A stretch of 64,000 nt of DNA, from NCBI GenBank assembly GCA_902800215.1, contig CADCDS010000015.1:1-64000 (forward strand). The letters run 5' to 3'. A program made the translations under genes and the position numbers. The stretch is from an uncultured Bacteroidales bacterium (GTDB lineage Bacteria; Bacteroidota; Bacteroidia; Bacteroidales; Paludibacteraceae). This document shows positions 1 through 64,000 of this stretch, piece by piece (positions within the stretch are counted from its first letter, which is position 1; each line of letters opens with the position of its first letter). A model generated the notes under the pieces. It did no database searches. It was not told the origin of the DNA and saw only the letters and a list, made by a program, of their open reading frames with translations.

Positions 1-44
1 CGAACGGTGGTGTCTTTTACAATTATTGATTGTGTCTTTGCCAT
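1..44 (-). CDS. N-terminus of an unidentified protein, cut by the left edge
   Basis: An ATG (complement of 42-44) opens a frame that runs off the left edge. Only 14 codons are visible (begins MAKTQSIIVKDTTV) and they contain no stop. A well-formed minus-strand promoter (89-120) lies about 45 nt upstream, which is the main reason to believe in it. The start resembles KilA-N/RhuM-type proteins of Bacteroidales, but 14 residues cannot establish this and no function is claimed. Confidence 0.4.
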   Translation of the reverse strand, partial: MAKTQSIIVKDTTV

Positions 45-88
45 AGACTCTAATTATATCTAATTCAGTGATTTCTACATATCCGCTG

Positions 89-120
89 CAAAGGTACAAA
101 AAATATTTCACATACACAAA
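89..120 (-). promoter_or_regulatory. Promoter of the left-edge gene
   Basis: Read on the minus strand: TTTG (117-120), 20 nt, then TACCTTTG (89-96), matching the Bacteroidota primary-sigma consensus. The bases after TTTG (TGTATGTG) fit the extended -33 element shared by other promoters in this window. Confidence 0.65.
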
Positions 121-177
121 TTTATTTGTGTTTTTGCGGAAGATTTGCAAATTTTGATACAAAACCACCCACAAAAA

Positions 178-203
178 AAAGCACAACCTTTCGATTGTGC
201 TTT
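178..203 (-). terminator. Rho-independent terminator, minus strand
   Basis: AAAGCACAA (178-186) pairs with TTGTGCTTT (195-203) around an 8-nt loop. Read on the minus strand the stem is followed by a run of eight T. It is placed to end a minus-strand transcript starting near 634, beyond the AbiEi-like remnant and the antisense of the ncRNA. Confidence 0.7.
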
Positions 204-289
204 AGCCAGATGAGCGAATATCAGATCTGACGGTTTTATATCATTTTAGCTTAAAAATACATTTTTTTTGCATTTTTTTGCTCAGATAT

Positions 290-320
290 TTGCATATGTC
301 AAATTTTTGCAGTACTTTTG
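290..320 (+). promoter_or_regulatory. Promoter of the candidate ncRNA
   Basis: TTG (290-292) begins the extended element TTGCATATGTC, followed after 20 nt by TACTTTTG (313-320). Transcription should begin near 327. Confidence 0.7.
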
Positions 321-326
321 CAGTCG

Positions 327-505
327 CAAAAGCTTATTGAGCGCGTGTGGCTCACTACCTGCGTCTGGTTGCATTCCGTTTTTACTCGTTGCAATTCAGC
401 GGCACAGAGGTAAGGCTGAACGGAAGTCTTATGTTAAGAGCGGGGTTTAACACACACCAACTCAATTTTACGCAGCCTGCCCCAATTCATCGGGCGGGCT
501 GATTT
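327..505 (+). ncRNA. Candidate structured small RNA of about 180 nt
   Basis: This is inferred from a Bacteroidota promoter immediately upstream, a strong terminator at 474-506, and self-complementarity between them. ATTGAG (336-341) pairs with CTCAAT (461-466), GTGTG (345-349) with CACAC (453-457), GCTC (350-353) with GAGC (438-441), and TACCT (356-360) with AGGTA (408-412), giving an elongated closed structure with a terminal arm and an open stretch at 415-437. The plus-strand frame across it has no recognisable protein. A promoter plus terminator around a conserved structure is the description of the Bacteroidales-1 RNA motif, and a divergent 6S RNA would also be rod-like. I cannot decide between these or an unnamed RNA. 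Confidence 0.5.
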
Positions 506-610
506 TATAACATATACTTTCTTTTTACCCATCCACTCTGAGAAGTACAATCCGTTTGGAGTCCCTTCCGAGAGTAAATTGTTTAATTTATTTCCCGTTT
601 CTAAAGCCAT
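434..610 (-). pseudogene. AbiEi-type antitoxin N-terminus remnant, 58 codons, antisense to the ncRNA
   Basis: An ATG at 610 opens 58 codons ending in TAA at 434. The first 27 residues (NKLNNLL at 7-13, then a GLYFSEWM segment at 20-27) resemble the N-terminal winged-helix segment of AbiEi-family antitoxin/regulator proteins as I know it from Bacteroidales. The remainder is low-similarity sequence read through the complement of the ncRNA terminator and its 3' half. AbiEi proteins are normally about 200 residues, so this is a truncated copy if the family call is right. It has its own promoter (640-671), so it is probably transcribed. It could instead be a small unknown protein. Confidence 0.4.
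474..506 (+). terminator. Rho-independent terminator of the ncRNA
   Basis: AGCCTGCCC (474-482) pairs over nine positions, one G-T, with GGGCGGGCT (492-500) around a 9-nt loop, followed by GATTTT. Confidence 0.8.
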
Positions 611-639
611 ACTTTATCTTCGCTTCGTAAATTCAAGCG

Positions 640-671
640 CAAAGGTACGAAGATTTTTTGACATATGCAAG
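640..671 (-). promoter_or_regulatory. Minus-strand promoter downstream of tRNA-Lys
   Basis: On the minus strand: CTTGCATATGTC (TTG at 668-670), 20 nt, TACCTTTG (640-647). It lies just past the tRNA-Lys terminator and starts a transcript that would cover the AbiEi-like remnant and run antisense through the whole ncRNA to the terminator at 178-203. Confidence 0.65.
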
Positions 672-683
672 AAAAAACAAAAA

Positions 684-708
684 AAAAGACACCCGAAAGT
701 GTCTTTTT
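684..708 (-). terminator. Terminator of tRNA-Lys
   Basis: AAAGACAC (685-692) pairs with GTGTCTTT (699-706) around a 6-nt loop. On the minus strand it is followed by a T-rich run, two bases past the tRNA 3' end. Confidence 0.8.
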
Positions 709-709
709 G

Positions 710-782
710 TGTCCCCCGAGAGGCTCGAACTCTCGACCCACTGATTAAGAGTCAGTTGCTCTACCAACTGAGCTAGGGAGAC
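710..782 (-). tRNA. tRNA-Lys (anticodon CUU)
   Basis: The minus-strand sequence folds as a 73-nt tRNA. Acceptor GTCTCCC pairs with GGGGGAC, with discriminator A. The anticodon stem ACTGA/TCAGT encloses loop CTCTTAA, so the anticodon is CTT. The T-arm has TTCGAGC. CCA is not encoded. It is preceded by a strong promoter (817-848) and followed at once by a terminator, so it is a single-gene unit. Confidence 0.95.
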
Positions 783-816
783 TCGAAAAATGTATGCTTT
801 TCGTCAAAAGCGGGTG

Positions 817-848
817 CAAAGGTACTGCTTTTTTTTGATATGACCAAA
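817..848 (-). promoter_or_regulatory. Promoter of tRNA-Lys
   Basis: On the minus strand: TTTG (845-848), 20 nt, TACCTTTG (817-824). The surrounding block, about 50 bp, is almost identical to the promoters of tRNA-Asp (38971-39002) and rpmB (3757-3788), including the A/T-rich upstream part. Confidence 0.8.
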
Positions 849-890
849 TTTTTTGGCAAAAAAATGCATTTTAGGTATCATTTTTTTGAT

Positions 891-1667
891 TTAGAGGCTT
901 TCAGCGAACCTTTCGGCCTCTTCTATTTGGTCGATTTTTCCCACATCCATCATTCTGAAAGCGTTTGGAATATACGCTTTCAGATTGGACATTGGACATT
1001 GGACATTGGACATTTGTTTTTCACAGATAGCCATATAGAAATCGATAAGGGAGAATTTGTCGTCGGGTATTTCCTCTAAACGCTCCAACACATCTGTTCC
1101 TAACACTTGACAGCCGCTAAAAGCTAAATGACGACCATCGTGACCTTTCAGTTCTCCGGTTTTGATATTCGTCCAACCGCAGAGACGATCATGCTCATCG
1201 AAACAGAGATAACGTTGAGTCTCTCGTTGACTGACAACGAGGAGACTCATTGGAGATTGAAGATTGGAGATTGGAGATTGATAACTAGAAATTAAAGCGC
1301 GGAGGTCGAGATTGGAGAGGATATCCACGTTGCAGGCTAAGATGGCTGTTGGCTCTTGCAGGTTTGACCTAGCAGTTAGCCTTTTTAGGGCTTTTTTGAG
1401 ACCACCGCCGGTATCGAGGAGTTGGTCGCGTTCGTCGGAGATAAGGATGTTACACCCCCAGCCGTTATTACGACGGACGGTGTCGATGATCATATCGGGA
1501 AAATGATGAACATTGACGATGATATCGGTGATGCCGGCATCACGAAGCCGCTCCACCTGCCATTGAAGGAGGGGTTTTCCTGCTAAGGGTACGAGTGCCT
1601 TGGGCATCGTATCGGTGAGGGGTTTAAGACGCGTACCGAGACCGGCACAAAAGATCATTGCTTTCAT
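891..1667 (-). CDS. murU: MurU-like sugar-1-phosphate nucleotidyltransferase
   Basis: A 258-residue NDP-sugar pyrophosphorylase. The N-terminus carries the nucleotide-binding GLGTRLKPLT signature (residues 9-18) followed by MPKALVPL. Its partners upstream are an AmgK-like sugar kinase and a RapZ-C protein, so the likely reaction is UTP + MurNAc-1-phosphate to UDP-MurNAc in cytosolic peptidoglycan recycling; the substrate is inferred from context, since GlcNAc-1-P or mannose-1-P enzymes look alike. It is the last gene of the rpmB operon. Oddities: two arrays of 7-bp repeats lie inside the gene, encoding residues about 129-140 (SPISNLQSP) and 219-228 (SNVQCPMSN), which look like inserted low-complexity loops. 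Confidence 0.75.
   Translation of the reverse strand: MKAMIFCAGLGTRLKPLTDTMPKALVPLAGKPLLQWQVERLRDAGITDIIVNVHHFPDMIIDTVRRNNGWGCNILISDERDQLLDTGGGLKKALKRLTARSNLQEPTAILACNVDILSNLDLRALISSYQSPISNLQSPMSLLVVSQRETQRYLCFDEHDRLCGWTNIKTGELKGHDGRHLAFSGCQVLGTDVLERLEEIPDDKFSLIDFYMAICEKQMSNVQCPMSNLKAYIPNAFRMMDVGKIDQIEEAERFAESL
984..1012 (+). repeat. Heptamer array, ATTGGAC x4, inside murU
   Basis: Four perfect copies of ATTGGAC (984-1011). Read in the gene's frame it gives the SNVQCPMSN segment near the C-terminus of the MurU-like protein. Confidence 0.9.
1249..1283 (+). repeat. Heptamer array, ATTGGAG type, inside murU
   Basis: ATTGGAG, ATTGAAG, ATTGGAG, ATTGGAG, ATTGATA in tandem. It encodes the SPISNLQSP segment, one of the protein's two repeat-derived loops. 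Confidence 0.9.
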
Positions 1668-1727
1668 TGACGATTGGACGATTTACAAGGTACGATTGAT
1701 TTACGATTTATTCTAAGGTACGATTTA
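1667..1727 (+). repeat. Degenerate heptamer array between murU and rapZ
   Basis: Imperfect copies around ATTTACG/ATTGACG/ATTGGAC fill the gap between the two genes and extend into the end of the rapZ frame. The rapZ stop TAA (1708-1710) lies in the array, so the last few RapZ residues are repeat-derived. Confidence 0.65.
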
Positions 1728-2112
1728 TACCGCGTTCGCGGTGAATGAGGTGGATACGGACGTTGTATTTCTCGTGCAGGTGTGCAGCGAGATGTTCGGC
1801 ACAATAGACGGAGCGGTGCTGCCCACCGGTACAACCGAAGGAGACTTGCAGATTGGTAAAATCGCGTTCGATGAATCGCTCCACATGATGATCGACGAGT
1901 GCATAGACGGACTCGAGGAAAGTGAGGATCTCGCCATCCTGTTCCAGAAAATCGATGACGGGTTGATCCAATCCGGTCATCTGTTTGTACTGATCGTATT
2001 TACCGGGGTTATGGGTTGAACGGCAGTCAAAGACATAACCGCCGCCGTTGCCGGACTCATCCGCCGGGATGCCTCGTTTAAAGGAGAACGAGTAGATCGT
2101 TACTGATAGCAT
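1708..2112 (-). CDS. RapZ C-terminal-domain protein
   Basis: At 134 residues it corresponds to the C-terminal half of RapZ, without the N-terminal P-loop kinase-like half. It carries GNGGGYVFDCR (residues 22-32), HNPGKY and FGCTGGQHRSV (about residues 91-101), the hallmark of the domain that binds glucosamine-6-phosphate in enteric RapZ. Placed between a sugar kinase and a nucleotidyltransferase it plausibly senses or handles an amino-sugar phosphate; that role is inference. Its ATG overlaps the end of the kinase gene by 35 nt in another frame, suggesting translational coupling. In other Bacteroidales this domain can be fused to the kinase, so the pair may be a split fusion. Confidence 0.85.
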   Translation of the reverse strand: MLSVTIYSFSFKRGIPADESGNGGGYVFDCRSTHNPGKYDQYKQMTGLDQPVIDFLEQDGEILTFLESVYALVDHHVERFIERDFTNLQVSFGCTGGQHRSVYCAEHLAAHLHEKYNVRIHLIHRERGINRTLE

Positions 2113-3049
2113 AGAGATAGGGATATTCTTCTTTTAAGGGTTCAAGGATATCGTGTAAGTTCTTTAGCGCCAAGGGGATGGACTCCAGGAAATGCTGCTT
2201 GCGCTCAAAATAACCGCGGTAACCGTACGCACCGAGAACCTGAAGGGTGCGCAGGAGAACGAAGTGCGGGAGAGATGCTTTCCAGGCATCTCTATTGGAG
2301 ATTGGAGATTGGAGATTGGAGATTGATATTTTCTCCAACTCATCCAAATAATCTTCGATCAGTTTTTCTCGCAGTTCGGGAGCGAGGTTGGCTTTCGCCT
2401 GCCAGAGGAAGGAAGCGACATCGTACTGGGTAGGACCGCGACGACCGCCTTGAAAATCGATGAAGTACGGTTGACCGTCACGAATCATGACATTCCGGCT
2501 TTGGAAATCGCGATATAAGAAAGTTGAGAGTTGAAAGTTTAGAGTTGAGAGAAGCTTTTTTACCAGCGCATCAAAATCATCTTCGAGGTGGGGTTCGGAG
2601 AACTCGATCTGCGTACCTTTGAGGAAGCAGTACTTGAAGTAGTTCAGATCCCATCGTACGGAGCGTTCGTCAAAAGCGGGAACGGGGAAGCAATAGGACC
2701 AATCGAAGTCACGTGCACCTTCCACTTGTATGTGCGCAAGCGCACGTATAGCGCGTTCTAATAAGGTGGGATCGAGGTTATCGAAGAGGAGGGTGTCACC
2801 CAGATCTTCCTGGGTATAAGACATCTCATCGTCACTGACCCAATAGACTTCGGGCACGGGTAAACCGAGTGCATGAAAATGGCGTGCCATATAGATGAAG
2901 GCACGGTTCTCATCGCGGTTGGTGCCGACTACCCGAATGACGGAGCGACCGTTTTCATCGGTCTCCCGGGTATAAACCCGATTACTTCCTTGCTGTTTGA
3001 TCATAACGGTGTACGAAAAATGCGTATTCTCCTTTCGGAAAACACGCAT
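2078..3049 (-). CDS. amgK: AmgK-like aminoglycoside-phosphotransferase-fold sugar kinase
   Basis: A 323-residue member of the APH/choline-kinase superfamily. QQGSNRVYTRE (about residues 19-29) is the nucleotide loop, LYRDFQSRNVM (177-187) the catalytic loop with Asp and Asn, and FIDFQGG the metal-binding Asp. With MurU and RapZ-C downstream it fits AmgK, the anomeric kinase for MurNAc/GlcNAc in peptidoglycan recycling. The first ATG (3049) is used, 14 nt after the DUF4295 stop; Met16 is an alternative. Two heptamer arrays interrupt it: residues 167-176, directly before the catalytic loop, and residues 241-252. Both fall in surface-type linkers if the fold is preserved. Confidence 0.75.
   Translation of the reverse strand: MRVFRKENTHFSYTVMIKQQGSNRVYTRETDENGRSVIRVVGTNRDENRAFIYMARHFHALGLPVPEVYWVSDDEMSYTQEDLGDTLLFDNLDPTLLERAIRALAHIQVEGARDFDWSYCFPVPAFDERSVRWDLNYFKYCFLKGTQIEFSEPHLEDDFDALVKKLLSTLNFQLSTFLYRDFQSRNVMIRDGQPYFIDFQGGRRGPTQYDVASFLWQAKANLAPELREKLIEDYLDELEKISISNLQSPISNRDAWKASLPHFVLLRTLQVLGAYGYRGYFERKQHFLESIPLALKNLHDILEPLKEEYPYLYAISNDLLVLL
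2294..2328 (+). repeat. Heptamer array, ATTGGAG x4 + ATTGATA, inside amgK
   Basis: Four perfect ATTGGAG copies and one variant. It has the same sequence type as the array at 1249-1283 in murU and encodes the same SISNLQSP peptide. Confidence 0.9.
2522..2549 (+). repeat. Heptamer array, AGTTGAG type, inside amgK
   Basis: AGTTGAG, AGTTGAA, AGTTTAG, AGTTGAG in tandem, encoding LSTLNFQLST directly before the kinase catalytic loop. Confidence 0.85.
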
Positions 3050-3063
3050 TTTCGTTTTGTTAA

Positions 3064-3216
3064 TTACTTGAAGAACTCGTTTACTTTCTCGTTGAGTACG
3101 ATTTCCTCTTGGAAGACGTAAGCACCTGTTTTAGGCGACTTAACCATCTTGATGCACTTAGAGTGCGCGCGTCCGGAGTTACCGGTTTGCAGTGTTGCGA
3201 CCGCTTTCTTTGCCAT
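3064..3216 (-). CDS. DUF4295 family small protein
   Basis: A 50-residue basic protein starting MAKKAVATLQTGN and containing MVKSPKTGAYVFQEE. This matches the Bacteroidota-only DUF4295 family, which regularly follows rpmB and rpmG and is presumed to be ribosome-associated. No mechanism is established. It lies 31 nt after rpmG and 14 nt before the AmgK-like gene in the same operon. Confidence 0.88.
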   Translation of the reverse strand: MAKKAVATLQTGNSGRAHSKCIKMVKSPKTGAYVFQEEIVLNEKVNEFFK

Positions 3217-3247
3217 AGTTCTAAGCCTTTCTAAAAATAGGTGTTAA

Positions 3248-3436
3248 TTACTTAATCTCCTTGTGAAGGGTATATTTCTTCAAATAGGGATTGTACTTCA
3301 TGAGTTCCAAACGATCCGGTGTGTTCTTACGGTTCTTAGTCGTAATATAACGGCTCATTCCCGGTACACCACTGTTCTTCTGCTCTGTGCATTCAAGGAT
3401 AACTTGAACGCGGGCTTCTTTTGCTTTCTTTGCCAT
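3248..3436 (-). CDS. rpmG: Large ribosomal subunit protein bL33
   Basis: 62 residues with the bL33 features [11 protein letters not shown] and [21 protein letters not shown], the usual C-terminus of the family. The zinc-binding Cys pairs are absent (one Cys only), so it is of the C-minus type. It lies between rpmB and DUF4295, the standard Bacteroidota order, and contributes to the ribosomal E-site region. Confidence 0.95.
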
Positions 3437-3453
3437 TGTTCAGCTCCTTTCTT

Positions 3454-3690
3454 TTAATAGAGGTATCCCTTCTCCGCAGCCTGTTTCAGCGCGTTGTCGA
3501 GACCGATCTTGTTAATAGTTCTCAGACCGGCTGCACTCACGTTCAGCTCGATCCATACATCCTGTTCTACCCAGTAGAACTTGCGGCGGAATAGGTTCAC
3601 ATCAAACGTGCGCTTGGTGTGACGCTTCGAGTGCGAAACGTTGCAGCCGCCCATGGCTTTCTTGCCTGTAATTTGACAAATCTTTGACAT
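3454..3690 (-). CDS. rpmB: Large ribosomal subunit protein bL28
   Basis: A 78-residue protein starting [21 protein letters not shown], the diagnostic bL28 N-terminus, followed by [11 protein letters not shown]. It is the first gene of the operon rpmB-rpmG-DUF4295-amgK-rapZ-murU and lies behind the strong promoter at 3757-3788. That promoter has nearly the same sequence as those of the two tRNA units, which suggests common growth-rate control. Confidence 0.97.
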
Positions 3691-3756
3691 TGTATTATAT
3701 ATTTTATATTTTTTCCAATTTCGGGGATTCTCCGCACATTAACACGAAAAATCGCG

Positions 3757-3788
3757 CAAAGGTACTGCTTTTTTTTGACATGACCAAA
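3757..3788 (-). promoter_or_regulatory. Promoter of the rpmB operon
   Basis: On the minus strand: TTTG (3785-3788), GTCATGTC, an A-tract, then TACCTTTG (3757-3764), with 20 nt between TTTG and the TAnnTTTG box. Confidence 0.8.
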
Positions 3789-3824
3789 TATTTTTGTAAA
3801 AAAATGCAAAAAAATTTCATTTTT

Positions 3825-3856
3825 CTTGCGTATGTGCGAAAAAAGCAGTATCTTTG
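3825..3856 (+). promoter_or_regulatory. Promoter of nrnA
   Basis: CTTGCGTATGTG (TTG at 3826-3828), 20 nt, TATCTTTG (3849-3856). The start codon at 3876 leaves a leader of only about a dozen bases. Confidence 0.75.
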
Positions 3857-3875
3857 CACACAAATTAAACGAAAT

Positions 3876-4931
3876 ATGGCTATCGAATTTAAATCAGCAG
3901 ATGTTCAACGTGCGCATGAATGGATTGCGCAGGCGAGACATATCGTTATTATCACGCACATGGCTCCGGACGGCGACGCGATGGGATCGGCGCTGGGACT
4001 TTGGAATTGGCTTAAAGGGTTACCGGTTACGGGTGACGGGTTACGGAACGTGAACGTGCTTGTGCCGAATGCGTTTCCAAAGTTCTACCAGTGGATGCCG
4101 GGAGCGGAGGAGATTACGGTCTACGAGACGAATGCGAACCGCTGTAACGAGCTGATAACCAATGCGGATTTGTTTATCTGCACAGATTTCAATGACCCCA
4201 AACGGATTGGTCCGATAGGCGAGAAATTAGTAGCTGCAACGGCACCGAAAATTCTGATTGATCATCACCTGAATCCGACGGATTTTGCGGATATCGTTTT
4301 CAGTTTTCCGGAGGCTTGTTCGGCAAGTGAGATTGTGTATCGGTTTATAAGGGTTACGGGTTATCGGTTATCAGTTAGCGGAGCTACTTGCATCTACACG
4401 GGACTGATGACAGACACGGGTAATTTCAGTTTCAATTCCACGAGTTGTGACCTGTACGAGATCATCGCGGAACTGATTCGTGCCGGCATCAAAAAAGACG
4501 AGATCTACAATGCCGTTTACAACCAGTATTCGACAGATCGGGTGCGACTGACGGGTTACGCTTTATACCGCAAGATGCGGATCTATCCGGAGTACCATCT
4601 GTCGCTGATCACCTTGAGTGCCGATGAGTTGGACCAATACCATTACCAGCCGGGAGACACGGAGGGATTGGTGAATATGCCGTTACAGATCAGCGACGTC
4701 TATTACTCGGTGTACATGCGGGAAGAACGACCGAAACCGGGTACGCCGAAACCGCGAATAAGGATATCGTTCCGTTCGCAAGGAGACCGGCCGGTGAACA
4801 TCTGGGCGAGTGAGGTTTTCAATGGCGGCGGACACATGAACGCCTCCGGCGGAGAGTTGTTCGGAAGCCTGAATCAGGCGGTACAGTTATTCGAAAAATC
4901 GTTTCCGAAGTATATAAAGGCGAAAGGCTAA
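3876..4931 (+). CDS. nrnA: DHH-family phosphoesterase, NrnA type (nanoRNase/pAp phosphatase)
   Basis: 351 residues from the ATG at 3876, chosen over upstream in-frame starts because the promoter ends at 3856. DHH-domain motifs: THMAPDGDAMGS (residues 27-38), ICTDFND (101-107) and the DHH triad at 129-131 (LIDHHLNP). The DHHA1 substrate-binding motif FNGGGHMNASGGE is near the C-terminus. NrnA degrades 2-5-mer RNA and dephosphorylates pAp with Mn2+ in the cytosol. Two GGTTAC-type heptamer arrays are inside the gene (residues 48-57 and 159-168), and the C-terminal KAKG and stop come from a third array. Confidence 0.9.
   Translation: MAIEFKSADVQRAHEWIAQARHIVIITHMAPDGDAMGSALGLWNWLKGLPVTGDGLRNVNVLVPNAFPKFYQWMPGAEEITVYETNANRCNELITNADLFICTDFNDPKRIGPIGEKLVAATAPKILIDHHLNPTDFADIVFSFPEACSASEIVYRFIRVTGYRLSVSGATCIYTGLMTDTGNFSFNSTSCDLYEIIAELIRAGIKKDEIYNAVYNQYSTDRVRLTGYALYRKMRIYPEYHLSLITLSADELDQYHYQPGDTEGLVNMPLQISDVYYSVYMREERPKPGTPKPRIRISFRSQGDRPVNIWASEVFNGGGHMNASGGELFGSLNQAVQLFEKSFPKYIKAKG
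4017..4044 (+). repeat. Heptamer array, GGGTTAC type, inside nrnA
   Basis: GGGTTAC, CGGTTAC, GGGTGAC, GGGTTAC in tandem. It encodes GLPVTGDGLR between the first DHH motif and the next strand. Confidence 0.85.
4351..4378 (+). repeat. Second GGGTTAC-type heptamer array inside nrnA
   Basis: GGGTTAC, GGGTTAT, CGGTTAT, CAGTTAG, encoding RVTGYRLSVS. Confidence 0.8.
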
Positions 4932-4966
4932 AGGTTACGGGTTACGGGTTACGGGTTACGGGTTAT
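4918..4966 (+). repeat. Mixed heptamer array at the nrnA 3' end
   Basis: AGGCGAA, AGGCTAA, AGGTTAC, three GGGTTAC and GGGTTAT: seven tandem heptamers that grade from one sequence type to another. The nrnA stop codon lies in the second unit. Confidence 0.9.
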
Positions 4967-4998
4967 AGAGAAAAAAATGCGAAAAAATGGCACGCGCG

Positions 4999-5030
4999 CT
5001 TGCGTATGTCATTTTTTTTTTGTAATTTTG
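4999..5030 (+). promoter_or_regulatory. Promoter of the PPIase-gldG unit
   Basis: CTTGCGTATGTC (TTG at 5000-5002), 20 nt, TAATTTTG (5023-5030), about 40 nt before the ATG at 5070. Confidence 0.75.
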
Positions 5031-5069
5031 CACGCAATTTTGTGCGCACATATATTTAAACAACATAAA

Positions 5070-6839
5070 ATGATGAAAAAAAGTATTGTAATGATCGCGT
5101 TGGCGGCTATGAGTTTGACCGCCTTTGCACAGCAAGAGACGCTGATGACGATTAATGGAAAACCCGTCAGCGCCGAGGAGTTTTTGTACATCTATGAGAA
5201 GAACAACCAGGCAGGTGCTTTGGACCCAAAGACCATGGACGAGTATCTGGACATGTTCATCAATTTCAAATTAAAAGTGACGGAAGCAGAGAGTCAGGGT
5301 ATTGACACGACGGAAGCTTTTGCCAAGGAATTGAAAGGTTACCGTGCTCAGGCAACACCGAAGTACCTGCAGGATCAGGCAGCGTTGGACAGTCTGGTAG
5401 AGATGAGTTGGCGTCATATGGCCAAGGATCGTCGTGCCGCGCATATCGCGATTCAGTGTCCGAGAAGTGCGAGTGAAGAAGAGGTAGCCGCAGCGTTGGC
5501 GAAGATCAACGAAGCCTATGAGCGTGTGACGATCGGCAAGGGTGTGATGAAAGGCAAAGGCAAGAAGGCGAAGTTGGTTCGTCAGAAAGTGGAAGCTTTT
5601 GACGTAGTCGCACGGGAAGTGAGCACCGATCCGAGTGTACAGGAGACAAACGGTGAGTTAGGCTGGATCACGCCGTTCCGTTACGTCTATCCGCTGGAAG
5701 AAGCGGTATATAACACGGAGATCGGTCAAGTGAGCAAACCGTTCCGTACCCAGTACGGATGGCATATCGTGCTGGTAGAAGAAGAGCGCGATCATATAGA
5801 GGTGAAAGCCGCACATATCATGAAGATGGTGCCGGAAGAGAAACTGGATGCCGAGAAGAAAGCGTTGATCGACAGTATTGCATTGATTTTGACACCGGAG
5901 AATTTTGCGGAAGTAGCCCGTCAGGAATCCGACGACCGCGGAAGCAGTGCCAAAGGTGGTGACTTAGGATGGTTCGGCAAGGGTATGATGGTGAAACCGT
6001 TTGAAGATGCTGCGTTCAGTCTGAAAGAAGGCGAGATCAGTGCTCCTATTCGCAGTCAGTACGGATGGCATATTATTTATAAAGAAGGAGAACGCGGCAT
6101 TCAACCGCTGGATTCGATTCGTCAGCAAGTGCTTCGTAACGTACAGCGTGACGAGCGTGCGCAGGAAGCGGATAAGAGTTTTATCCGCAAGACTCGTGCC
6201 GAATATCATCTGCCGGCAGAGATGACGGATGCAGAAGTGAAGGCGTTTGCAGACGAACACTTGGAGGAGAAATATCCGGAGTTGAAGAACCTGGTGCAGG
6301 AGTACCACGACGGTATTCTGCTGTTTGAGGTGTCCTTACGTGAAGTTTGGGACAAGGCAGCTAAGGATACGGCCGGTCTGGAGAACTATTTCAAAGGCCA
6401 CAAGAAAGCGTACACCTGGACCGCACCGCGTTGGAAAGGTTACCTCATCCAGGCCAAGGACAAGAGTAGTGCCAAAGCTGCCAAGGCCATCATCAAGAGT
6501 GCCCATCCGGATTCGATTCAGAGTTACATCGCGCAGCGTGTGAACTGCGACAGCGTGCAGTACGTGAAGGTACAACACGGTCTGTGGGAGCAAGGCAAGA
6601 ACGCCGCAATCGATAAATACGGATTCAAAGTGAAAGGTGCTGAGTTCAGTCCGAAAGAGGAACTACCGTACGTAGAGTGCGTAGGTAAGAAACTGAAAGC
6701 ACCGGAGGCATGGAATGACGAGAAAGGCAAAGTAACCACGGACTATCAGGATTACTTGGAGGCCGAGTGGATCAAACGCTTGCGTGAGAAATATCCGGTA
6801 GTGATCAACCAGGAAGTGTGGGAAAAGATTAAGAAATAA
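5070..6839 (+). CDS. Exported peptidyl-prolyl isomerase with two parvulin domains (SurA/PpiD-like)
   Basis: 589 residues from the ATG at 5070; the second ATG (5073) is equally possible, and the longer upstream frame would destroy the signal peptide. The signal peptide is residues 1-21, ending TAFAQ. A helical chaperone-like region precedes two rotamase domains, about 123-240 (GELGWITPF, QYGWHIVLVE) and 247-343 (GGDLGWFGKGMM, QYGWHIIYKEGERG). A helical C-terminal half of about 240 residues follows. It likely assists folding of outer-membrane proteins in the periplasm, which fits the barrels and T9SS parts encoded nearby; that link is inference. Confidence 0.88.
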   Translation: MMKKSIVMIALAAMSLTAFAQQETLMTINGKPVSAEEFLYIYEKNNQAGALDPKTMDEYLDMFINFKLKVTEAESQGIDTTEAFAKELKGYRAQATPKYLQDQAALDSLVEMSWRHMAKDRRAAHIAIQCPRSASEEEVAAALAKINEAYERVTIGKGVMKGKGKKAKLVRQKVEAFDVVAREVSTDPSVQETNGELGWITPFRYVYPLEEAVYNTEIGQVSKPFRTQYGWHIVLVEEERDHIEVKAAHIMKMVPEEKLDAEKKALIDSIALILTPENFAEVARQESDDRGSSAKGGDLGWFGKGMMVKPFEDAAFSLKEGEISAPIRSQYGWHIIYKEGERGIQPLDSIRQQVLRNVQRDERAQEADKSFIRKTRAEYHLPAEMTDAEVKAFADEHLEEKYPELKNLVQEYHDGILLFEVSLREVWDKAAKDTAGLENYFKGHKKAYTWTAPRWKGYLIQAKDKSSAKAAKAIIKSAHPDSIQSYIAQRVNCDSVQYVKVQHGLWEQGKNAAIDKYGFKVKGAEFSPKEELPYVECVGKKLKAPEAWNDEKGKVTTDYQDYLEAEWIKRLREKYPVVINQEVWEKIKK

Positions 6840-6840
6840 A

Positions 6841-6889
6841 GGCGAAAGGCGAATGGCTAAAGGCTAATGGCAAAAGGCTAATGGCTAAT
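6841..6889 (+). repeat. Heptamer array GGCGAAA/GGCTAAT x7 over the gldG start
   Basis: Seven tandem units (GGCGAAA, GGCGAAT, GGCTAAA, GGCTAAT, GGCAAAA, GGCTAAT, GGCTAAT) begin right after the PPIase stop and run through the first codons of gldG, whose ATG (6881) is inside the array. Confidence 0.92.
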
Positions 6890-8548
6890 GTAAAGAAATA
6901 TTGGGGGATTGGCGTGGTGCTGGCATGTCTGGTGATTGCCAACGTGCTGGTGCAGGTGCGTGTGTTCCGATGGGACTTGACGGACGATAAGATCTACAGT
7001 CTGAGTGACGCGTCAAAGGTGTTGTTACAGCAGACGGATGCCCCGATCGAGGTGACGATCCTGTTGAACGGAGAGTTAAGTGCCGGTTTTCAACGTCTGC
7101 GCAAAGCAACGATCGAGACGCTGGAAGAGATGAAGGTGTACGCACACGGTTTGCAGATCCACTATCAGGATCTGAATGAACTGGATGCAAAGGCGCGGCA
7201 GGAGATGGAGCAACAGGGGTTTGTTCCGACGCGTAACACCATCGTCGAGCACAGCGGCAAGACGGTGGAGATGCGTACGTATCCCTATGCGGTGCTACGT
7301 TACCATGACGAGGAAGCGATCATCAACCTGTTATCCGGAACCGAACAAAGCGAAGAAGAAGTGACGAATGCCGGCATCGAGCAGTTGGAATACAACCTGA
7401 TGGAGCCGCTGTACCTGATGCAACGCACCGAGACACCGAGGGTAGCCATCTTGGAAGGTCACGACGAAGCCGACGAGCGGTATTCGTATGACTTGGAGAA
7501 CACCTTAAGTGCCTATTTCCAAGTGGACCGCGGTTCGATCAACGGGGACAGTGTGGATCTGCATATACTGGACAACTACCAGGCGATCATTATTGCCAAT
7601 CCGCAGAGTTCGTTCGGAGAAACGGAGCGGTATATCATTGACCAGTATATCATGCGCGGCGGAAAGGTATTGTGGGCTGTGGACGGTGTGCGATTCAGTG
7701 ACGAGATGTTACATAGCGAAGGGTATACTCCCATCGTGGAACATGAGATCGGGATCAAGGACATGCTGTTCCGATACGGTATATGCATCGATCCGGCCTT
7801 GGTGCAAGATGTGCAGTGCCTGACGATACCGGTGCAAGCACCGAGCAGTTCGAAGCAGTCGCATATCCTGATTCCTTGGACATATGCGCCGCTGTTACAA
7901 AGCAATCCCTACCACCCTATCACGCATGACTTAGGTGCAATCATGAGTACGTTTGTCAGTCCCATCCGTGCCGTGAATGACGAAGACGGGATTGAGAAGT
8001 TTGTGCTGTTATACACGAGTACAGCCACTAAGGTGACGCGTTGTCCGAACGAGGTGAACCTGAGTGGAAACGAGCAAAACTGGGATCAGTACGAGCATGC
8101 GAACGTGCCGGTAGCGGCATCGATGGAAGGTGTCTTCCCAAGTGCGTATGCCCATCGGATGATGCCGGAAGGAGTAATGGGTAACGATCCGTTGATCAAG
8201 CAGAGTGCACCGACGCGGCAAGTGGTGATCGGTTCCGGTAGCGTGCTGATGAACAACGCGCAACAGAACCAGGTGATGGCGATGGGTTATGACCCGGTGA
8301 CGGGACGATTGTATAGTAACCGCGATTTCATCACGAATGCCATGCTGTGGTTAACGGACGGTGATGGCCTCATCAGTCTAAGAGAGAAAATCGTTCCATT
8401 ACGACTGCTGAACACCAAACGGGCATATAAAGAGCGAACCAAAGTGGAGATCATCAGTACCGTGGCACCGATCGTGTTCCTGCTGTTAGTTGGCGGAGCG
8501 GTGATCGTGATCCGGAAACGAAAATACGGATTAAAGGCGAAAGGCTAA
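6881..8548 (+). CDS. gldG: GldG, gliding-associated ABC-type accessory protein
   Basis: A 555-residue GldG family protein. TM helix at about 7-25, then the conserved VRVFRWDLTDDKIYSLSDAS region and an extracytoplasmic domain with VAILEGHDE, ending in a second TM helix (about 528-547) and a basic tail. In Flavobacterium GldG works with GldF (permease) and GldA (ATPase). Neither gldF, which usually lies directly upstream, nor gldA is present here. The first codons and the last (KAKG-stop) are formed by heptamer arrays on either side. Confidence 0.88.
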   Translation: MANVKKYWGIGVVLACLVIANVLVQVRVFRWDLTDDKIYSLSDASKVLLQQTDAPIEVTILLNGELSAGFQRLRKATIETLEEMKVYAHGLQIHYQDLNELDAKARQEMEQQGFVPTRNTIVEHSGKTVEMRTYPYAVLRYHDEEAIINLLSGTEQSEEEVTNAGIEQLEYNLMEPLYLMQRTETPRVAILEGHDEADERYSYDLENTLSAYFQVDRGSINGDSVDLHILDNYQAIIIANPQSSFGETERYIIDQYIMRGGKVLWAVDGVRFSDEMLHSEGYTPIVEHEIGIKDMLFRYGICIDPALVQDVQCLTIPVQAPSSSKQSHILIPWTYAPLLQSNPYHPITHDLGAIMSTFVSPIRAVNDEDGIEKFVLLYTSTATKVTRCPNEVNLSGNEQNWDQYEHANVPVAASMEGVFPSAYAHRMMPEGVMGNDPLIKQSAPTRQVVIGSGSVLMNNAQQNQVMAMGYDPVTGRLYSNRDFITNAMLWLTDGDGLISLREKIVPLRLLNTKRAYKERTKVEIISTVAPIVFLLLVGGAVIVIRKRKYGLKAKG

Positions 8549-8570
8549 TGGCGAAAGGCGAAAGGCTAAA
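8536..8570 (+). repeat. Heptamer array GGCGAAA/GGCTAAT x5 at the gldG 3' end
   Basis: GGCGAAA, GGCTAAT, GGCGAAA, GGCGAAA, GGCTAAA. It has the same type as 6841-6889, so gldG is bracketed by copies. The gldG stop TAA is in the second unit. Confidence 0.92.
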
Positions 8571-8573
8571 GTT

Positions 8574-10031
8574 ATGAAGAGAATATATATCCTTATGATG
8601 TTGTGTCTGGTAGGTGGTTTAGGCTACCTGCAAGCACAGGAGTTAAAAGAGTATCCGTTAGACACGATTAACGGAGAGGAAGTGTATAAATACCGCGTAG
8701 AGCGCAGTATCGGTTTGTACCGTATCGGTGTCAATTTCGACGTGCCGCAGGCGGATATCATCCGTCTCAATCCGCAGTTACGGGAACGGGGTCTGCATTT
8801 CGATGAGATTCTGTACATCCCCACCAAGCGCAAAATCGGCGAGAAGAAAGAGGTGCTGCCGGTGAAAGAAGAGTTGAAACCGGTGGTAGCGCCTATAGCG
8901 CCGGTAGTAGAAGAACAACCGGTAGAGCCGGCAGTTGTTGCGCAAGACAGCGTGGTAACGGCATCGGACAGTGCGGTGACCCTTGTGACGGACAGTGTAG
9001 TGGTGCCGGTGATTCCGGAACCGATTGTGCTGGACAGCGTGATCGACGGTAAACGGGTGGTGGAACTGGCGTTGATGTTACCTTTTGAGAGTCAGCAAAC
9101 CAAGCGAAGTGCAAATGCCGCACGGATGCTGGAGTTTTACCAGGGCGCGTTATTGGCATTGCATGACATGCAGAATGACAGTATTGTTTATCGTCTGCGC
9201 GTCTATGACATCGAGCGCAGTGAGCGTCGGGTGAAAGAGTTATGCGACAGTACGGACTTGGACCGTGTGCAGGCTGTGTTAGGTTTAGCCTATCCGGTAC
9301 AGATCCAACAGATGATTCCGTGGTGTGAATCGCATCAAGTGCCGTTGTTCCTGCCGTTCTGTGATAATATTGACCTGAAAGGCAAGCCGCATGTATATCA
9401 GTTCAACTCTCCGGATCGGGAGGAAGCACAAGCTTTGACGCGTCAATGGATCGCGCAGAAAGGAGACAGTGCTCTGCACTGCGTAGCCATCAACGTACGG
9501 GAAGCGGACTATTCGAATGCGATGAAGGAGTTGCGCAAAGTGCTGAAAGAAGAAGGTATTGCCTTCGACACCATCCCGATGCGGGATCTGCTCAAAGACT
9601 CAGCGGCCTATGCGTTCGATAAAGAGAAAGAGAACCTGATCATCGTGCATAGCGACCGTTACCAGCATGTTCGGGTACTGATGCCGCACCTGGTGAAGAT
9701 ACAAGAAGAAGGTTACCGCCTGCGTTTGGTCAGCCAGTATTCGTGGCAGAAAGAGTCGGTGAACCTTCCGCAGGTCTATACGTCCAAGTTCACGACGGAG
9801 GAACGGGACGTGACGCATTACAACGGGTTGTGGGAGCATTATTTTGTGAACACCCATGTGTCCGAGACACCGCGTTATGATCTCTTAGGCTACGACTTGA
9901 TGCGGGAGATCATCTATATCGTCAACGGTCAACCGAGTGAGAATGAGGGTCTGCAGTCTCCCATCTACTGGGAAGCGGAAAGCGAAGCAGACGGTTGGCA
10001 GAACACGTATATTCATATTGTAGAGAATTGA
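8574..10031 (+). CDS. Exported LysM plus type-1 periplasmic-binding-fold protein
   Basis: 485 residues with a signal peptide of about 22 residues (ends YLQAQ). A LysM-like domain is at about 39-85 (YKYRVERSIGLYRIG, then ADIIRLNP). It is followed by a Pro/Val-rich linker and a long domain from about 165 (ELALMLPF, LEFYQGALLALHDM) resembling the leucine/amide-binding type-1 periplasmic fold. It probably sits in the periplasm on peptidoglycan; the ligand is unknown, and an LpoA-like regulatory role is one possibility. It overlaps the next gene by 4 nt. Confidence 0.7.
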   Translation: MKRIYILMMLCLVGGLGYLQAQELKEYPLDTINGEEVYKYRVERSIGLYRIGVNFDVPQADIIRLNPQLRERGLHFDEILYIPTKRKIGEKKEVLPVKEELKPVVAPIAPVVEEQPVEPAVVAQDSVVTASDSAVTLVTDSVVVPVIPEPIVLDSVIDGKRVVELALMLPFESQQTKRSANAARMLEFYQGALLALHDMQNDSIVYRLRVYDIERSERRVKELCDSTDLDRVQAVLGLAYPVQIQQMIPWCESHQVPLFLPFCDNIDLKGKPHVYQFNSPDREEAQALTRQWIAQKGDSALHCVAINVREADYSNAMKELRKVLKEEGIAFDTIPMRDLLKDSAAYAFDKEKENLIIVHSDRYQHVRVLMPHLVKIQEEGYRLRLVSQYSWQKESVNLPQVYTSKFTTEERDVTHYNGLWEHYFVNTHVSETPRYDLLGYDLMREIIYIVNGQPSENEGLQSPIYWEAESEADGWQNTYIHIVEN

Positions 10032-10672
10032 AAAACAAACGCTACATAGGGATCTTGATCGGTTTGGTAAGCCTGCTTAGTTTGCAAGCCCAACCGCGTC
10101 TACGGATACCGGAGTATTACTTGGGTGTTCATGGCGGCGTGAGTGCCGGCACGGTGATCTTCAATCCGTCGGAATCGGGTATGCGTCCTATCACGCAGGC
10201 CTGTGTGTTAGGAGGGAACGGCGGTTTGGTGTTCCGTTACGCCGGACATAAGTACTGCCATTTTCAGATGGAGTTGAACTACATGCACCGGGGTTGGAAA
10301 CAGTCGGGTACGGAACATAACCTGCATTATATTGAGTTGCCGATTCTGATGCATCTCAATTTCGGCAGCGAGGTATGCCGGTGGATTTTTAACCTCGGAC
10401 CGCAGATTGGTTATTGCGTTAAAGACGAGAGTAACGCCATTGATCATCCGTTCGATTGGGGATTGGCGGCCGGTACCGGTTTCTACGTCAAGACACGGAA
10501 GGCAGGTATCTACGAACTGGAGATACGGTGTGATTTCTCCTTGGGCGGTGTGTTAGGCACCTCCGTCACGGACAGTCATAACATGGCCAATCCCTTGGAC
10601 TTGAGTGTTAACTTAGGATGGTATTTCCCGATTAAGAAGAAAATTAAAATTGAACAAATTAAAATACAGTGA
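10028..10672 (+). CDS. PorT-type outer-membrane beta-barrel protein
   Basis: 214 residues if started at the TTG (10028) that overlaps the previous stop as TTGA. This gives a clean signal peptide (KNKRYIGIL to LQAQ), whereas the ATG at 9995 would put a polar extension before it. The body has alternating beta-strand patterns (YLGVHGGVSAG, GGLVFRYAG, FQMELNYMHRGW, YIELPILMHL) ending in an aromatic strand (LGWYF), typical of the OMP_b-brl_2 group that includes PorT. Whether it is the T9SS PorT itself cannot be told from sequence alone. Confidence 0.72.
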   Translation: MKNKRYIGILIGLVSLLSLQAQPRLRIPEYYLGVHGGVSAGTVIFNPSESGMRPITQACVLGGNGGLVFRYAGHKYCHFQMELNYMHRGWKQSGTEHNLHYIELPILMHLNFGSEVCRWIFNLGPQIGYCVKDESNAIDHPFDWGLAAGTGFYVKTRKAGIYELEIRCDFSLGGVLGTSVTDSHNMANPLDLSVNLGWYFPIKKKIKIEQIKIQ

Positions 10673-10673
10673 T

Positions 10674-11516
10674 ATGAAAACCAATTATGAAGTGCGTTAC
10701 GCCTCGAATCCGACGGACGCGAAGAGTTATGACACCACCCGATTGCGGAAAGATTTCCTGATCGAGCATGTGTTTGTGAAGAACGAAGTGAACATGGTGT
10801 ACTCGATGTATGACCGTATGATCGTAGGTGGTGCGATGCCGGTGAATGAGAGTTTATTACTGGAAGCCATCGATCCGTTGAAGGCACCGTTTTTCCTGAC
10901 ACGCCGTGAGATGGGTATCTTCAACGTAGGCGGAAAAGGTCGCGTGATCGCAGGCGATAAGGTGTATGAGTTGGATTATAAGGAGGCCTTGTATTTAGGT
11001 CGCGGAGACCGGGAAGTGAAGTTCGAGAGTATCGATGCTAACCACCCTGCTCTCTTCTATTTCAATTCCACCACGGCGCATTGTGCGTATCCGGATAAGA
11101 AAGTGACGAAAGCGGATGCGGTAGTGGCGCATATGGGTAGTCTGGAGATGAGTAACGAACGCGACATCAACAAGATGCTGGTCAATCAAGTTCTTCCGAC
11201 TTGTCAACTGCAGATGGGTATGACCGAGTTGGCGACGGGAAGTGTGTGGAATACCATGCCGGCGCATGTGCACAGCCGTCGTATGGAAGCGTATTTCTAT
11301 TTTGAGGTACCGGAAGAGCAGGCTGTTTGTCATTTCATGGGTGAGGTGGAAGAGACCCGTCATATCTGGATGAAAGGTAACCAGGCTGTGCTGAGCCCGG
11401 AATGGTCGATCCATTCGGCTGCTGCGACCCATAACTACACCTTCATCTGGGGTATGGGTGGTGAGAACCTCGACTACGGAGACCAAGACTTCAGTAAGAT
11501 CACCGATTTGAAATAA
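10674..11516 (+). CDS. kduI: 5-dehydro-4-deoxy-D-glucuronate isomerase
   Basis: 280 residues from the ATG at 10674, close to the 278 of E. coli KduI. The Zn ligands are recognisable as HVHSRRME (His198, His200, Glu205), with the later IHSAAATHNYTFIWGM segment holding the fourth His. It interconverts 5-keto-4-deoxyuronate and 3-deoxy-D-glycero-2,5-hexodiulosonate in pectin/uronate breakdown. This fits the pectate lyase at 59208 and the DUF4861 lipoprotein next door; kduD is not in the window. Confidence 0.95.
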   Translation: MKTNYEVRYASNPTDAKSYDTTRLRKDFLIEHVFVKNEVNMVYSMYDRMIVGGAMPVNESLLLEAIDPLKAPFFLTRREMGIFNVGGKGRVIAGDKVYELDYKEALYLGRGDREVKFESIDANHPALFYFNSTTAHCAYPDKKVTKADAVVAHMGSLEMSNERDINKMLVNQVLPTCQLQMGMTELATGSVWNTMPAHVHSRRMEAYFYFEVPEEQAVCHFMGEVEETRHIWMKGNQAVLSPEWSIHSAAATHNYTFIWGMGGENLDYGDQDFSKITDLK

Positions 11517-11606
11517 ATTCAAAATCACGGGATAATATACATAGTATATTATAAGTATGGGTGGGATACGATATTCCCCCGATGAGACCACGATAAGACC
11601 ACAAGA

Positions 11607-12485
11607 ATGAAAAGATTTTTATATATTATAACCGCTTTGGCCTGTCTGACGGCGTGTCAGAAAGAAGCGGTGCAACCGAAAGTGTACGGTCGATTCGTAC
11701 CGGAACGGAAAGATGATTTTGCATGGGAAAACGAGTATGCCGCTTTCCGCATGTACGGTCCTGCACTGCGACCGGAGAATCCGTCCAACGGTGTGGATTT
11801 ATGGCTCAAGAAGAGTCCGGAACTGGTAGTGGACAGTTTCTATTATCGCGAGCATGTATTAGGTCTGCCGTACCACGTTAATTACGGGAAAGGTCTGGAC
11901 TGCTACAAAGTAGGTCACACTTGCGGTGCAGGCGGATTGGTCGTTATTGCCTACGAACAGTTATACGTCGGTGGTGCTTATGACCATTGGGAAATACTCG
12001 AACAGACACCGGAGAAGTTCGTCTTCAAACTCGAGTACGACAGTTTGGAAGTGGCAGAACACGAACTGCACGCATCCATCACGATTACGGCACAAGCAGG
12101 ACAGATGCTGAACAAGGCGGAAGTGGTGCTGACCGGTGATTTTGAAAATGATCTGTTCGTAGGTGGCGGTATTTATCTGCATGACACGATCGACAATATC
12201 TATAAGTGCGACCACTGCGGCATTGCTGCTTATGCGGAAGATGCGTTGAGCGACAAGACGGCAGCGGAGATGAATAACTTCGTGCCGCAAGGACGTAGTT
12301 ATATTGCGGTCGTGACACCGCATGGCGGTTGGCAGGATATCATCGATGGGACATTGTTCTCCGTACAACCGTACGAGCTCGGCGACACGCTGACTTATTA
12401 CTTCGGTGCCTGCTGGAGTGAATGGTCGAACGGAGAAGAAAGCTTCCCGACGGACGAGAGTTGGTTTGAATCAATACACTTATAA
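11607..12485 (+). CDS. DUF4861 lipoprotein
   Basis: 292 residues with lipobox LACLTAC|Q (Cys at about 17), so it is lipid-anchored. The rest matches the DUF4861 family (WENEYAAFRMYGPAL, KGLDCYKVGHTCGAGG, WSEWSNG), a group commonly found with pectate lyases, KduI and unsaturated glucuronyl hydrolases. The exact activity is not known to me. The 90-nt gap upstream has only an A/T-rich inverted repeat (TAATATAC/GTATATTA, about 11533-11551) and no clear promoter box. Confidence 0.8.
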   Translation: MKRFLYIITALACLTACQKEAVQPKVYGRFVPERKDDFAWENEYAAFRMYGPALRPENPSNGVDLWLKKSPELVVDSFYYREHVLGLPYHVNYGKGLDCYKVGHTCGAGGLVVIAYEQLYVGGAYDHWEILEQTPEKFVFKLEYDSLEVAEHELHASITITAQAGQMLNKAEVVLTGDFENDLFVGGGIYLHDTIDNIYKCDHCGIAAYAEDALSDKTAAEMNNFVPQGRSYIAVVTPHGGWQDIIDGTLFSVQPYELGDTLTYYFGACWSEWSNGEESFPTDESWFESIHL

Positions 12486-12488
12486 GAG

Positions 12489-13478
12489 ATGACGTATCTG
12501 ATCATTCGTTTGGCCACTTTGGGCAATGTAGCGATGACGGTGCCGATCGTGGCATCGGTCAGTAAGCGCTACCCGAATGATCGGTTCATCATCGCCAGTA
12601 AGAAAGACCTGCGTGCGATGTTTGCATCGATGCCGAATGTAGAGTTTCGGGAAGTGGATAACCACTTAGGCTGGCGCGGTGTTTGGGATCTTTGGAAAGC
12701 ATGGAGGGAGGAAGTAGATGCGGTCATTGACCTGCAGAGCGTGCTGCGTACCAGGGTATTCCGACTCTTGATGCGGTGCAGCGGAAAGAAGGTGACGAGT
12801 GTGCGGTACGGACGAATCCGAAAGCATCTGATCACTTTCTGGGGGATAGGAAAGACGAACCTACCCACAGAGTTTGACCGGTACGCGGATACTTTCCGTC
12901 GCGCAGGCTTGGAGACGGATGATGATTTCACTGCCTTACCGGTGAACAGGAAAGCGGCGAAGGTGGTGAAGGAGCGTTTCGGAGAGAAAGAAGGACGCTG
13001 GATCGGATTGGCACCGTTTGCCAAATGCCGGTCGAACATGATACCCTACCGGGTGACGAAAGAGACCATTGAGCGTCTGACCAAAGACAAGCATACGCAG
13101 GTGTTTCTCTTCGGAGCCGGAAAGATCGAATGCGAGATGTTGCGGCAGTGGGCAAGTGTGTTCCCACGTACGGTGAGTGTTGCCGGGCAATTAAAACTGG
13201 AAGAAGAGTTGGAGTTAATGCGGCAGTTGGATGTGATGATCTGTATGGACAGCGCCAACCAGCATCTGTCGAGTCTGGTAGGTTTGAGAGCCATCAGCGT
13301 CTGGTGTGCCACCCATCCGATGATCGGGTTCATGGGTTGGAAACAACACAAAGAGGACATCGTGCAGCGGCATGACTTACGATGTCGGCCATGCACCTGT
13401 CACGGAACGAACCATTGCCGGTACCATAATTTTGCGTGCCGGCAGATAGAAACGGAAAATATTATACAACGGATATGA
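12489..13478 (+). CDS. Glycosyltransferase family 9 (heptosyltransferase-like)
   Basis: A 329-residue GT-B fold enzyme. The N-terminus YLIIRLATLGNVAMTVPIV is the GT9 signature, and the C-terminal half has GLAPFAKC, VFLFGAGK and MDSANQHLSSL (donor-binding region). It likely transfers a heptose or other sugar to lipid A-core LPS at the inner membrane; acceptor and donor are unknown. A Cys/His-rich C-terminus (RCRPCTCHGTNHC) is seen in some Bacteroidales members. Its stop overlaps the parA ATG (ATGA). Confidence 0.88.
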   Translation: MTYLIIRLATLGNVAMTVPIVASVSKRYPNDRFIIASKKDLRAMFASMPNVEFREVDNHLGWRGVWDLWKAWREEVDAVIDLQSVLRTRVFRLLMRCSGKKVTSVRYGRIRKHLITFWGIGKTNLPTEFDRYADTFRRAGLETDDDFTALPVNRKAAKVVKERFGEKEGRWIGLAPFAKCRSNMIPYRVTKETIERLTKDKHTQVFLFGAGKIECEMLRQWASVFPRTVSVAGQLKLEEELELMRQLDVMICMDSANQHLSSLVGLRAISVWCATHPMIGFMGWKQHKEDIVQRHDLRCRPCTCHGTNHCRYHNFACRQIETENIIQRI

Positions 13479-14245
13479 GTAAAGTTATTTCATTAGCGAA
13501 CCAAAAAGGAGGCGTAGGTAAGACGACCACCTCCATCAACTTAGCAGCCGCTTTGGCCAAGTTAGGCAAGAAAGTACTGCTGATCGATGCCGATCCGCAG
13601 GCGAACACGTCTTCGGGTTTGGGTATCGAGATACGGGAGTTGACCAATACGATCTACGAATGCCTCGTCAACGGCATTGATCCGCATACAGCTGTCGTGG
13701 AGACGAGTATGCCGAACCTGAGTGTGATACCGAGTCATATCGACCTGGTGGGTGCTGAGATCGAGATGCTGAACATGGACCATCGGGAGTTGTTACTCAA
13801 GCGGATCATTGAGCAGTTGAAAGAGGAGTATGACTTCATCCTGATCGACTGCAGTCCGTCATTGGGTCTGATCACCATCAATGCCTTGACGGCCAGTGAC
13901 AGCGTCATCATTCCGGTACAGTGTGAGTTCTTTGCGCTGGAAGGTATTGCCAAGTTACTGAACACGATTAAGATCATCAAGTCCAAACTCAACCCGGCGT
14001 TGAAGATCGAAGGCTTCCTGCTGACGATGTATGATAACCGTCTGCGGTTAAGCAACCAGGTGTACGAAGAGGTGAAGCGTCATTTCGGTGATCTGGTGTT
14101 CAACACCGTCATCTCCCGTAACGTCCGTCTGAGTGAAGCTCCGTCGCACGGTGTGTCGGTGCTGGAATATGATCCGCATTCGAAGGGTGCGCAGAACTAC
14201 ACGGCGTTAGCAAGAGAAGTTATTGTAAGAAACAAGAAGAAATAA
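13475..14245 (+). CDS. parA: Chromosome partitioning ATPase ParA
   Basis: 256 residues from the ATG at 13475, which overlaps the GT9 stop. Deviant Walker A KGGVGKTT (residues 11-18), ANQKGG start, LIDADPQANTSSGLG switch region and LIDCSPSLGLITINAL. This is the chromosomal ParA/Soj type without an N-terminal HTH. It works with ParB, encoded 3 nt downstream, to segregate origins, so the replication origin may not be far away, although no dnaA or gidB is seen. Confidence 0.96.
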   Translation: MSKVISLANQKGGVGKTTTSINLAAALAKLGKKVLLIDADPQANTSSGLGIEIRELTNTIYECLVNGIDPHTAVVETSMPNLSVIPSHIDLVGAEIEMLNMDHRELLLKRIIEQLKEEYDFILIDCSPSLGLITINALTASDSVIIPVQCEFFALEGIAKLLNTIKIIKSKLNPALKIEGFLLTMYDNRLRLSNQVYEEVKRHFGDLVFNTVISRNVRLSEAPSHGVSVLEYDPHSKGAQNYTALAREVIVRNKKK

Positions 14246-14248
14246 GAT

Positions 14249-15079
14249 ATGAAAAAAACAGGTTTGGGCAGAGGTTTGGATGCACTCATCGACACCTCGC
14301 ATGTAGATACCAACGGAGGCAGTTCAATCTCCGAGATCGCCCTCAGTGCCATTGTAGCGAATCCGGATCAACCGCGTCGCACGTTTGACGAGGAAGCCTT
14401 GCAGGAGTTAGCGGATTCAATTCGTGAGCACGGTGTCATCTCTCCTATCACGCTACGTGACAACGGAGACGGCACGTATATGATCATCGCCGGTGAACGT
14501 CGTTTCAGAGCCAGTAAGATAGCGGGATTGGAGCAGATTCCGGCATACATCCGTACGGCCAAAGACGAGCAAGTCATGGAATGGGCGCTGATCGAGAACA
14601 TCCAGCGTGAGGATTTGGATGCTATTGAGATTGCGTTGGCATACCAGCGTCTGATGGATGACTATAACCTGACGCAGGAACGGATGGCAGAACGCGTAGG
14701 CAAGAAACGGGCGACGGTGGCCAATTACCTGCGTCTGCTGAAGTTACCGGCGGAAGTGCAGGTGGGTATCAAAGAGAAGAAGATCGAGATGGGACACGCT
14801 CGTGCGATCTTAGGCAGTCCGTCAGCAGAACGGCAGTTAGCGTTATACCAGCGGATCTTGAGAGAAGGTCTGTCCGTACGCAAAGTGGAAGAGTTGGCGC
14901 AGGAAGATAAGTTTGCTGACCAGCCTAAAGCGAAAAGCAAACAAGCCAACCCCTATGCACCCTTGGCCAAGGAGTTAAGTCAGAAAAGCGGATGGGACAT
15001 CAAGATCCGTGACGGCAAAGTGACGATCGCCTTTGCCAATGAAGACGAGTTACGAAACATCATCGCACGTATCGGTTGA
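14249..15079 (+). CDS. parB: Chromosome partitioning protein ParB
   Basis: 276 residues. The N-terminal ParB/CTPase domain has ANPDQPRRTFDEEAL (box I), GERRFRAS (box II) and ENIQREDL (box III). It is followed by an HTH (LTQERMAERVGKKRATVANYL) and a C-terminal dimerisation region. It loads on parS and clamps DNA with CTP. I did not find a convincing parS 16-mer (TGTTTCACGTGAAACA) in the window. Its stop overlaps the next start as TTGA. Confidence 0.96.
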   Translation: MKKTGLGRGLDALIDTSHVDTNGGSSISEIALSAIVANPDQPRRTFDEEALQELADSIREHGVISPITLRDNGDGTYMIIAGERRFRASKIAGLEQIPAYIRTAKDEQVMEWALIENIQREDLDAIEIALAYQRLMDDYNLTQERMAERVGKKRATVANYLRLLKLPAEVQVGIKEKKIEMGHARAILGSPSAERQLALYQRILREGLSVRKVEELAQEDKFADQPKAKSKQANPYAPLAKELSQKSGWDIKIRDGKVTIAFANEDELRNIIARIG

Positions 15080-15723
15080 AACACTGGTTTATCATAATAC
15101 TTATCTTCCTCCCGTTAGCCGCACAAGCGCAGCAGGACAAGATCTATTATTCTCCGGACACCACGTCCACGGAGGAGTATAAGTATTATATTGATCTGAG
15201 CAAAAAACCGGATGCCATCAAAGCCGTGTGGTTAGGCGCCATCTGTCCCGGTGCCGGTCAGATCTACAACCGTTCCTATTGGAAACTACCCATCGTCTAT
15301 GGTGCGTTCATGGGATGCGGCTATGCCGTCAGCATGATGCAAAACCGGTACAGCGGTTACAAATCCGCCTATCTGGACCTGTACAACGATATCGAAGCCG
15401 GTGTGGACGTGACGAGTATCACGGATCCGAGTAAGAGTTACGTAGCCGTTATGCCGGACGGATACTCGTGGTCGCAATTAGGCGGTGCGACGACTTGGAT
15501 GAACACGCTCAAAAACCGGCAGTCGATCTACCGGCGGTACCGGGACTATTCCATCTTAGCGACCGCTGTCGCGTATGCTTTGTCCCTCATTGATGCGTAC
15601 GTCGATGCGCAGCTGTTTGACTATGATATCTCGCCGGACTTGTCGATTCATGTAGAACCGCAGATATACATAGACGGATGGAAACAACAAAATGCAGAAT
15701 TAAAATTAGCAATACAGTTTTGA
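15076..15723 (+). CDS. DUF5683 family membrane-associated protein
   Basis: 215 residues, started at the TTG (15076) that overlaps the parB stop TGA. The resulting N-terminus (KHWFIIILIFLPLAAQAQ) is a good signal peptide and there is no usable ATG. WLGAICPGAGQIYNRSYWK and the following membrane segment YGAFMGCGYAVSMM, with a later hydrophobic stretch (ILATAVAYALSLIDAYVDA), are typical of DUF5683. The family regularly sits between parB and an MltD-like gene in Bacteroidota. Function unknown. Confidence 0.85.
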   Translation: MKHWFIIILIFLPLAAQAQQDKIYYSPDTTSTEEYKYYIDLSKKPDAIKAVWLGAICPGAGQIYNRSYWKLPIVYGAFMGCGYAVSMMQNRYSGYKSAYLDLYNDIEAGVDVTSITDPSKSYVAVMPDGYSWSQLGGATTWMNTLKNRQSIYRRYRDYSILATAVAYALSLIDAYVDAQLFDYDISPDLSIHVEPQIYIDGWKQQNAELKLAIQF

Positions 15724-17054
15724 AAAAGATTTTTAGTATAGTATTCAGTTGCTTGGCACTGACCGTGCAAGCACAAGAGATCGATTCGATCGGTCAACCG
15801 GAACTGCCGATCTCTCCGGACTCATTGGTAGTACCGGAGATGTTAGATAGTCTGGAGATCGCTCCGGAGGACACGATTATACCCATCGAACCGTATTACA
15901 AGCAGTGGAACGACAGTGACCTGACGGACGTGGAGATGCGTGCGCTGGATTGGAGTCTGCGATGGTTAGACACGACAGGATGCACGGCAGAACACGACAC
16001 CACTACCCTGCCCGATTCGGTCTATAAAGCGCGTCTGCAGGCCATGCCTTGCGTCATTGAGTTGCCGTACAACGAACGCGTGCGCGCGTTTATACTAAGG
16101 TACGTCAAACGCAACCCAAAACAGGTGGCGCGTATGATGCGGATGAGCGAGTATTACTTCCCGATTTTTGAAGAATGTTTAGGTCGTTATAACCTACCCT
16201 ATGAACTCAAATACGTACCGGTTATTGAATCGGCACTCAATCCCATGGCGCGTTCCCGTGTCGGTGCTACCGGACTATGGCAGTTCATGCCGGGTACGGC
16301 GAAACTATACGGATTGGAGGTGAACTCGCTGGTAGACGAACGGATGGATCCGGTGAAAGCGACCGATGCCGCCTGCCGGTTTATGAGCAGCCTCTATGCC
16401 ATATACCACGATTGGAACTTGGTTATTGCTGCGTATAACTGCGGAGGCGGAAACGTAAACAAAGCCATCCGCCGGGCAGGCGGTAAACGCGATTTCTGGT
16501 CGATCTATCCCTATCTTCCGACGGAGACACGCAACTACGTGCCGATCTTCATTGCGGCCAACTATGCGATGAACTACAGCGAGGAACACGGAATCTGCAA
16601 GGCGCCGATTGAGAAGACGATGCTGACCGACACCATCCTGACCAACCAACGTATGCACTTGGAGCAAGTCAGCAAAAACCTGGACATCCCGATGGAGGAG
16701 TTACGGCGTTTGAATCCGCAATACTCACGGGATATTCTGCCCGGCGGAACGATGTATGCCTTGTGCCTGCCGGCAGAGAAGATGGGACCGTTCATCGACA
16801 TGCAAGAGAGTATCCTAGCCTATAAAGCGGACAGCCTGATCAATAACCGCCGTGCGGAGATAGATCTGGCTAAAGTGACCTCTATCAACGGTGCTTACCG
16901 CGTGAATGGCGTGACTTATTACACTATCAAAAACGGCGACACCCTGAGCGGTATTGCCAAGAAATTCCATTGCTCGGTCAAACAGATCAAACAATGGAAC
17001 GGATTGAAGAACGACAATATCCGTGCCGGTAAAAAACTGAAAATCTGCAAGTAA
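15720..17054 (+). CDS. mltD: MltD-like membrane-bound lytic transglycosylase with LysM
   Basis: 444 residues from the TTG at 15720 (TTGA overlap with the previous stop), giving signal peptide KKIFSIVFSCLALTVQAQ; an in-frame ATG at 15678 would add 14 polar residues. The SLT domain spans about 145-290, with catalytic Glu170 (PVIESALNP), GATGLWQFMPGTA and IAAYNCGGGNVNKAI. One C-terminal LysM (TYYTIKNGDTLSGIAKKFHC). It cleaves glycan strands to 1,6-anhydro-muropeptides, whose sugars could feed the AmgK/MurU recycling genes. The catalytic call is strong; the start codon is less certain. Confidence 0.9.
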   Translation: MKKIFSIVFSCLALTVQAQEIDSIGQPELPISPDSLVVPEMLDSLEIAPEDTIIPIEPYYKQWNDSDLTDVEMRALDWSLRWLDTTGCTAEHDTTTLPDSVYKARLQAMPCVIELPYNERVRAFILRYVKRNPKQVARMMRMSEYYFPIFEECLGRYNLPYELKYVPVIESALNPMARSRVGATGLWQFMPGTAKLYGLEVNSLVDERMDPVKATDAACRFMSSLYAIYHDWNLVIAAYNCGGGNVNKAIRRAGGKRDFWSIYPYLPTETRNYVPIFIAANYAMNYSEEHGICKAPIEKTMLTDTILTNQRMHLEQVSKNLDIPMEELRRLNPQYSRDILPGGTMYALCLPAEKMGPFIDMQESILAYKADSLINNRRAEIDLAKVTSINGAYRVNGVTYYTIKNGDTLSGIAKKFHCSVKQIKQWNGLKNDNIRAGKKLKICK

Positions 17055-17383
17055 TGGCTGAAACAGAGAAGATATATTATTCCCTTCGTGAAACGGAGCA
17101 AGCTACCGGTGTTCCGGTTACCACCCTCCGGTTCTGGGAGAAGCAGTTTGATGAGTTGAATCCTCGTAAGGACGGTCACGGTAACCGGTATTACACCAAA
17201 GCGGATCAGGAACTGATCAAACGGATCAAGTACATTCGGGATGAGTTGAAAATCACGCGGATTGAGGCCATTCAAAAAGAATTGCATACCAACACCAAGC
17301 GCTCGGATGAACGGCAATCCGCCGTAGAAATCCTGCAACGGGTGAGGGAAGAATTAGTGGAAATACGAAAAATGATTAAATAA
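17054..17383 (+). CDS. MerR-family transcriptional regulator
   Basis: 109 residues. An N-terminal MerR winged helix (IYYSLRETEQATGVPVTTLRFWEKQF) with wing GHGNRYYTK is followed by a helix that could dimerise (RQSAVEILQRVREELVEIRKMI). No Cys-based metal site or effector domain is present. The start overlaps the MltD stop by one base (TAATG). Small MerR proteins of this type commonly follow mltD in Bacteroidota; the target is unknown. Confidence 0.88.
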   Translation: MAETEKIYYSLRETEQATGVPVTTLRFWEKQFDELNPRKDGHGNRYYTKADQELIKRIKYIRDELKITRIEAIQKELHTNTKRSDERQSAVEILQRVREELVEIRKMIK

Positions 17384-17384
17384 T

Positions 17385-19892
17385 ATGAAATTAACGGAAA
17401 AATTTAACGAGATGACGTTTGACTGGAAAAAGGCCATACCCTATGCGGTGGCATCGGTGGTTTTTGTAGCTATTTCGCTGCTGTACTGCCTGCCGCAGTT
17501 CAACGGTCGTGTGCTGGTACAAGGGGACACGAACAATTGGAAAGGCGGTGCCAATGAGGCCTTGACTTATCTGGAGGAGAACGGTGAACCGACCGCATGG
17601 ACCAACTCCATGTTCTCCGGTATGCCGACGTACCAGATCACTTTCCGCAGTGAGTCCGTGATGACCACATCCTGCGTCAAGAATTGGATTTCCAACCTGG
17701 TAGAAGAACCGATCACAGCTATTCTGCTTTATTTCGTCGGGTTCTTTATCATGCTGCTGTGCTTTGGCATCAATGCTTGGCTGGCGTTGATAGGTGCGTT
17801 GGCGATCGGTCTATCATCCTATTTCTTTATCATCATTCCGGCCGGACACATGACCAAAGCCTATGCCATAGGCGGTCTGGCACCGTTCCTCGGAGGTATA
17901 TACGCGATCTTCCGCAGAAATTACCGCTTCGGTATTCCGGTGATGCTGCTCTTCGGCTGCTACTCCATCGTGCTGCATCCACAGATGACGTATTACATCT
18001 TCCTGCTCTTAGGCGTGATGGGAATTGCGGAACTGTATATCTATATCCGTGCCAACGAATGGAAGCGCCTGGGTATCAACCTCGGTATCCTGGCTTTGTG
18101 TATGGGTCTGATCTTCGTGACCAAGCTGTCTTGGTGGCAACAAAACCATGAGTATTTAGGTGAGACCATGCGTGGCGGACACAGTGAGTTGACGCAGACT
18201 ACCACCGGAGAAGATCCACAAGCAGCCAAAGGTTTGAGTTACAAATATGCTACCGATTGGAGTTACGGCATCGACGAGACCTTGACGCTCTTCATTCCGA
18301 ACATGATGGGTGGTGCCAGCGGTTACAACGTAGGCGCTTCTTCCTCGTTATACAAAGGCTTGACCCATATGGGTGTTTCCAAAAACGACGCCAAGCAGTT
18401 CTGCAAACATGCTCCGACCTATTGGGGAGATAAACCGTTCACGAGCGGTGCGGTTTATGTCGGTGCCGTGGTGTTCTTCCTCTTTATCTTAGGTCTGATC
18501 ATCGTGCCCGGAGCCTATAAATGGGCACTGCTGTTTGCCACACTGATGTCGATTCTCCTGGCTTGGGGACGACACCTACCCGGCTTGTCGCATTTCTTCT
18601 TTGACTACTTCCCGATGTACAATAAGTTCCGAGCCGTCGAGTCGATCTTGATTGTGGCGGAAATCACGATGCCGCTGCTCGGTTTCTTGGGCTTGCAGCG
18701 CATCATGGAAGGCAAAGTGGATTGGAAGAAACTGAAACTCAGTCTGCTCATCACCGGTGGTGTCATGGCGTTAACCTGCCTTGTATTTGCCGCTTTCGGT
18801 GGTTCTATCTTCGGCTTCACGTCCGATTATGACGCGTCGTGGAAAGGCCAGGTGGGCGATAAGGTCTATCGGATGATCGTGGATCAACGGCAGGCGATGT
18901 TCAGTGCTGACGCATGGCGCAGCCTGATCTTCATCGTGTTGGGTTGCGGATTGGTTTACGGTTATGCGTGGCTGCAACGCAGTTTTGGTAACAAGTTGTA
19001 TTACAAAATCGGTTTCCTGGCTCTGATGGCCGGACTGATCCTGGCGGATATGATTCCGGTGGATCTGCGCTTCTTCGGTAGTGACAACTATGTCTCCAAG
19101 AAAGAAGGACAGGCATATTTCAAGATCCAGCCGTGGGAGGAAGAGATCCTCAAAGACAAAGACCTGGATTACCGTGTCTTCAATATGTCGGCGAATACCT
19201 TCAATGACTCTCGTACCAGTTACCGGCTCAAATCCATCGGTGGTTACTCAGCTGCTAAGTTACGCCGGTACCAGGACCTGATTGATGAGCATATCAGTAA
19301 AATGAACTGGAAGGTGATCAACATGCTCAACACCCGTTACATCATTCATCCGCAGTACGGCGTGATGCCGAACCCGGATGCGATGGGAAATGCATGGTTT
19401 GTGGATAATGTGCAGTTCGTTCCGACGCCTGACGACGAGTGTAATGCGCTCAACACGCTTGATCTGCATACCACTGCCGTGGCAGATGAGAAGTTCCGGG
19501 ATGTGCTGACCTGCGACAACACGCCGAATGCGGTAAGCGAAATCACCCTGTGCTCGTATGAGCCGAACCGTTTGACTTATACCGCATCGACGGAATGTGA
19601 CCGGGTGGCTGTCTTCTCGGAGATCTATTACCCCTACGGATGGCATCTGTACGTTGACGGCAAAGAGACGCCGATAGGTCGCGTCAATTACGTGCTCCGT
19701 GCAGCCGTTATTCCGGCAGGAGAGCATACACTGGTCATGGAATTCCGGCCGGCGTCCATGAAATGGGATAAGTTCTGCGCCATCTTCGCCATCATCCTCT
19801 TTGTAGGCTGTATAGCGATGATGATCTGCTGGCCGATGATCGCTAACTTACGATATTCTTTCGCTTCGCGTAAAAACGAAGCAAAGGGGTAG
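17385..19892 (+). CDS. YfhO-family polytopic membrane protein
   Basis: 835 residues with about a dozen hydrophobic helices and a C-terminal extracytoplasmic domain (VFSEIYYPYGWHLYVDGKETPI) ending in a final TM helix (FCAIFAIILFVGCIAMMICW). The motif GDTNNWKGGANEA after TM1 and SMFSGMPTYQ are typical of YfhO proteins, GT-C-like membrane enzymes implicated in glycosylation of wall polymers or lipids in Firmicutes. The substrate here is unknown. The last 50 nt overlap the convergent GT2 gene. Confidence 0.85.
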   Translation: MKLTEKFNEMTFDWKKAIPYAVASVVFVAISLLYCLPQFNGRVLVQGDTNNWKGGANEALTYLEENGEPTAWTNSMFSGMPTYQITFRSESVMTTSCVKNWISNLVEEPITAILLYFVGFFIMLLCFGINAWLALIGALAIGLSSYFFIIIPAGHMTKAYAIGGLAPFLGGIYAIFRRNYRFGIPVMLLFGCYSIVLHPQMTYYIFLLLGVMGIAELYIYIRANEWKRLGINLGILALCMGLIFVTKLSWWQQNHEYLGETMRGGHSELTQTTTGEDPQAAKGLSYKYATDWSYGIDETLTLFIPNMMGGASGYNVGASSSLYKGLTHMGVSKNDAKQFCKHAPTYWGDKPFTSGAVYVGAVVFFLFILGLIIVPGAYKWALLFATLMSILLAWGRHLPGLSHFFFDYFPMYNKFRAVESILIVAEITMPLLGFLGLQRIMEGKVDWKKLKLSLLITGGVMALTCLVFAAFGGSIFGFTSDYDASWKGQVGDKVYRMIVDQRQAMFSADAWRSLIFIVLGCGLVYGYAWLQRSFGNKLYYKIGFLALMAGLILADMIPVDLRFFGSDNYVSKKEGQAYFKIQPWEEEILKDKDLDYRVFNMSANTFNDSRTSYRLKSIGGYSAAKLRRYQDLIDEHISKMNWKVINMLNTRYIIHPQYGVMPNPDAMGNAWFVDNVQFVPTPDDECNALNTLDLHTTAVADEKFRDVLTCDNTPNAVSEITLCSYEPNRLTYTASTECDRVAVFSEIYYPYGWHLYVDGKETPIGRVNYVLRAAVIPAGEHTLVMEFRPASMKWDKFCAIFAIILFVGCIAMMICWPMIANLRYSFASRKNEAKG

Positions 19893-20868
19893 CGGTTGAC
19901 GGGCAGTGAATACAGATTGACATCAGTATTCGAACTGCCGGTTTACGCTTCAAATACCGATTCGATGTATAGTCAGGCACTTCTTCCCGGAGTGCCTGAT
20001 ATATTTCTTTATACACCTCTTTACGCGGCTCCAAGGCATTCGTCACATAGTTGATAAGCGACGAGACGTAGCCTTTTTTGATATAGAGAAAATCCAACTC
20101 TTGTTTCAACTCCTCATAGACATTCTGCGCCTTCGCATAGGCCATCAGTTTGGAAAATACCGTCAAGCGTTTCTTGTACTTCACGCTATCCTTGGTCGTT
20201 GTCACCGATCCCGGACGAATCAAATAATGGTAGAAAGGTCTGTCCACACGTGCAATAGAAGAAGCTGTCATCAGCGCACAAGCCAAGAAGAAGCTGTCAT
20301 CTGCACTACGGTCCTCCGGAAAACGGATAGCGTGTTGTTCCACGAAAGAACGCTTGAAAACGAAGGTCGTGAAGTACGATACGTAATGCGTCAGGAAATA
20401 CGATTTCTTCGTATAGTCAAAGGCACCCGGCTCAACAATCGGGTTTTGTAATATCTCAGTCTCCGCACTATGATCCTCAAAATCTTTGAATTGCTGGCAA
20501 TAACACAGATCCGTTTTCCCATGCATCACAGCCGCAGCATACAAGGTCTCAAACATATCCGGCTCGATCCAATCATCCGAATCGACAAAGGCAATATACT
20601 CTCCCTTCGCTTCCGGTATCGCATAGTTACGCGCCATTCCGGCACCTAAGTTATGTTCAGGTGTCAAAATACGAAACTGCTTCTCACGCGCGTGCCCCTT
20701 TATCGTCTGCTTCAGCAGTTCAATACTGTTATCCGGTCCGTGATCGTCCACAAACAGAAACTCGATCTCCTGCAGCGTCTGATTCAACAAACTCTGCACA
20801 CATTTTTCAATATATGCTTCCACCCCGTAAACCGGTAATATAACGGATACTTTGATGTTATTGGGCAT
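19843..20868 (-). CDS. Glycosyltransferase family 2
   Basis: 341 residues. The GT-A fold signature is at the N-terminus (KVSVILPVYGVEAYIEKCVQSLL, FLFVDDHGPDN) with the DXD-type VDSDDW at about 95-100. It most likely adds a sugar to a capsule or O-antigen intermediate at the cytoplasmic face. It is the last gene of a polysaccharide cluster and overlaps the TagF-like gene upstream by 11 nt and the convergent YfhO gene by 50 nt. Confidence 0.9.
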   Translation of the reverse strand: MPNNIKVSVILPVYGVEAYIEKCVQSLLNQTLQEIEFLFVDDHGPDNSIELLKQTIKGHAREKQFRILTPEHNLGAGMARNYAIPEAKGEYIAFVDSDDWIEPDMFETLYAAAVMHGKTDLCYCQQFKDFEDHSAETEILQNPIVEPGAFDYTKKSYFLTHYVSYFTTFVFKRSFVEQHAIRFPEDRSADDSFFLACALMTASSIARVDRPFYHYLIRPGSVTTTKDSVKYKKRLTVFSKLMAYAKAQNVYEELKQELDFLYIKKGYVSSLINYVTNALEPRKEVYKEIYQALREEVPDYTSNRYLKRKPAVRILMSICIHCPSTATPLLRFYAKRKNIVS

Positions 20869-22165
20869 GATTGATTTTATTTTCTATTGCTTCAATGATA
20901 TTTTCCGACGGCATTTTGCCGTTGAATGGCGCAAGATACTCTTCAAAGAACTTCTCCCGGGATTCCTTCAGCAGGTCATTCCCTTTGAGCACTACTTCTT
21001 CCAGGAATCGGATGATATCGTCTGTATTGCAAGCCTTGTAATACTGTTGGAAAGATAGTTTTCCAAAGTCATTAAACATATCATCGTAATCAGCGTGCCG
21101 CGTCAGATACATAGCCGGCTTGCGCGTGAACAAATACTCTGTTGTAAAACTGCCGCTGTCATGGATGATAGCGTCCGAATGGATAAACAGATCCCGGTAG
21201 TCAGCCTCTTCCAATTGGCCGTTTTCCATCGTCTCCCAGCGTTTGTAATAAGCATTGGTACGTTCTTCGCCCCATAACTGTATCAACTTGAATTTCAGCA
21301 ATTGGTGAGGCTTGAAGGCAAAATGGATCTTATCCTTGTACTGCTCTGCAATATCCAACATTTTCTCATAATAATCCAAGAATGTGGATACTTGGAAATT
21401 ATCCGTTCCGTCTATCGTATGATGAGGAGCCCAAATAACACGTTTCATGTGTGCATCCTTGGTCTTCCATACATCCGGAGATACATAGTTCTTGTCCAGA
21501 TACACTTCCGTTCCCGGATAACCGGTAACGACAAAGTTCGCTCCCTTCGATGCCGCATATTTCCTGGCAAAGCCAAGATGGAAAGGAGTCTCTGCAAAAT
21601 TAAGTCCGTATTGGTTTACCGATATAGGATGGTAGTTGAGTTCATATAATTTCAGCGATCCAAAACCATACGGTACATAGCACGTAAGTCGATCGGCAAA
21701 ATGGTAATAGTAATATTGTGGCTGTACATCTCTATACGGGGTCGTAAAGAACACAATATCCGGATCCAAAGTCTTTTTGATATCCTCCCAACGCCCTGTC
21801 TCCTTATTATAAGGTATCACATATTCAAATCCTCGGGCTTTTATAAATTGTTCTGTTCTATGGACTGTCTCCCATATTTCGTGCTCACTGAATCCTTTGA
21901 AATTGGAATACGGATAGATCACAACATACGGATGATAATGGTTGCTCTCTTGCATCCTCTTGAAAATATAATCAGACTTCCACATGCCGGGAATTGTCAG
22001 CAAAAAAGCCACCTCTATCTTTTCCTTCCCTTTTAATCTGGCAGCAGCTTTATCCGCCTTCTTCTGTGCATTGCGTATCATGTGTCTATACAGGAACGGA
22101 ATGCGTGTACGCAAAGCGTCCTTATAGGCAAACATCAGTTTTAATCTGTACTTGAACTTGCTCAT
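20858..22165 (-). CDS. CDP-glycerol/CDP-ribitol phosphotransferase family protein (TagB/TagF-like)
   Basis: 435 residues. The conserved C-terminal catalytic region has VIWAPHHTI, FAFKPHQLL and SDAIIHDSGSFTTEYLFTRKP, equivalent to the WxPHxT, H and SSxxxE elements of TagB/TagF glycerophosphotransferases. It would transfer glycerol- or ribitol-phosphate from the CDP-activated form to a glycan. Together with the TarI-SDR fusion upstream, which can supply CDP-ribitol, this suggests a polyol-phosphate-decorated surface polymer. No TM helix is seen; peripheral membrane location is assumed. Confidence 0.82.
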   Translation of the reverse strand: MSKFKYRLKLMFAYKDALRTRIPFLYRHMIRNAQKKADKAAARLKGKEKIEVAFLLTIPGMWKSDYIFKRMQESNHYHPYVVIYPYSNFKGFSEHEIWETVHRTEQFIKARGFEYVIPYNKETGRWEDIKKTLDPDIVFFTTPYRDVQPQYYYYHFADRLTCYVPYGFGSLKLYELNYHPISVNQYGLNFAETPFHLGFARKYAASKGANFVVTGYPGTEVYLDKNYVSPDVWKTKDAHMKRVIWAPHHTIDGTDNFQVSTFLDYYEKMLDIAEQYKDKIHFAFKPHQLLKFKLIQLWGEERTNAYYKRWETMENGQLEEADYRDLFIHSDAIIHDSGSFTTEYLFTRKPAMYLTRHADYDDMFNDFGKLSFQQYYKACNTDDIIRFLEEVVLKGNDLLKESREKFFEEYLAPFNGKMPSENIIEAIENKINHAQ

Positions 22166-22176
22166 TAACGTATCTT

Positions 22177-23412
22177 TTACAAACGTTCTGCCAATTCTTT
22201 GGATTGCAGTATATTATCTTCTATGGAGCAATAACACCAACCACCATAACGACCGATGGAATAAATATTGCTATTTTCCAACAATTTAGATTGCAATTGA
22301 ATATCCTTTTCTGCCGCCTTGCTGATATGTACATAGGCGGGATTCATGATGATAGACTCGCTATCTACCAACTGCATATCTTTTTGTATAATACCGGCTT
22401 TCTGCAAATCCTCCAATACACGTTGCTTATAGGTATCCACATCTATCGAATCCAAAGCCGAAAAACCAAGTTCTACATATAATGACAAACGATCCGACTG
22501 AAGGATATTACTGTAGAAGCCCACGCGATAGAAACAATATTTGTCTTCCGGGAAATAAATCCAATGCGTCTCTGTGTCCTTGCCCTGCTTATCAAAACCT
22601 AAATTAAAGACGAGTACCTTATTCCAAGAATACGTCTCTGGAGCATAAGTCATACCACAACAATCCAATAACTGCACAAACGGCATTGTGGATATCAGTC
22701 GATCGTAATGGATATGCTCTCCCGACTCCAAAATAACCTCATGCGCCTCTACGTCTATTCGTCTGACTTTGCTATTAAGACGAATCTTATCCGCATCTAC
22801 ATGGGTAGCAATAGAATGAATATATTCGATTGCACCTCCTTGCGGATAGACAAACTGACCATTATACGATCCGTTATCGGCACGCTTGAAATTACGGATA
22901 ATGTCTTCCTTCTCTGCATAAGGAAAGAATCGACCCATCGCATCCTTATCCAACTTGTTCAAATCGCAGGCATATAGTTTCTCGTTATACGGGATGAGAA
23001 ACTTCTCCGCGATCGAACGACCGAATTTCTCATACAACATCTCCTTAAACGTCGTACTATATTTCGTCTCATTCACAAAAAGATCGTACAAACAGTCGAT
23101 AAACTCCTCCTTGTCCAACTGATGAATATTCTTCTGGAATGGGAAATCGACTAATTTGTCTTTGTATTTTATTTTTGTGCACTTATCTACCTGTAGCAGT
23201 GTCTGCGGATCTATAACCGAGGTCACCAACTCTTCGATCTCCTTGTGTCGGAAATGGAAGAAATGACCGGAATAGTCCCATACAAAACCATTCCGTTTAG
23301 TCGTTTTGCAATATCCTCCTATACTATCCGATCCTTCCAGAATTAAATAGTCATTCTTGCAGAACATTGCATAACTAAGTCCCGTTACTCCAGCCCCGAT
23401 GATGATATCCAT
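22177..23412 (-). CDS. FAD-dependent oxidoreductase, UDP-galactopyranose mutase/protoporphyrinogen-oxidase-like
   Basis: 411 residues. The N-terminal dinucleotide-binding fold DIIIGAGVTGLSYAMFC continues into LEGSDSIGGYCKT and the C-terminal FAD contact SIGRYGGWCYCSIEDN. PYNEKLYACDLNKLDKDAMGRFFP resembles the substrate-cap region of the UGM/amine-oxidase superfamily. The location among polysaccharide genes favours a sugar-nucleotide role, but it is too divergent from classical Glf to call it UGM. By eye this gene and the next are clearly more A/T-rich than the rest of the window, consistent with acquisition by transfer. Confidence 0.7.
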   Translation of the reverse strand: MDIIIGAGVTGLSYAMFCKNDYLILEGSDSIGGYCKTTKRNGFVWDYSGHFFHFRHKEIEELVTSVIDPQTLLQVDKCTKIKYKDKLVDFPFQKNIHQLDKEEFIDCLYDLFVNETKYSTTFKEMLYEKFGRSIAEKFLIPYNEKLYACDLNKLDKDAMGRFFPYAEKEDIIRNFKRADNGSYNGQFVYPQGGAIEYIHSIATHVDADKIRLNSKVRRIDVEAHEVILESGEHIHYDRLISTMPFVQLLDCCGMTYAPETYSWNKVLVFNLGFDKQGKDTETHWIYFPEDKYCFYRVGFYSNILQSDRLSLYVELGFSALDSIDVDTYKQRVLEDLQKAGIIQKDMQLVDSESIIMNPAYVHISKAAEKDIQLQSKLLENSNIYSIGRYGGWCYCSIEDNILQSKELAERL

Positions 23413-23415
23413 GAT

Positions 23416-24795
23416 TTATATATTTTTTCGTTTTACATCTATAACCTCTCCTGTACAATCAGCCGTCAATGTATTTAAGGAAGCTACCGCTACTTCTTCC
23501 GATTTCAAAAGCGTATCTTCCGGTTCATTCCCAAAATTAGATACACGCATAGGTGTCTTGGTTCGTTCCGGATTGATACAATTAACACGGATCTTGTCAT
23601 TCGACCATTCCTCTGCTAAAGCTTGCACCAAGTTAACCACTGCGGCTTTCGTAGCGGAATAAACGCTATACATCATTCGACCGCGCGTATAACTACTGCT
23701 TGTATATGCCAGTAATGAACCTTGCGTTTGACACAAATACGAATATGATGCCTTCGTCACATTGATAATTCCCAATACATTCACATTCACCGAATTTGCA
23801 ATCCGTTCGTATTCCATTGACGCAAGAGCCTCTTTGACCAATATGCCTGCAGTATTCACCACATAATGAATCGCCCCTTCTGCATCATATACCTGTTTTA
23901 ATGCTCGCTCTACCTGCTCAATATTGCTCACATCTACATGATTCATCGAACGGCTGAAACAATATACCTTAGCTCCGTTTTCCTTAGCAAGTCTTGCCAC
24001 ATCTGCACCTATTCCGTAACTTCCTCCGAAAACAACCAACACTTTGCCATTTAGACGTTCTTTGGTTGTCTCCGAGAGGACATCTTGACTACCTTCTTGG
24101 CTTTTCAATTGGAATAACTTATCCACCAAAAAAAGATCCTCTTTATAGGTAATCTTCATATTGAACACTTCCCCTTTAACCACATACACAGGAATGTCGG
24201 GCAGATACTTTCTAACCACACCGCAGTCATCCGTAGTAACAAAATTCGGATCTTTTAACGCTAATTGATAAGCCTTATTGATCACGCCTCGTTTAAAGCT
24301 TTGCGGTGTTTGCCCGCTACGCAATAATGAACGAGTAGGAATAGTGCTGATACAATCTTTCTCATCCACCTGAATAATGGTATCTGCTACAGGAATAGCC
24401 ACATCTACTGCGTCATATTTCTCCAATGCGGATATACAATCATCAATAATTCTATCATTCACTAAAGGTCGAACGGCGTCGTGGAAAATCAAATTATCAC
24501 TATCATTCGTATATGCGTTAATAGCCGACAAACTGGAATGGTAACGCTCCTTACCTCCGATAAGTATCTTGCGTACTTTTTTATAATGATTATTCACCAC
24601 CATTTGCTCAATATCCGCAATAAACTCTGGTCGCGTTACTACTGCAATCTCATCAATAAGCGTATTGTGTTCAAACACATCTATCGTGTGCTCTATCACT
24701 TTCTTTCCTGCTACTTTGAAAAATTGCTTCGGTAAATCACGTCCAAAACGTGCACCGCTTCCTCCAGCCAATATAACCGCGATATTTTTACTCAT
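23416..24795 (-). CDS. Bifunctional cytidylyltransferase-SDR (TarI/Bcs1-like CDP-ribitol synthesis)
   Basis: 459 residues in two domains. Residues 1-235 form an IspD/TarI cytidylyltransferase (ILAGGSGARFG at 8-18, LPKQFF, FHDAVRPLV, RSGQTPQSF, TTDDCGVV). Residues about 250-459 form a short-chain dehydrogenase (VVFGGSYGIGADVA, VNTAGILV, catalytic YSVYSATKAA). The pairing of these activities in one chain is known from Haemophilus Bcs1, which makes CDP-ribitol from ribulose-5-phosphate. The domain order here supports the same pathway, although the SDR belongs to a different dehydrogenase family from TarJ. It opens the minus-strand polysaccharide run. Confidence 0.82.
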   Translation of the reverse strand: MSKNIAVILAGGSGARFGRDLPKQFFKVAGKKVIEHTIDVFEHNTLIDEIAVVTRPEFIADIEQMVVNNHYKKVRKILIGGKERYHSSLSAINAYTNDSDNLIFHDAVRPLVNDRIIDDCISALEKYDAVDVAIPVADTIIQVDEKDCISTIPTRSLLRSGQTPQSFKRGVINKAYQLALKDPNFVTTDDCGVVRKYLPDIPVYVVKGEVFNMKITYKEDLFLVDKLFQLKSQEGSQDVLSETTKERLNGKVLVVFGGSYGIGADVARLAKENGAKVYCFSRSMNHVDVSNIEQVERALKQVYDAEGAIHYVVNTAGILVKEALASMEYERIANSVNVNVLGIINVTKASYSYLCQTQGSLLAYTSSSYTRGRMMYSVYSATKAAVVNLVQALAEEWSNDKIRVNCINPERTKTPMRVSNFGNEPEDTLLKSEEVAVASLNTLTADCTGEVIDVKRKNI

Positions 24796-25068
24796 ATATC
24801 TTTGTTATCTATTTTCTTTCTAAAAATTTGCTCTGAGAAAAGTGAGATTTCTCAGAATTCTCACAATTCTCATGTAATTTTTTGCATGGCGATATTGACA
24901 TTTTTGGCGATATCGCCAATATCGCCATTATCGCCAGTACATTTTTTCATCTTTTACTGGGCCATTTTGGGCAATTTGGGGCTACAAAAACGTTCATAGA
25001 ACGTTTAAAACGTTAGTGATAGGTTAATGATAAGTTAACTATAAGTTAGTTATTAGCCTTACTATTCC
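24796..25068. repeat. Intergenic region of mixed short tandem repeats
   Basis: A 273-nt gap with no gene. It holds 9-mers around AATTCTCAC (24853-24872), 9-mers around TATCGCCAN (24906-24936), GGGCAATTTGGGGC, and four degenerate 11-mers of the form TTAnnnATAAG (25013-25056). No Bacteroidota promoter pair was found, so how the polysaccharide genes to its left are transcribed is unclear. Confidence 0.75.
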
Positions 25069-25566
25069 CTACTCTCGTCCTTCCAAAATCCTATCCGTCA
25101 CTTCTCGAATCGCGCCTTGACCGCCCGGTGTCTTCAGCACATGAATTCCCTTGATCGCCTTTACTTCCGGTCGTGCATTTGGTGGACAACACGGATATCC
25201 CACGGCACTTAGCAACTCCACATCGTTGATATCGTCCCCTACATAACATACTTCGTCTAACGAGATACCCAATTCGTTGCATATCTCTTGTGCGGCTTGC
25301 AGTTTGGTCAGGCAGTCGGGATTAACTCTGCTACCGACACCTAAGTACAGGTATTTCAGTTTTAACTTCTCCGCCCGTGCCTTCACGATCATTGAGTTCT
25401 CACTCGTCAAGATACCGCACGGAATACCTGCCTGCTGCAGACACACCATGCCCATTCCGTCGTATGTACAGAAACGCTTCATGACCTCGCCTTCTGCAGA
25501 ATAATACATCCCTGCATCTGTCAGGCACCCGTCCACATCCGTCAAAAACAATTTTACGTCTTTCAT
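25069..25566 (-). CDS. kdsC: KdsC-type HAD phosphatase (Kdo-8-phosphate phosphatase)
   Basis: 165 residues, the size of the cap-less C0 HAD phosphatases. Motif I LFLTDVDGCLTDAG (residues 7-20), motif II LTSEN and motif IV VGDDINDVELL. It removes phosphate from Kdo-8-phosphate in the cytosol for LPS inner core or Kdo-containing capsule. KdsD (arabinose-5-phosphate isomerase), encoded just upstream, makes the precursor of the same pathway. KdsA and KdsB are not in the window. A nonulosonate-9-phosphate phosphatase is a possible alternative. Confidence 0.88.
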   Translation of the reverse strand: MKDVKLFLTDVDGCLTDAGMYYSAEGEVMKRFCTYDGMGMVCLQQAGIPCGILTSENSMIVKARAEKLKLKYLYLGVGSRVNPDCLTKLQAAQEICNELGISLDEVCYVGDDINDVELLSAVGYPCCPPNARPEVKAIKGIHVLKTPGGQGAIREVTDRILEGRE

Positions 25567-25572
25567 ATGCTC

Positions 25573-26541
25573 TTAATGATAAAACCTTGTTCCCGGCAAA
25601 CAAGAGAACGAATCAATCACACCGCATACTTTATCCTCATCCAGCACAATGAGCGTGTGAATCGAGTGATGGTTCATCGTCTCACCTGCCTCCACGATCT
25701 TGGCGTCCTTACTAATCGTTTTCGGGTTCTTACTCATAATCGCTTCCACCTGCGTTGCAAAGAAACTTTGTCCCAAACGCATCATCGCCCGACGGATATC
25801 GCCGTCCGTAATGATGCCCACCAACGCCTCTTTATCAATTACGATTCCGATACCTAACGTACCCTTCGTCACGATCTCGATGGCTTCGCTCAACGGCATA
25901 TCCGGTGTGAGGAACGGCAGGTTCTCCGTGAACATAACGTCCTCTACTTTCGCTAACAGCTTTCGTCCCAAATCGCCTCCCGGATGCAATTTTGCAAAAT
26001 CCGTAGGCTGGAAATGGTTCGCCTCTACCAAGGCACAAGCCAACGCGTCACCTAATGCCAGCGTCGCCGTCGTCGATGCCGTCGGGATCAAATTCAACGG
26101 ATCGGCTTCCCGTTCCACGGCAATATTCAGATGGATATCCGAATACCGTGCCAACAGACTCTCCGGATTACCGGACATACCAATAATGCGGATTTTCTTC
26201 GCCTGTATCAGCGGTAAGAAACGCAATAACTCCTCCGTTGCACCCGAGTATGAGATCGCCAACACGAGATCCTCAGATGAAAGCATACCCAGATCTCCGT
26301 GGTAGGCATCCAGCGGATTCAAGAAGAATGCCGGCACACCGGTACTCGCCAAAGTGGCAGCGATCTTACTTCCGATGTGTCCGCTTTTGCCGACACCCGT
26401 TACGACCACCTTGCCTTTGCAGTCCCGAATCGCCTCTACCGCCTGCAGAAACGTCTCATCCAAACGGCTTATCATCGCCCGGATAGCATCCGATTCGCAT
26501 TCCAAGCACTCAACGGCCCTATTAATAATGTCTTTATCCAT
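25573..26541 (-). CDS. kdsD: Arabinose-5-phosphate isomerase KdsD/KpsF
   Basis: 322 residues from the ATG at 26541, which shares a base with the GT4 stop; a longer in-frame extension to 26691 lies wholly inside the GT4 gene and is rejected. An SIS domain is at about 30-180 (VVTGVGKSGHIGSKIAATLASTG, AISYSGATEELL), followed by LHPGGDLGRKLL and two CBS domains. It converts ribulose-5-phosphate to arabinose-5-phosphate for Kdo synthesis. Confidence 0.93.
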   Translation of the reverse strand: MDKDIINRAVECLECESDAIRAMISRLDETFLQAVEAIRDCKGKVVVTGVGKSGHIGSKIAATLASTGVPAFFLNPLDAYHGDLGMLSSEDLVLAISYSGATEELLRFLPLIQAKKIRIIGMSGNPESLLARYSDIHLNIAVEREADPLNLIPTASTTATLALGDALACALVEANHFQPTDFAKLHPGGDLGRKLLAKVEDVMFTENLPFLTPDMPLSEAIEIVTKGTLGIGIVIDKEALVGIITDGDIRRAMMRLGQSFFATQVEAIMSKNPKTISKDAKIVEAGETMNHHSIHTLIVLDEDKVCGVIDSFSCLPGTRFYH

Positions 26542-27665
26542 TATTTCAATATCTTTATAAACGCACGCGTCATGTTGGACCATGCGTATTTGGTTTTCTC
26601 TTTTTGCAGATACGCCGTGTAGGCTTCCTGACGCTTGTTTTGGTAGTAATCCATCAAATCTTCTGCGATATCCTCCGCATTCGGTGCACACGCATACCCC
26701 ATCTTATGGTCATGCACGATCTCACCTAACCCGCCTACATTCGTCACTAACATCGGTTTTTCAAAGTGAAAAGCCACTTGCGTCACACCGCTCTGCGTAG
26801 CCGTCTTATACGGTTGTACAATCAGGTCTGCAGCACCAAAATACTTCCTCAAATCTCCGTCCGGAACAAACTCATTGCGAATAATCACCCGTTCCGTTAA
26901 ACCCAAATCGGCTATCTGTGTCCGGTACTTGTCCTCATCCTCATAAAACTCTCCGGCGATGATCAACTGCAAATTCGGTAAGCTGTCCTTCACTTTTTCA
27001 AAAGCATCCAACAGCAGATCCAATCCTTTGTACGCCCGGACGAGTCCAAAGAACAGCATATAGTCCTTTTGGGCATCCAAACCCAATGCCTCGCAGGCTT
27101 CCTCCTTCGTCATCCTTTCTCCGTAATGGTCGTATATCGGGTGAGGAGAACTGACGGCTGAATGCTGATGGCTGATTGCTTCAATATCCTTCACCACGCT
27201 TTCGCTCAACGCCACAAAACCGTTCTGACGCTTCACAAAATACGGGGCAAACAGTTTATCCAAGATACTCGGTTCATGCGGAATCATGTTATGCACCAAT
27301 GCCACACACTTGGTCTTTCCATTTCGTTGCGCCATCTTAGACACCAAACCATAACTCGGAGCAAAGAAGGACATCCAGTAACAGCAAATCAACAGATCCG
27401 GAGCCGCTTTCCGCACCGCTTTACCTACCTTTATCCAGTTAAACGGATTACAGGAGTTCAACTCCCTTCGAATCACCAAATCCTTCGGTGCCGGTTCATT
27501 CGTATACTGCGTCTTACCGGGAAACAAGAAAGACGGGTACTGCAGCGTAAAGGTCCATACTTCGACCTCATGTCCTTCGGACATAAACTGCCTTGCCAAC
27601 CGTTCGTTGAACGTTGCCAAACCTCCCCGATAGGGCCATGCCGTGCCTAAAATAATAATCTTCAT
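26541..27665 (-). CDS. Glycosyltransferase family 4
   Basis: 374 residues, GT-B fold. The N-terminus has IILGTAWPYRGGLATFNERLA (acceptor side). The donor domain has LFFGLVRAYKGLDLLLDA and the EX7E-like FEKPMLVTNVGGLGEIV. It probably extends a surface polysaccharide or LPS. A heptamer array inside encodes residues about 163-172 (AISHQHSAVS), apparently an insertion in the inter-domain region. It lies between the cytidylyltransferase gene and kdsD. Confidence 0.9.
   Translation of the reverse strand: MKIIILGTAWPYRGGLATFNERLARQFMSEGHEVEVWTFTLQYPSFLFPGKTQYTNEPAPKDLVIRRELNSCNPFNWIKVGKAVRKAAPDLLICCYWMSFFAPSYGLVSKMAQRNGKTKCVALVHNMIPHEPSILDKLFAPYFVKRQNGFVALSESVVKDIEAISHQHSAVSSPHPIYDHYGERMTKEEACEALGLDAQKDYMLFFGLVRAYKGLDLLLDAFEKVKDSLPNLQLIIAGEFYEDEDKYRTQIADLGLTERVIIRNEFVPDGDLRKYFGAADLIVQPYKTATQSGVTQVAFHFEKPMLVTNVGGLGEIVHDHKMGYACAPNAEDIAEDLMDYYQNKRQEAYTAYLQKEKTKYAWSNMTRAFIKILK
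27150..27177 (+). repeat. Heptamer array, GCTGATG type, inside the GT4 gene
   Basis: ACTGACG, GCTGAAT, GCTGATG, GCTGATT in tandem, encoding AISHQHSAVS. Confidence 0.8.
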
Positions 27666-27666
27666 T

Positions 27667-27687
27667 CTTCAATCTCCAATCTTCAAT
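27667..27687 (+). repeat. Heptamer array CTTCAAT/CTCCAAT x3 between GT4 and the cytidylyltransferase
   Basis: CTTCAAT, CTCCAAT, CTTCAAT fill the 23-nt gap exactly up to the cytidylyltransferase stop. Confidence 0.75.
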
Positions 27688-27688
27688 C

Positions 27689-28366
27689 TCAAAGGTCCTC
27701 TTTGTAGGTTATTTTCCTATTCTCCTCTTCGCCTTCAACGATATACACTTCCACTTCCGGATTGTATTTCATCAGTATTCCGACATCATCCGTTGCTGCA
27801 ATCTTTCCTTTTTCTATCGCACGCATGTATGCCGGACCAATAACAAGGTAATGGAACGCCTGCGGCGTCTGTGCCCGCATAAACTCCTTCCGATTGCGGA
27901 TGGCATCCACTTTATTGCCTTTAACTTGATACAGCGTATCCGTCACCGGTACTGCAACTGTCACCGCCAGATGGTTTTTCAGTCCTTCCGCTACACGGCT
28001 AATGATATCCTGCGACACAAACGGTCTCGCCGCATCGTGAAACCAATAGAAGGTGTCCGGATCTTTCTTATCCTCTTTGAGGTACATCGAAATCCCGTTC
28101 CACGAACTCTCCCAACGCTCTTTTCCTCCGCTGCTAACACCTTTCACCTTGTGCCACGGGTTATTGCGAACAATCGTCTTTGCTTCCTCCATCCAATCCG
28201 GATGCATCACAATGATGATCTCATCGATATAATGGGACTCCTCAAACGCATCCACCGAATGCTCCAAAATAGACCGACCGTCTGCTAAAGGCAGAAACTG
28301 CTTAGGTTTTTCTCCTCCTACTCTGCTACCGGTTCCTCCGGCTAATATGAACACTATATTTTTCAT
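27689..28366 (-). CDS. IspD/TarI-family cytidylyltransferase
   Basis: 225 residues. ILAGGTGSRVGGEKPKQFLP (residues 7-26, CTP-binding loop), FHDAARPFV, RAQTPQAFHY, ATDDVGIL, KITYKEDL. The family includes IspD (MEP pathway isoprenoids) and TarI (CDP-ribitol). Length and motifs fit either. The position next to ThiL rather than ispF, and the ITYKEDL end matching the TarI-like domain at 23416-24795, leave both open. The gene overlaps thiL by 4 nt (ATGA). Confidence 0.8.
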   Translation of the reverse strand: MKNIVFILAGGTGSRVGGEKPKQFLPLADGRSILEHSVDAFEESHYIDEIIIVMHPDWMEEAKTIVRNNPWHKVKGVSSGGKERWESSWNGISMYLKEDKKDPDTFYWFHDAARPFVSQDIISRVAEGLKNHLAVTVAVPVTDTLYQVKGNKVDAIRNRKEFMRAQTPQAFHYLVIGPAYMRAIEKGKIAATDDVGILMKYNPEVEVYIVEGEEENRKITYKEDL

Positions 28367-29379
28367 TCGTTAAACGCGTTCCATCCTTGTGCTTTTAGCG
28401 GTAATTCTTCACCGTTCCGGCCGATCAGATTACATCCGTACTCCGGTTTCGTAATGTGACCAATGATATACAGGTCATCCACCGGAATCAGTTTCTCATA
28501 GTCATCCAGTGAACAGGTGAATAGCAGTTCATAATCCTCACCGCCGTTCAGAGCACAGGTGACGATATTCAGGTTCATCTCCTCCGCCAACGCCGCAGCC
28601 TCATAGTCGATCGGTAACTTATCCTCATAGATACAGCACCCGACACCGGACTGAGAACATATATGCATTAACTCTGACGACAAACCGTCACTCACGTCCA
28701 TCATCGCTGTCGGTTTGACGCCTGCCTTACGAAGCGATTCGAGGATATCGCGTCTTGCTTCGGGTTTGAGCTGCCGCTCCAAGAGATATTCTTTTCCGGC
28801 AAAATCCGGTTGCTCGGCATTCGCCAGTTTTTCGCGCTCCAGCAACTGCAGACCCATATAGGCTGTGCCCAGATTACCGGAAACGCAAATGAGGTCATTC
28901 AACTTTGCACCGTTCCGATAGACGATGTCCTTTGCTTTCGCCACACCCAGGCAGGTAATCGAGATCGTCAGACCGGTCATCGACGCACAAGTATCTCCGC
29001 CTACGATATCCACACCGTAACGCTCACACGCCAGACGAATACCCGAGTACAGTTCTTCGATGTCCTCTACGGAAAAACGCTTACTGATACCCAGACTCAC
29101 CGTGATCTGCGTCGGTGTTCCGTTCATCGCGTAGATGTCGGAGAAATTAACCACCGCTGCCTTGTAGCCCAGATGCTTCAACGGTACGTACTCAAGGTTA
29201 AAATGAATCCCCTCCAGCAACATATCCGTCGTCATCAGCACCTTGTTGGTACCGAAATCCATCACAGCGCAATCGTCACCCACCGCCTTTTTCGTACTCG
29301 GTTGCACACTCTTCATATCCTTGGTCAGATGCTTGATCAAACCAAACTCACCCATCGTTGAAATCTCTGTTCTTGCCAT
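28363..29379 (-). CDS. thiL: Thiamine-monophosphate kinase
   Basis: 338 residues of the PurM-like ATP-grasp-independent fold. KAVGDDCAVMDFG (about 30-42), TTDMLLEGIHF, HLGYKAAVVNFSDIYAMNGTP and IVGGDTCASMTG are the ATP/Mg2+ and substrate elements of ThiL. It phosphorylates ThMP to thiamine diphosphate. It is the first gene of the minus unit; a TAATTTTG box (29400-29407) lies about 20 nt upstream but without a well-spaced TTG. Confidence 0.95.
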   Translation of the reverse strand: MARTEISTMGEFGLIKHLTKDMKSVQPSTKKAVGDDCAVMDFGTNKVLMTTDMLLEGIHFNLEYVPLKHLGYKAAVVNFSDIYAMNGTPTQITVSLGISKRFSVEDIEELYSGIRLACERYGVDIVGGDTCASMTGLTISITCLGVAKAKDIVYRNGAKLNDLICVSGNLGTAYMGLQLLEREKLANAEQPDFAGKEYLLERQLKPEARRDILESLRKAGVKPTAMMDVSDGLSSELMHICSQSGVGCCIYEDKLPIDYEAAALAEEMNLNIVTCALNGGEDYELLFTCSLDDYEKLIPVDDLYIIGHITKPEYGCNLIGRNGEELPLKAQGWNAFNE

Positions 29380-29488
29380 AAATGCATATAATTAGCATGC
29401 AAAATTACGAAAAATAGTTGAAAGAATAAAACAAAAAGTAAAAAATTTACGAAAATGCACACTTTTTTATATAATATATACGCGCACG

Positions 29489-29520
29489 CTTGCGTATGTA
29501 AAAAAAATGTTGTATCTTTG
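29489..29520 (+). promoter_or_regulatory. Promoter of ruvA-sprA
   Basis: CTTGCGTATGTA (TTG at 29490-29492), 20 nt, TATCTTTG (29513-29520). The start codon of ruvA is at 29548. Confidence 0.78.
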
Positions 29521-29547
29521 CACACTTTTTATGTACTTGCTGAAAAT

Positions 29548-30156
29548 ATGATAGAATATATCAAAGGAATATTGACGGAATTGAACCCGACGGAGGCCGT
29601 GGTAGAAGCTGCCGGCGTAGGATACGGATTAGCGATCACGCTGCCGACCTATTCGGCATTGGTAGGACAGGAAGAGAAAGAGGTGAAACTCTTTGTGTCC
29701 GAGATCATCCGGGAAGACACGCATGAGGTGTACGGTTTTGCCGTGAAGGCCGAACGGCAGTTGTTTGAACTGCTGCTGACGGTAAGCGGTGTCGGTGCTG
29801 CAACGGCACGTATGATCCTCAGTGCATTTAACGCGGAGGAACTACGGATGTTGATCGCCACGGGTAATGCCAAAGGTATGGCGAAGGTGAAAGGTCTGGG
29901 TCCGAAGACGGCACAGCGTATCATCGTGGATCTGAAAGACAAGGCGCTGAAGTTAGACCTCGGCGGTGACCCGACGGAGTTGCCGATGATGTTTGACGAA
30001 CCTGCCGACAGCGGTGTCAAAGCCGAAGCGGTGAGTGCGTTGACCATGCTCGGTTTCAATGCCGCCGCCAGCGGTAAGGCCGTAGACAAAATACTGAAAG
30101 CCGAACCGACCTTGTCGGTGGAGGCTGTGATCCGTAAAGCTTTAACGATGCTGTAA
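29548..30156 (+). CDS. ruvA: Holliday junction DNA helicase subunit RuvA
   Basis: 202 residues from the ATG at 29548, chosen because the promoter ends at 29520. The N-terminal OB domain (MIEYIKGILTELNPTEAVVE) is followed by the helix-hairpin-helix region (LLLTVSGVGAATARMIL, VKGLGPKTAQRIIVDLKDK) and the C-terminal RuvB-binding domain (EAVSALTMLGFNAAAS). It recognises four-way junctions. It is directly followed by sprA, an arrangement seen in other Bacteroidota. Confidence 0.96.
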   Translation: MIEYIKGILTELNPTEAVVEAAGVGYGLAITLPTYSALVGQEEKEVKLFVSEIIREDTHEVYGFAVKAERQLFELLLTVSGVGAATARMILSAFNAEELRMLIATGNAKGMAKVKGLGPKTAQRIIVDLKDKALKLDLGGDPTELPMMFDEPADSGVKAEAVSALTMLGFNAAASGKAVDKILKAEPTLSVEAVIRKALTML

Positions 30157-33100
30157 TTGAAGAAACTACTATACATAGGATTAGTCTGTTTGCTGGCGCT
30201 GACGTCAGTACCTTCTGTGTACGCACAGAAGACGCTTAAACAACTCGTAGCCGAAGAGAAAGCGCGTAAAGAAGCGGAGAAAGCCGCAGCGGAAGCGGAG
30301 AAGGCGGCGAAAGAGTCAAAAGTCGAAAGTCAAAAGTCGAAAGATGAGTCAACCGCCAATAGCCAAGAGCCAACAGCCGAAGCAGATCTGACGGTGGAGA
30401 CCGATAGTGCTATCTTTGCGCCGACGCAGGTAAAACCACTCGGTGCACAGAACTTCGAGGAGTTGACCTTGCCCAAGAGTTCGTTAGACTTAGAAGATCC
30501 AAAGAACATCACAACCACGGTGGATTACGACCCGATATCGGGTACGTACGTGCTGCATACACGTATCGGAGAGACGGATGTAACGACACCGTACATGCTG
30601 ACGCAGGACGAGTACAACCGCTATGCGGAGCAGCAGATCATGCATAAGTACTGGCAGCAGAAAGTGAGCGAAGTGGAGCATAACAATGAGACCAAGTTCG
30701 ACATCACGGATATGAAGTTTAACATCGGTCCGGCAGATAAGGTGTTCGGTCCCGGTGGGGTACAACTCAAAATGCAGGGATCAGCTGAACTGCTGTTCGG
30801 ATTTAAGCACCAGTATATTGCCAATCCGTCGTTGACGCTACGCGCACGAAACAATAACATCTTCGATTTTGACGAGAAGATCCAGGCCTCGATCCAAGGA
30901 AAGGTGGGAACGAAATTGAACTTCAACCTCAGTTACAACACCGAAGCATCGTTCTCTTTTGACCAGCAGAACCTGAAACTCAACTATAAGGGTGAGGAAG
31001 ACGATATCATCCAATCCATCGAGGCGGGAAACGTGACGATGGATCTACCCTCTTCGCTCATTCGAGGCAGCAAGGCGCTGTTCGGTATCAAGACGAATCT
31101 GAAATTCGGTAAGTTCCGTATCCAGGCTTTGATCAGTCAGCAGAACAGTGAGGCGCAGACGGTAAGCAGTAAAGGTGGTGCGCAGATGACTAAGTTCGAT
31201 ATCAGTTGCGACACCTATGATGAGAACCGCCATTTCTTCTTAAGCCATTTCTTCCGGGATCATTACGAGGAGGCGATGGAGAGTGTGCCGTATATCGCCT
31301 CGGGCTTCACGATCACTAAGATCGAGGTATGGGTAACCAATAAACGCGGAAACTACGAGCAAGCCCGTAACATCGTAGCCTTCACCGACCTAGGTGAGAC
31401 GCCGGAACACTTGCAGAACACGAGTTGGTCGGGAATCACCAATGCAGCACCGGACAACAGCACCAATGACCTGTATGCGACGGTGCGTACGACGGAGTTC
31501 CGTAACCTACAACAGACCAGTTCGGCTTTGGAAGGTCTGAACGGCCTGATGGGTGGTGTCGATTATGAGAAAGTGGAATCCGCCCGTCTGCTGACGAGCA
31601 GCGAATATACACTCAACCCTGCTTTGGGTTTCATCTCTTTGAAGAGTGCCTTGAATCAGGACGAGGTGCTGGCGGTAGCTTACGAATATACCTACAATGG
31701 TCGTGTGTACCAGGTAGGTGAGTTCTCGACGGACGGTAGTGAGGAACTGCGTGCTCCGAACGCTTTGGCGTTGAAGATGGTGAAGTCGAGTGCCAACGCA
31801 CCGGGTGTAAAGAACCGGGGTACCTGGGACCTGATGATGAAGAACATCTACGCCTTGGGTGCAACGAGCATCAACCAGGAGAAGTTTGAACTATACGTGA
31901 CCTACCGGAACGACTCGGTCGGCACTGATGTGCAGTACCTCAACGAAGGACCAATCAGCGGTAAACAGTTAATCCGTGTGATGAACTTAGACCGTTTGGA
32001 TTCGAAGAACAACGCTTCCCCGGATGGCCGGTTTGACTTTATTGAAGGTCTGACAGTCTATGCTTCTGGCGGAAAGATCATCTTCCCGGTGCTGGAACCG
32101 TTCGGCGAACACTTAGCGGCCGTGCTGAATCACGATAGTCGTTTGACAGCCAAGTACTGTTTCCCGGAGTTGTATGACTCAACGCTGGTGGTAGCACAGG
32201 AGTTAAGCGAGAAGAATAAGTTCCATTTGACAGGTAAATACAAAGGCACGAACGGTAGTGAGATCAAGTTAGGCGCGATGAACGTGCCCAGAGGATCGGT
32301 AACGGTGACGGCCGGAGGTGCGACCCTGATCGAGAACGTCGATTATACCGTTGATTATACGATGGGAACCGTGACCATTCTCAACAGTTCGATCCTGGAG
32401 TCCGGTACGAACGTGGATGTAAAACTGGAGAACCAGAGCACGTTCTCCATGCAGCGGAAGAGTCTGTTCGGTGCACATGTGGAGTATGAGTTCAACAAGG
32501 ATCTGGTGATTGGTGGAACGATCATGCACTTGCGGGAACGTCCGTTGACAACGAAAGTGAACACCGGTTCGGAACCGCTGGCGAACACCATTTGGGGTGT
32601 GAACGGCAGCTGGAAGACAGAGATGCAATGGTTAACCAACGCTATCGATAAGATCCCATGGATCACAGCGACTGCACCGTCCACTTTCCAGATCAATGCC
32701 GAGTTTGCCCATTTGATACCGGGTCACACCCGTGACGTAGGTGCCGTAGGTACGGCCTATATCGATGATTTTGAATCGACGACCACGAATATTGACGTTC
32801 ATTATCCGAGTTACTGGTTCTTGGCTTCTACACCGACCGTCTTTGACGAGTCGAAAGACATCAATAAGGTGACCTATAACAAGAACCGTGCTCACTTGGC
32901 ATGGTTTGCCGTCGATCCTATCTTCGGCTATCCGCAGTCGAACACACCGGCGCATATCAAGAATGACTTAGCGGCACTCAGTGACCACCGCACCCGTATC
33001 GTCTATCAGGATGAGATCTATCCTAACCGTCAGGAAGCAAGCAATGTTGATACCAAACTGGCGATCTTAAACCTGGCTTACTATCCCGACGAGCGTGGGC

Positions 33101-36100
33101 AGTATAACATCAACGCTTCCGAGATGGGTACGGACGGTAAGTTAACCAATCCCCAACAACGCTGGGGCGGTATCATGCGGCGATTGGACAACACGGATTT
33201 TGAGAAAGCGAATATCGAGTATATCCAGTTCTGGTTAATGGATCCGGCGCTGACCAACCCGGAAGGGTATGAGGGAGAATTGTTCATCAACCTCGGTGAC
33301 ATCAGCGAGGATATCTTACGCGACGGAAAGAAAGCGTTTGAGCACGGTCTGCCGGTGAGTGCAGACGACCAAGGCCGTGTCGATACAACCGTCTGGGGTT
33401 ATGTACCGCGTACGACGAGTACGGTGGTGGCCTTTAGTAACGAGACCGGCGCCCGTCAGATGCAAGACGTGGGTCTGAACGGTTTGAACAGCGAACAGGA
33501 GAAGACCTGGCCGGCGTATGCGCAGTTCCTGACCGACTTGCAGAACCGCGTGTCGCCGGATGTTTGGAACCGCTGGGGTGACGAGGACAGTATCTTCTCT
33601 CCCCGTCATGACCCGGCAGGCGATAACTACCATTACTACCGTGGCACGGATTATGACCGGCAGGAGGTATCGATCCTGAATCGTTATAAGCACTTCAACG
33701 GTACAGAAGGTAACTCCCCAGCGACAGAACAACAGACGGAGAGTTACGGAACGGCATCGACGCTGAATCCGGATATCGAGGATATCAACCTCGACAACAC
33801 TCTTAATGAGTATGAGAAATACTACCAATACCGCGTGATCCTTCGTCCCGACATGATGGAGGTAGGTCGTCAGCATATCACAGAGAAGAAAGTGCGCCGG
33901 GTAACGCTACGTGACGGTAGTACACAGGACGTGACGTGGTATCAGTTTAAGATACCTTTGCGCGGTGACAGCGCCAGCGTGCAGAAGATCGGTTCGATCC
34001 GTAACTGGAAATCGATCCGCTTCATGCGTATGTACCTGACCGGTTGTTCCCATGAGACCCATCTGCGTTTTGCGACGCTGGATCTGGTGCGTGGTGATTG
34101 GAGACAGTACACGCGTGACTTGTCACCGGCCGGTGCGCCGGTGAATAGCGCTGCCTCCATCGATGTGCAGACGGTGAATATCGAAGAGAATAGTACCCGT
34201 ACGCCGATTAACTATGTGCTACCGCCGGGTGTGAGTCGTCAGACCGATCCGGGTCAGGCACAACTGATTGCGCAGAACGAGCAGGCGATGGTGCTGCGGG
34301 TTGCCCACCTCAGTTCCCGTGACGCACGGGCGATGTACAAGAACACCGGTTACGACATGAGGCAGTATAAGAACCTGCAAATGTTCGTGCATGCGGAGAA
34401 ACTGGAAGAAGTGGATCCGGAACTGCATGACGGTGACCTGAGCTGTTTCATCCGTTTGGGTACCGACCTGAAGAATAACTACTACGAATATGAGATTCCT
34501 TTGCGCCTGACAGCGCCGGGTATGTATAACAACAACTCGGTAACTGACCGCGAAACGGTATGGCCGGAGGAGAATATGTTTGACTTCCCCTTGTCGGTGT
34601 TCACCTCTGCAAAGATAGCCCGCAACAAAGCCAAACGAGCCGGTAACGAAGGTGTTAGCAACACCATTCCATACGTGGTTTACGACGAGGCGAACGGTAA
34701 GCCGCAGAACAAAATCACAGTGCTGGGTAACCCGACCTTGGAAGAGGTATCCACCATCATGATCGGTGTGCGCAACAGCGGTCAACATGAGGCGTCGGGT
34801 GAAATCTGGGTCAATGAACTACGTCTGAGTCAGTTCAATGAGCAAGGCGGTGTAGCAGCTATGGCGAATGCAGCCTTGTCGCTGAGCGACATTGCACAGG
34901 TGAATGTAGCCGGACGTCTGGAGACGGCTGGATACGGGTCGATTGAGTCGAACGTGCTGGATCGGAACATGGAGAACTTCTACCAACTGTCCGTCAGTGC
35001 CGCACTCGAGGCCGGTCGTCTGTTCCCGGAGAAAGCAAAGGTACAGATGCCGTTATACGTGTCTTACAGCAACGAGACCACCACACCGGATTATGATCCT
35101 TTGGATACCGACGTCAAACTGAAAGAGACACTCGACACTTATGACACCAAAGCCGAGAAAGACTCCATCAAGCAGATGACGAACACCGTGCATGAGGCGA
35201 CATCGTTCTCGTTAAGTAACCTCAAGGTGAACCAACACTACTCCAAGAAACGGGATTTGTTTGTGGACCCGGCGAACTTCTCTTTGTCGGCGTCTTACAA
35301 CAAGCAGAACGAACACTCGCCGGAAATGGAGACTAACATCACGACCGACCACAAGGGAACGTTCCAATATGCGTATAACTTCAACCCAAAGCCGTGGGAA
35401 CCGTTTGCAAAAGTGGAGAAAGTGGCGAAAGTGAAGTTTCTCAAAGAGATGAACCTGTACTACTTGCCGCAATCCTGGTCCTTCAGCACGAATATGCACC
35501 GTACCTTCAGTCATATGAAGATGCGTGACCTGACCAAAGGGCTTGAGTTCGACCCCTATAAGGATCTGACCTTCAGCAAGGACTTCACCTGGGACCGTAA
35601 CGTTGATATCAAATATGACTTGACCAAGAACATCAAGTTCTCCTTCCAATCCGCCATGAACGCCGTGATTGATGAAGGCAAATATACGCCGGAGATCCTC
35701 AAAGGGCACTATTTTGACGAGGAGTTCAACCACAATAAGTACGAAGCTTGGAGGGATACGATCCAACGCTCGTTAGCACGTTGGGGTTCGCCTTATACCT
35801 ACCAGCAAGTTTTCACTGCATCGTGGAACGTGCCGTTTAACCGCATTCCTGGTTTAGATGCACTCACCGCCAACGCCTCTTATAACGCCAATTATAACTG
35901 GACACGAACGGCATCGACCACCGCCGGCGTTAACCGCGGTAACACCGTGACCAGTCTGCAGACCTGGCAAGTGGATGGCGGTATTAACTTCGAGAGTTGG
36001 TACAATAAATCCAAGTACTGGAAGAACATGACGCAGTACTACACCGGTCGCGGTTCCAGACGTACCTTCAAACCCAAGACCTACACGCAGACCGTCGAAC

Positions 36101-37740
36101 TGAAGAAAGGCGAAGCGATAGAAATCACCCACCGTTTGAATAGTGAGTTACTGACCGTAGTTGTAGCGGACACAACCGGTAAAGCCGTGCCGGTATCCTT
36201 CCAGCCTGCAGGAAACACCAAGATCAATCTGACGCCCAAAGCCAATTGCGAGAAGGCGGTGATCACCGTCACGACGCGTGATCCGAATCAGAAGACACCG
36301 GCACAAGTGACGGGCGACATGTTTGCATATGTAGGCACGATGTTCCGCCGTCTGCAAGTGACTTATCGGGAAACCAACTCCATGGCTATTCCGGGCTTTA
36401 TGCCGGAAGCTGGTTTCATGGGACAAGCCAAGACCAACGGCGGTTATGCACCGGGTTATGACTTCGCTTTCGGTTTTGTGCCAAGCGACTATATGCATAA
36501 GGCACAACTCAACGGTTGGTTATCCGGCGACACGTCTATTGTGCAACCGGCTACCCGTGCCCATACGTCAGACTTCGATGTGAAGTTAACCTTGGAACCT
36601 TTCCCGGGATTCAAGATTCAGTTGAACGGTAAACGGTATATGGCTAACTCCACCTCGATCATCTACGGAAACGGAGATCCGCAGGAAAACATGACCGGTT
36701 CGTTTAACATCACGCAGATAGCTATCGGAACGATCTTCAGTCGTGTCGGCTCTCAAGAGGAGAACTTTGCCAACAGTGCGTATGACCGTTTCTTAGAGAA
36801 CCGGCAGGTACTGACCGGTCGTGTACAAGACCAATACACGGGTATTACTTTACCGACCACCGGTTTCTTGCGGAACATTCCGGCAGGAACGAAATATGAC
36901 CCGAATAAACACGGCCGCGTCAGCAATAATTCCGCCGATGTACTGGTTCCGGCCTTCCTGGCGGCTTACACGGGCAGAGATGCATCGAAGATGAACCTCA
37001 ATCCGTTCCTAAGTATCCTGCAGATCCTGCCGAACTGGTCACTGACCTATGACGGTTTGGGTAAACTGCCGGTACTGCGTGACCATTTCAAATCGATCAC
37101 GTTGACACATGCATACACGTGTAAATATGCGATCGGTTCGTATGGTTCCTACTCCACTTGGGTGGGTGCTGACGGAAACAACAAGATGATCGGTTTCGTG
37201 CGTGATGTAACTAATGACGCACCGAGTCCGTCATCTGCGTATGATATCAGTAACGTGACCTTTACTGAGGCTTTTGCTCCGCTTATAGGACTGAACATGA
37301 CGATGAAGAACTCATTATCGCTCAAGGCCGAATACCGTCAGCAACGTAACCTGGCGCTGAACGTAACTTCCGTGCAGATCACCGAAGGACATACCAAAGA
37401 GTTTGTGATCGGTGCCGGCTACACGGTGAAGAACCTCAATTTCATCGCCAAAGGCAAAGACGGCGGGCAGAAGAAAGTAAGCAATGACCTGAAGTTGCAA
37501 GTGGATGTGTCGTACAAAGACGTCATGATGTTGCTCCGTAAGGTAGAAGAAGGTATCACGCAGGCTTCGTCAGGCAACAAAGTGCTGGCCATTAAGATTT
37601 CTGCGGATTATGTGCTCAGTCAGAAGATTAACTTGCAACTCTTCTATGACCACCAAGGCACGACACCGCTTATCTCCTCTTCCTACCCCGTCAAAGCGGA
37701 TAACGTAGGTCTGAACATCAAACTGATGCTGACACGATGA
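30157..37740 (+). CDS. sprA: SprA/Sov, outer-membrane translocon of the type IX secretion system
   Basis: 2527 residues, as expected for SprA (about 2400-2500). It starts with TTG at 30157, immediately after the ruvA stop; signal peptide KKLLYIGLVCLLALTSVPSVYAQ. The chain is a giant beta-barrel protein with repeated strand-rich segments, e.g. TKFDITDMKFNIGP and GKVGTKLNFNLSYNTEASFSFDQQ early on, and barrel strands through the last 1000 residues. It forms the pore through which T9SS cargo crosses the outer membrane. Residues about 53-75 are encoded by two adjoining heptamer arrays and make a Lys/Ser/Glu-rich linker after a Lys/Glu/Ala coiled segment. Confidence 0.97.
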   Translation: MKKLLYIGLVCLLALTSVPSVYAQKTLKQLVAEEKARKEAEKAAAEAEKAAKESKVESQKSKDESTANSQEPTAEADLTVETDSAIFAPTQVKPLGAQNFEELTLPKSSLDLEDPKNITTTVDYDPISGTYVLHTRIGETDVTTPYMLTQDEYNRYAEQQIMHKYWQQKVSEVEHNNETKFDITDMKFNIGPADKVFGPGGVQLKMQGSAELLFGFKHQYIANPSLTLRARNNNIFDFDEKIQASIQGKVGTKLNFNLSYNTEASFSFDQQNLKLNYKGEEDDIIQSIEAGNVTMDLPSSLIRGSKALFGIKTNLKFGKFRIQALISQQNSEAQTVSSKGGAQMTKFDISCDTYDENRHFFLSHFFRDHYEEAMESVPYIASGFTITKIEVWVTNKRGNYEQARNIVAFTDLGETPEHLQNTSWSGITNAAPDNSTNDLYATVRTTEFRNLQQTSSALEGLNGLMGGVDYEKVESARLLTSSEYTLNPALGFISLKSALNQDEVLAVAYEYTYNGRVYQVGEFSTDGSEELRAPNALALKMVKSSANAPGVKNRGTWDLMMKNIYALGATSINQEKFELYVTYRNDSVGTDVQYLNEGPISGKQLIRVMNLDRLDSKNNASPDGRFDFIEGLTVYASGGKIIFPVLEPFGEHLAAVLNHDSRLTAKYCFPELYDSTLVVAQELSEKNKFHLTGKYKGTNGSEIKLGAMNVPRGSVTVTAGGATLIENVDYTVDYTMGTVTILNSSILESGTNVDVKLENQSTFSMQRKSLFGAHVEYEFNKDLVIGGTIMHLRERPLTTKVNTGSEPLANTIWGVNGSWKTEMQWLTNAIDKIPWITATAPSTFQINAEFAHLIPGHTRDVGAVGTAYIDDFESTTTNIDVHYPSYWFLASTPTVFDESKDINKVTYNKNRAHLAWFAVDPIFGYPQSNTPAHIKNDLAALSDHRTRIVYQDEIYPNRQEASNVDTKLAILNLAYYPDERGQYNINASEMGTDGKLTNPQQRWGGIMRRLDNTDFEKANIEYIQFWLMDPALTNPEGYEGELFINLGDISEDILRDGKKAFEHGLPVSADDQGRVDTTVWGYVPRTTSTVVAFSNETGARQMQDVGLNGLNSEQEKTWPAYAQFLTDLQNRVSPDVWNRWGDEDSIFSPRHDPAGDNYHYYRGTDYDRQEVSILNRYKHFNGTEGNSPATEQQTESYGTASTLNPDIEDINLDNTLNEYEKYYQYRVILRPDMMEVGRQHITEKKVRRVTLRDGSTQDVTWYQFKIPLRGDSASVQKIGSIRNWKSIRFMRMYLTGCSHETHLRFATLDLVRGDWRQYTRDLSPAGAPVNSAASIDVQTVNIEENSTRTPINYVLPPGVSRQTDPGQAQLIAQNEQAMVLRVAHLSSRDARAMYKNTGYDMRQYKNLQMFVHAEKLEEVDPELHDGDLSCFIRLGTDLKNNYYEYEIPLRLTAPGMYNNNSVTDRETVWPEENMFDFPLSVFTSAKIARNKAKRAGNEGVSNTIPYVVYDEANGKPQNKITVLGNPTLEEVSTIMIGVRNSGQHEASGEIWVNELRLSQFNEQGGVAAMANAALSLSDIAQVNVAGRLETAGYGSIESNVLDRNMENFYQLSVSAALEAGRLFPEKAKVQMPLYVSYSNETTTPDYDPLDTDVKLKETLDTYDTKAEKDSIKQMTNTVHEATSFSLSNLKVNQHYSKKRDLFVDPANFSLSASYNKQNEHSPEMETNITTDHKGTFQYAYNFNPKPWEPFAKVEKVAKVKFLKEMNLYYLPQSWSFSTNMHRTFSHMKMRDLTKGLEFDPYKDLTFSKDFTWDRNVDIKYDLTKNIKFSFQSAMNAVIDEGKYTPEILKGHYFDEEFNHNKYEAWRDTIQRSLARWGSPYTYQQVFTASWNVPFNRIPGLDALTANASYNANYNWTRTASTTAGVNRGNTVTSLQTWQVDGGINFESWYNKSKYWKNMTQYYTGRGSRRTFKPKTYTQTVELKKGEAIEITHRLNSELLTVVVADTTGKAVPVSFQPAGNTKINLTPKANCEKAVITVTTRDPNQKTPAQVTGDMFAYVGTMFRRLQVTYRETNSMAIPGFMPEAGFMGQAKTNGGYAPGYDFAFGFVPSDYMHKAQLNGWLSGDTSIVQPATRAHTSDFDVKLTLEPFPGFKIQLNGKRYMANSTSIIYGNGDPQENMTGSFNITQIAIGTIFSRVGSQEENFANSAYDRFLENRQVLTGRVQDQYTGITLPTTGFLRNIPAGTKYDPNKHGRVSNNSADVLVPAFLAAYTGRDASKMNLNPFLSILQILPNWSLTYDGLGKLPVLRDHFKSITLTHAYTCKYAIGSYGSYSTWVGADGNNKMIGFVRDVTNDAPSPSSAYDISNVTFTEAFAPLIGLNMTMKNSLSLKAEYRQQRNLALNVTSVQITEGHTKEFVIGAGYTVKNLNFIAKGKDGGQKKVSNDLKLQVDVSYKDVMMLLRKVEEGITQASSGNKVLAIKISADYVLSQKINLQLFYDHQGTTPLISSSYPVKADNVGLNIKLMLTR
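30314..30379 (+). repeat. Two adjoining heptamer arrays inside sprA
   Basis: AGTCAAA, AGTCGAA, AGTCAAA, AGTCGAA (30314-30341), then after 10 nt ACCGCCA, ATAGCCA, AGAGCCA, ACAGCCG (30352-30379). Two unrelated heptamer types sit side by side in the region encoding the SprA N-terminal linker. Confidence 0.88.
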
Positions 37741-38207
37741 GAGTGGGTATCATAGGTCCTGAATCCACAGGAAAAAGCACCTTGGCGCGATATCTGGCGC
37801 ACAGATATAAAGGAACGTACGTGCCCGAGTATGCGCGTACGTACATGGAGCAGAAAGGCAGCACAGAGGTCACATGGGAGGAGTTATGCGAGATAGCAAA
37901 GAAGCAAATTGAAGAGATGTCAGCTATCAGCCTTCAGCCATCAGACCGCATCTATTTCTTTGATACCGAACTAATCATAACGAAGGTATGGTTCGACTAC
38001 GCTTTCGGTCGTGTACCGGAATGGTTAAATGAAAACATCCACCGTTATCCGATGGATGTCTATTTGTTGACGTATCCGGATTTACCGTGGATTCCTGATT
38101 CGGCGCGTTCTAATGGTTCCGATGCGATCCGTATGGAGCTTTTCGAGCGCTATGAGCAGGAGATACAGGCCTTGGATATTCCCTATTATATCATCAAGCA
38201 CTGTTAG
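37737..38207 (+). CDS. NadR-like P-loop kinase/ATPase
   Basis: 156 residues. P-loop [18 protein letters not shown] (residues 4-21), [25 protein letters not shown]. These match the C-terminal ribosylnicotinamide-kinase domain of NadR and the stand-alone Bacteroidota homologues; the NMN adenylyltransferase domain is absent. It could phosphorylate nicotinamide riboside. The ATG overlaps the sprA stop (ATGA). Residues 62-71 are encoded by a heptamer array, and the 3' end overlaps dtd by 4 nt. Confidence 0.8.
37920..37947 (+). repeat. Heptamer array, TCAGCCA type, inside the NadR-like gene
   Basis: TCAGCTA, TCAGCCT, TCAGCCA, TCAGACC, encoding SAISLQPSD between two conserved motifs. Confidence 0.8.
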
Positions 38208-38653
38208 AGTTCTGCGGTGTCCAAAAGGATGGTTACAGGACCGTCGTTGATAAAGTCCACTTTCATATCCGCACCAAACCGACCGGTCTCTACCTGCAGA
38301 CCGTACTGGGAGCGTAAGACCTCATTAAAATAGGCGTAAAGCGGTGCCGCAGTCTCAGGTCTTGCTGCCTTAATGAACGAAGGTCTGTTTCCTTTCTTAC
38401 AATCCGCATACAATGTGAATTGGGAGATACTCAGAATTGCGCCATCTACTTCGTGTAAAGACAAGTTCATCTTTCCCTGTTCGTCCTCAAACACCCGCAT
38501 CTGTGCCACTTTCTTCGCCAGCACATCTGCTTCTGTTTTTGTATCCCCGTCTGTTACACCGACCAATAACATAAAACCTCGACCGATAGTTCCTACTACC
38601 GCTCCGTCAATGCGCACTTCCGCACGCGTACATCGTTGAACCACTACTCGCAT
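38204..38653 (-). CDS. dtd: D-aminoacyl-tRNA deacylase
   Basis: 149 residues from the ATG at 38653. Start [17 protein letters not shown], then [20 protein letters not shown] (active-site Ser-Gln motif) and [12 protein letters not shown] (Gly-cisPro motif of Dtd), so all catalytic elements are present. It hydrolyses D-amino acids from mischarged tRNA. It lies directly after two tRNA genes; the T-tract of the tRNA terminator runs right up to its start codon, so expression probably depends on read-through. Confidence 0.95.
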
Positions 38654-38657
38654 AAAA

Positions 38658-38683
38658 AACAAAAATGCAACCTTGTGGCTGCA
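38658..38683 (-). terminator. Terminator after tRNA-Arg, abutting dtd
   Basis: On the minus strand TGCAGCC, ACAA, GGTTGCA (38666-38683), then TTTTTG and a further T-run that reaches the dtd ATG at 38653. Confidence 0.7.
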
Positions 38684-38689
38684 CCTTTG

Positions 38690-38763
38690 TGATCCATGCA
38701 GGATTCAAACCTGCAACCCCCACATCCGTAGTGTGGTACTCTATTCAGTTGAGCTAATGGACC
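38690..38763 (-). tRNA. tRNA-Arg (anticodon ACG)
   Basis: 74 nt. Acceptor GGTCCAT pairs with ATGGATC (one G-U), discriminator A. Anticodon stem CCACA/TGTGG with loop CTACGGA gives ACG, expected to be edited to ICG by TadA. CCA is not encoded. Confidence 0.95.
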
Positions 38764-38780
38764 AATTGCTTTTGAAAAGT

Positions 38781-38800
38781 AAACCAGCTTTCGCTGGCTT
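38781..38800 (-). terminator. Hairpin between tRNA-Asp and tRNA-Arg
   Basis: AAACCAGC (38781-38788), TTTC, GCTGGCTT (38793-38800): a tight stem-loop with T-rich flanks on both sides, so it could act on either strand. It lies in the 57-nt spacer of the tRNA pair, as a partial terminator or processing signal. Confidence 0.55.
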
Positions 38801-38820
38801 TTTCTCTCCGAAAAGAGAAG

Positions 38821-38894
38821 CGGTGCGGACGAGACTCGAACTCGCGACCTACGGCGTGACAGGCCGGTATTCTAACCAACTGAACTACCGCACC
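38821..38894 (-). tRNA. tRNA-Asp (anticodon GUC)
   Basis: 74 nt. Acceptor GGTGCGG pairs perfectly with CCGCACC and the discriminator is G, the Asp identity base. Loop CTGTCAC gives anticodon GTC. The first anticodon-stem pair is C27-U43, a mismatch, leaving four normal pairs. CCA is not encoded. It is the first gene after the promoter at 38971-39002. Confidence 0.93.
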
Positions 38895-38970
38895 AGGTGT
38901 TCTACTTTTCAAAAGCGCTTAAGAAGCGATTTTTCCCGGCACCATCGTGCCTTCGATTCAAAAGCGGGTG

Positions 38971-39002
38971 CAAAGGTACTGCTTTTTTTTGACATGACCA
39001 AA
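38971..39002 (-). promoter_or_regulatory. Promoter of tRNA-Asp/tRNA-Arg
   Basis: On the minus strand: TTTG (38999-39002), 20 nt, TACCTTTG (38971-38978). The flanks (AAAAGCGGGTGCAAAGGTAC on the plus strand) are the same as at tRNA-Lys. Confidence 0.8.
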
Positions 39003-39020
39003 TTTTTTGGCAACTTTTTT

Positions 39021-39788
39021 TCAAAAAAATGCATTTTCTGCCATTTTTACCGCTTTATGTGCCGATTTTTGGGTCAAACGACGCTGTTTACGGGTCATTT
39101 GTGCATTTTTATACCGGTTACAGCGCACATCTTTTCCTGTGATCATCTCATACCAAACGCAGGCTGCGGTGTATCGGCCATAGACATAATTGAGATGATA
39201 TCCGTCTCGACATAGCGAGTCACCTAACTTTGTCTGCCGTGCCAATTGGATCGCTGCTCCACAAGGTATCACCGGCAACTGTTTCGGTGTACAAGCCATG
39301 ATACTATCCCACATCTCTTGTTGGTTGTTATGGTAACGGGGATAATTCGGATGCTTGGCATCTTGACTGTATGCCCAAGTCTGCATCCAGCAGATGCGCG
39401 CATTCGGTTGGTACGCGCGAACCGTATCGATGAGCATGAACAGCCAGGGTTCATAAGAAGAGCGGATACCGCTGTCATGGCTGGCTTGTTGGAGCGAGAT
39501 ATAATCATAATCCCCGTCTTGCAGTGCCTGTCTGAGCGAGATGGTGTCCTTTATAACACGCGGTTCCGCATTGGTGCACACACGATGGGAATAAGCGGCG
39601 GTGTCCTTGAGCAGAAACTCAGCGTGTTGTTGCAGAGAACAACCGCCGTAATAGAGATTATGGATCTCCACCTGCACATTTTTCTCGTCACATAAGGGCA
39701 CGAGTTCCTGTTCAACGGCATCCCATGAGAAGGAGTTACCGATACACAGCACACGGATAACAAGTAATATGATACTAATGAGCTTCAA
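39021..39788 (-). CDS. DUF4886/SGNH-hydrolase-like exported protein
   Basis: 255 residues. A short hydrophobic N-terminus (LISIILLVIRVLC) runs into IGNSFSWD, a GDSL-like block I with the nucleophile Ser, and DGYHLNYVYGRYTAACVWYEMI near the C-terminus has the Asp-x-x-His pair. SGNH enzymes deacylate esters or glycans; the substrate is unknown. It may be periplasmic or surface. The start overlaps the polA stop by 14 nt, and it ends the long T9SS-to-polA run. Confidence 0.8.
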   Translation of the reverse strand: MKLISIILLVIRVLCIGNSFSWDAVEQELVPLCDEKNVQVEIHNLYYGGCSLQQHAEFLLKDTAAYSHRVCTNAEPRVIKDTISLRQALQDGDYDYISLQQASHDSGIRSSYEPWLFMLIDTVRAYQPNARICWMQTWAYSQDAKHPNYPRYHNNQQEMWDSIMACTPKQLPVIPCGAAIQLARQTKLGDSLCRDGYHLNYVYGRYTAACVWYEMITGKDVRCNRYKNAQMTRKQRRLTQKSAHKAVKMAENAFF

Positions 39789-42084
39789 GCCAGTTTTCTC
39801 CTACACCGCATTCGGCAATTAAGGGTATGGACAGATGCACAGCATTCTGCATTTCAGAGACAACAATCTCACGGACGCGCTCTACTTCTGTTTTGGGCAC
39901 GTTGAAGTTGAGTTCGTCATGTACCTGCATGATCATCTGTGCCTTGAGGTTTTCTTCTTTGAGTCGCCGATGGATAGAGACCATGGCCATCTTGATGATG
40001 TCAGCCGCGGTACCTTGGATAGGTGCGTTGACGGCATTTCGTTCCGCAAACGAACGGACGGTTGCGTTATGGGAATTGATATCCGGCAAGTAGCGTTTAC
40101 GACCGAAGAGGGTTTCTGCATATCCCCGTTGACGCGCCAGTTCTTTCTGCGATTCGATATAACTGATCACGCGAGGGAAAGCTGCGAAATAGTCGTCTAT
40201 CAGTTGTTTGGCTTCGGTGCGGCTGCAGTCCAGTTGCTGCGCCAAGCCGAAAGCGGATATACCGTATATGATACCGAAATTGGCGGTCTTGGCGTTTCGG
40301 CGTTCGTCTTTGGATATCTGCTCAATGGGTTTTCCGTAGATCCGTGCAGCGGTGGCGGCATGGATATCCTGACCGGAACGAAAAGCGGCTAACATATGTT
40401 CATCTTGCGAGAAATGCGCCATGAGTCGTAACTCAATCTGGCTGTAATCGGCACTAAGGAAGAGACATCCTTCATCGGGGATAACTGCTTCACGAATCAA
40501 CTTACCTCGTTCAGAACGAATCGGTAAGTTTTGTAGATTCGGATTACTACTCGACAGACGTCCCGTTGCTGTAACGGTTTGGTTGTAAGTCGTATGGATC
40601 TTACCGTCCTCTGCAATATAACCCGGCAAAGCAGTTATATAGGTATTGATTAGCTTTTGGGTAGCTCTAAAGTCTAGGATTAACCCTACAATGGCATTAC
40701 GTTCCTTCAATGCAACCAGTACTTCTTCAGAAGTGGAGTATTGGCCGTTTTTGGATTTTTTTGCTTTGGCATCGAGTTTGAGTTTATCGAACAGCAGTTC
40801 GCCTACCTGTTTCGGACTGTTGATATTAAACGGTTCGCCAGCGAGCGTGTATATCTGCTGCTCCAAAGCATTCAGTTCCGCCATAAGGGCCGACTCCGCT
40901 TTTTTCAATTTCTCCACATCGATGCGTACACCAGCCGCTTCCATTTCCCGTAATACTTCCACCAACGGCATTTCTACTTCATTGTACAGATCCCACAAAT
41001 CGGCATCCGCCTTGAGAGCTGCGAAATCCGGTTCTTTATAAGGGTTGAAAGCTACTTCCGGATTCAACAGATATTGACAAAGACGGTTTTCAATGGTGTC
41101 ATAAGAAGCTGTTGGCTCTTGGCTATTAGCTGTTAGCTCATCGGGTTCAGCAAAGAGGTCTAATTGAGTAGGGTCGCTAGGTTTCTTAGGCGTATTAGGA
41201 GTCTTAGGTTGACTAAGCTGATTCGTTTCTAACTTACGCAGTAAGGTATTGAACTCGAGGTCACGATAGAGTGCCGTGAGTTGCTCGAGGTTCGGTTCTT
41301 TCTTGCTTAGCAGAGCTTCGTCGAGTGTGATCGGCACATCGGTGCGGATGGTAGCCAAGAAACGGGAGAACTTGATTTCTTCCACTTGCGATTCCACTTT
41401 TGTGCGCAGCGCACCTTTGATCTCATCGGTATGGGCCAGCATGTTATCGATAGAGCCGAACTGCTCCAACAAGGCGACAGCGGTCTTCTCCCCTACTCCT
41501 TTGCAACCGGGAATATTATCGGAAGCATCGCCCATAAGACCCAGCAGGTCGATGACTTGTTCTTTGCGTTGCAGTCCGTATTTGGCGCACACCTCAGCCG
41601 GTCCCATGAGTTCAAATCCGCCGGTATGACGCGGCCGGTACATGAAGACGTGATTGGAAACAAGTTGTCCGTAATCCTTGTCCGGCGTAGCCATATACAC
41701 CTCAAAACCGGCTTCTTCGCCTTGCTTGGACAAAGTACCAATGACATCATCGGCCTCAAAACCGGGCACTTCGAGAACAGGGATGTTCATGGCCTCCAGC
41801 AGTTGCTTAATAACAGGAACGGCTTTGCGGATATCTTCCGGTGTCTCCGGTCGTTGCGCTTTGTACTGCTCATAGGCCTCATGACGGAAGGTACCGCCGG
41901 CAGGATCAAACGCCACACCTACATGGGTCGGATTGATCTTCTTAAGCAGGTCCTCCAGCGTCACACAAAAGCCGAAGATAGCAGAGGTGTTTTCTCCTTT
42001 GCTGTTCATACGCGGTGCACGAATGAAGGCATAGTATGCACGAAAGATCATCGCATAGGCGTCTATAAGCAATAACTTTTTCAT
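39775..42084 (-). CDS. polA: DNA polymerase I lacking the 3'-5' exonuclease domain
   Basis: 769 residues against about 930 in E. coli. The 5'-nuclease domain is residues 1-290 (PGFEADDVIGTL, LMGDASDNIPGCKGVGEKTA) and the polymerase about 355-769: motif A LSADYSQIELRLMAH, motif B KTANFGIIYGIS, motif C QVHDELNFNV. Between them only about 65 residues remain where a 190-residue proofreading domain is expected; no DTET-type ExoI or other exonuclease motif is seen. Residues 288-325 of this linker come from a 9-mer array and a heptamer array. It should retain nick-translation and gap-filling functions without proofreading. Confidence 0.93.
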   Translation of the reverse strand: MKKLLLIDAYAMIFRAYYAFIRAPRMNSKGENTSAIFGFCVTLEDLLKKINPTHVGVAFDPAGGTFRHEAYEQYKAQRPETPEDIRKAVPVIKQLLEAMNIPVLEVPGFEADDVIGTLSKQGEEAGFEVYMATPDKDYGQLVSNHVFMYRPRHTGGFELMGPAEVCAKYGLQRKEQVIDLLGLMGDASDNIPGCKGVGEKTAVALLEQFGSIDNMLAHTDEIKGALRTKVESQVEEIKFSRFLATIRTDVPITLDEALLSKKEPNLEQLTALYRDLEFNTLLRKLETNQLSQPKTPNTPKKPSDPTQLDLFAEPDELTANSQEPTASYDTIENRLCQYLLNPEVAFNPYKEPDFAALKADADLWDLYNEVEMPLVEVLREMEAAGVRIDVEKLKKAESALMAELNALEQQIYTLAGEPFNINSPKQVGELLFDKLKLDAKAKKSKNGQYSTSEEVLVALKERNAIVGLILDFRATQKLINTYITALPGYIAEDGKIHTTYNQTVTATGRLSSSNPNLQNLPIRSERGKLIREAVIPDEGCLFLSADYSQIELRLMAHFSQDEHMLAAFRSGQDIHAATAARIYGKPIEQISKDERRNAKTANFGIIYGISAFGLAQQLDCSRTEAKQLIDDYFAAFPRVISYIESQKELARQRGYAETLFGRKRYLPDINSHNATVRSFAERNAVNAPIQGTAADIIKMAMVSIHRRLKEENLKAQMIMQVHDELNFNVPKTEVERVREIVVSEMQNAVHLSIPLIAECGVGENWLEAH
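41110..41137 (+). repeat. Heptamer array, TGTTGGC type, in the polA linker
   Basis: TGTTGGC, TCTTGGC, TATTAGC, TGTTAGC, encoding TANSQEPTA. This is the same peptide type as the sprA and PduO arrays, in the same coding sense. Confidence 0.85.
41177..41221 (+). repeat. 9-mer array in the polA linker
   Basis: CTAGGTTTC, TTAGGCGTA, TTAGGAGTC, TTAGGTTGA, CTAAGCTGA: five tandem degenerate 9-mers encoding a Pro/Lys/Thr-rich stretch (PKTPNTPKKP). Confidence 0.8.
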
Positions 42085-42085
42085 A

Positions 42086-42748
42086 TTACCAGTTTATGGG
42101 TTGTAATCCGTTTTTTATCAAATAGTTGTTTGCAGCACTGAAATGACCGCAACCGTCAAAACCTCGATATACGGACAGCGGCGAAGGGTGCGAGGTTTGC
42201 AGCACCAGATGTTTCTTGCGGTCAATAAACTGTCCTTTGCGTTGCGCATACGATCCCCACAGCATAAAGACAATATGTTCCCGTTCCTTGTTAAGTGCTG
42301 CTATAGCGGCATCTGTCAGTTCCTCCCATCCTTTCCCTTGATGACTACCGGCTTTATGGGCCTCGACGGTCAAGGTTGCATTAAGTAGCAAAACACCTTG
42401 TTCCGCCCAACGGCGCAAGTCACCGCTTTGAGGAATGGGTGTTCCAAGGTCGCGATGGATCTCTTTGTAGATATTGACGAGTGAAGGCGGTATCTGCACG
42501 CCTTCCGGTACGGAGAAACTGAGCCCCATTGCTTGTCCGTCCTCATGATAGGGATCCTGGCCGATGATGACCACCCGTACTTTGTCAAAAGGACAGGAGT
42601 CAAACGCATTAAAAATCAGACCTGCCGGAGGAAAACACCGACGGGTCTGGTATTGTTGGCGCACATATTGGGTGAGGAGTTCGAAATAAGGCTTGTCAAA
42701 CTCCGTCTGCAAAACGCGCTGCCAAGATGGATCTATTCGTACATTCAT
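42086..42748 (-). CDS. ung: Uracil-DNA glycosylase, family 1
   Basis: 220 residues. Motif A GQDPYHEDGQAMGLSFSV (catalytic Asp in QDPYH) and motif B HPSPLSVYRGF (catalytic His) are both present, with LLNATLTVE between. It removes uracil from DNA. It follows queA with a shared base (TAATG) and precedes polA by one base, which suits co-expression in base-excision repair. Confidence 0.97.
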   Translation of the reverse strand: MNVRIDPSWQRVLQTEFDKPYFELLTQYVRQQYQTRRCFPPAGLIFNAFDSCPFDKVRVVIIGQDPYHEDGQAMGLSFSVPEGVQIPPSLVNIYKEIHRDLGTPIPQSGDLRRWAEQGVLLLNATLTVEAHKAGSHQGKGWEELTDAAIAALNKEREHIVFMLWGSYAQRKGQFIDRKKHLVLQTSHPSPLSVYRGFDGCGHFSAANNYLIKNGLQPINW

Positions 42749-43869
42749 TAATCCACAATCAACATTGCATCTCCATAGTCACCGAAGCGGTATCCTTCCT
42801 GGATAGCCACCTCGTACGCATGCATGGTCTCTTCATATCCGGCAAAAGCAGCTACCATCAGCAACTGGCTGGACTCCGGCATATAGAAGTTCACGAAGAA
42901 AGAGTTGGCAACAGAGAACTTATACGGAGGGAAGATGAATTTGTTTGTCCATCCGTCATAGGCTTTGAGCAGACCGTTTGTTCCGGCTACATGCTCCATG
43001 GCACGCATCACTTCCGTACCCACCGCACAGATACGCTGCTGCGCTTCGTGTGCCTTATTCACCGCATTCGCCATCTTCTCCGATAAGACGATCTGCTCCG
43101 ACTCCATCTTGTTTTTCGTCAAGTCTTCCACATCGATATCTTTGAACACACCCAGCGACATATGGCTGGTCATGAACGTGGTCTCGATGCCGTGGATCTC
43201 CATGCGTTTGAGCAGTTGTTTGGAGAAATGCAGACCGGATGCCGGTGCCGCTACCGCACCGATCTTATCGGCAAAAATCGTCTGATAACGTTCCGTATCC
43301 ATTTCCTTTACAGGCAGATCGTGGAACTTCTCCTGATAAGCCATGAAAGTCTCCGCATCCATCGGACGCTTGATATACTTCGGCAGCGGAGCACTTCCTA
43401 AGGCATATAACCGCGGTACAAACTCCTCATTGTCATAGTCCGTCAAGAAACGGAACGTACGGCCGCGACTGGTTGTATTATCAATCACTTCCGCCACGAT
43501 AGCCGGATCTTCTTCAAACGTAATCTTGTTTCCGATACGGATCTTACGTGCCGGTTCTACGAGTACGTCCCAGTAACGGGTCTTATGATTCAACTCACGC
43601 AGCAGGAAAACCTCAATCAAAGCGTTGGTCTTCTCCTTACGTCCCCACAGACGCGCCGGGAAGACCTTGCTGTCATTGAAAACAAACAAGTCACCCTCAT
43701 CAAAGTAGTTCACCATCTCGGGTAAGGTCTTATGTTCGATCTCACCTGTCTTGCGGTGCAGCACCATCAACCGTGCATCATCACGGTAAGGCGCAGGATA
43801 TTGGGCAATTAATTCCTCCGGCAGTTTAAAACGAAACTGACAGAGTCTGATATCATTGGATTTGTACAT
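42748..43869 (-). CDS. queA: QueA-type S-adenosylmethionine:tRNA ribosyltransferase-isomerase
   Basis: 373 residues. IAQYPAPYRDDARLMVLHR, FVFNDSKVFPARLWG and ASGLHFSKQLL are the QueA family elements (usually IPARL and GLHFT). It makes epoxyqueuosine at the wobble position of GUN tRNAs. It overlaps truB by 17 nt, so two tRNA-modification genes are coupled. Confidence 0.93.
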   Translation of the reverse strand: MYKSNDIRLCQFRFKLPEELIAQYPAPYRDDARLMVLHRKTGEIEHKTLPEMVNYFDEGDLFVFNDSKVFPARLWGRKEKTNALIEVFLLRELNHKTRYWDVLVEPARKIRIGNKITFEEDPAIVAEVIDNTTSRGRTFRFLTDYDNEEFVPRLYALGSAPLPKYIKRPMDAETFMAYQEKFHDLPVKEMDTERYQTIFADKIGAVAAPASGLHFSKQLLKRMEIHGIETTFMTSHMSLGVFKDIDVEDLTKNKMESEQIVLSEKMANAVNKAHEAQQRICAVGTEVMRAMEHVAGTNGLLKAYDGWTNKFIFPPYKFSVANSFFVNFYMPESSQLLMVAAFAGYEETMHAYEVAIQEGYRFGDYGDAMLIVD

Positions 43870-44563
43870 AGTCGTATTGTTTGAGTTTTTCTAAAAACTG
43901 TTCTATCGTATAGCATTCTTCTACCCGTGTGTTTCCTACTCTTGTGCGTCGCAATGCAATCAAATGCGCACCGGAATTGAGTTTCTGGCCGATATCTCGT
44001 GCCAAGGCACGGATGTAAGTTCCTTTCGAGCACACGACACGGATGGTCAGTTGCATGTTCTTCTCATCGAAATTCAGCACCTCTATCTCATCGATCACGA
44101 GCAGTTTGGGTTTGAGTTCCACCTCCTGTCCTTTACGAGCGAACTCATAGGCCCGTTTTCCGTTAATCTGCACGGCGGAGAAGATGGGTGGTACTTGCCA
44201 TTGTTCTCCTATGAATTGAGGGATCACCTCGTTGATCAATGCGCGTGTGATATGCTCCGTTGGATAGGTCTGGTCAATTTCTTTCTCCAAGTCAAAGGAA
44301 GGTGTGGTAGCGCCTAATTGAAGGGTAGCCACATATTCCTTCACATCATATTGCAATTGGTCAATGAGCTTGGTCTTTTTACCGGTACAAACGATCACCA
44401 CTCCTGTGGCTAAGGGATCGAGTGTTCCCGTATGACCGACTTTTAACTTCTTCTTCCCTATCTTCCGGCATAAGTTCCACCGCACCTTGGCCACCAAGTC
44501 AAACGACGTCCAACGGAGCGGTTTATCAAACGCCAGGATCTCTCCTTCTTCAAAATCCCACAT
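43853..44563 (-). CDS. truB: tRNA pseudouridine-55 synthase
   Basis: 236 residues. Starts GEILAFDKPLRWTSFDLV, then VGHTGTLDPLATGVVIV with the catalytic Asp in GTLDPLATG, and YEFARKGQEVEL and SKGTYIRALARDIG. This is the short TruB form without the C-terminal PUA extension. It follows uppP by one base. Confidence 0.96.
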   Translation of the reverse strand: MWDFEEGEILAFDKPLRWTSFDLVAKVRWNLCRKIGKKKLKVGHTGTLDPLATGVVIVCTGKKTKLIDQLQYDVKEYVATLQLGATTPSFDLEKEIDQTYPTEHITRALINEVIPQFIGEQWQVPPIFSAVQINGKRAYEFARKGQEVELKPKLLVIDEIEVLNFDEKNMQLTIRVVCSKGTYIRALARDIGQKLNSGAHLIALRRTRVGNTRVEECYTIEQFLEKLKQYDYVQIQ

Positions 44564-44564
44564 C

Positions 44565-45377
44565 TTAGCAGAACTCAGAAATGATCGCTACCGAACCTAC
44601 GATGGCACAATAGATCGAGAACCAGATCAGTCGTTGGCGACGTACGATCTCAATCATGAAACGGCATGCCAGACAACCGGCAGCAAAAGCGGCAATAAAG
44701 CCCACGATAGCCGGTCCCATACCAATCTCCAGTTTCGTATCCGGTCCCATGATCTTAATCACATCCAGTAAGGCTTCTCCCATGATAGGAATCAGCACCA
44801 TCAGGAAAGAGAATTGCGCTACCACCTCTTTGCGCACACCGCAAAGCAGACCGGTGGCAATAGTGGCTCCGGAACGGCTTAATCCGGGTAACACGGCACA
44901 TGCTTGCGCGATACCAATAGCCATTGCATCACCGTATCCGACATCATGACCGGACCCTTGACGGCGCTTGGAGATCCATTCGCTAAACGCTAACAGAACA
45001 GCGGTCACCAACAAGCAAATACCTACCAGCAGCAGACCTTTTCCGAAGAAAGACTCCACATAATCCTTGAAAAACACACCGACCACAAACACCGGAATCA
45101 TCGAGATCAGCAATTTCAACACATAACTCTTCTCATCGTTCCAACGCAAGGTGGTAAGCGTACCGCGTAACAAACGAGTCACCTCGTACCACAGCACCAC
45201 CAGAGTGGACAAGACCGTAGCCGCATGCACAATGATGGCAAATGAGAGATTCTCTTCACCCGAACCGGCGGAATCCAATAACTGCTGACCTATCTCCAGG
45301 TGTCCTGAAGACGATACCGGCAGGAACTCCGTCAAGCCCTGCACTCCTCCTAAAATCAATGCATCAAACCAACTCAT
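44565..45377 (-). CDS. uppP: Undecaprenyl-diphosphate phosphatase (BacA type)
   Basis: A 270-residue polytopic membrane protein with about eight helices. GVQGLTEFLPVSSSGHLEIG (residues 12-31) and PGLSRSGATIATGLL are the two conserved BacA/UppP motifs. It recycles C55-PP to C55-P for cell-wall and polysaccharide export and is the basis of intrinsic bacitracin tolerance in the family. The start overlaps the DUF3098 stop (ATGA). Confidence 0.96.
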   Translation of the reverse strand: MSWFDALILGGVQGLTEFLPVSSSGHLEIGQQLLDSAGSGEENLSFAIIVHAATVLSTLVVLWYEVTRLLRGTLTTLRWNDEKSYVLKLLISMIPVFVVGVFFKDYVESFFGKGLLLVGICLLVTAVLLAFSEWISKRRQGSGHDVGYGDAMAIGIAQACAVLPGLSRSGATIATGLLCGVRKEVVAQFSFLMVLIPIMGEALLDVIKIMGPDTKLEIGMGPAIVGFIAAFAAGCLACRFMIEIVRRQRLIWFSIYCAIVGSVAIISEFC

Positions 45378-45601
45378 TTCTCTTTATCCTTTTTCTTTGG
45401 ACGATAAAATATAGCAAAAAGCATTGCGATGAAACCGAACAGAGAAATCATCGGACCGATGTCTATACGGCGTGTTGAGAAGATATCCTCATTGAAAACT
45501 TCTCCCGAAGGAGCACCGGTCATCAGCATAAAGCCGATGATGATGATCACAAAGGAGACTGCGATCAAAATGAGATTAAGTTTGGGCAATGAATGTTTCA
45601 T
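45374..45601 (-). CDS. DUF3098 small membrane protein
   Basis: 75 residues, two TM helices (LNLILIAVSFVIIIIGFMLM and IGPMISLFGFIAMLFAIFY) around a polar loop, and a Lys-rich C-terminus. DUF3098 characteristically lies between ftsX and uppP in Bacteroidota, as here. Function unknown; it may be an FtsX-related membrane factor. Confidence 0.88.
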   Translation of the reverse strand: MKHSLPKLNLILIAVSFVIIIIGFMLMTGAPSGEVFNEDIFSTRRIDIGPMISLFGFIAMLFAIFYRPKKKDKEK

Positions 45602-45622
45602 ATCAAATGGTGTTTATATTTA

Positions 45623-46492
45623 TCAAATCTCGTAAAGCGTGTTGTTATCCATGCGGATATAACGACCGGTAGCTATCAGCGAAGCCAGCAGTGTGATGAG
45701 CAATCCGGAACCGATTACAACCACCACGATTAAACTGATGTTCCCAAAGGTCAAAGGCAGCAATTCCTCTCCGGTAGGTATAAACCGCGTGTTGAAGAAA
45801 ATCACTCCGGCCAGCACTATCGCTACAGCTACCACTCCGGCCACGAAACCCATCAGCATGTTACGGCGAACAAACGGACGACGGGTTACCCAAGGTGTAG
45901 CACCTACCAGCGTCATCGTGTTAATCAGGAACCGTTTGGCGTAGATCTGCAAACGAATCGTATTCACGATCAACACATAGGCCACCAGAAGAAGCACCAA
46001 TGCTACTATAAAAATGATCCATAATATGCGCTGAACCGGCCTACCGATGACCGTAGCCACCTTCATGGGATAAGAAACCTCACATACATAGGGTAACTCG
46101 CTGAGTTGGTCTATTATCACCGTCAAACTGTCCGGGTGCGTATAGGCTTCCGCAATATGAATCTCGTATTCGTCTCCTAGTGGATTGAAACCGAGGAATT
46201 CCTCCGGGTTCATTCCCAGAGAGGGGATTTCCTTTTGCAGCGCCTGCTCTTTGGAGACAAAAGTATACCGGATGCACCGCTGGTCCTCTGCCAGATACGA
46301 TTCCATCTGGGCATAATGCGTGCTATCGGCATCGGGCATCAGTACCGCTGTAATGGACAATCCTTCGCGCATGCGCGTAACAAGCGCTCCTGCACTAAGC
46401 AGGAGCACACATTCCGCACCGATAAGGCATAGCACTAAAGCTACGCTTACGGCAGAAATAAATGAGGAATTTCGAAACCGAAATTTACGCAT
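45623..46492 (-). CDS. ftsX: FtsX-like cell-division ABC permease
   Basis: 289 residues, with an N-terminal TM helix (about 15-37), an extracytoplasmic domain (LSELPYVCEVSYPMKVA) and three C-terminal TM helices (FIVALVLLLVAYVLIV, MLMGFVAGVVAVAIVLAGVIF, ISLIVVVVIGSGLLITLLASL). FtsX with FtsE controls peptidoglycan hydrolases at the septum. No ftsE is adjacent. It begins one base after the gldN stop. Confidence 0.92.
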   Translation of the reverse strand: MRKFRFRNSSFISAVSVALVLCLIGAECVLLLSAGALVTRMREGLSITAVLMPDADSTHYAQMESYLAEDQRCIRYTFVSKEQALQKEIPSLGMNPEEFLGFNPLGDEYEIHIAEAYTHPDSLTVIIDQLSELPYVCEVSYPMKVATVIGRPVQRILWIIFIVALVLLLVAYVLIVNTIRLQIYAKRFLINTMTLVGATPWVTRRPFVRRNMLMGFVAGVVAVAIVLAGVIFFNTRFIPTGEELLPLTFGNISLIVVVVIGSGLLITLLASLIATGRYIRMDNNTLYEI

Positions 46493-47449
46493 TTAGTATT
46501 CCCAGAGATCTTGTTCAAAATTCAGCAACTCCGTTGCGATACGATCTTGCTCTTTCTTGATATCGTCATGACCGATCGCATAGTCAGGAATCCAACGGTT
46601 ATACATGTTTCCTTCACCCACGATATAGGAGGTGAACAGACGTTTCTGGAAGAACTCGTCATAGGTCACACGCTTGGTCTCGTTTCGGTTCGGAATAGCA
46701 TATTGCATTGCCAGATACGGACGCAGACCATCGAACGGAATCCAGAACATGATCGATTCACGAAGGGCATCCATCACCTTGGTGGAGTCATCTTGCGTGC
46801 TGATCAAGGTCGGATGCAACGGAGCAATGGCCATGATCTTCGTATGCAGACGGGAGGTGTGCTTGTCGAAGAACACTACTTCCTGGATCAGATATTTCAC
46901 CTGATTCTTGACTACATCGTCATACGAGAAGGGGTTAAACCACATCTGGTCGGTGATGCTATCATAGTTGATAAGCATTGCGTTAGAACGAGCGATATCC
47001 CAGAAATCATCGTCATCGGAGTGGTCTTCCGTCTTATCCACGATCATGAAAGCATCTACCGGAATCTGCTCTTTAGAGAAAGCATCCGTTTTCTTGAAAT
47101 CCGGTTTGATGGTTTCGTTATTCTTCGGATAAATCGGCATACCGTCCACAACCGCATCAATAATCACCTTGAACAGGTTACGATAATCGGCATCATCCGA
47201 CTTCGTCGGGAAATACAACTGGAAGTTCTGACGATAACGCAGGTCAATAATACGATAGATATATCTGGACCAGATGACATCGTCAATGCGGTGATCCACC
47301 ATCACGATCGTATCATGTGCCTTAGAGAACTCCTCCGTTTGGATACGGGCAGAACCGAACTCATCGAAGAACGAAGTCACATTATGCTGCGCCTGCACAG
47401 AAAGTGCGCCAAGCACAAAGCATGCGATAATACTAAGTTTCTTTAACAT
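46493..47449 (-). CDS. gldN: GldN/PorN, T9SS periplasmic ring component
   Basis: 318 residues with a signal peptide of about 20 (LSIIACFVLGALSVQAQ). DVIWSRYIYRIIDLRYRQNFQLYFP, the PFSYDD segment and VKYLIQEVVFFDKHTSRLHTKIMAIAPL are characteristic of GldN. With GldK it forms the ring under the outer membrane that contacts the GldM periplasmic domain. It follows the GldLM fusion by 12 nt. Confidence 0.95.
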   Translation of the reverse strand: MLKKLSIIACFVLGALSVQAQHNVTSFFDEFGSARIQTEEFSKAHDTIVMVDHRIDDVIWSRYIYRIIDLRYRQNFQLYFPTKSDDADYRNLFKVIIDAVVDGMPIYPKNNETIKPDFKKTDAFSKEQIPVDAFMIVDKTEDHSDDDDFWDIARSNAMLINYDSITDQMWFNPFSYDDVVKNQVKYLIQEVVFFDKHTSRLHTKIMAIAPLHPTLISTQDDSTKVMDALRESIMFWIPFDGLRPYLAMQYAIPNRNETKRVTYDEFFQKRLFTSYIVGEGNMYNRWIPDYAIGHDDIKKEQDRIATELLNFEQDLWEY

Positions 47450-47461
47450 ATCTGTAGCGAA

Positions 47462-49894
47462 TTAATTCACAGTTAATACAAGCGGTGACAAACGTAACTC
47501 TTGACCACCGGGACCCTTAGCACGGATATCCTGAAGCACAACCATCTGGTTCTTCTTCAGTTTGGCGATTTGATCCAACTGCGCCTTGGTGAACTTGTTA
47601 CCGTTAGCCGGAGTCGTCTGGTTATTGATAATCGTCTTAAAGCTGGTTACCGTAAACGGAATATCCAACAGACCGTCTGCACCGTAAGAAGCCACGATCG
47701 TTCCGGACGGGTTAGTCAGCACGCTGGCTGCAATATTTCCGGTTGCATAATCACGATCCTTGGCATTGAAGAAAGCGGTAGGAGGCGGCAATTGTTTTAC
47801 ACGATATTCCTTGCTACCCATCGGCTGCATCTTACCATCTAACTCAGCGGATACAGAGATCGTCACGCTCTTGGCATTCTCACCCGGGTTGATGATCCAC
47901 AGGCCTCCTTGTTGCTTAACCGGAGCACCGCTTACGCTCACTCTTACGCGATCGTTAGCTACACCCGGAACAGAAACGGAGAACTTGTTATCATATCCGC
48001 GGTACATGATGTTCATGTCGATATTCGAAATGGTCACAGCCGGTTCTCCAACGGTATACTCACTGCTGAACGGTAACTTAACCACCTCATCGTCATTGGT
48101 CAAAGAGATGTAACCGGAGTATTGTTTTTTACCCACACCCGAAGCGGTTACTTCATACAGACCATGCTCGTTAATCTTCACATCCTCTACGAAATAATCC
48201 GGACGTTGCGTCGTATCCACAGCTGCCAGAATGATCTGCGCCTGATACTTACCACCACGTATCACGTAGTTGGAATTCGGAATCACGTATGCGCTCAGTT
48301 TGTTCACACGTACGTCACCTGCATCCGTTTGCTCCATCAGATATTGTACCAAACGACCTTCGGTCGTACGTACGTCGTTCTGCATCTTGGACAACACGGC
48401 CATGGACGCACCGATAGGCATACCGTCGAACACGGCGATTTCCCAATCTACCCATTGACGATCGTGTGCGTTGTATCCCTGCTCAGTTGCCAAAGTGGCA
48501 CGAATGGACTTAGCGATAGCAGAGTCACGCTCCTGGATCAAACCGGTTAAGAACTCCTTGTAAGCAGACACATTGTCTTTGAGTTCCTGACCGTGACCTT
48601 GTACCAACGCGTAGGTACCGGTTACGTCAAAGTTCGAGTTATTCTGGATATTAAGCGTAGGATCTTCACCTTGCTCTTTCAAGGTTGTAAAACGACCCCT
48701 ACCATCGGTCATGATGGTCAACTCATCTTTAAAATTCTGTATATAGGCATACAGAGAGTCCGCTTGCGCTTTTACTTCTTGAGCTTTATCATACCACTCT
48801 TGCGTCTTAGCCGGGTTCTTATCTAACGCGGCTTGGAACTCCAAATAGAGACGCTCGTTTTGAGAGGCAGATGCAGCGATCGAGGAGTGCAAACTGTTAT
48901 CCACCATGGTAAAACCACTGAGGATATCCGTACTTACGTTCAACGCCAACATGGCGGTGAGCACCAAGTACATCATACCAATCATTTTTTGTCTCGGGGT
49001 TTCCGGACAGTTTTTTGCTCCACCCATTGCCAGTGCATTAAGCATATTTCCGTAGATACCGTTGAGGTCAGCTACTTGTTTTTGCAGCTGTTTAGCACCT
49101 GCAGCAAATGCCACCTGTGCTTCAGCAGCCTCTTTAACAGCAGCGGCAGCACCCTTTTGAGCATCGATCTGTGCATTTACGGCTTGCAGTTGCAACTCAT
49201 AAACGGAATTCAGGGAAGCCAGTTTCTTACCTACTTCTTCTACCTCTGCCTTGTAAGCCTTAGTCTGGCTAGCGACAGCAGACATATCACCGCTGATTTG
49301 CGCATAACTCTGTGCCAAACCGGACGTTGCGTTTGCATACGCATCCGTTGCTACTTCAGCAGCAGCCAGTTTCTCATTCAGTTTAACACCGGTCTGTGCT
49401 ACCTTACCGAGTTCCGCAAACTGCGTAGCGGTCTTCGCCAAATCAGCAATACCGTCTTTCAGTGCTTTGAGATCTTCATCCTTGAGCGACGGAACTTTAG
49501 CGACACCTGCTTCAGCAGCAGCTACTCCGTTAGCAGCGATCGGTGCGCCGGCAACACCTGCACCTAACAAAGTCGGACGAGCCTGTTTCGATTTCTCTTC
49601 CAGCAATTCGGGTTTGGTACCGTACTCCAACAATTGCGGGAACACGTTATCCCAGTGGAACTCCGGATGCGGACGCTCCAATGCACCGATGACGAACAAG
49701 AATGCCTCGGTAAACATACCGAGCATCAGCACCTGACTTGCGCCCGGCCAGTGCAAAATCTTAAACAACGCACCGATAATAACGACCGATGCACCCACCG
49801 AATACACGATGTTAACGATGTTTTTACCTTGGTATGATTCATACCAGTGCATAAACTTTGCCCACGGGCCTCTTTTAACAGCTTTTTCTGCCAT
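47462..49894 (-). CDS. gldLM: GldL-GldM fusion, T9SS/gliding proton-driven motor
   Basis: 810 residues in one uninterrupted frame. Residues 1-289 are GldL: TM1 about 27-45, then FKILHWPGASQ, TM2 about 53-72 with the conserved proton-binding Glu63 (LGMFTEAFLF), and a long Ala/Lys-rich cytoplasmic coiled region. Residues 290-810 are a complete GldM: MGGAKNCPETPRQKMIGMMY, one TM helix (about 306-322) and periplasmic domains up to the usual C-terminus. Normally these are two adjacent genes. No stop separates them, and Met290 (ATG at 49025-49027) sits exactly where GldM usually starts, so internal initiation could still make free GldM. The GldL C-terminus and GldM N-terminus are both cytoplasmic, so the fusion is topologically possible. 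Confidence 0.93.
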   Translation of the reverse strand: MAEKAVKRGPWAKFMHWYESYQGKNIVNIVYSVGASVVIIGALFKILHWPGASQVLMLGMFTEAFLFVIGALERPHPEFHWDNVFPQLLEYGTKPELLEEKSKQARPTLLGAGVAGAPIAANGVAAAEAGVAKVPSLKDEDLKALKDGIADLAKTATQFAELGKVAQTGVKLNEKLAAAEVATDAYANATSGLAQSYAQISGDMSAVASQTKAYKAEVEEVGKKLASLNSVYELQLQAVNAQIDAQKGAAAAVKEAAEAQVAFAAGAKQLQKQVADLNGIYGNMLNALAMGGAKNCPETPRQKMIGMMYLVLTAMLALNVSTDILSGFTMVDNSLHSSIAASASQNERLYLEFQAALDKNPAKTQEWYDKAQEVKAQADSLYAYIQNFKDELTIMTDGRGRFTTLKEQGEDPTLNIQNNSNFDVTGTYALVQGHGQELKDNVSAYKEFLTGLIQERDSAIAKSIRATLATEQGYNAHDRQWVDWEIAVFDGMPIGASMAVLSKMQNDVRTTEGRLVQYLMEQTDAGDVRVNKLSAYVIPNSNYVIRGGKYQAQIILAAVDTTQRPDYFVEDVKINEHGLYEVTASGVGKKQYSGYISLTNDDEVVKLPFSSEYTVGEPAVTISNIDMNIMYRGYDNKFSVSVPGVANDRVRVSVSGAPVKQQGGLWIINPGENAKSVTISVSAELDGKMQPMGSKEYRVKQLPPPTAFFNAKDRDYATGNIAASVLTNPSGTIVASYGADGLLDIPFTVTSFKTIINNQTTPANGNKFTKAQLDQIAKLKKNQMVVLQDIRAKGPGGQELRLSPLVLTVN

Positions 49895-49935
49895 AATAGT
49901 ATTTCGTTTAAATATAATTCTTAAGACTTTTTCTA

Positions 49936-51285
49936 TTAATCACCGATGTAAGCACGAACGCAACGGAATCCGATGTACGGACGGCTCTCATACTGGTACT
50001 CATAGGTACGAACACCGCACTGCATGAAGTAACTGATATCCTTCCAGCTACCACCCTTGATCACCTTACGTTTCAAGATATCCGGGTCGGCTTTACGAGC
50101 CATGTAGGAATAATCCGGGTTGAGGTCATGTACATGCGTGTTCATAGCGCTCTGGTAAGCGGAGTTGGTCCACTCAGCCACGTTTCCGGCCATGTCGTAC
50201 AGACCGAAGTCATTCGGGCGGAACTGAGCCACCTTCATCGTCGTTGTACCGGTATCATCGTTGTATGCTCCACGGTACGGTTTGAAGTTAGCAAAGAAGC
50301 ATCCCTTGGCATCACGTGCGTAGTTACCCCCCCACGGATACATCGCCATCTTACGACCGCCACGTGCTGCGTACTCCCATTGTGCCTCTGTCGGCAAACG
50401 ATAGTCATTGGCATCGATGGTAGAAGCACCGTTGAACAGTTGCGTACGCCAGTTACAGAAAGCATGCGCCTGCTCCCATGTTACACCCACTACAGGATAC
50501 TCTGCATAACCCGGGTGCTTGAAGTATTGCTGCAGCAACGGGTCATTGTACGAGAATTGGAAGTCACGTGCCCATACCAGCGTATCCGGATAGATACAGA
50601 TGATCTTAGTGGTCAACAGATCTTTCGGCTCCTTCAACGGACGGATGATCGTTGAGTCTTTGATCTCACCGTTCTCATTTACCCAGAAGGTATCTACACG
50701 AGCCGTTGCTCCGGGAGGATAGGTACTGGTGGCTACATCGAATTTGTTCCGTTGCGGCAGTGCCTCATCCATGTTTACCCAACTGTAACGATAGTGCAGG
50801 TGGTTGGTATTGAGCGTACCGTTAGAATAGAACATCGAAGACAAAGCATCTACTACGTCTTCTTCCTTGCTCTTCCAAGGCACTTTCTTGGACCAGTTCA
50901 GATGGAAATTCTCTTCATCAAAATCCTCATCCTTCGGCTGGATCGCATAATCTGTCAAACCGGCAGCTACGAGGTTAGTCATAGCAATAGAGTCACGTAC
51001 CCAGTTCACAAACTGATGATACTCATTGTTCGTGACCTCGGTCTCGTCCATCCAGAATGCATCCACCGTCACCATGATGATATTATCCGGCTGCTCAAAA
51101 ACAGCGGATTGCGTGTTCGCACCCATCATGAAGGATCCCTTTTTAATAAACAGCATACCATAAGGATTAGCCTCCTTAAAATTGGTCGATCTGATTGCAC
51201 CCACCAACTCACCGGCCGGCTTGTTACAACCTACCATCATCAACGCACACAGCGCTACCAATGGAATAATCTTCTTCACTTTCAT
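49936..51285 (-). CDS. gldK: GldK/PorK, T9SS ring lipoprotein
   Basis: 449 residues. Lipobox MMVGC|N (Cys about 20). The remainder is a formylglycine-generating-enzyme/SUMF1-like domain: FIKKGSFMMGANTQ, DAFWMDETEVTNNEYHQFV, YRLPTEAQWEYAARGG, YDMAGNVAEWTNSAY, VIKGGSW, YIGFRCVRA. It forms the outer-membrane-anchored ring with GldN; the enzymatic function of the domain is not retained in this family. It is followed by gldLM after 41 nt. Confidence 0.95.
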   Translation of the reverse strand: MKVKKIIPLVALCALMMVGCNKPAGELVGAIRSTNFKEANPYGMLFIKKGSFMMGANTQSAVFEQPDNIIMVTVDAFWMDETEVTNNEYHQFVNWVRDSIAMTNLVAAGLTDYAIQPKDEDFDEENFHLNWSKKVPWKSKEEDVVDALSSMFYSNGTLNTNHLHYRYSWVNMDEALPQRNKFDVATSTYPPGATARVDTFWVNENGEIKDSTIIRPLKEPKDLLTTKIICIYPDTLVWARDFQFSYNDPLLQQYFKHPGYAEYPVVGVTWEQAHAFCNWRTQLFNGASTIDANDYRLPTEAQWEYAARGGRKMAMYPWGGNYARDAKGCFFANFKPYRGAYNDDTGTTTMKVAQFRPNDFGLYDMAGNVAEWTNSAYQSAMNTHVHDLNPDYSYMARKADPDILKRKVIKGGSWKDISYFMQCGVRTYEYQYESRPYIGFRCVRAYIGD

Positions 51286-51333
51286 ATTGGTTTTAATCGA
51301 TTAATTTTCCAACTATATATTATATATAAGGTG

Positions 51334-52320
51334 TTATAAGTACCTTACGCTTTTATACTTGTTTGTCCGTTTGGGCTTGAGGATATCAAATCCGTAAGCC
51401 AGATATATCTCGTGGCTTCCGTAACTCTCCAGCAGCAGTTTGTTAGTCGGCAGTTCGCAACTGTATCCCAACTGCAGTCCGGAGATGATATCCACGCCTA
51501 ACAGTATGTTCACACTTCCTGCAATGCGGTATCCGAGTCCCCACCGGTATCGGTCCTTGTAGTCGCACATCAGCGTCAGGTTGACATCCCAACTGACAAA
51601 GTCGCTCATCACCATTGCGCTGGGCGTCAGCATCCACTCTCTGTAGTTCTTCAAGCGGAAATGATATCCGCCGGTCACATACATCGTTCCGACCAGGGTT
51701 ACGATCTGCTGCACGCCGGTTGTTCCGTCCGACCAATCGATCTGAGGACGTAACAAATGGCTGTAACTGCCGCCTACCCACCAGGTCGGAGTGCTGTAAT
51801 ACAAGCCCACACTCATGTCAAATTTCATTCCCGATTTACTTCCCGTCGGAAGTGTCGGATCGTTGGCGTCGTGGTAGTCGTCTCCCATCTTACTGAGGTT
51901 GATCGAGTCCCCTTTGAAGCCCACGTTTACAAATCCCAAGTCAACACCGATTCCCAGATATCCTTTCCCCAGTTTCTGCCGGTAAGCGTATTGTGCGTAG
52001 AACGACTGGGTAGTGAACAATCCGTACCGGTCATTCAAAAACCGCACTCCCGCACCGTGACTTGTCTTGCCGATCACGAACGGTGAACTGAAACTGAACC
52101 AGGTGCTCATCGGTGCATTGGTAATGTCCACATACTGCATGCGGTGCATTCCCGCTACCTTCATCAGTCCGCCTTCTCCTACCGCGGCAGGATTATACGC
52201 TGTCGGCAGATACATATATTGCCCCATCTGGGGATCAAACTGCGCACTCGCAGTCACCAGGGTAAACACCCCAACCAGCAGAACAATATATCTTTTCAAT
52301 TTCCAATTTCCAATTTTCAA
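51334..52320 (-). CDS. porP: PorP/SprF family T9SS outer-membrane protein
   Basis: 328 residues as bounded, but no ATG is available. The frame opens with TTG at 52320 or, more likely, TTG at 52299, which gives signal peptide KRYIVLLVGVFTLVTASAQ. The PorP/SprF signature is FDPQMGQYMYLPTAYNPAAVG, then barrel strands and LAYGFDILK near the end. SprF-type proteins work with SprA-dependent surface adhesins and sit at the head of gldKLMN operons. The region encoding the start is a heptamer array, so the start codon itself is repeat-derived. Confidence 0.9.
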   Translation of the reverse strand: MKIGNWKLKRYIVLLVGVFTLVTASAQFDPQMGQYMYLPTAYNPAAVGEGGLMKVAGMHRMQYVDITNAPMSTWFSFSSPFVIGKTSHGAGVRFLNDRYGLFTTQSFYAQYAYRQKLGKGYLGIGVDLGFVNVGFKGDSINLSKMGDDYHDANDPTLPTGSKSGMKFDMSVGLYYSTPTWWVGGSYSHLLRPQIDWSDGTTGVQQIVTLVGTMYVTGGYHFRLKNYREWMLTPSAMVMSDFVSWDVNLTLMCDYKDRYRWGLGYRIAGSVNILLGVDIISGLQLGYSCELPTNKLLLESYGSHEIYLAYGFDILKPKRTNKYKSVRYL

Positions 52321-52328
52321 TTTTCAAT
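52294..52328 (+). repeat. Heptamer array TTTCAAT/TTCCAAT x5 at the DUF2795-porP junction
   Basis: TTTCAAT, TTCCAAT, TTCCAAT, TTTCAAT, TTTCAAT. It contains both the TGA stop of the DUF2795 gene (52324-52326) and the candidate TTG starts of porP. Confidence 0.92.
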
Positions 52329-52551
52329 ACTCCTCCTCGTCGAAGAAGAAGTCTTCATCTTGCGTCGGATAGTCCGGCCACAAATCCAAAATACTCTCAT
52401 ACTGCTCCTCGTCATCTCCTTCCAACTCTTCCAAATTCTCTATCACCTCCGCCGGAGCACCGATACGATTCGCATAGTCCAGTAATTCATCCTTGGTTGC
52501 AGGCCATGGTGCGTCCTCCAATTTCGATGCCAATTCAAGTGTCCAATACAT
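52324..52551 (-). CDS. DUF2795 small acidic protein
   Basis: 75 residues. LEDAPWPATKDELLDYANRIGAPAEVIENLEEL fits the DUF2795 helical domain, and the C-terminus is very acidic (DEDFFFDEEEY). A small soluble protein of unknown function that opens the T9SS operon, 80 nt after the promoter box at 52631-52638. Confidence 0.8.
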   Translation of the reverse strand: MYWTLELASKLEDAPWPATKDELLDYANRIGAPAEVIENLEELEGDDEEQYESILDLWPDYPTQDEDFFFDEEEY

Positions 52552-52630
52552 AGTTTTATTACCTATAATATACTATTTCATTTCATTGACAAACAGACCC
52601 AGTACGGGCATAGTTTTTCAAAATATCGTG

Positions 52631-52662
52631 CAAAAGTAGTAAAAAGTTTCGATTTATGCAAA
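52631..52662 (-). promoter_or_regulatory. Promoter of the T9SS operon
   Basis: On the minus strand: TTTGCATAAATC (TTTG at 52659-52662), 20 nt after TTTG, TACTTTTG (52631-52638). It is the only promoter pair found between here and gldN, so it likely drives DUF2795-porP-gldK-gldLM-gldN and perhaps the genes beyond. The rest of the 139-nt gap holds nothing else I recognise. Confidence 0.75.
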
Positions 52663-52690
52663 TTTTTTATACATTATTTTACAATTTTCG

Positions 52691-53215
52691 TCAATTTTTA
52701 CACCAAATCGACTCTTTTTCTCCATTTTTGTGACTAAAATAACGCGAAAAAACGAAAAAATAGTCACTCAACCGATTGATAAATTGCAGGTGTATTTCCG
52801 CTGCTTTTGCATCGATCATCCGACGTTCTGCCCGACGACAGATAGTACGGCACACATGCGCCCTGCAAACGGTCTCACTTCCGGCCGGAAGAATGAAGGC
52901 ATGTTGCTTGGGTGTGTCGTTTACCATGGCATCGATCCATTCTTCCAATTGGTGCACATCGGCCTCTGTGATCCACTCTCCCGGCGCGTCACTTAAGGCT
53001 GCGCCCAAGTTAAACAGTTTGTTCTGGATCCATTCCAATTGGCTGTTCGTTGTTGGCTGTTGGCTATTAGCCGACACTCCGGCTCGCAAGAGCCCAATCC
53101 AGCTGTTCAGTTCATCGACCGTTCCGTAAGCTTCGATGCGTGCATCGGTTTTAGAAACCCGTTGACCGCTTGCCAACGAGGTTTCCCCTTTGTCTCCCGT
53201 CTTCGTGTATATCAT
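52691..53215 (-). CDS. PduO-type cob(I)alamin adenosyltransferase
   Basis: 174 residues. YTKTGDKGETSLASGQRVSKTD, EAYGTVDELNSWIGLLR, FILPAGSE and CRTICRRAERRM are the ATP- and corrinoid-binding elements of the PduO family. It converts cob(I)alamin to adenosylcobalamin, needed for example by methylmalonyl-CoA mutase in succinate-to-propionate metabolism. A heptamer array encodes residues 50-59 (SANSQQPTTN), lengthening the loop before the second conserved helix. The start overlaps the methyltransferase stop (ATGA). Confidence 0.93.
   Translation of the reverse strand: MIYTKTGDKGETSLASGQRVSKTDARIEAYGTVDELNSWIGLLRAGVSANSQQPTTNSQLEWIQNKLFNLGAALSDAPGEWITEADVHQLEEWIDAMVNDTPKQHAFILPAGSETVCRAHVCRTICRRAERRMIDAKAAEIHLQFINRLSDYFFVFSRYFSHKNGEKESIWCKN
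53040..53067 (+). repeat. Heptamer array, TGGCTGT type, inside the PduO gene
   Basis: TGGCTGT, TCGTTGT, TGGCTGT, TGGCTAT, encoding ANSQQPTTN. Confidence 0.85.
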
Positions 53216-54024
53216 AGCCGTATTGTATAGTTTCGTTTCAAGTAATGCGGATCAAAAAACAGCAGTCCCACATGATAGAGGTCCATGGAAGTGGTGATCC
53301 GTTTATCTTCTTTGAGTTCCTTCCAGGCCTGTTCCATCGGGGCGGAATAATGGATATCATCCAGTATGATCACGCCTTTCTCCTGCATCACAGGCAGCAG
53401 GGTATTCACATAGCGCATGGTCGCCTCATAGGTATGGTTGGCATCCACATAGACGACATCCCATTTCTCGCGCGCGTAAATATATAAGGTGTCATCAATA
53501 TTGCCTTCCTTCCATTCGATATTCTCCAGTTTCAACGCTCTCCACCCCCCTTTTGCGACATTCAGCACTGCGGCACTGCCTTCCAAGGTAAGTACCCTGT
53601 TTCGGCTGTCTGCGGCAGCGAGATAAGCGGTGGTAACCCCTAAGGATGTTCCCAGTTCGAGTATCTGAAGCGGTCGTTTCTCCTGCCTTCCTATCCAGTT
53701 CACCAATCGGAACAAGGCCTGCCCTACTTGCGGTGATTCGAGTTGCCGTTTGGCGATATCGCACACCCGACGCGGAATAAGTACGCCTTCTTTCGATCCG
53801 GCCGAACCGTAATCAACCACATCCAGGGTATCCGGACAGCGTAACAACAAATCCCGTCTGCGCTCGATATCGGCGAAGCAGTAATAGGCATTACGATCGC
53901 GTAATACAAAGCGCACCAATTCAAAGAGGTAGGGCGAATGGATGCCTTCACCGGTCGTATTCCAAGCCGTTAAAGTATGCTTGAGATACGCCAAAATTCT
54001 ATGTAAACGTGCATTATTTGTCAT
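53212..54024 (-). CDS. Class I SAM-dependent methyltransferase (O-methyltransferase type)
   Basis: 270 residues. The SAM-binding motif is ILELGTSLGVTTAYLAA, followed by VLTLEGSAAVLNVA (acidic loop after strand 2), DVVYVDANHTYEATMRYV and VIILDDIHYSAPMEQAW, as in the O-methyltransferase_24 group. An N-terminal region of about 100 residues (GEGIHSPYLFELVRFVL) precedes it. The substrate is unknown. It is transcribed divergently from the SpmA/B-like gene with overlapping promoters. Confidence 0.82.
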   Translation of the reverse strand: MTNNARLHRILAYLKHTLTAWNTTGEGIHSPYLFELVRFVLRDRNAYYCFADIERRRDLLLRCPDTLDVVDYGSAGSKEGVLIPRRVCDIAKRQLESPQVGQALFRLVNWIGRQEKRPLQILELGTSLGVTTAYLAAADSRNRVLTLEGSAAVLNVAKGGWRALKLENIEWKEGNIDDTLYIYAREKWDVVYVDANHTYEATMRYVNTLLPVMQEKGVIILDDIHYSAPMEQAWKELKEDKRITTSMDLYHVGLLFFDPHYLKRNYTIRL

Positions 54025-54032
54025 TTATCGTG

Positions 54033-54064
54033 CAAAATTACACTTTTTTTTGCATATATGCAAA
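54033..54064 (-). promoter_or_regulatory. Divergent promoter, minus arm (methyltransferase)
   Basis: On the minus strand: TTTG (54061-54064), 20 nt, TAATTTTG (54033-54040). The start codon (54024) follows the box after only 8 nt, so the transcript has almost no leader. Confidence 0.75.
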
Positions 54065-54080
54065 TATTTTTGTACTTTTG
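54049..54080 (+). promoter_or_regulatory. Divergent promoter, plus arm (SpmA/B-like gene)
   Basis: TTTG (54049-54052), 20 nt, TACTTTTG (54073-54080). The ATG is at 54085, 4 nt after the box, so the mRNA may be leaderless. Both arms take their -33 box from one perfect 16-bp palindrome, TTTGCATATATGCAAA (54049-54064). Confidence 0.78.
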
Positions 54081-54084
54081 CAGC

Positions 54085-55317
54085 ATGATTTTGAATTATA
54101 TTTGGATTTCGCTCATTTTGCTGGCGGTCATCATGGGTCTGGTGCAAGCCATCGCGTTCGGTAATGTCGGTGTATTTACGGATATTATCAATTCGACTTT
54201 TGATAATGCCAAAACGGGTTTTGAGTTATCCCTGGGTCTGACGGGTATTCTGGCATTGTGGATGGGTATCATGAAGATCGGTGAGCGTGCCGGTGCCGTT
54301 AACTCATTAGGCAGAGCCATCAATCCGTTCTTCAGCCGTATTTTTCCTCAGATTCCGAAGGGTCATCCGGTCTTCGGATCGATGCTGATGAATATCTCCG
54401 CCAACATGCTTGGCCTGGATAATGCGGCGACGCCGATGGGTCTGAAAGCGATGGGCGAGTTACAGGAGTTGAATGAAGACAAGACCAAGGCCTCCAATGC
54501 AATGATTATGTTTGTGGTGCTGGGTGCCAGCGGTCTTACTCTGATACCTACCACTATCATGGGATACCGTGCGCAATGCGGGGCAGAGAATCCGGCAGAT
54601 GTGTTTTTACCTATATTGATAGCCACCTATGTATCTACCTTAGTGGGCTTGGTCTGCGTTTGCGTGGCACAGAAGATTCGCATGAAAGATCCGGTGGTGT
54701 TAGGTACGCTCTTGGGCTTGACGGGTTTGGTCGGATTGCTGGTTTGGGGAGCGACGCAGTTGTCTCATCAACGCTTGGCGACACTCTCCGCCGCAGCCGC
54801 AGCGGTGATTCTGTTAGGTGTCATCTGCTGGTTTGTGATCCAAGCGATGTGCAAACGGATCAACGTGTATGACTCGTTCATCGACGGTGCCAAAGGTGGT
54901 TTTCAAACGGCAATAGGTATTATTCCTTATCTCATTGCGATATTGGTAGCCGTAGGCATGTTCCGTGCTTCAGGAGCAATGGACTTGTTGGAACGCGGTG
55001 TGTCGGAGTTGTTTGCGTTGGTAGGCATTAACACGGAGTTGTCCGGTGCCGTACCGACAGCGCTGATGAAACCGCTTAGCGGCAGCGGTGCACGGGGACT
55101 GATGTTAGAAGCGATGACGAACTACGGCGCTGACAGTTTATCCGGTCGTTTGTGTTGTATCTTGCAAGGTACCACAGATACGACGTTCTACGTGCTGGCC
55201 GTTTATTTCGGTTCGGTAGGCATCAAGAACACCCGCCATGCGGTGGCCTGCTGTCTGTTAGCAGATCTGGCAGGAATAATAGCGGCCTTTGCATTAGCAC
55301 CTATCTTCTTTGGTTAA
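54085..55317 (+). CDS. Nucleoside-recognition (Gate) domain membrane protein, SpmA-SpmB fusion type
   Basis: A 410-residue polytopic protein with two halves resembling Firmicutes SpmA (SLGLTGILALWMGIMKIGERAG, GSMLMNISANMLGLDNAATPMGLKAM) and SpmB (GAKGGFQTAIGIIPYLIAILVAVGMFRASG, GTTDTTFYVLAVYFGSVGIKNTRHA). The Gate domain occurs in nucleoside and other transporters; the substrate here is unknown and this organism is not a spore former. The start at 54085 is preferred to an upstream in-frame ATG at 54058 because the latter lies inside the promoter. Confidence 0.85.
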   Translation: MILNYIWISLILLAVIMGLVQAIAFGNVGVFTDIINSTFDNAKTGFELSLGLTGILALWMGIMKIGERAGAVNSLGRAINPFFSRIFPQIPKGHPVFGSMLMNISANMLGLDNAATPMGLKAMGELQELNEDKTKASNAMIMFVVLGASGLTLIPTTIMGYRAQCGAENPADVFLPILIATYVSTLVGLVCVCVAQKIRMKDPVVLGTLLGLTGLVGLLVWGATQLSHQRLATLSAAAAAVILLGVICWFVIQAMCKRINVYDSFIDGAKGGFQTAIGIIPYLIAILVAVGMFRASGAMDLLERGVSELFALVGINTELSGAVPTALMKPLSGSGARGLMLEAMTNYGADSLSGRLCCILQGTTDTTFYVLAVYFGSVGIKNTRHAVACCLLADLAGIIAAFALAPIFFG

Positions 55318-55318
55318 T

Positions 55319-55732
55319 ATGATACGATTTACAACACAGGAAATAGAGATGCCGGCGTTAGATGAGCGCAAGGTAACTCGTTGGATCAGGTCGGTAGCCG
55401 CGGATTACGGGTTTACTGTGGGAAACATCAACTATATCTTCTGTTCCGACGAGCGGGAGTTAGCGGTGAACCGCGAGTTCCTCGGGCATGACTATTATAC
55501 CGACGTCATCACGTTTGACTACTCGACGGAGAGTGTGCTGAACGGAGATATCTTTATTTCGTTAGATACCGTTCGGTCGAATGCGGAGATGGTAGGTGTA
55601 CCATTTGCGGATGAGTTACACCGGATCATCATCCACGGTGTGCTTCACCTCACGGGTCAAGGCGACAAGACGCCGGAGACAAAGGTCGAAATGACTGCCA
55701 AAGAAGAAAAAGCATTGGCTAAGTGGAAGTAA
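55319..55732 (+). CDS. ybeY: Endoribonuclease YbeY
   Basis: 137 residues from the ATG at 55319, one base after the previous stop. INYIFCSDERELAVNREFLGHDYYTDVITFDYS and the metal motif HGVLHLTGQGD (two of the usual three His) are those of YbeY; the third His position is GQGDK here, as is common in Bacteroidota. It trims the 3' end of 16S rRNA and helps ribosome quality control. Its last 10 nt overlap the TonB-receptor gene. Confidence 0.93.
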   Translation: MIRFTTQEIEMPALDERKVTRWIRSVAADYGFTVGNINYIFCSDERELAVNREFLGHDYYTDVITFDYSTESVLNGDIFISLDTVRSNAEMVGVPFADELHRIIIHGVLHLTGQGDKTPETKVEMTAKEEKALAKWK

Positions 55733-58161
55733 GGATACGAATCACATATATTTTTATTTTTCTGCTGTTTGCGTGTACGGTGTATGCGCAAGGGGGTTAC
55801 ACGGTAAGCGGATATGTGACGGACAGGGAGTCGGGCGAGCGTCTGATTGGTGCGGCAGTGTATGACACGGTATCGCATCAAGGAGCCGTGACGAACACGG
55901 CGGGTTTCTATACGCTGACGCTGCCGCAAGGTAAGCCGTCTGTGCTGGTAGCGAGTTATGTGGGCTATGCACCGAGCGTACCATTTGATGCCGACAGTGC
56001 GCAGACACACCATTTCTTTTTGGGCAGCGCCAATACTCTCCAAGAAATAACAGTGACAGGTCATCAGTCCGTCTCCGCGCCGGACAACGTGCAGATGAGT
56101 GCGATTGAGGTGCCTGTTCAGCAGATATTAACCATTCCGGCACTTGGCGGCGAGGTAGATGTGCTTAAGGCGATTCAGTTACTGCCGGGCGTGCAAGCGG
56201 CCGGTGAAGGGAACGCAGGTATTTATGTGCGTGGCGGCGGACCGGACGAGAACCTGGTTATGCTGGACGGCGCTCCGCTGTATAACATCAACCACGCGAT
56301 GGGTATGTTCTCCGTATTTAACGCAGACGCGATCAAGAACGTGACACTATACAAAGGTAATTTCCCTGCCCGTTTCGGTTCACGCCTCAGTTCGGTGATC
56401 GATGTGCGACAGAAAGAGGGCAACAACACTTTCTGGCACGGCGGTATATCGGTCGGTCTCATCTCGTCCCGGCTCAATTTAGAAGGCCCTATCTTCAGCA
56501 AGACACAGTTGGACAGTCTCAAAGAGGGTTACACGCCTCGTGCGAAGACGACGTTCAATATCTCGGCCCGCCGCACTTATTTTGATGTGCTGACAGCACC
56601 TATCATCGCAGCCATCACGGCATCCAACGGTGAGGGCAGATCGTTAATGGCTGGGTACTATTTCTATGACTTCAACGCCAAGTTGTGCCACACGTTCTCG
56701 GACAAAGACCGTTTGAGCATCGGCATTTATAACGGAGCGGACGTGGAGTACATGCGCATGAAGGAGAAGTTCGAGAACGATGATTACAGCGTGAACATGC
56801 GGTACTCATGGGGCAACACGCTGGCAGCGATAGACTGGCAGCACACGATTAATCATCAGCTGTTTTTGAATACGCAGGTGCATTATAGCGGCTATTACTG
56901 CCGCGTAGCGCAGGGTTTAAGTGACCACGGAACAACAGGTCGGTTTGAGCAGGAGATGGGTTACAACAGCATGATCAACGATGTGGCGGCACGGTCGCAA
57001 CTGGAGTACACTCCGAACCAAAAACATAAGGTGACAGCGGGTATCGAGTACACGTATCACTATTTCAAGCCGTCGGTGCAGAACCAGTTTCTGTATTCCG
57101 AATCGGAGACCTCGATGAACATGGACACGACGATAGGCGGTCAGGTTTTGCACGGACATGAGGTAGCGGCTTTTGTAGAGGACACGTGGACTCCGTGCCA
57201 TTGGTTCCGGCTCAATTACGGAGCACGGTTCAGCATGTACGGCATTCGCGGCAAGGTATATCCGTCCGCAGAACCGCGTATCGGCATGCGTTTTCTGCCG
57301 CATCGGGACGTAGCGCTGAAGATGAGTTATTCGTATATGTCGCAGTATGTGCATCTGCTCAGTAACAGTTCGGTCTCTCTGCCGAGCGACTTATGGGTGC
57401 CGGTAACGACGGATATTCCTCCGATGCGGTCCATGCAGGTAGCAGCGGGTATCAGTTATAACATCTGCAATCAGGTGGAGTTGAGCGTAGAGGGGTACTA
57501 CAAACGCAGTCTGAACCTGCTGGAGTACAAAGAGGGTGCATCGTTCATGGGTTACACGGACGACTGGCAGAAACAGGTGGAGGTTGGCAACGGCTGGAGT
57601 TACGGCGTGGAGTTTCTGGTACAGCGCACGGTAGGCCCGGTGACGGGATGGATCGGTTATACGTGGAGCCGGTCGATGCGTCAGTTTGAGCACATCAACA
57701 ACGGCAAGCCGTTCCATGCCAAGTACGACCGCGAGCACGACCTGAGCATCACGCTGCAGTACCAGATCACGCCTCGTATCGATGTGGCGGGCACATGGGT
57801 ATACGGAACGGGTATGCGCGGTACACTGGCTACGCAGGTCTATTATGACAACGGACACGAAGTGGAGTACTTCCATGAACGCAACGGCTACATGATGCCG
57901 GACTATCATCGACTGGATCTGGCGATCAATTTTCACGTCCCACACAAGCACTCCGTCAACGGCAAGAAAGGTAAAGTGGACGGGTACTATGGTCGCGGCG
58001 GATGGCTCAAGAACGCAGAACACATTGTGAACATCAGCTGTTATAATGTGTATTGCCGCATGAACCCGATGTTTGTCATACCGGATACTTACAGCGGCAA
58101 GTTGTACCAGGTCAGCATCTTCCCTATCCTACCGAGTATCAGTTACCATTTCAAATTCTAA
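55723..58161 (+). CDS. TonB-dependent outer-membrane receptor with carboxypeptidase-like domain
   Basis: 812 residues from the GTG at 55723, the only start that keeps the signal peptide (FIFLLFACTVYAQ). Domains: carboxypeptidase-regulatory-like fold at about 25-105 (YTVSGYVTDRESGERLIGAAVYD, NTAGFYTLTLPQGKPSVLVASYVGY), plug at about 115-230 (LLPGVQAAGEGNAGIYVRGGGPDENLVMLDGAPLYN) and a barrel ending YHFKF, with a terminal aromatic. It is followed by a DUF4249 lipoprotein, a pair known in Bacteroidota. The ligand is unknown; pectin fragments are possible given the lyase downstream. Confidence 0.92.
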   Translation: MEVRIRITYIFIFLLFACTVYAQGGYTVSGYVTDRESGERLIGAAVYDTVSHQGAVTNTAGFYTLTLPQGKPSVLVASYVGYAPSVPFDADSAQTHHFFLGSANTLQEITVTGHQSVSAPDNVQMSAIEVPVQQILTIPALGGEVDVLKAIQLLPGVQAAGEGNAGIYVRGGGPDENLVMLDGAPLYNINHAMGMFSVFNADAIKNVTLYKGNFPARFGSRLSSVIDVRQKEGNNTFWHGGISVGLISSRLNLEGPIFSKTQLDSLKEGYTPRAKTTFNISARRTYFDVLTAPIIAAITASNGEGRSLMAGYYFYDFNAKLCHTFSDKDRLSIGIYNGADVEYMRMKEKFENDDYSVNMRYSWGNTLAAIDWQHTINHQLFLNTQVHYSGYYCRVAQGLSDHGTTGRFEQEMGYNSMINDVAARSQLEYTPNQKHKVTAGIEYTYHYFKPSVQNQFLYSESETSMNMDTTIGGQVLHGHEVAAFVEDTWTPCHWFRLNYGARFSMYGIRGKVYPSAEPRIGMRFLPHRDVALKMSYSYMSQYVHLLSNSSVSLPSDLWVPVTTDIPPMRSMQVAAGISYNICNQVELSVEGYYKRSLNLLEYKEGASFMGYTDDWQKQVEVGNGWSYGVEFLVQRTVGPVTGWIGYTWSRSMRQFEHINNGKPFHAKYDREHDLSITLQYQITPRIDVAGTWVYGTGMRGTLATQVYYDNGHEVEYFHERNGYMMPDYHRLDLAINFHVPHKHSVNGKKGKVDGYYGRGGWLKNAEHIVNISCYNVYCRMNPMFVIPDTYSGKLYQVSIFPILPSISYHFKF

Positions 58162-58165
58162 GCGC

Positions 58166-59191
58166 ATGAGAAAGAGACAGTTATATGGACTTATATGGGT
58201 ACTGACCCTATTAACAGTGCTGACAGGCTGTGAGGATATATTCTACCGCGAAGTGGATTTCCAGGGCGAGACGGAACCGGAGATGTTGGTGGTAAACGGT
58301 GAATGGTTTCTGAACCAACAGCCGACTGCCCTTGTGTCGCACTCTTACTTCGTTAACCGAACGGACAAACGCAAGGACGATTGGATCCGTGATGCACAGG
58401 TGTGTATGCGGGTGAACGGGCAGCCGTATGATATGAGTTGGCAGGACAACTGCACTTATGCTAACTATTCGCTGCCTCAACTGCGAGCAGAAGACACCGT
58501 AGAAATCACGGTGAGTCATCCGGACTACCAAGCAGTGAGCGCAAAGCTGGTCATGCCGGGACAGGTACGTTGTACCGTGAGTAAGACGGAGTTGCTGCCG
58601 AGTCGGCAGATTGCATTCCAACTGGATCTGGATGCTTACGAAGGCAACGAAGACGATGTCATCGGGATTTGGGCAGACGGTATGATTGAGGGATCGTGGA
58701 CCTCTACGTACGGGTCGCAACAACGGACCAACACCGGCAATATCCAACTGCACACCCTCTACTCGAACGACATTGTGTTTGCGGCAGCGGAGAATGCTTC
58801 GACCCAAGGCTACTTCGGTGCCAAGTCCGGCTATCTCTATTTTCCCGCCTCGGAGTTGAAAGAGCCGAGACGCATTCAGTTGTTTGTGGATACGTACGAG
58901 TTACAACGACAATACGAATCCGTAGAAGCAAAGCAGTTGAATGTCCGGGTGACGGCTTGTACGTATAGTGCGTACCGGTTCGAGGTATCGACCCGCAGCA
59001 GTTATTACGATGATGCGTTGCCGCCTCCGAGTCATCTGCCGTATCAGGAGAATATTATGGAACAGATCATGGTGGCTATTCAGTCCATGTTAGGTGACCA
59101 GGAGCCTAAACAGGTCTATTCGAACGTAGAAAACGGCCTGGGACACGTGGAAGCCTGTAGTATGGATATTCACACGATAGATTTCGAATAA
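58166..59191 (+). CDS. DUF4249 lipoprotein, receptor partner
   Basis: 341 residues from the ATG at 58166, 4 nt after the receptor stop; the longer in-frame extension is inside the receptor gene and would bury the signal. Lipobox VLTGC|E (Cys about 18). FQGETEPEMLVVNGEWF is the characteristic DUF4249 start. These proteins accompany TonB receptors like the one upstream, apparently as surface-exposed accessory lipoproteins comparable to SusD but unrelated in sequence. Confidence 0.87.
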   Translation: MRKRQLYGLIWVLTLLTVLTGCEDIFYREVDFQGETEPEMLVVNGEWFLNQQPTALVSHSYFVNRTDKRKDDWIRDAQVCMRVNGQPYDMSWQDNCTYANYSLPQLRAEDTVEITVSHPDYQAVSAKLVMPGQVRCTVSKTELLPSRQIAFQLDLDAYEGNEDDVIGIWADGMIEGSWTSTYGSQQRTNTGNIQLHTLYSNDIVFAAAENASTQGYFGAKSGYLYFPASELKEPRRIQLFVDTYELQRQYESVEAKQLNVRVTACTYSAYRFEVSTRSSYYDDALPPPSHLPYQENIMEQIMVAIQSMLGDQEPKQVYSNVENGLGHVEACSMDIHTIDFE

Positions 59192-59207
59192 ATAAAAAGA
59201 TAAAGTT

Positions 59208-60809
59208 ATGAAAAGAATCCTCTTCACACTTCTTTGTTCGCTGGTGCTGGTGTCGGCACAGGCAGTCAATTATTGTGCTACGCAAAGTTGGGGATACGCC
59301 GGAAATAGCGTAACGGGAGGAGGCAGTACCAGCCCTACCCTTGTAAGTAACGAGAGTCAACTGAGTACAGCGTTAAACACCAAGAACAGCGTCATTATTA
59401 TCACGCAGGATATCACCGTTACCAATCATATCAGTTCGGATAAGAGCAACCTGACGATCATGGCATTGCCGGGAAAGAAACTGATTTCCAACAAGCAGAA
59501 CCAAAACGAGTCCGGTATCTTATATCTGAAGGGCAATAATATTATTATCCGGAACGTCACTTTTGTCGGTCCCGGTGCGTATGACTGCGACGGATGGGAC
59601 AATTTATGTCTGGATAAAGCGACGAATGTGTGGGTGGACCATTGCGATTTTCAGGATGGATGTGACGGAAACTTCGACATCAAAGGCAAGTCGGACAATA
59701 TCACCGTTACCTGGTGCCGTTTTCGGTATCTGAAGGCACCGAAGGCAGGTGGTTCCGGCGGATCGGACGATCACCGATTCTCCAACCTCGTTGGTTCGGG
59801 AAGTTCGGACAAACCGGATGATGGCACGTATAATATCACCTATGGTTTCTGCTGGTGGGACGAAGGTTGCAAGCAACGTATGACGCGTTGTCGAAACTGC
59901 CTGTTGCATTTCCTGAACTGCTATTGGAACAGTTCGGTTGCAGACTATTATGTAGGTCCGGAGAATGCGAAATGCTATTTTGAGGGTTGTACTTTTGCCG
60001 GCAAAGCGAACAGTGCTTCCAAGATTTGGAGTCCGTTTAACGGTTCGACCAATTACTGCACATTTGTGGACTGCACGGGTAATCTTCCGTCGAACAGCAG
60101 CACTCCTGTTGCTGCTCCGAGTTATAGTTATGAGACGGTTTCTGCTGCGACAGCGAAGAATATGATCACGAACAGCACTTGCGGTGCCGGTGCCACCTTG
60201 ACAGTAACGACGAGTGCTGAAGTCAGTTCTTCTTGCGACGGAGAAGAGCCGCCGGTAGATCCGATTATAGTCGATGGAGACTGCTGTGTGGACTTGAGTT
60301 TAGGCGAAGCGCCTACAGTAAGTAACGGCGGTATTCCTGCAGAATTCAGCCAACTATCGGTGGTTGCTAACTTAGCCAAGGGCACGTGGGATCAGGGATA
60401 CCTGAATATGGGTGGAAATGCCGACTATATCACCTTTGATTTCTCCGCATATGATGCAGTTATTGAGGCGGTGGAGTTTGATGTAACGATTCCTAATCTG
60501 GATGCATCCGCCAACAAGAATACAATTGCCTATCATTGGAACAGCGATGCCAATACTACCTATACGATCTCAAGCAAAAACACAGAGACGGTTCAACTGA
60601 CTGCTCCGGCTAATGCCAAATCGTTCACGATCCAGCGTTCGGCAGGAACGGGTACCCGTATTTCGAATGTCTGCTTTCAGATACAAGGAGCGGAAACGGG
60701 AATAGAGACCGTGGAAGGTGGAAAGGAAAAATATAAAATAATTCGCGAAGGACAATTGCTTATCCTTCGCGATGGAAAAACCTATACTGTGACAGGTCAA
60801 AGTCTCTGA
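59208..60809 (+). CDS. Pectate lyase (polysaccharide lyase family 1) with short T9SS-like tail
   Basis: 533 residues. Signal peptide 1-20. The right-handed beta-helix lyase domain at about 25-330 has ITVTNHISSDKSNLTIMALPG, VWVDHCDFQDGCDGNFDIKGKSDNITVTWC and RMTRCRNCLLHFLNCYW, corresponding to the Ca2+-binding Asps and catalytic Arg region of PL1. A beta-sandwich-like region follows (about 355-500), and the last 26 residues ([25 protein letters not shown] region) form a short tail like that of the convergent nuclease gene. It cleaves polygalacturonate by beta-elimination, likely as a secreted or surface enzyme. Confidence 0.9.
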   Translation: MKRILFTLLCSLVLVSAQAVNYCATQSWGYAGNSVTGGGSTSPTLVSNESQLSTALNTKNSVIIITQDITVTNHISSDKSNLTIMALPGKKLISNKQNQNESGILYLKGNNIIIRNVTFVGPGAYDCDGWDNLCLDKATNVWVDHCDFQDGCDGNFDIKGKSDNITVTWCRFRYLKAPKAGGSGGSDDHRFSNLVGSGSSDKPDDGTYNITYGFCWWDEGCKQRMTRCRNCLLHFLNCYWNSSVADYYVGPENAKCYFEGCTFAGKANSASKIWSPFNGSTNYCTFVDCTGNLPSNSSTPVAAPSYSYETVSAATAKNMITNSTCGAGATLTVTTSAEVSSSCDGEEPPVDPIIVDGDCCVDLSLGEAPTVSNGGIPAEFSQLSVVANLAKGTWDQGYLNMGGNADYITFDFSAYDAVIEAVEFDVTIPNLDASANKNTIAYHWNSDANTTYTISSKNTETVQLTAPANAKSFTIQRSAGTGTRISNVCFQIQGAETGIETVEGGKEKYKIIREGQLLILRDGKTYTVTGQSL

Positions 60810-61837
60810 CCGGTGATGGTATATTCTACTCCGCTGCGGATGATGATGAGTTGTCCGTGGCGGATTATTTTTTGTACAGCCGGTACGGAGGCATCAATAC
60901 CATCTATATCCGACGGATCAATCGGTTCGTCTTCTCCCAAACGCAGGCCAACCATCACAGCATCGTGATCGGAATAACGTTGGCTGTAGGACTGCGAAGT
61001 ATTGGTATGCCAAACGGCTGCACCAGTAATCTGTGCGGCCATGGTCTCATTGGCGAAGGCATGGTCGATCAGTTCGTGCGTACCTTTATAGATATAGGAA
61101 TACGCGTTCTCATCAAAACGCAGCAGTTGCTCTTCGTAACCGCCATTCTCGATGATGGTGATACAGCTCTCATCCATCTGTGCATTCAGATCACCCATGA
61201 TGAGGATGTCCGGGTCTTTCACTTTGGAAGAGTTGGACAGGCCGCTCATGAGCCAAGTAGCGTTATCCACCCGTTTGTTTTTAGCTGCATCGTCCGACAT
61301 CGCCTTGAAATGGTTCATGGAGAGCGTGAAACGTTCGCCTGTCGCTAATTCTTCCCAGGCCTGAATACGCATGGTATTTTTGTAATACGTCACGTTGGTA
61401 GCCTGATAATTGGACATATACGGCTGCACTTTATCCGAACGATAGATGAAACCTGCCTTGATATTATTATTATAATAGGAGTCCCAATCCACGTCAATAC
61501 CATCGTAAACGGCGACATAGAGTCCTTCCTCGCCGGCTTCGATATTCATGGCCTGCGCTAAATGGGTCAGCACATCGGGTTTGGCTTCCACTTCGCAGAA
61601 AGCCAACACATCGGCTTCGGATGCCACCATTACCTCTGCGATCTTAGTGGTTTTGGCAGCTATCTGATCCTCGGTGAAGTCACCTCTACCGTCGTTAGGG
61701 TGAATATAGTAGTTCTCAAGGTTATTGGCAAGAACGACTATTCTGGCGTTCCCCAGATTGGGTACGGCAGGAATAGCGGCGTGCACGATAAGTGCCGCCG
61801 CTATACCTAAACATATCAAGAGTGATCGTTTCATCAA
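60797..61837 (-). CDS. Secreted endonuclease/exonuclease/phosphatase-family protein with short T9SS-like tail
   Basis: 346 residues. Signal peptide of about 21 ([13 protein letters not shown]). EEP fold motifs: [20 protein letters not shown] (metal Glu), [13 protein letters not shown] (GDLN motif) and [12 protein letters not shown] (SDH motif). It is probably an extracellular DNase or phosphoesterase. The C-terminal 25 residues ([21 protein letters not shown]) match the pectate lyase tail. The gene is translationally coupled to sdhB by an ATGA overlap, an odd place for an exported nuclease. Confidence 0.85.
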
Positions 61838-62589
61838 TCTTTGAATTTAGCGCAGAGGAACTCGCGGTTGAGGCGAGCGATGTTAGCGAGGCTAACGGAT
61901 TTCGGACATTCAGCGGCACATGCACCGGTGTTGGTACAGTTACCGAAACCGAGTTCATCCATCTTAGCCACCATCGCTTTCGCACGCGCAGCACCTTCGA
62001 TCTTACCTTGCGGGAGCAGGGCAAGTTGCGAAACTTTTGCTGCTACGAACAACATTGCCGAACCGTTCTTACATGCAGCAGCACAGGCACCACAACCGAT
62101 ACAGGAAGCTGCGTCCATGGCCTCGTCAGCAACGGGCTTCGGGATGGGTATTGCGTTGGCATCGGGTACACCACCGGTGTTGACGGAAACGAAACCACCA
62201 GCCTGCATGATCTTGTCGTATGCACCGCGGTCGACCATGAGGTCTTTGATTACCGGGAACGCACGGCTGCGCCACGGTTCTACGGTGATCGTCTCACCGT
62301 CATGGAACTTACGCATGTGGAGCTGGCAGGTCGTGATAGCGCTGTCAGGTCCATGCGGGTGACCGTTGACGTACATGGAGCACATACCGCAGATACCCTC
62401 ACGGCAGTCGTGATCATAGGTAACGGGGTCTTTGTGCTGTTCAACGAGTTGCTCGTTGAGAATATCGATCATCTCCAAGAACGAAGCACCTTGGAAGACG
62501 TGCTTGAGCTCATAGGTCTCAAAATGACCTTGTGCTTTAGGTCCTGCTTGTCTCCAAACACGAACCTTAATATCAATATACTGATCCAT
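61834..62589 (-). CDS. sdhB: Succinate dehydrogenase/fumarate reductase iron-sulfur subunit
   Basis: 251 residues, the type B SQR/QFR form. 2Fe-2S motif [12 protein letters not shown] (about residues 64-75), ferredoxin-type [17 protein letters not shown] and [15 protein letters not shown] for the 4Fe-4S and 3Fe-4S clusters. It passes electrons between SdhA and the membrane cytochrome subunit. In gut Bacteroidales it usually works as fumarate reductase. It follows sdhA after a 31-nt gap filled by heptamer repeats. Confidence 0.96.
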
Positions 62590-62596
62590 AAAACTA

Positions 62597-62632
62597 ATTT
62601 ACGATTTGACGATTTACGATTTACGATTTGTA
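62597..62632 (+). repeat. Heptamer array, ATTTACG type, between sdhA and sdhB
   Basis: ATTTACG, ATTTGAC, (G), ATTTACG, ATTTACG, ATTTGTA. It fills the intergenic gap and includes the sdhA stop codon TAA, so the last SdhA residues (YKS) are repeat-derived. Confidence 0.88.
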
Positions 62633-64000
62633 GTTACGGGTCTTTCTCTCAGTAAACTCGTAGTCAAGCGGCTCCTTGATGAGTTCGGGTTCGCTGTCTT
62701 CGCCGGTATATTTCCAGCAGCCTACGTATGCGAACTTGTCATCCTGACGGAGTGCTTCACCTTCCGGCGTCTGGTATTCCTCACGGAAGTGACCACCGCA
62801 GGACTCCTCACGATGGAGGGCATCCACAGCCATGAGACGACCGATCTCGATGAAGTCAGCCAGACGGAGTGCTTTCTCGAGCTCGTTGTTGAGGGCATTG
62901 GCCTCACCCGGGATATAGACGTTGGTCCAGAACTCTTTCTTGATGGCATCGATCTTCGCAATACCTTCCTTGAGTCCTTCGGCAGTACGGCCCATACCTA
63001 CGAAGTCCCACATGATAAGACCGAGTTCCTTATGGATGGAGTCAACCGAACGCTTACCCTGAATAGCCATGAGTTTGTCGATTTTCGCTTTGACTGCTTT
63101 CTCCGCTTCAGCGAACTCCGGCAGGTCGGTACTCATACGCGGAACACCGATCTGGTCAGAGAGGTAGTTCTGGATGGTGTACGGAAGAACAAAGTAACCA
63201 TCTGCGAGACCTTGCATGAGGGCGGAAGCACCGAGACGGTTTGCACCGTGGTCGGAGAAGTTCGCCTCACCGATACAGAACAGACCTTTCACGGAAGTCT
63301 GGAGCTCGTAGTCTACCCAGATACCACCCATGGTGTAGTGGATAGCCGGGAAGATCATCATCGGATCCTCATACGGGTTCTCGTCCACGATCTTCTCATA
63401 CATCTGGAAGAGGTTTCCGTATTTCTGAGCTACCACATCCTTGCCCAGACGCTGAATAGCGTCAGAGAAATCAAGGAACACAGCGAGACCGGTATTGTTC
63501 ACACCGTAACCCTTGTCGCAACGCTCTTTAGCAGCACGGGAAGCGACGTCACGGGGAACGAGGTTACCGAATGCCGGATAACGACGCTCGAGATAGTAGT
63601 CACGATCTTCTTCGGGGATGTCACGACCTTTGATCTCACCGGCTTGCAGACGTTTTGCGTCTTCGAGTTTTTTCGGAACCCAGATACGACCGTCGTTACG
63701 GAGCGACTCCGACATGAGGGTCAGTTTGGATTGGAAGTCACCGTGCTTCGGGATACAGGTCGGGTGGATCTGTGCGTAGCAGGGGTTAGCGAAATATGCG
63801 CCGTGGCGGTACATCTGCATAGCAGCGGAACCGTTGGAAGCCATGGCGTTGGTGGAGAGGAAGAACGTGTTTCCGTAACCGCCCGAACCAACAACTACTG
63901 CGTGCGCAAAGAAACGCTCGATCTTACCGGTCACGAGGTTACGTGCGATGATACCACGCGCACGCTTCTCACCGTTCTCATCAGCGATGAGCACGATATC
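62621..64000 (-). CDS. sdhA: Succinate dehydrogenase/fumarate reductase flavoprotein subunit, cut by the right edge
   Basis: The visible C-terminal part is about 459 residues; the N-terminal FAD-binding region lies beyond 64000 and the frame is open at the edge. [31 protein letters not shown] contains the substrate-binding His, [16 protein letters not shown] the active-site Arg region, and [47 protein letters not shown] the C-terminal FAD motif. [17 protein letters not shown] and [14 protein letters not shown] follow. Typical length is 640-660, so about 190 residues are missing. Confidence 0.96.

Follow-up and report, generated by a model that had tools for sequence, protein, structure and literature searches.

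Heptamer arrays in a Bacteroidales clade: repeat sites persist while their sequences change

Short tandem arrays with a constant unit length of 7 bp and differing unit sequences recur throughout the stretch of Bacteroidales DNA analysed here (64,000 nt, the window), both in intergenic gaps and inside conserved genes, which raises the question of how such arrays arise and why they are found where they are. TRF returned 20 period-7 rows in the window; setting aside one AT-rich row at 3693 leaves 19 rows in 18 separate blocks, which bears out the count of at least nineteen arrays, and their places, in the initial annotation. Local period scoring gave 16 period-7 segments with a score of at least 10, against a mean of 0.0 in ten order-3 Markov simulations, and among periods 2–30 only 14 and 21, besides 7, gave more than three segments. 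When the window was pooled with a further 364 kb of its genome, giving 428,368 bp or roughly one fifth of the 1.96 Mb, 79 period-7 arrays reached a score of at least 12, while the same scan yielded 0, 3, 16 and 5 arrays for periods 5, 6, 8 and 9; the initial annotation would have been contradicted by a lack of excess over these periods, and in this sample the excess is present. Tandem 7-bp units beyond chance are thus found in both the window and the genome sample. A typical array is about 32 bp long, or 4 to 5 units, with a TRF unit match of 76–100% in the window. As a side observation, array lengths modulo 7 peak weakly at 4–5 (114/273).

Open reading frames contain 189 of 297 arrays, which is the majority, yet less than expected from an ORF coverage of 0.90. 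A single genome carries dozens of distinct units, and the arrays lie in places that recur and tolerate them, namely loops and linkers of proteins, the ends of genes and gaps. The host-gene names first proposed (murU, amgK, nrnA, GT4, sprA, polA and PduO) agree with Pfam, which matches NTP transferase (MurU-like), APH kinase (AmgK-like), DHH/DHHA1 (NrnA-like, with DHHA1 just below the cut-off), glycosyltransferase group 1 (GT4-like), SprA_N, PolA, Cob_adeno_trans (PduO-type) and PorP/SprF.

Comparison of the window arrays, all detected by TRF, with one relative (G049) shows every outcome from identity to absence. The MurU-like gene (891–1667) has three sites, all on the reverse strand. Site C, near the C-terminus, holds an ATTGGAC array (984–1014; GTCCAAT on the coding strand) with a 100% unit match, identical in G049; site A holds an ATTGGAG array (1249–1280) where G049 has a palindrome-like tract, CCAGGGATCCCAGGGTCCTGGGATC, and no scored array; site B (1332–1404) is without a scored array in the window, while an array of GGCGAAT type lies there in G049 and congeners show many further families. 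In the AmgK-like gene (2078–3049), also on the reverse strand, an ATTGGAG array at site 2 (2294–2325, residues 241–252) stands opposite a GGCGAAA type in G049, and an AGTTGAG array at site 1 (2522–2551, residues 166–177) opposite GGCGAAT. The NrnA-like gene (3876–4931) carries forward-strand arrays of GGGTTAC (4018–4046; weakly periodic GGCGAAT/GGTTATT in G049) and GGGTTAC/GGTTATC (4351–4381, also found by period scoring; CAGCCAT/CAGCCTT in G049), and across its end AAAGGCG followed by GGTTACG (4916–4965, forward), kept in G049 at 0.96 identity. Two further forward-strand arrays, both GGCGAAA/GGCTAAT, are also kept: one between ORFs 4977–6839 and 6881–8548, overlapping both by a few bases (6838–6890; 0.91), and one at the end of ORF 6881–8548 (8533–8571), with one 7-bp unit gained or lost.

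Identical in G049 are a GCTGATT array in the GT4-like gene (27157–27180, reverse strand; gene 26541–27665), a CTTCAAT array between the ispD-like gene (27689–28366) and the start of the GT4-like gene (27657–27689), and a TTTTCAA array at the start of the PorP/SprF ORF (52293–52328, reverse strand). At the two forward-strand arrays of the sprA N-terminal region (AGTCAAA, 30314–30343; GCCAATA, 30350–30378) G049 has different sequence and no scored array, and the ATTTACG array at the end of a gene for an FAD-binding protein (62597–62629) is absent there. In polA, a GGCTGTT-type array (41107–41139, reverse strand) occupies the linker between the 5'-3' exonuclease and polymerase domains assigned by Pfam; the G049 tract reads GGGTTAC by eye and scores below 8, and congeners have other families. 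Arrays of TCAGCCA in ORF 37737–38207 (37920–37944, forward strand) and TTGGCTG in the PduO-type adenosyltransferase gene (53039–53065, reverse strand) fall below the score used for this comparison.

The main result on array evolution is that sites persist while sequences do not. Across five close pairs of genomes we compared 29 orthologous repeat sites, 23 of them heptameric, counting arrays at least 60 bp from a locus end and with placeable flanks. Twelve sites were conserved, 14 were wholly changed beside intact flanks and three differed in copy number. Site identity was bimodal (12 at 0.85 or above, 3 between, 14 below 0.65, with flanks at 0.87–1.00), and the heptameric sites alone divided into 10, 2 and 11 in the high, middle and low classes. 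Seven of the 14 changed sites are matched in the second genome by a different scored heptamer array; the remaining seven have no scored counterpart, so these represent gain, loss or decay and not array-for-array exchange. Changes in unit number between close relatives, a minority, were seen at window position 8533 and at L067 positions 7362 and 1812; the first two are single-unit changes, and the last includes substitutions too. Unlike sequence at the same spot in close relatives points to a process that rewrites such spots again and again.

The same turnover is seen more widely. Over 54 distinct loci we counted 8 and 9 families at AmgK sites 1 and 2, and 2, 12 and 7 at MurU sites A, B and C. 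The PolA linker, with an array in 7 of 30 loci, has AGCCAAC, CCCGTAA and AATCACC types. One site can also hold several repeat classes: heptamers, the palindromes TTCAGCCAAGCTTGGCTGAA and CTCTCCCTTGAGGGGAGAG, and 16-mers. Identical residues at identical positions in orthologues, which would have pointed to ordinary conserved sequence, were not found at the aligned AmgK, MurU and PolA sites. One change can be polarised: at a place where L071 has CGCTAAACACTAAA, as do L080 and L086 at matching distance, L064 carries an array of CCTACAC type, and the CCTACAC family is found again in L064, in the same orientation, at a distance of 2.5 kb. Among the MurU loci listed, with those having spread-out hits excluded, L074 and L067 show 4–5 copies of AATGGAC at site B, where L065 has two near-copies; judging from these sequences the AATGGAC arrays may have been born locally.

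Arrays inside genes respect the reading frame. At the five MurU/AmgK sites, placed by means of conserved peptides on either side, the frame was intact and without a stop in 85 of 86 array-bearing segments, and one was out of frame. (A count of stop triplets, present in 33/189 units on the coding strand and 108/189 on the other, was set aside in favour of this anchored test, being partly circular because an ORF cannot contain an in-frame stop.) In the predicted structure, AmgK site 1 is a loop between helix 152–167 and strand 176–178, and site 2 a loop between helices 224–244 and 253–281. The initial proposal of in-frame insertions tolerated as protein loops therefore survives as regards tolerance, but not as regards clean insertion, since the array at AmgK site 2 stands in place of a loop of similar length, and inspection by eye revealed no target duplication there and no constant ends at AmgK.

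The units, described at first as unrelated and as products of a mechanism indifferent to sequence, proved to be neither: array families are few, related and strand-skewed. After arrays with a unit match below 0.75 were dropped, 260 arrays used 92 units, where random heptamers would give 229 (range 215–240), and 94 of 98 units joined in one network of single-base steps (largest component 60/91 in one random control). Identical units make up 4.3% of within-genome array pairs, 1.4% of between-genome pairs and 0.2% of pairs of random heptamers. Neighbouring sites share a family in 15 of 52 combinations from nine genomes, against 7.1% expected (0/1000 permutations), with segments whose unit has two letters or fewer and repeated unit combinations dropped and eight loci of genomes present twice excluded; including those loci gives 14/49 against 6.8%. 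Such sharing above chance suggests that arrays are copied between sites. For example, G049 has GGCGAA-type arrays at four neighbouring sites (one weak) at which the window carries different families or lacks an array. A simple permutation of local sharing made the effect look too large, since arrays are oriented with the coding strand. With orientation held, 41 same-family pairs lie within 1.5 kb against 27.9 (1/300 permutations), while sharing is weak within 3 kb (29/300) and moderate within 6 kb (10/300), so the range of copying is uncertain. A genome-wide preference for certain units would account for part of the sharing signal. Shared imperfect arrays were dropped as evidence of copying, since some of the strings are at orthologous sites and a recurring AATTAAA..AATGAAA pattern is coding, where the need to avoid TAA or TGA in frame can account for the T/G variants.

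Array density peaks in one clade of a Bacteroidales genus represented by rumen and gut MAGs, at 121–159 arrays/Mb (about 120–160), which extrapolates to well over a hundred per genome; more distant congeners have 10–37/Mb. This count omits L216 and L217, which overlap earlier loci, and L194, probably the same genome as L186; L197, probably a far congener, sits among the others, and loci below 60% AmgK identity include some far congeners. A CCAAT-type pattern has 68 matches in the source genome, none in 376 of 394 other Bacteroidota searched and at most 15 in any. The trait is not exclusive to the clade, as the far congener G046 has 31 CCAAT matches and the reversed control pattern, also heptameric, gives 60, 36 and 32 matches in three Bacteroidota besides the source.

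No enzyme could be tied to this distribution. The suggested link with a reverse transcriptase found no support: PF00078 occurs in 10 of the 41 genomes of the genus and was not found in the source genome (G000, 85% complete), so the gene does not accompany the trait as diversification of the DGR or retron kind would require. Loss of mismatch repair shows none either, with MutS_V in 40/41 genomes and a strong MutS1-type match in 38. A Y-family polymerase is present in 33/41 with no clear link to arrays. Genomes of the array-rich clade commonly have a divergent Y-family gene, with a longer matched stretch and a weaker score, but the other type is found in G043 and G023, which have 8 and 4 period-7 arrays in 20 kb, and a special polymerase of this family was rejected as cause.

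Parts of this picture are familiar. In many genomes the commonest of the longer repeats have period 7, with slippage proposed, according to the accessible text of the papers citing Mrazek 2007 (PMC4692102, PMC4679880); compared with these long SSRs as described there, the present arrays are largely intragenic, have dozens of units per genome and change as whole arrays at fixed sites. The Xanthomonas/Nostoc repeats GGGAATC and GGGGA(T/C)T, in the part of the report available, usually have about four units and vary among relatives in sequence and length at the same place, as here (PMC4692102), but are of one G-rich type per genome and mainly intergenic, whereas here families are many, most are not G-rich and a G-tract in every unit is not found. 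TAACTGA direct repeats, known from Beggiatoaceae, some Cyanobacteria and five Bacteroidetes including Paludibacter (PMC4679880, accessible text), are likewise dispersed and in some cases interrupted by related heptamers. They differ, as described there, in being a single fixed heptamer that lies, for the most part, directly upstream of start codons, with related heptamers rarely repeated; TAACTGA is not among the 60 commonest of our 92 units. The Calothrix heptamer families go by the name STRR. Three of them occur in one genome (PMC4692102), a likeness to the several families per genome here; the available part of that paper does not report replacement at conserved intragenic sites. An excess of bacterial heptamers is thus already known, and we found no published report of whole-array exchange at fixed intragenic sites. 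Rickettsia palindromic elements, which are palindromes of fixed families lying in frame in conserved proteins, offer a parallel in that repeat DNA is tolerated in frame, but the present arrays are tandem heptamers of changing family; no palindrome of constant family is inserted in frame, and separate palindromes occur at the same sites.

We propose that a mutational process strong in this clade makes and rewrites heptamer arrays through slippage, copying between arrays and selection, a reading on which we are evenly divided. Replication meeting such a tract would slip with a 7-nt step, and a new tract would often begin as a copy of another array in that genome, made by template switching or short-tract conversion; the donor would commonly lie no more than a few kb off and have the same orientation. 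Selection would then purge arrays that break the frame or add a stop, so that the surviving intragenic arrays sit in loops, and the arrays themselves would need no function. A stronger version, in which an active enzyme-driven system recognises a tract of about 32 bp and overwrites it with heptamer copies from another array of the genome, diversifying the loops of housekeeping proteins with positions unchanged, seems rather unlikely. Plain slippage at permissive sites, by which a chance near-repeat grows, drifts and is lost with no copying between sites, and heptamers dominate as loops of 7 nt go unseen by mismatch repair and are well suited to the polymerase, is possible though doubtful. Slippage is the process proposed for the commonest longer class of bacterial SSRs in the text available (PMC4692102, PMC4679880). 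Unit-number changes do occur, the AATGGAC arrays of L065, L074 and L067 were probably born locally, and half of the changed sites set an array against no scored array. On the other hand, intermediates are few (3/29 sites), family sharing between neighbouring sites and within genomes is not expected of independent births, and the degenerate units should make poor substrates for slippage.

Recurrent sites, several repeat classes per site and narrow length would suit a mobile element, a transposase- or RT-like machine inserting arrays as units after the manner of the Rickettsia elements, but the lack of visible ends or duplications at AmgK, the scarcity of reverse transcriptase and the variation of units inside arrays make this improbable. 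Binding or structural sites, whether G-quadruplexes or targets of a DNA or RNA regulator, would fit the constant period, the length peak near 32 bp and the four-unit preference reported, in the part available, for the G-rich Xanthomonas/Nostoc heptamers (PMC4692102). The 30–34 bp peak, however, is also present among the 232 segments with neither GG nor CC in the unit (35 have GGG/CCC), so quadruplexes cannot explain it and were ruled out as the reason for four units; with sequence freely exchanged and many arrays inside housekeeping genes, a functional role of this kind is very unlikely. Because seven cannot be divided evenly by three, a gene goes out of frame when a unit is gained or lost, and the unit changes seen and the one out-of-frame segment could be read as phase variation, with genes switched on and off at contingency loci; we judge this highly unlikely, as the genes include housekeeping ones such as polA, copy-number change is rarer than whole change (3 against 14) and many arrays are imperfect. 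An artefact of short-read metagenome assembly is least credible of all: the key genomes are MAGs and repeats are a known source of error, but nearly all array-bearing segments at the five sites are in frame without a stop, and some arrays are identical across assemblies of different species.

The initial observation is therefore confirmed and its interpretation partly supported. As for why bacteria favour 7-bp repeats, the slippage guess is still the sole explanation in the literature found, as far as the accessible text of those papers goes. With a clade rich in arrays, congeners with few and close pairs that can be resolved, slippage, copying and selection become separable in this genus. The preference for about four units needs no G-quadruplexes, and in these arrays nature has recorded which loops of proteins can accept varied peptides.

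Our analysis showed that tandem repeats of period 7 are in excess in the window and throughout its genome. TRF found 19 period-7 rows in 18 blocks of the window, at the positions named in the initial annotation, and one further AT-rich row beside them, the number expected from simulated sequence being none. The same period spectrum was seen in a 364-kb sample of the 1.96-Mb genome (20 stretches on 20 of its 30 contigs), where at a local period score of at least 16 period 7 accounted for 45 arrays, period 8 for 10 and any other period for at most three. At score 12, window and sample together gave 79 arrays of period 7 against 0, 3, 16 and 5 of periods 5, 6, 8 and 9, which bears out the initial claim that heptamer arrays occur genome-wide. 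Of 273 arrays, 131 fall in a length peak at 30–34 bp, or 4.3 to 4.9 units. Restricting the count to the 232 segments with neither GG nor CC in their unit leaves the same peak, with smaller ones near 18 and 24. The peak is sharpest within genes (189 arrays, quartiles 29–33) and widens at gene ends and between genes. Unit diversity is limited, with 92 units among 260 arrays against 215–240 expected, and the unit lacks G or lacks C in 161 of the 260 against 67 expected.

The window's MAG belongs to a Bacteroidales genus whose closest named neighbours are labelled uncultured Bacteroidales and Paludibacteraceae, with ruminant rumen or gut as the source of many. By AmgK identity (39 genomes with a match), its congeners form a near group at 75–86% and a far group at 56–60%. 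The density of period-7 arrays is 159 per Mb in the sample of the window's own genome and 154 (47 loci) and 121 per Mb (12 further stretches) in the near group, unevenly spread over the latter (zero in three of the 12, eight in one); around amgK it reaches 346 per Mb (14 near loci), in a region picked because of its arrays. Densities are 10 (10 stretches) and 37 per Mb (15 loci) in far congeners, 18 (33 loci) and 48 per Mb (9 stretches) in mixed other Bacteroidales, and 9 per Mb (6 stretches) in other families of the order. A second rich Bacteroidales genome (G056) has six period-7 and three period-14 arrays in 20 kb (L198). The window's genome contains 68 matches to the degenerate pattern CCAATYN x3, which also occurs in 18 of 394 other Bacteroidota searched (maximum 15) and, within the genus, in 24 of 41 genomes, including far-group G046 with 31. 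The reversed pattern used as a control, itself a heptamer, gave one match in the window's genome and 60, 36 and 32 in three others, so other heptamer-rich Bacteroidota exist. Taken together, the density contrast and the matches outside the clade indicate that the heptamer trait is strong in one clade, yet not exclusive to it. Period 11 is another lineage-preferred period: it is the commonest one in stretches of the far group (40 per Mb) and of other Bacteroidales (54 per Mb), among them L187, L188, L193, L195, L196 and L202.

Direct comparison of close relatives shows that array sites are kept while their sequence may be exchanged. Most of the window could be aligned to genome G049, reached via locus L059, in five blocks; their ungapped identities are 0.948, 0.944, 0.923, 0.89 and 0.87, and long indels interrupt the two least similar blocks. 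Sixteen of the 18 array blocks were comparable, those at 37920 and 53039 lying below the score used; seven are identical or nearly so, eight differ and one is missing. Another heptamer family stands in G049 at 2294 (ATTGGAG in the window, GGCGAAA in G049), 2519 (AGTTGAG, GGCGAAT), 4018 (GGGTTAC, GGCGAAT) and 4351 (GGGTTAT, CAGCCAT). The counterpart of the array at 41108 resembles GGGTTAC by eye and does not score, that at 1249 is a palindrome-like tract, and the sprA arrays have no scored counterpart. All eight changed arrays are intragenic, in a very small sample. The period 9 and 11 repeat runs at 24845–25048 lie in a stretch that is diverged in G049 too.

Over five close pairs, identity at 29 sites was bimodal, with 12 at 0.85 or above, 14 below 0.65 and three between, the last being copy-number differences, one with substitutions as well. 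Six sites have period 8, 11 or 16, and the 23 heptameric ones split into 10 kept, 11 changed and two between. The 14 changed sites divide evenly. At seven, the second genome of the pair carries a period 7 or 14 array (score at least 8); at the remaining seven it has no such array, so that an array there was gained, lost or replaced by a different sequence. Retained arrays are 0.85–1.00 identical and mostly as conserved as their own flanks, a pattern that argues against rapid gradual drift.

At larger distance, one site may hold many families. At the same codons of MurU site B, the family differs between many species (CGCCATT, AAATCAC, GGGTTAC, TTACACC, AATGGAC, GGTGAAA, GTGGAAA, AATTAAA, AATTACC and others), and other species have a short loop without a repeat. 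A scored heptamer array was present in 76 of 266 segments from 54 distinct loci: in 18 of 54 at AmgK site 1 (8 families), 22 of 54 at AmgK site 2 (9), 2 of 53 at MurU site A (2), 21 of 53 at site B (12) and 13 of 52 at site C (7), so that at any given site the majority of loci lack one. The PolA linker joining exonuclease and polymerase domains carries an array in 7 of 30 loci, of several families. Palindromes (AmgK sites 1 and 2), 16-mers and octamers occupy these same spots, and the sites are therefore permissive for repeat DNA in general. Some species that lack a heptamer array at AmgK site 2 have the palindrome TTCAGCCAAGCTTGGCTGAA or a near variant (for example with a CATGCATG centre) at that position (L063 10001–10897, L104 10716 and other amgK loci). 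Inverted repeat CTCTCCCTTGAGGGGAGAG lies in frame at AmgK site 1 (L080 2227, L088 2150, L089 10501, L090 2817, L098 10489), with similar sequences in other loci.

Among 297 arrays of the array-rich clade, 189 lie within ORFs, 84 overlap the end of an ORF and 24 fall between genes (crude calling of ORFs of 100 aa or more, coverage 0.90). At the five MurU and AmgK sites, located via conserved peptides on both sides, of the 86 array-bearing segments 85 are read in frame without a stop and one is out of frame; the 220 array-free segments are in frame throughout (loci reached by two routes counted twice). The predicted AmgK model (mean pLDDT 86.6, 23 sequences) places both its sites in loops, at residues 166–177 and 241–252, matching the two internal blocks of lowest confidence (73 and 71). 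The initial proposal that in-frame arrays are tolerated as protein loops agrees with both results.

Arrays with identical units make up 4.3% of pairs within the window's genome, 1.4% with other genomes and 0.2% for random heptamers. Of 52 distinct within-genome combinations among the five sites, 15 have same-strand units that differ by at most one base, against 7.1% when each site was permuted across genomes (maximum 19.6%; 0 of 1000 permutations reached the observed level); the 15 come from nine genomes and are not all independent, and with duplicate loci kept the figures are 14 of 49 against 6.8%. G049 has GGCGAA-type arrays at four neighbouring sites, one weak. With orientation held, sharing was 20 against 10.6 within 0.5 kb (1/300 permutations), 41 against 27.9 within 1.5 kb (1/300), 55 against 47.6 within 3 kb (29/300) and 80 against 67.5 within 6 kb (10/300). 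In the one polarisable change, about 1 kb before amgK, loci L071, L080 and L086 share an array (L080 and L086 being placed by distance, without alignment). L064, which aligns with L071 at this point, instead carries the family found in its own MurU array, 2.5 kb off and in the same direction. These observations support, and do not prove, copying in cis between arrays; part of the sharing would come from a genome-wide bias to certain units. A longer stretch, GTTAATCGCGCCCTTGCGGCAGAGAAT, is common to L066 11709, L071 12793 and L063 4836 in three different contexts, in two of which it adjoins heptamer arrays. The dispersed element GCAAAGGTACTGCTTTTTTTTGAYATGACCAAAT, perhaps a promoter-linked motif, lies at 816–849, 3756–3789 and 38970–39003 of the window, with 11 copies (up to four changes) in 428 kb; its third window copy is inside a stretch that matches related genomes at many short segments.

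The suggested association with a reverse transcriptase did not hold up: of 41 genomes in the genus, 10 have a detected enzyme of this kind, and the window's is not among them. Loss of mismatch repair as a cause was rejected, as MutS is kept, and so was a Y-family polymerase, whose presence does not follow the trait in the 41 genomes. An excess of heptamers in bacterial genomes has been published, as has the idea of polymerase slippage (PMC4692102, PMC4679880), and tetranucleotide to 11-mer repeats are described as normal to weakly over-represented (PMC4060949); in the literature searched, by titles and abstract openings among the best matches and mostly outside subscription journals, we recognised no report of intragenic heptamer-array exchange in Bacteroidota. 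Our comparisons establish strength in one clade, recurrence at the same sites, change of whole arrays, sharing of families and a kept reading frame. Arrays may form by slippage in 7-nt steps, and could be seeded from other arrays via template switching or short conversion tracts.
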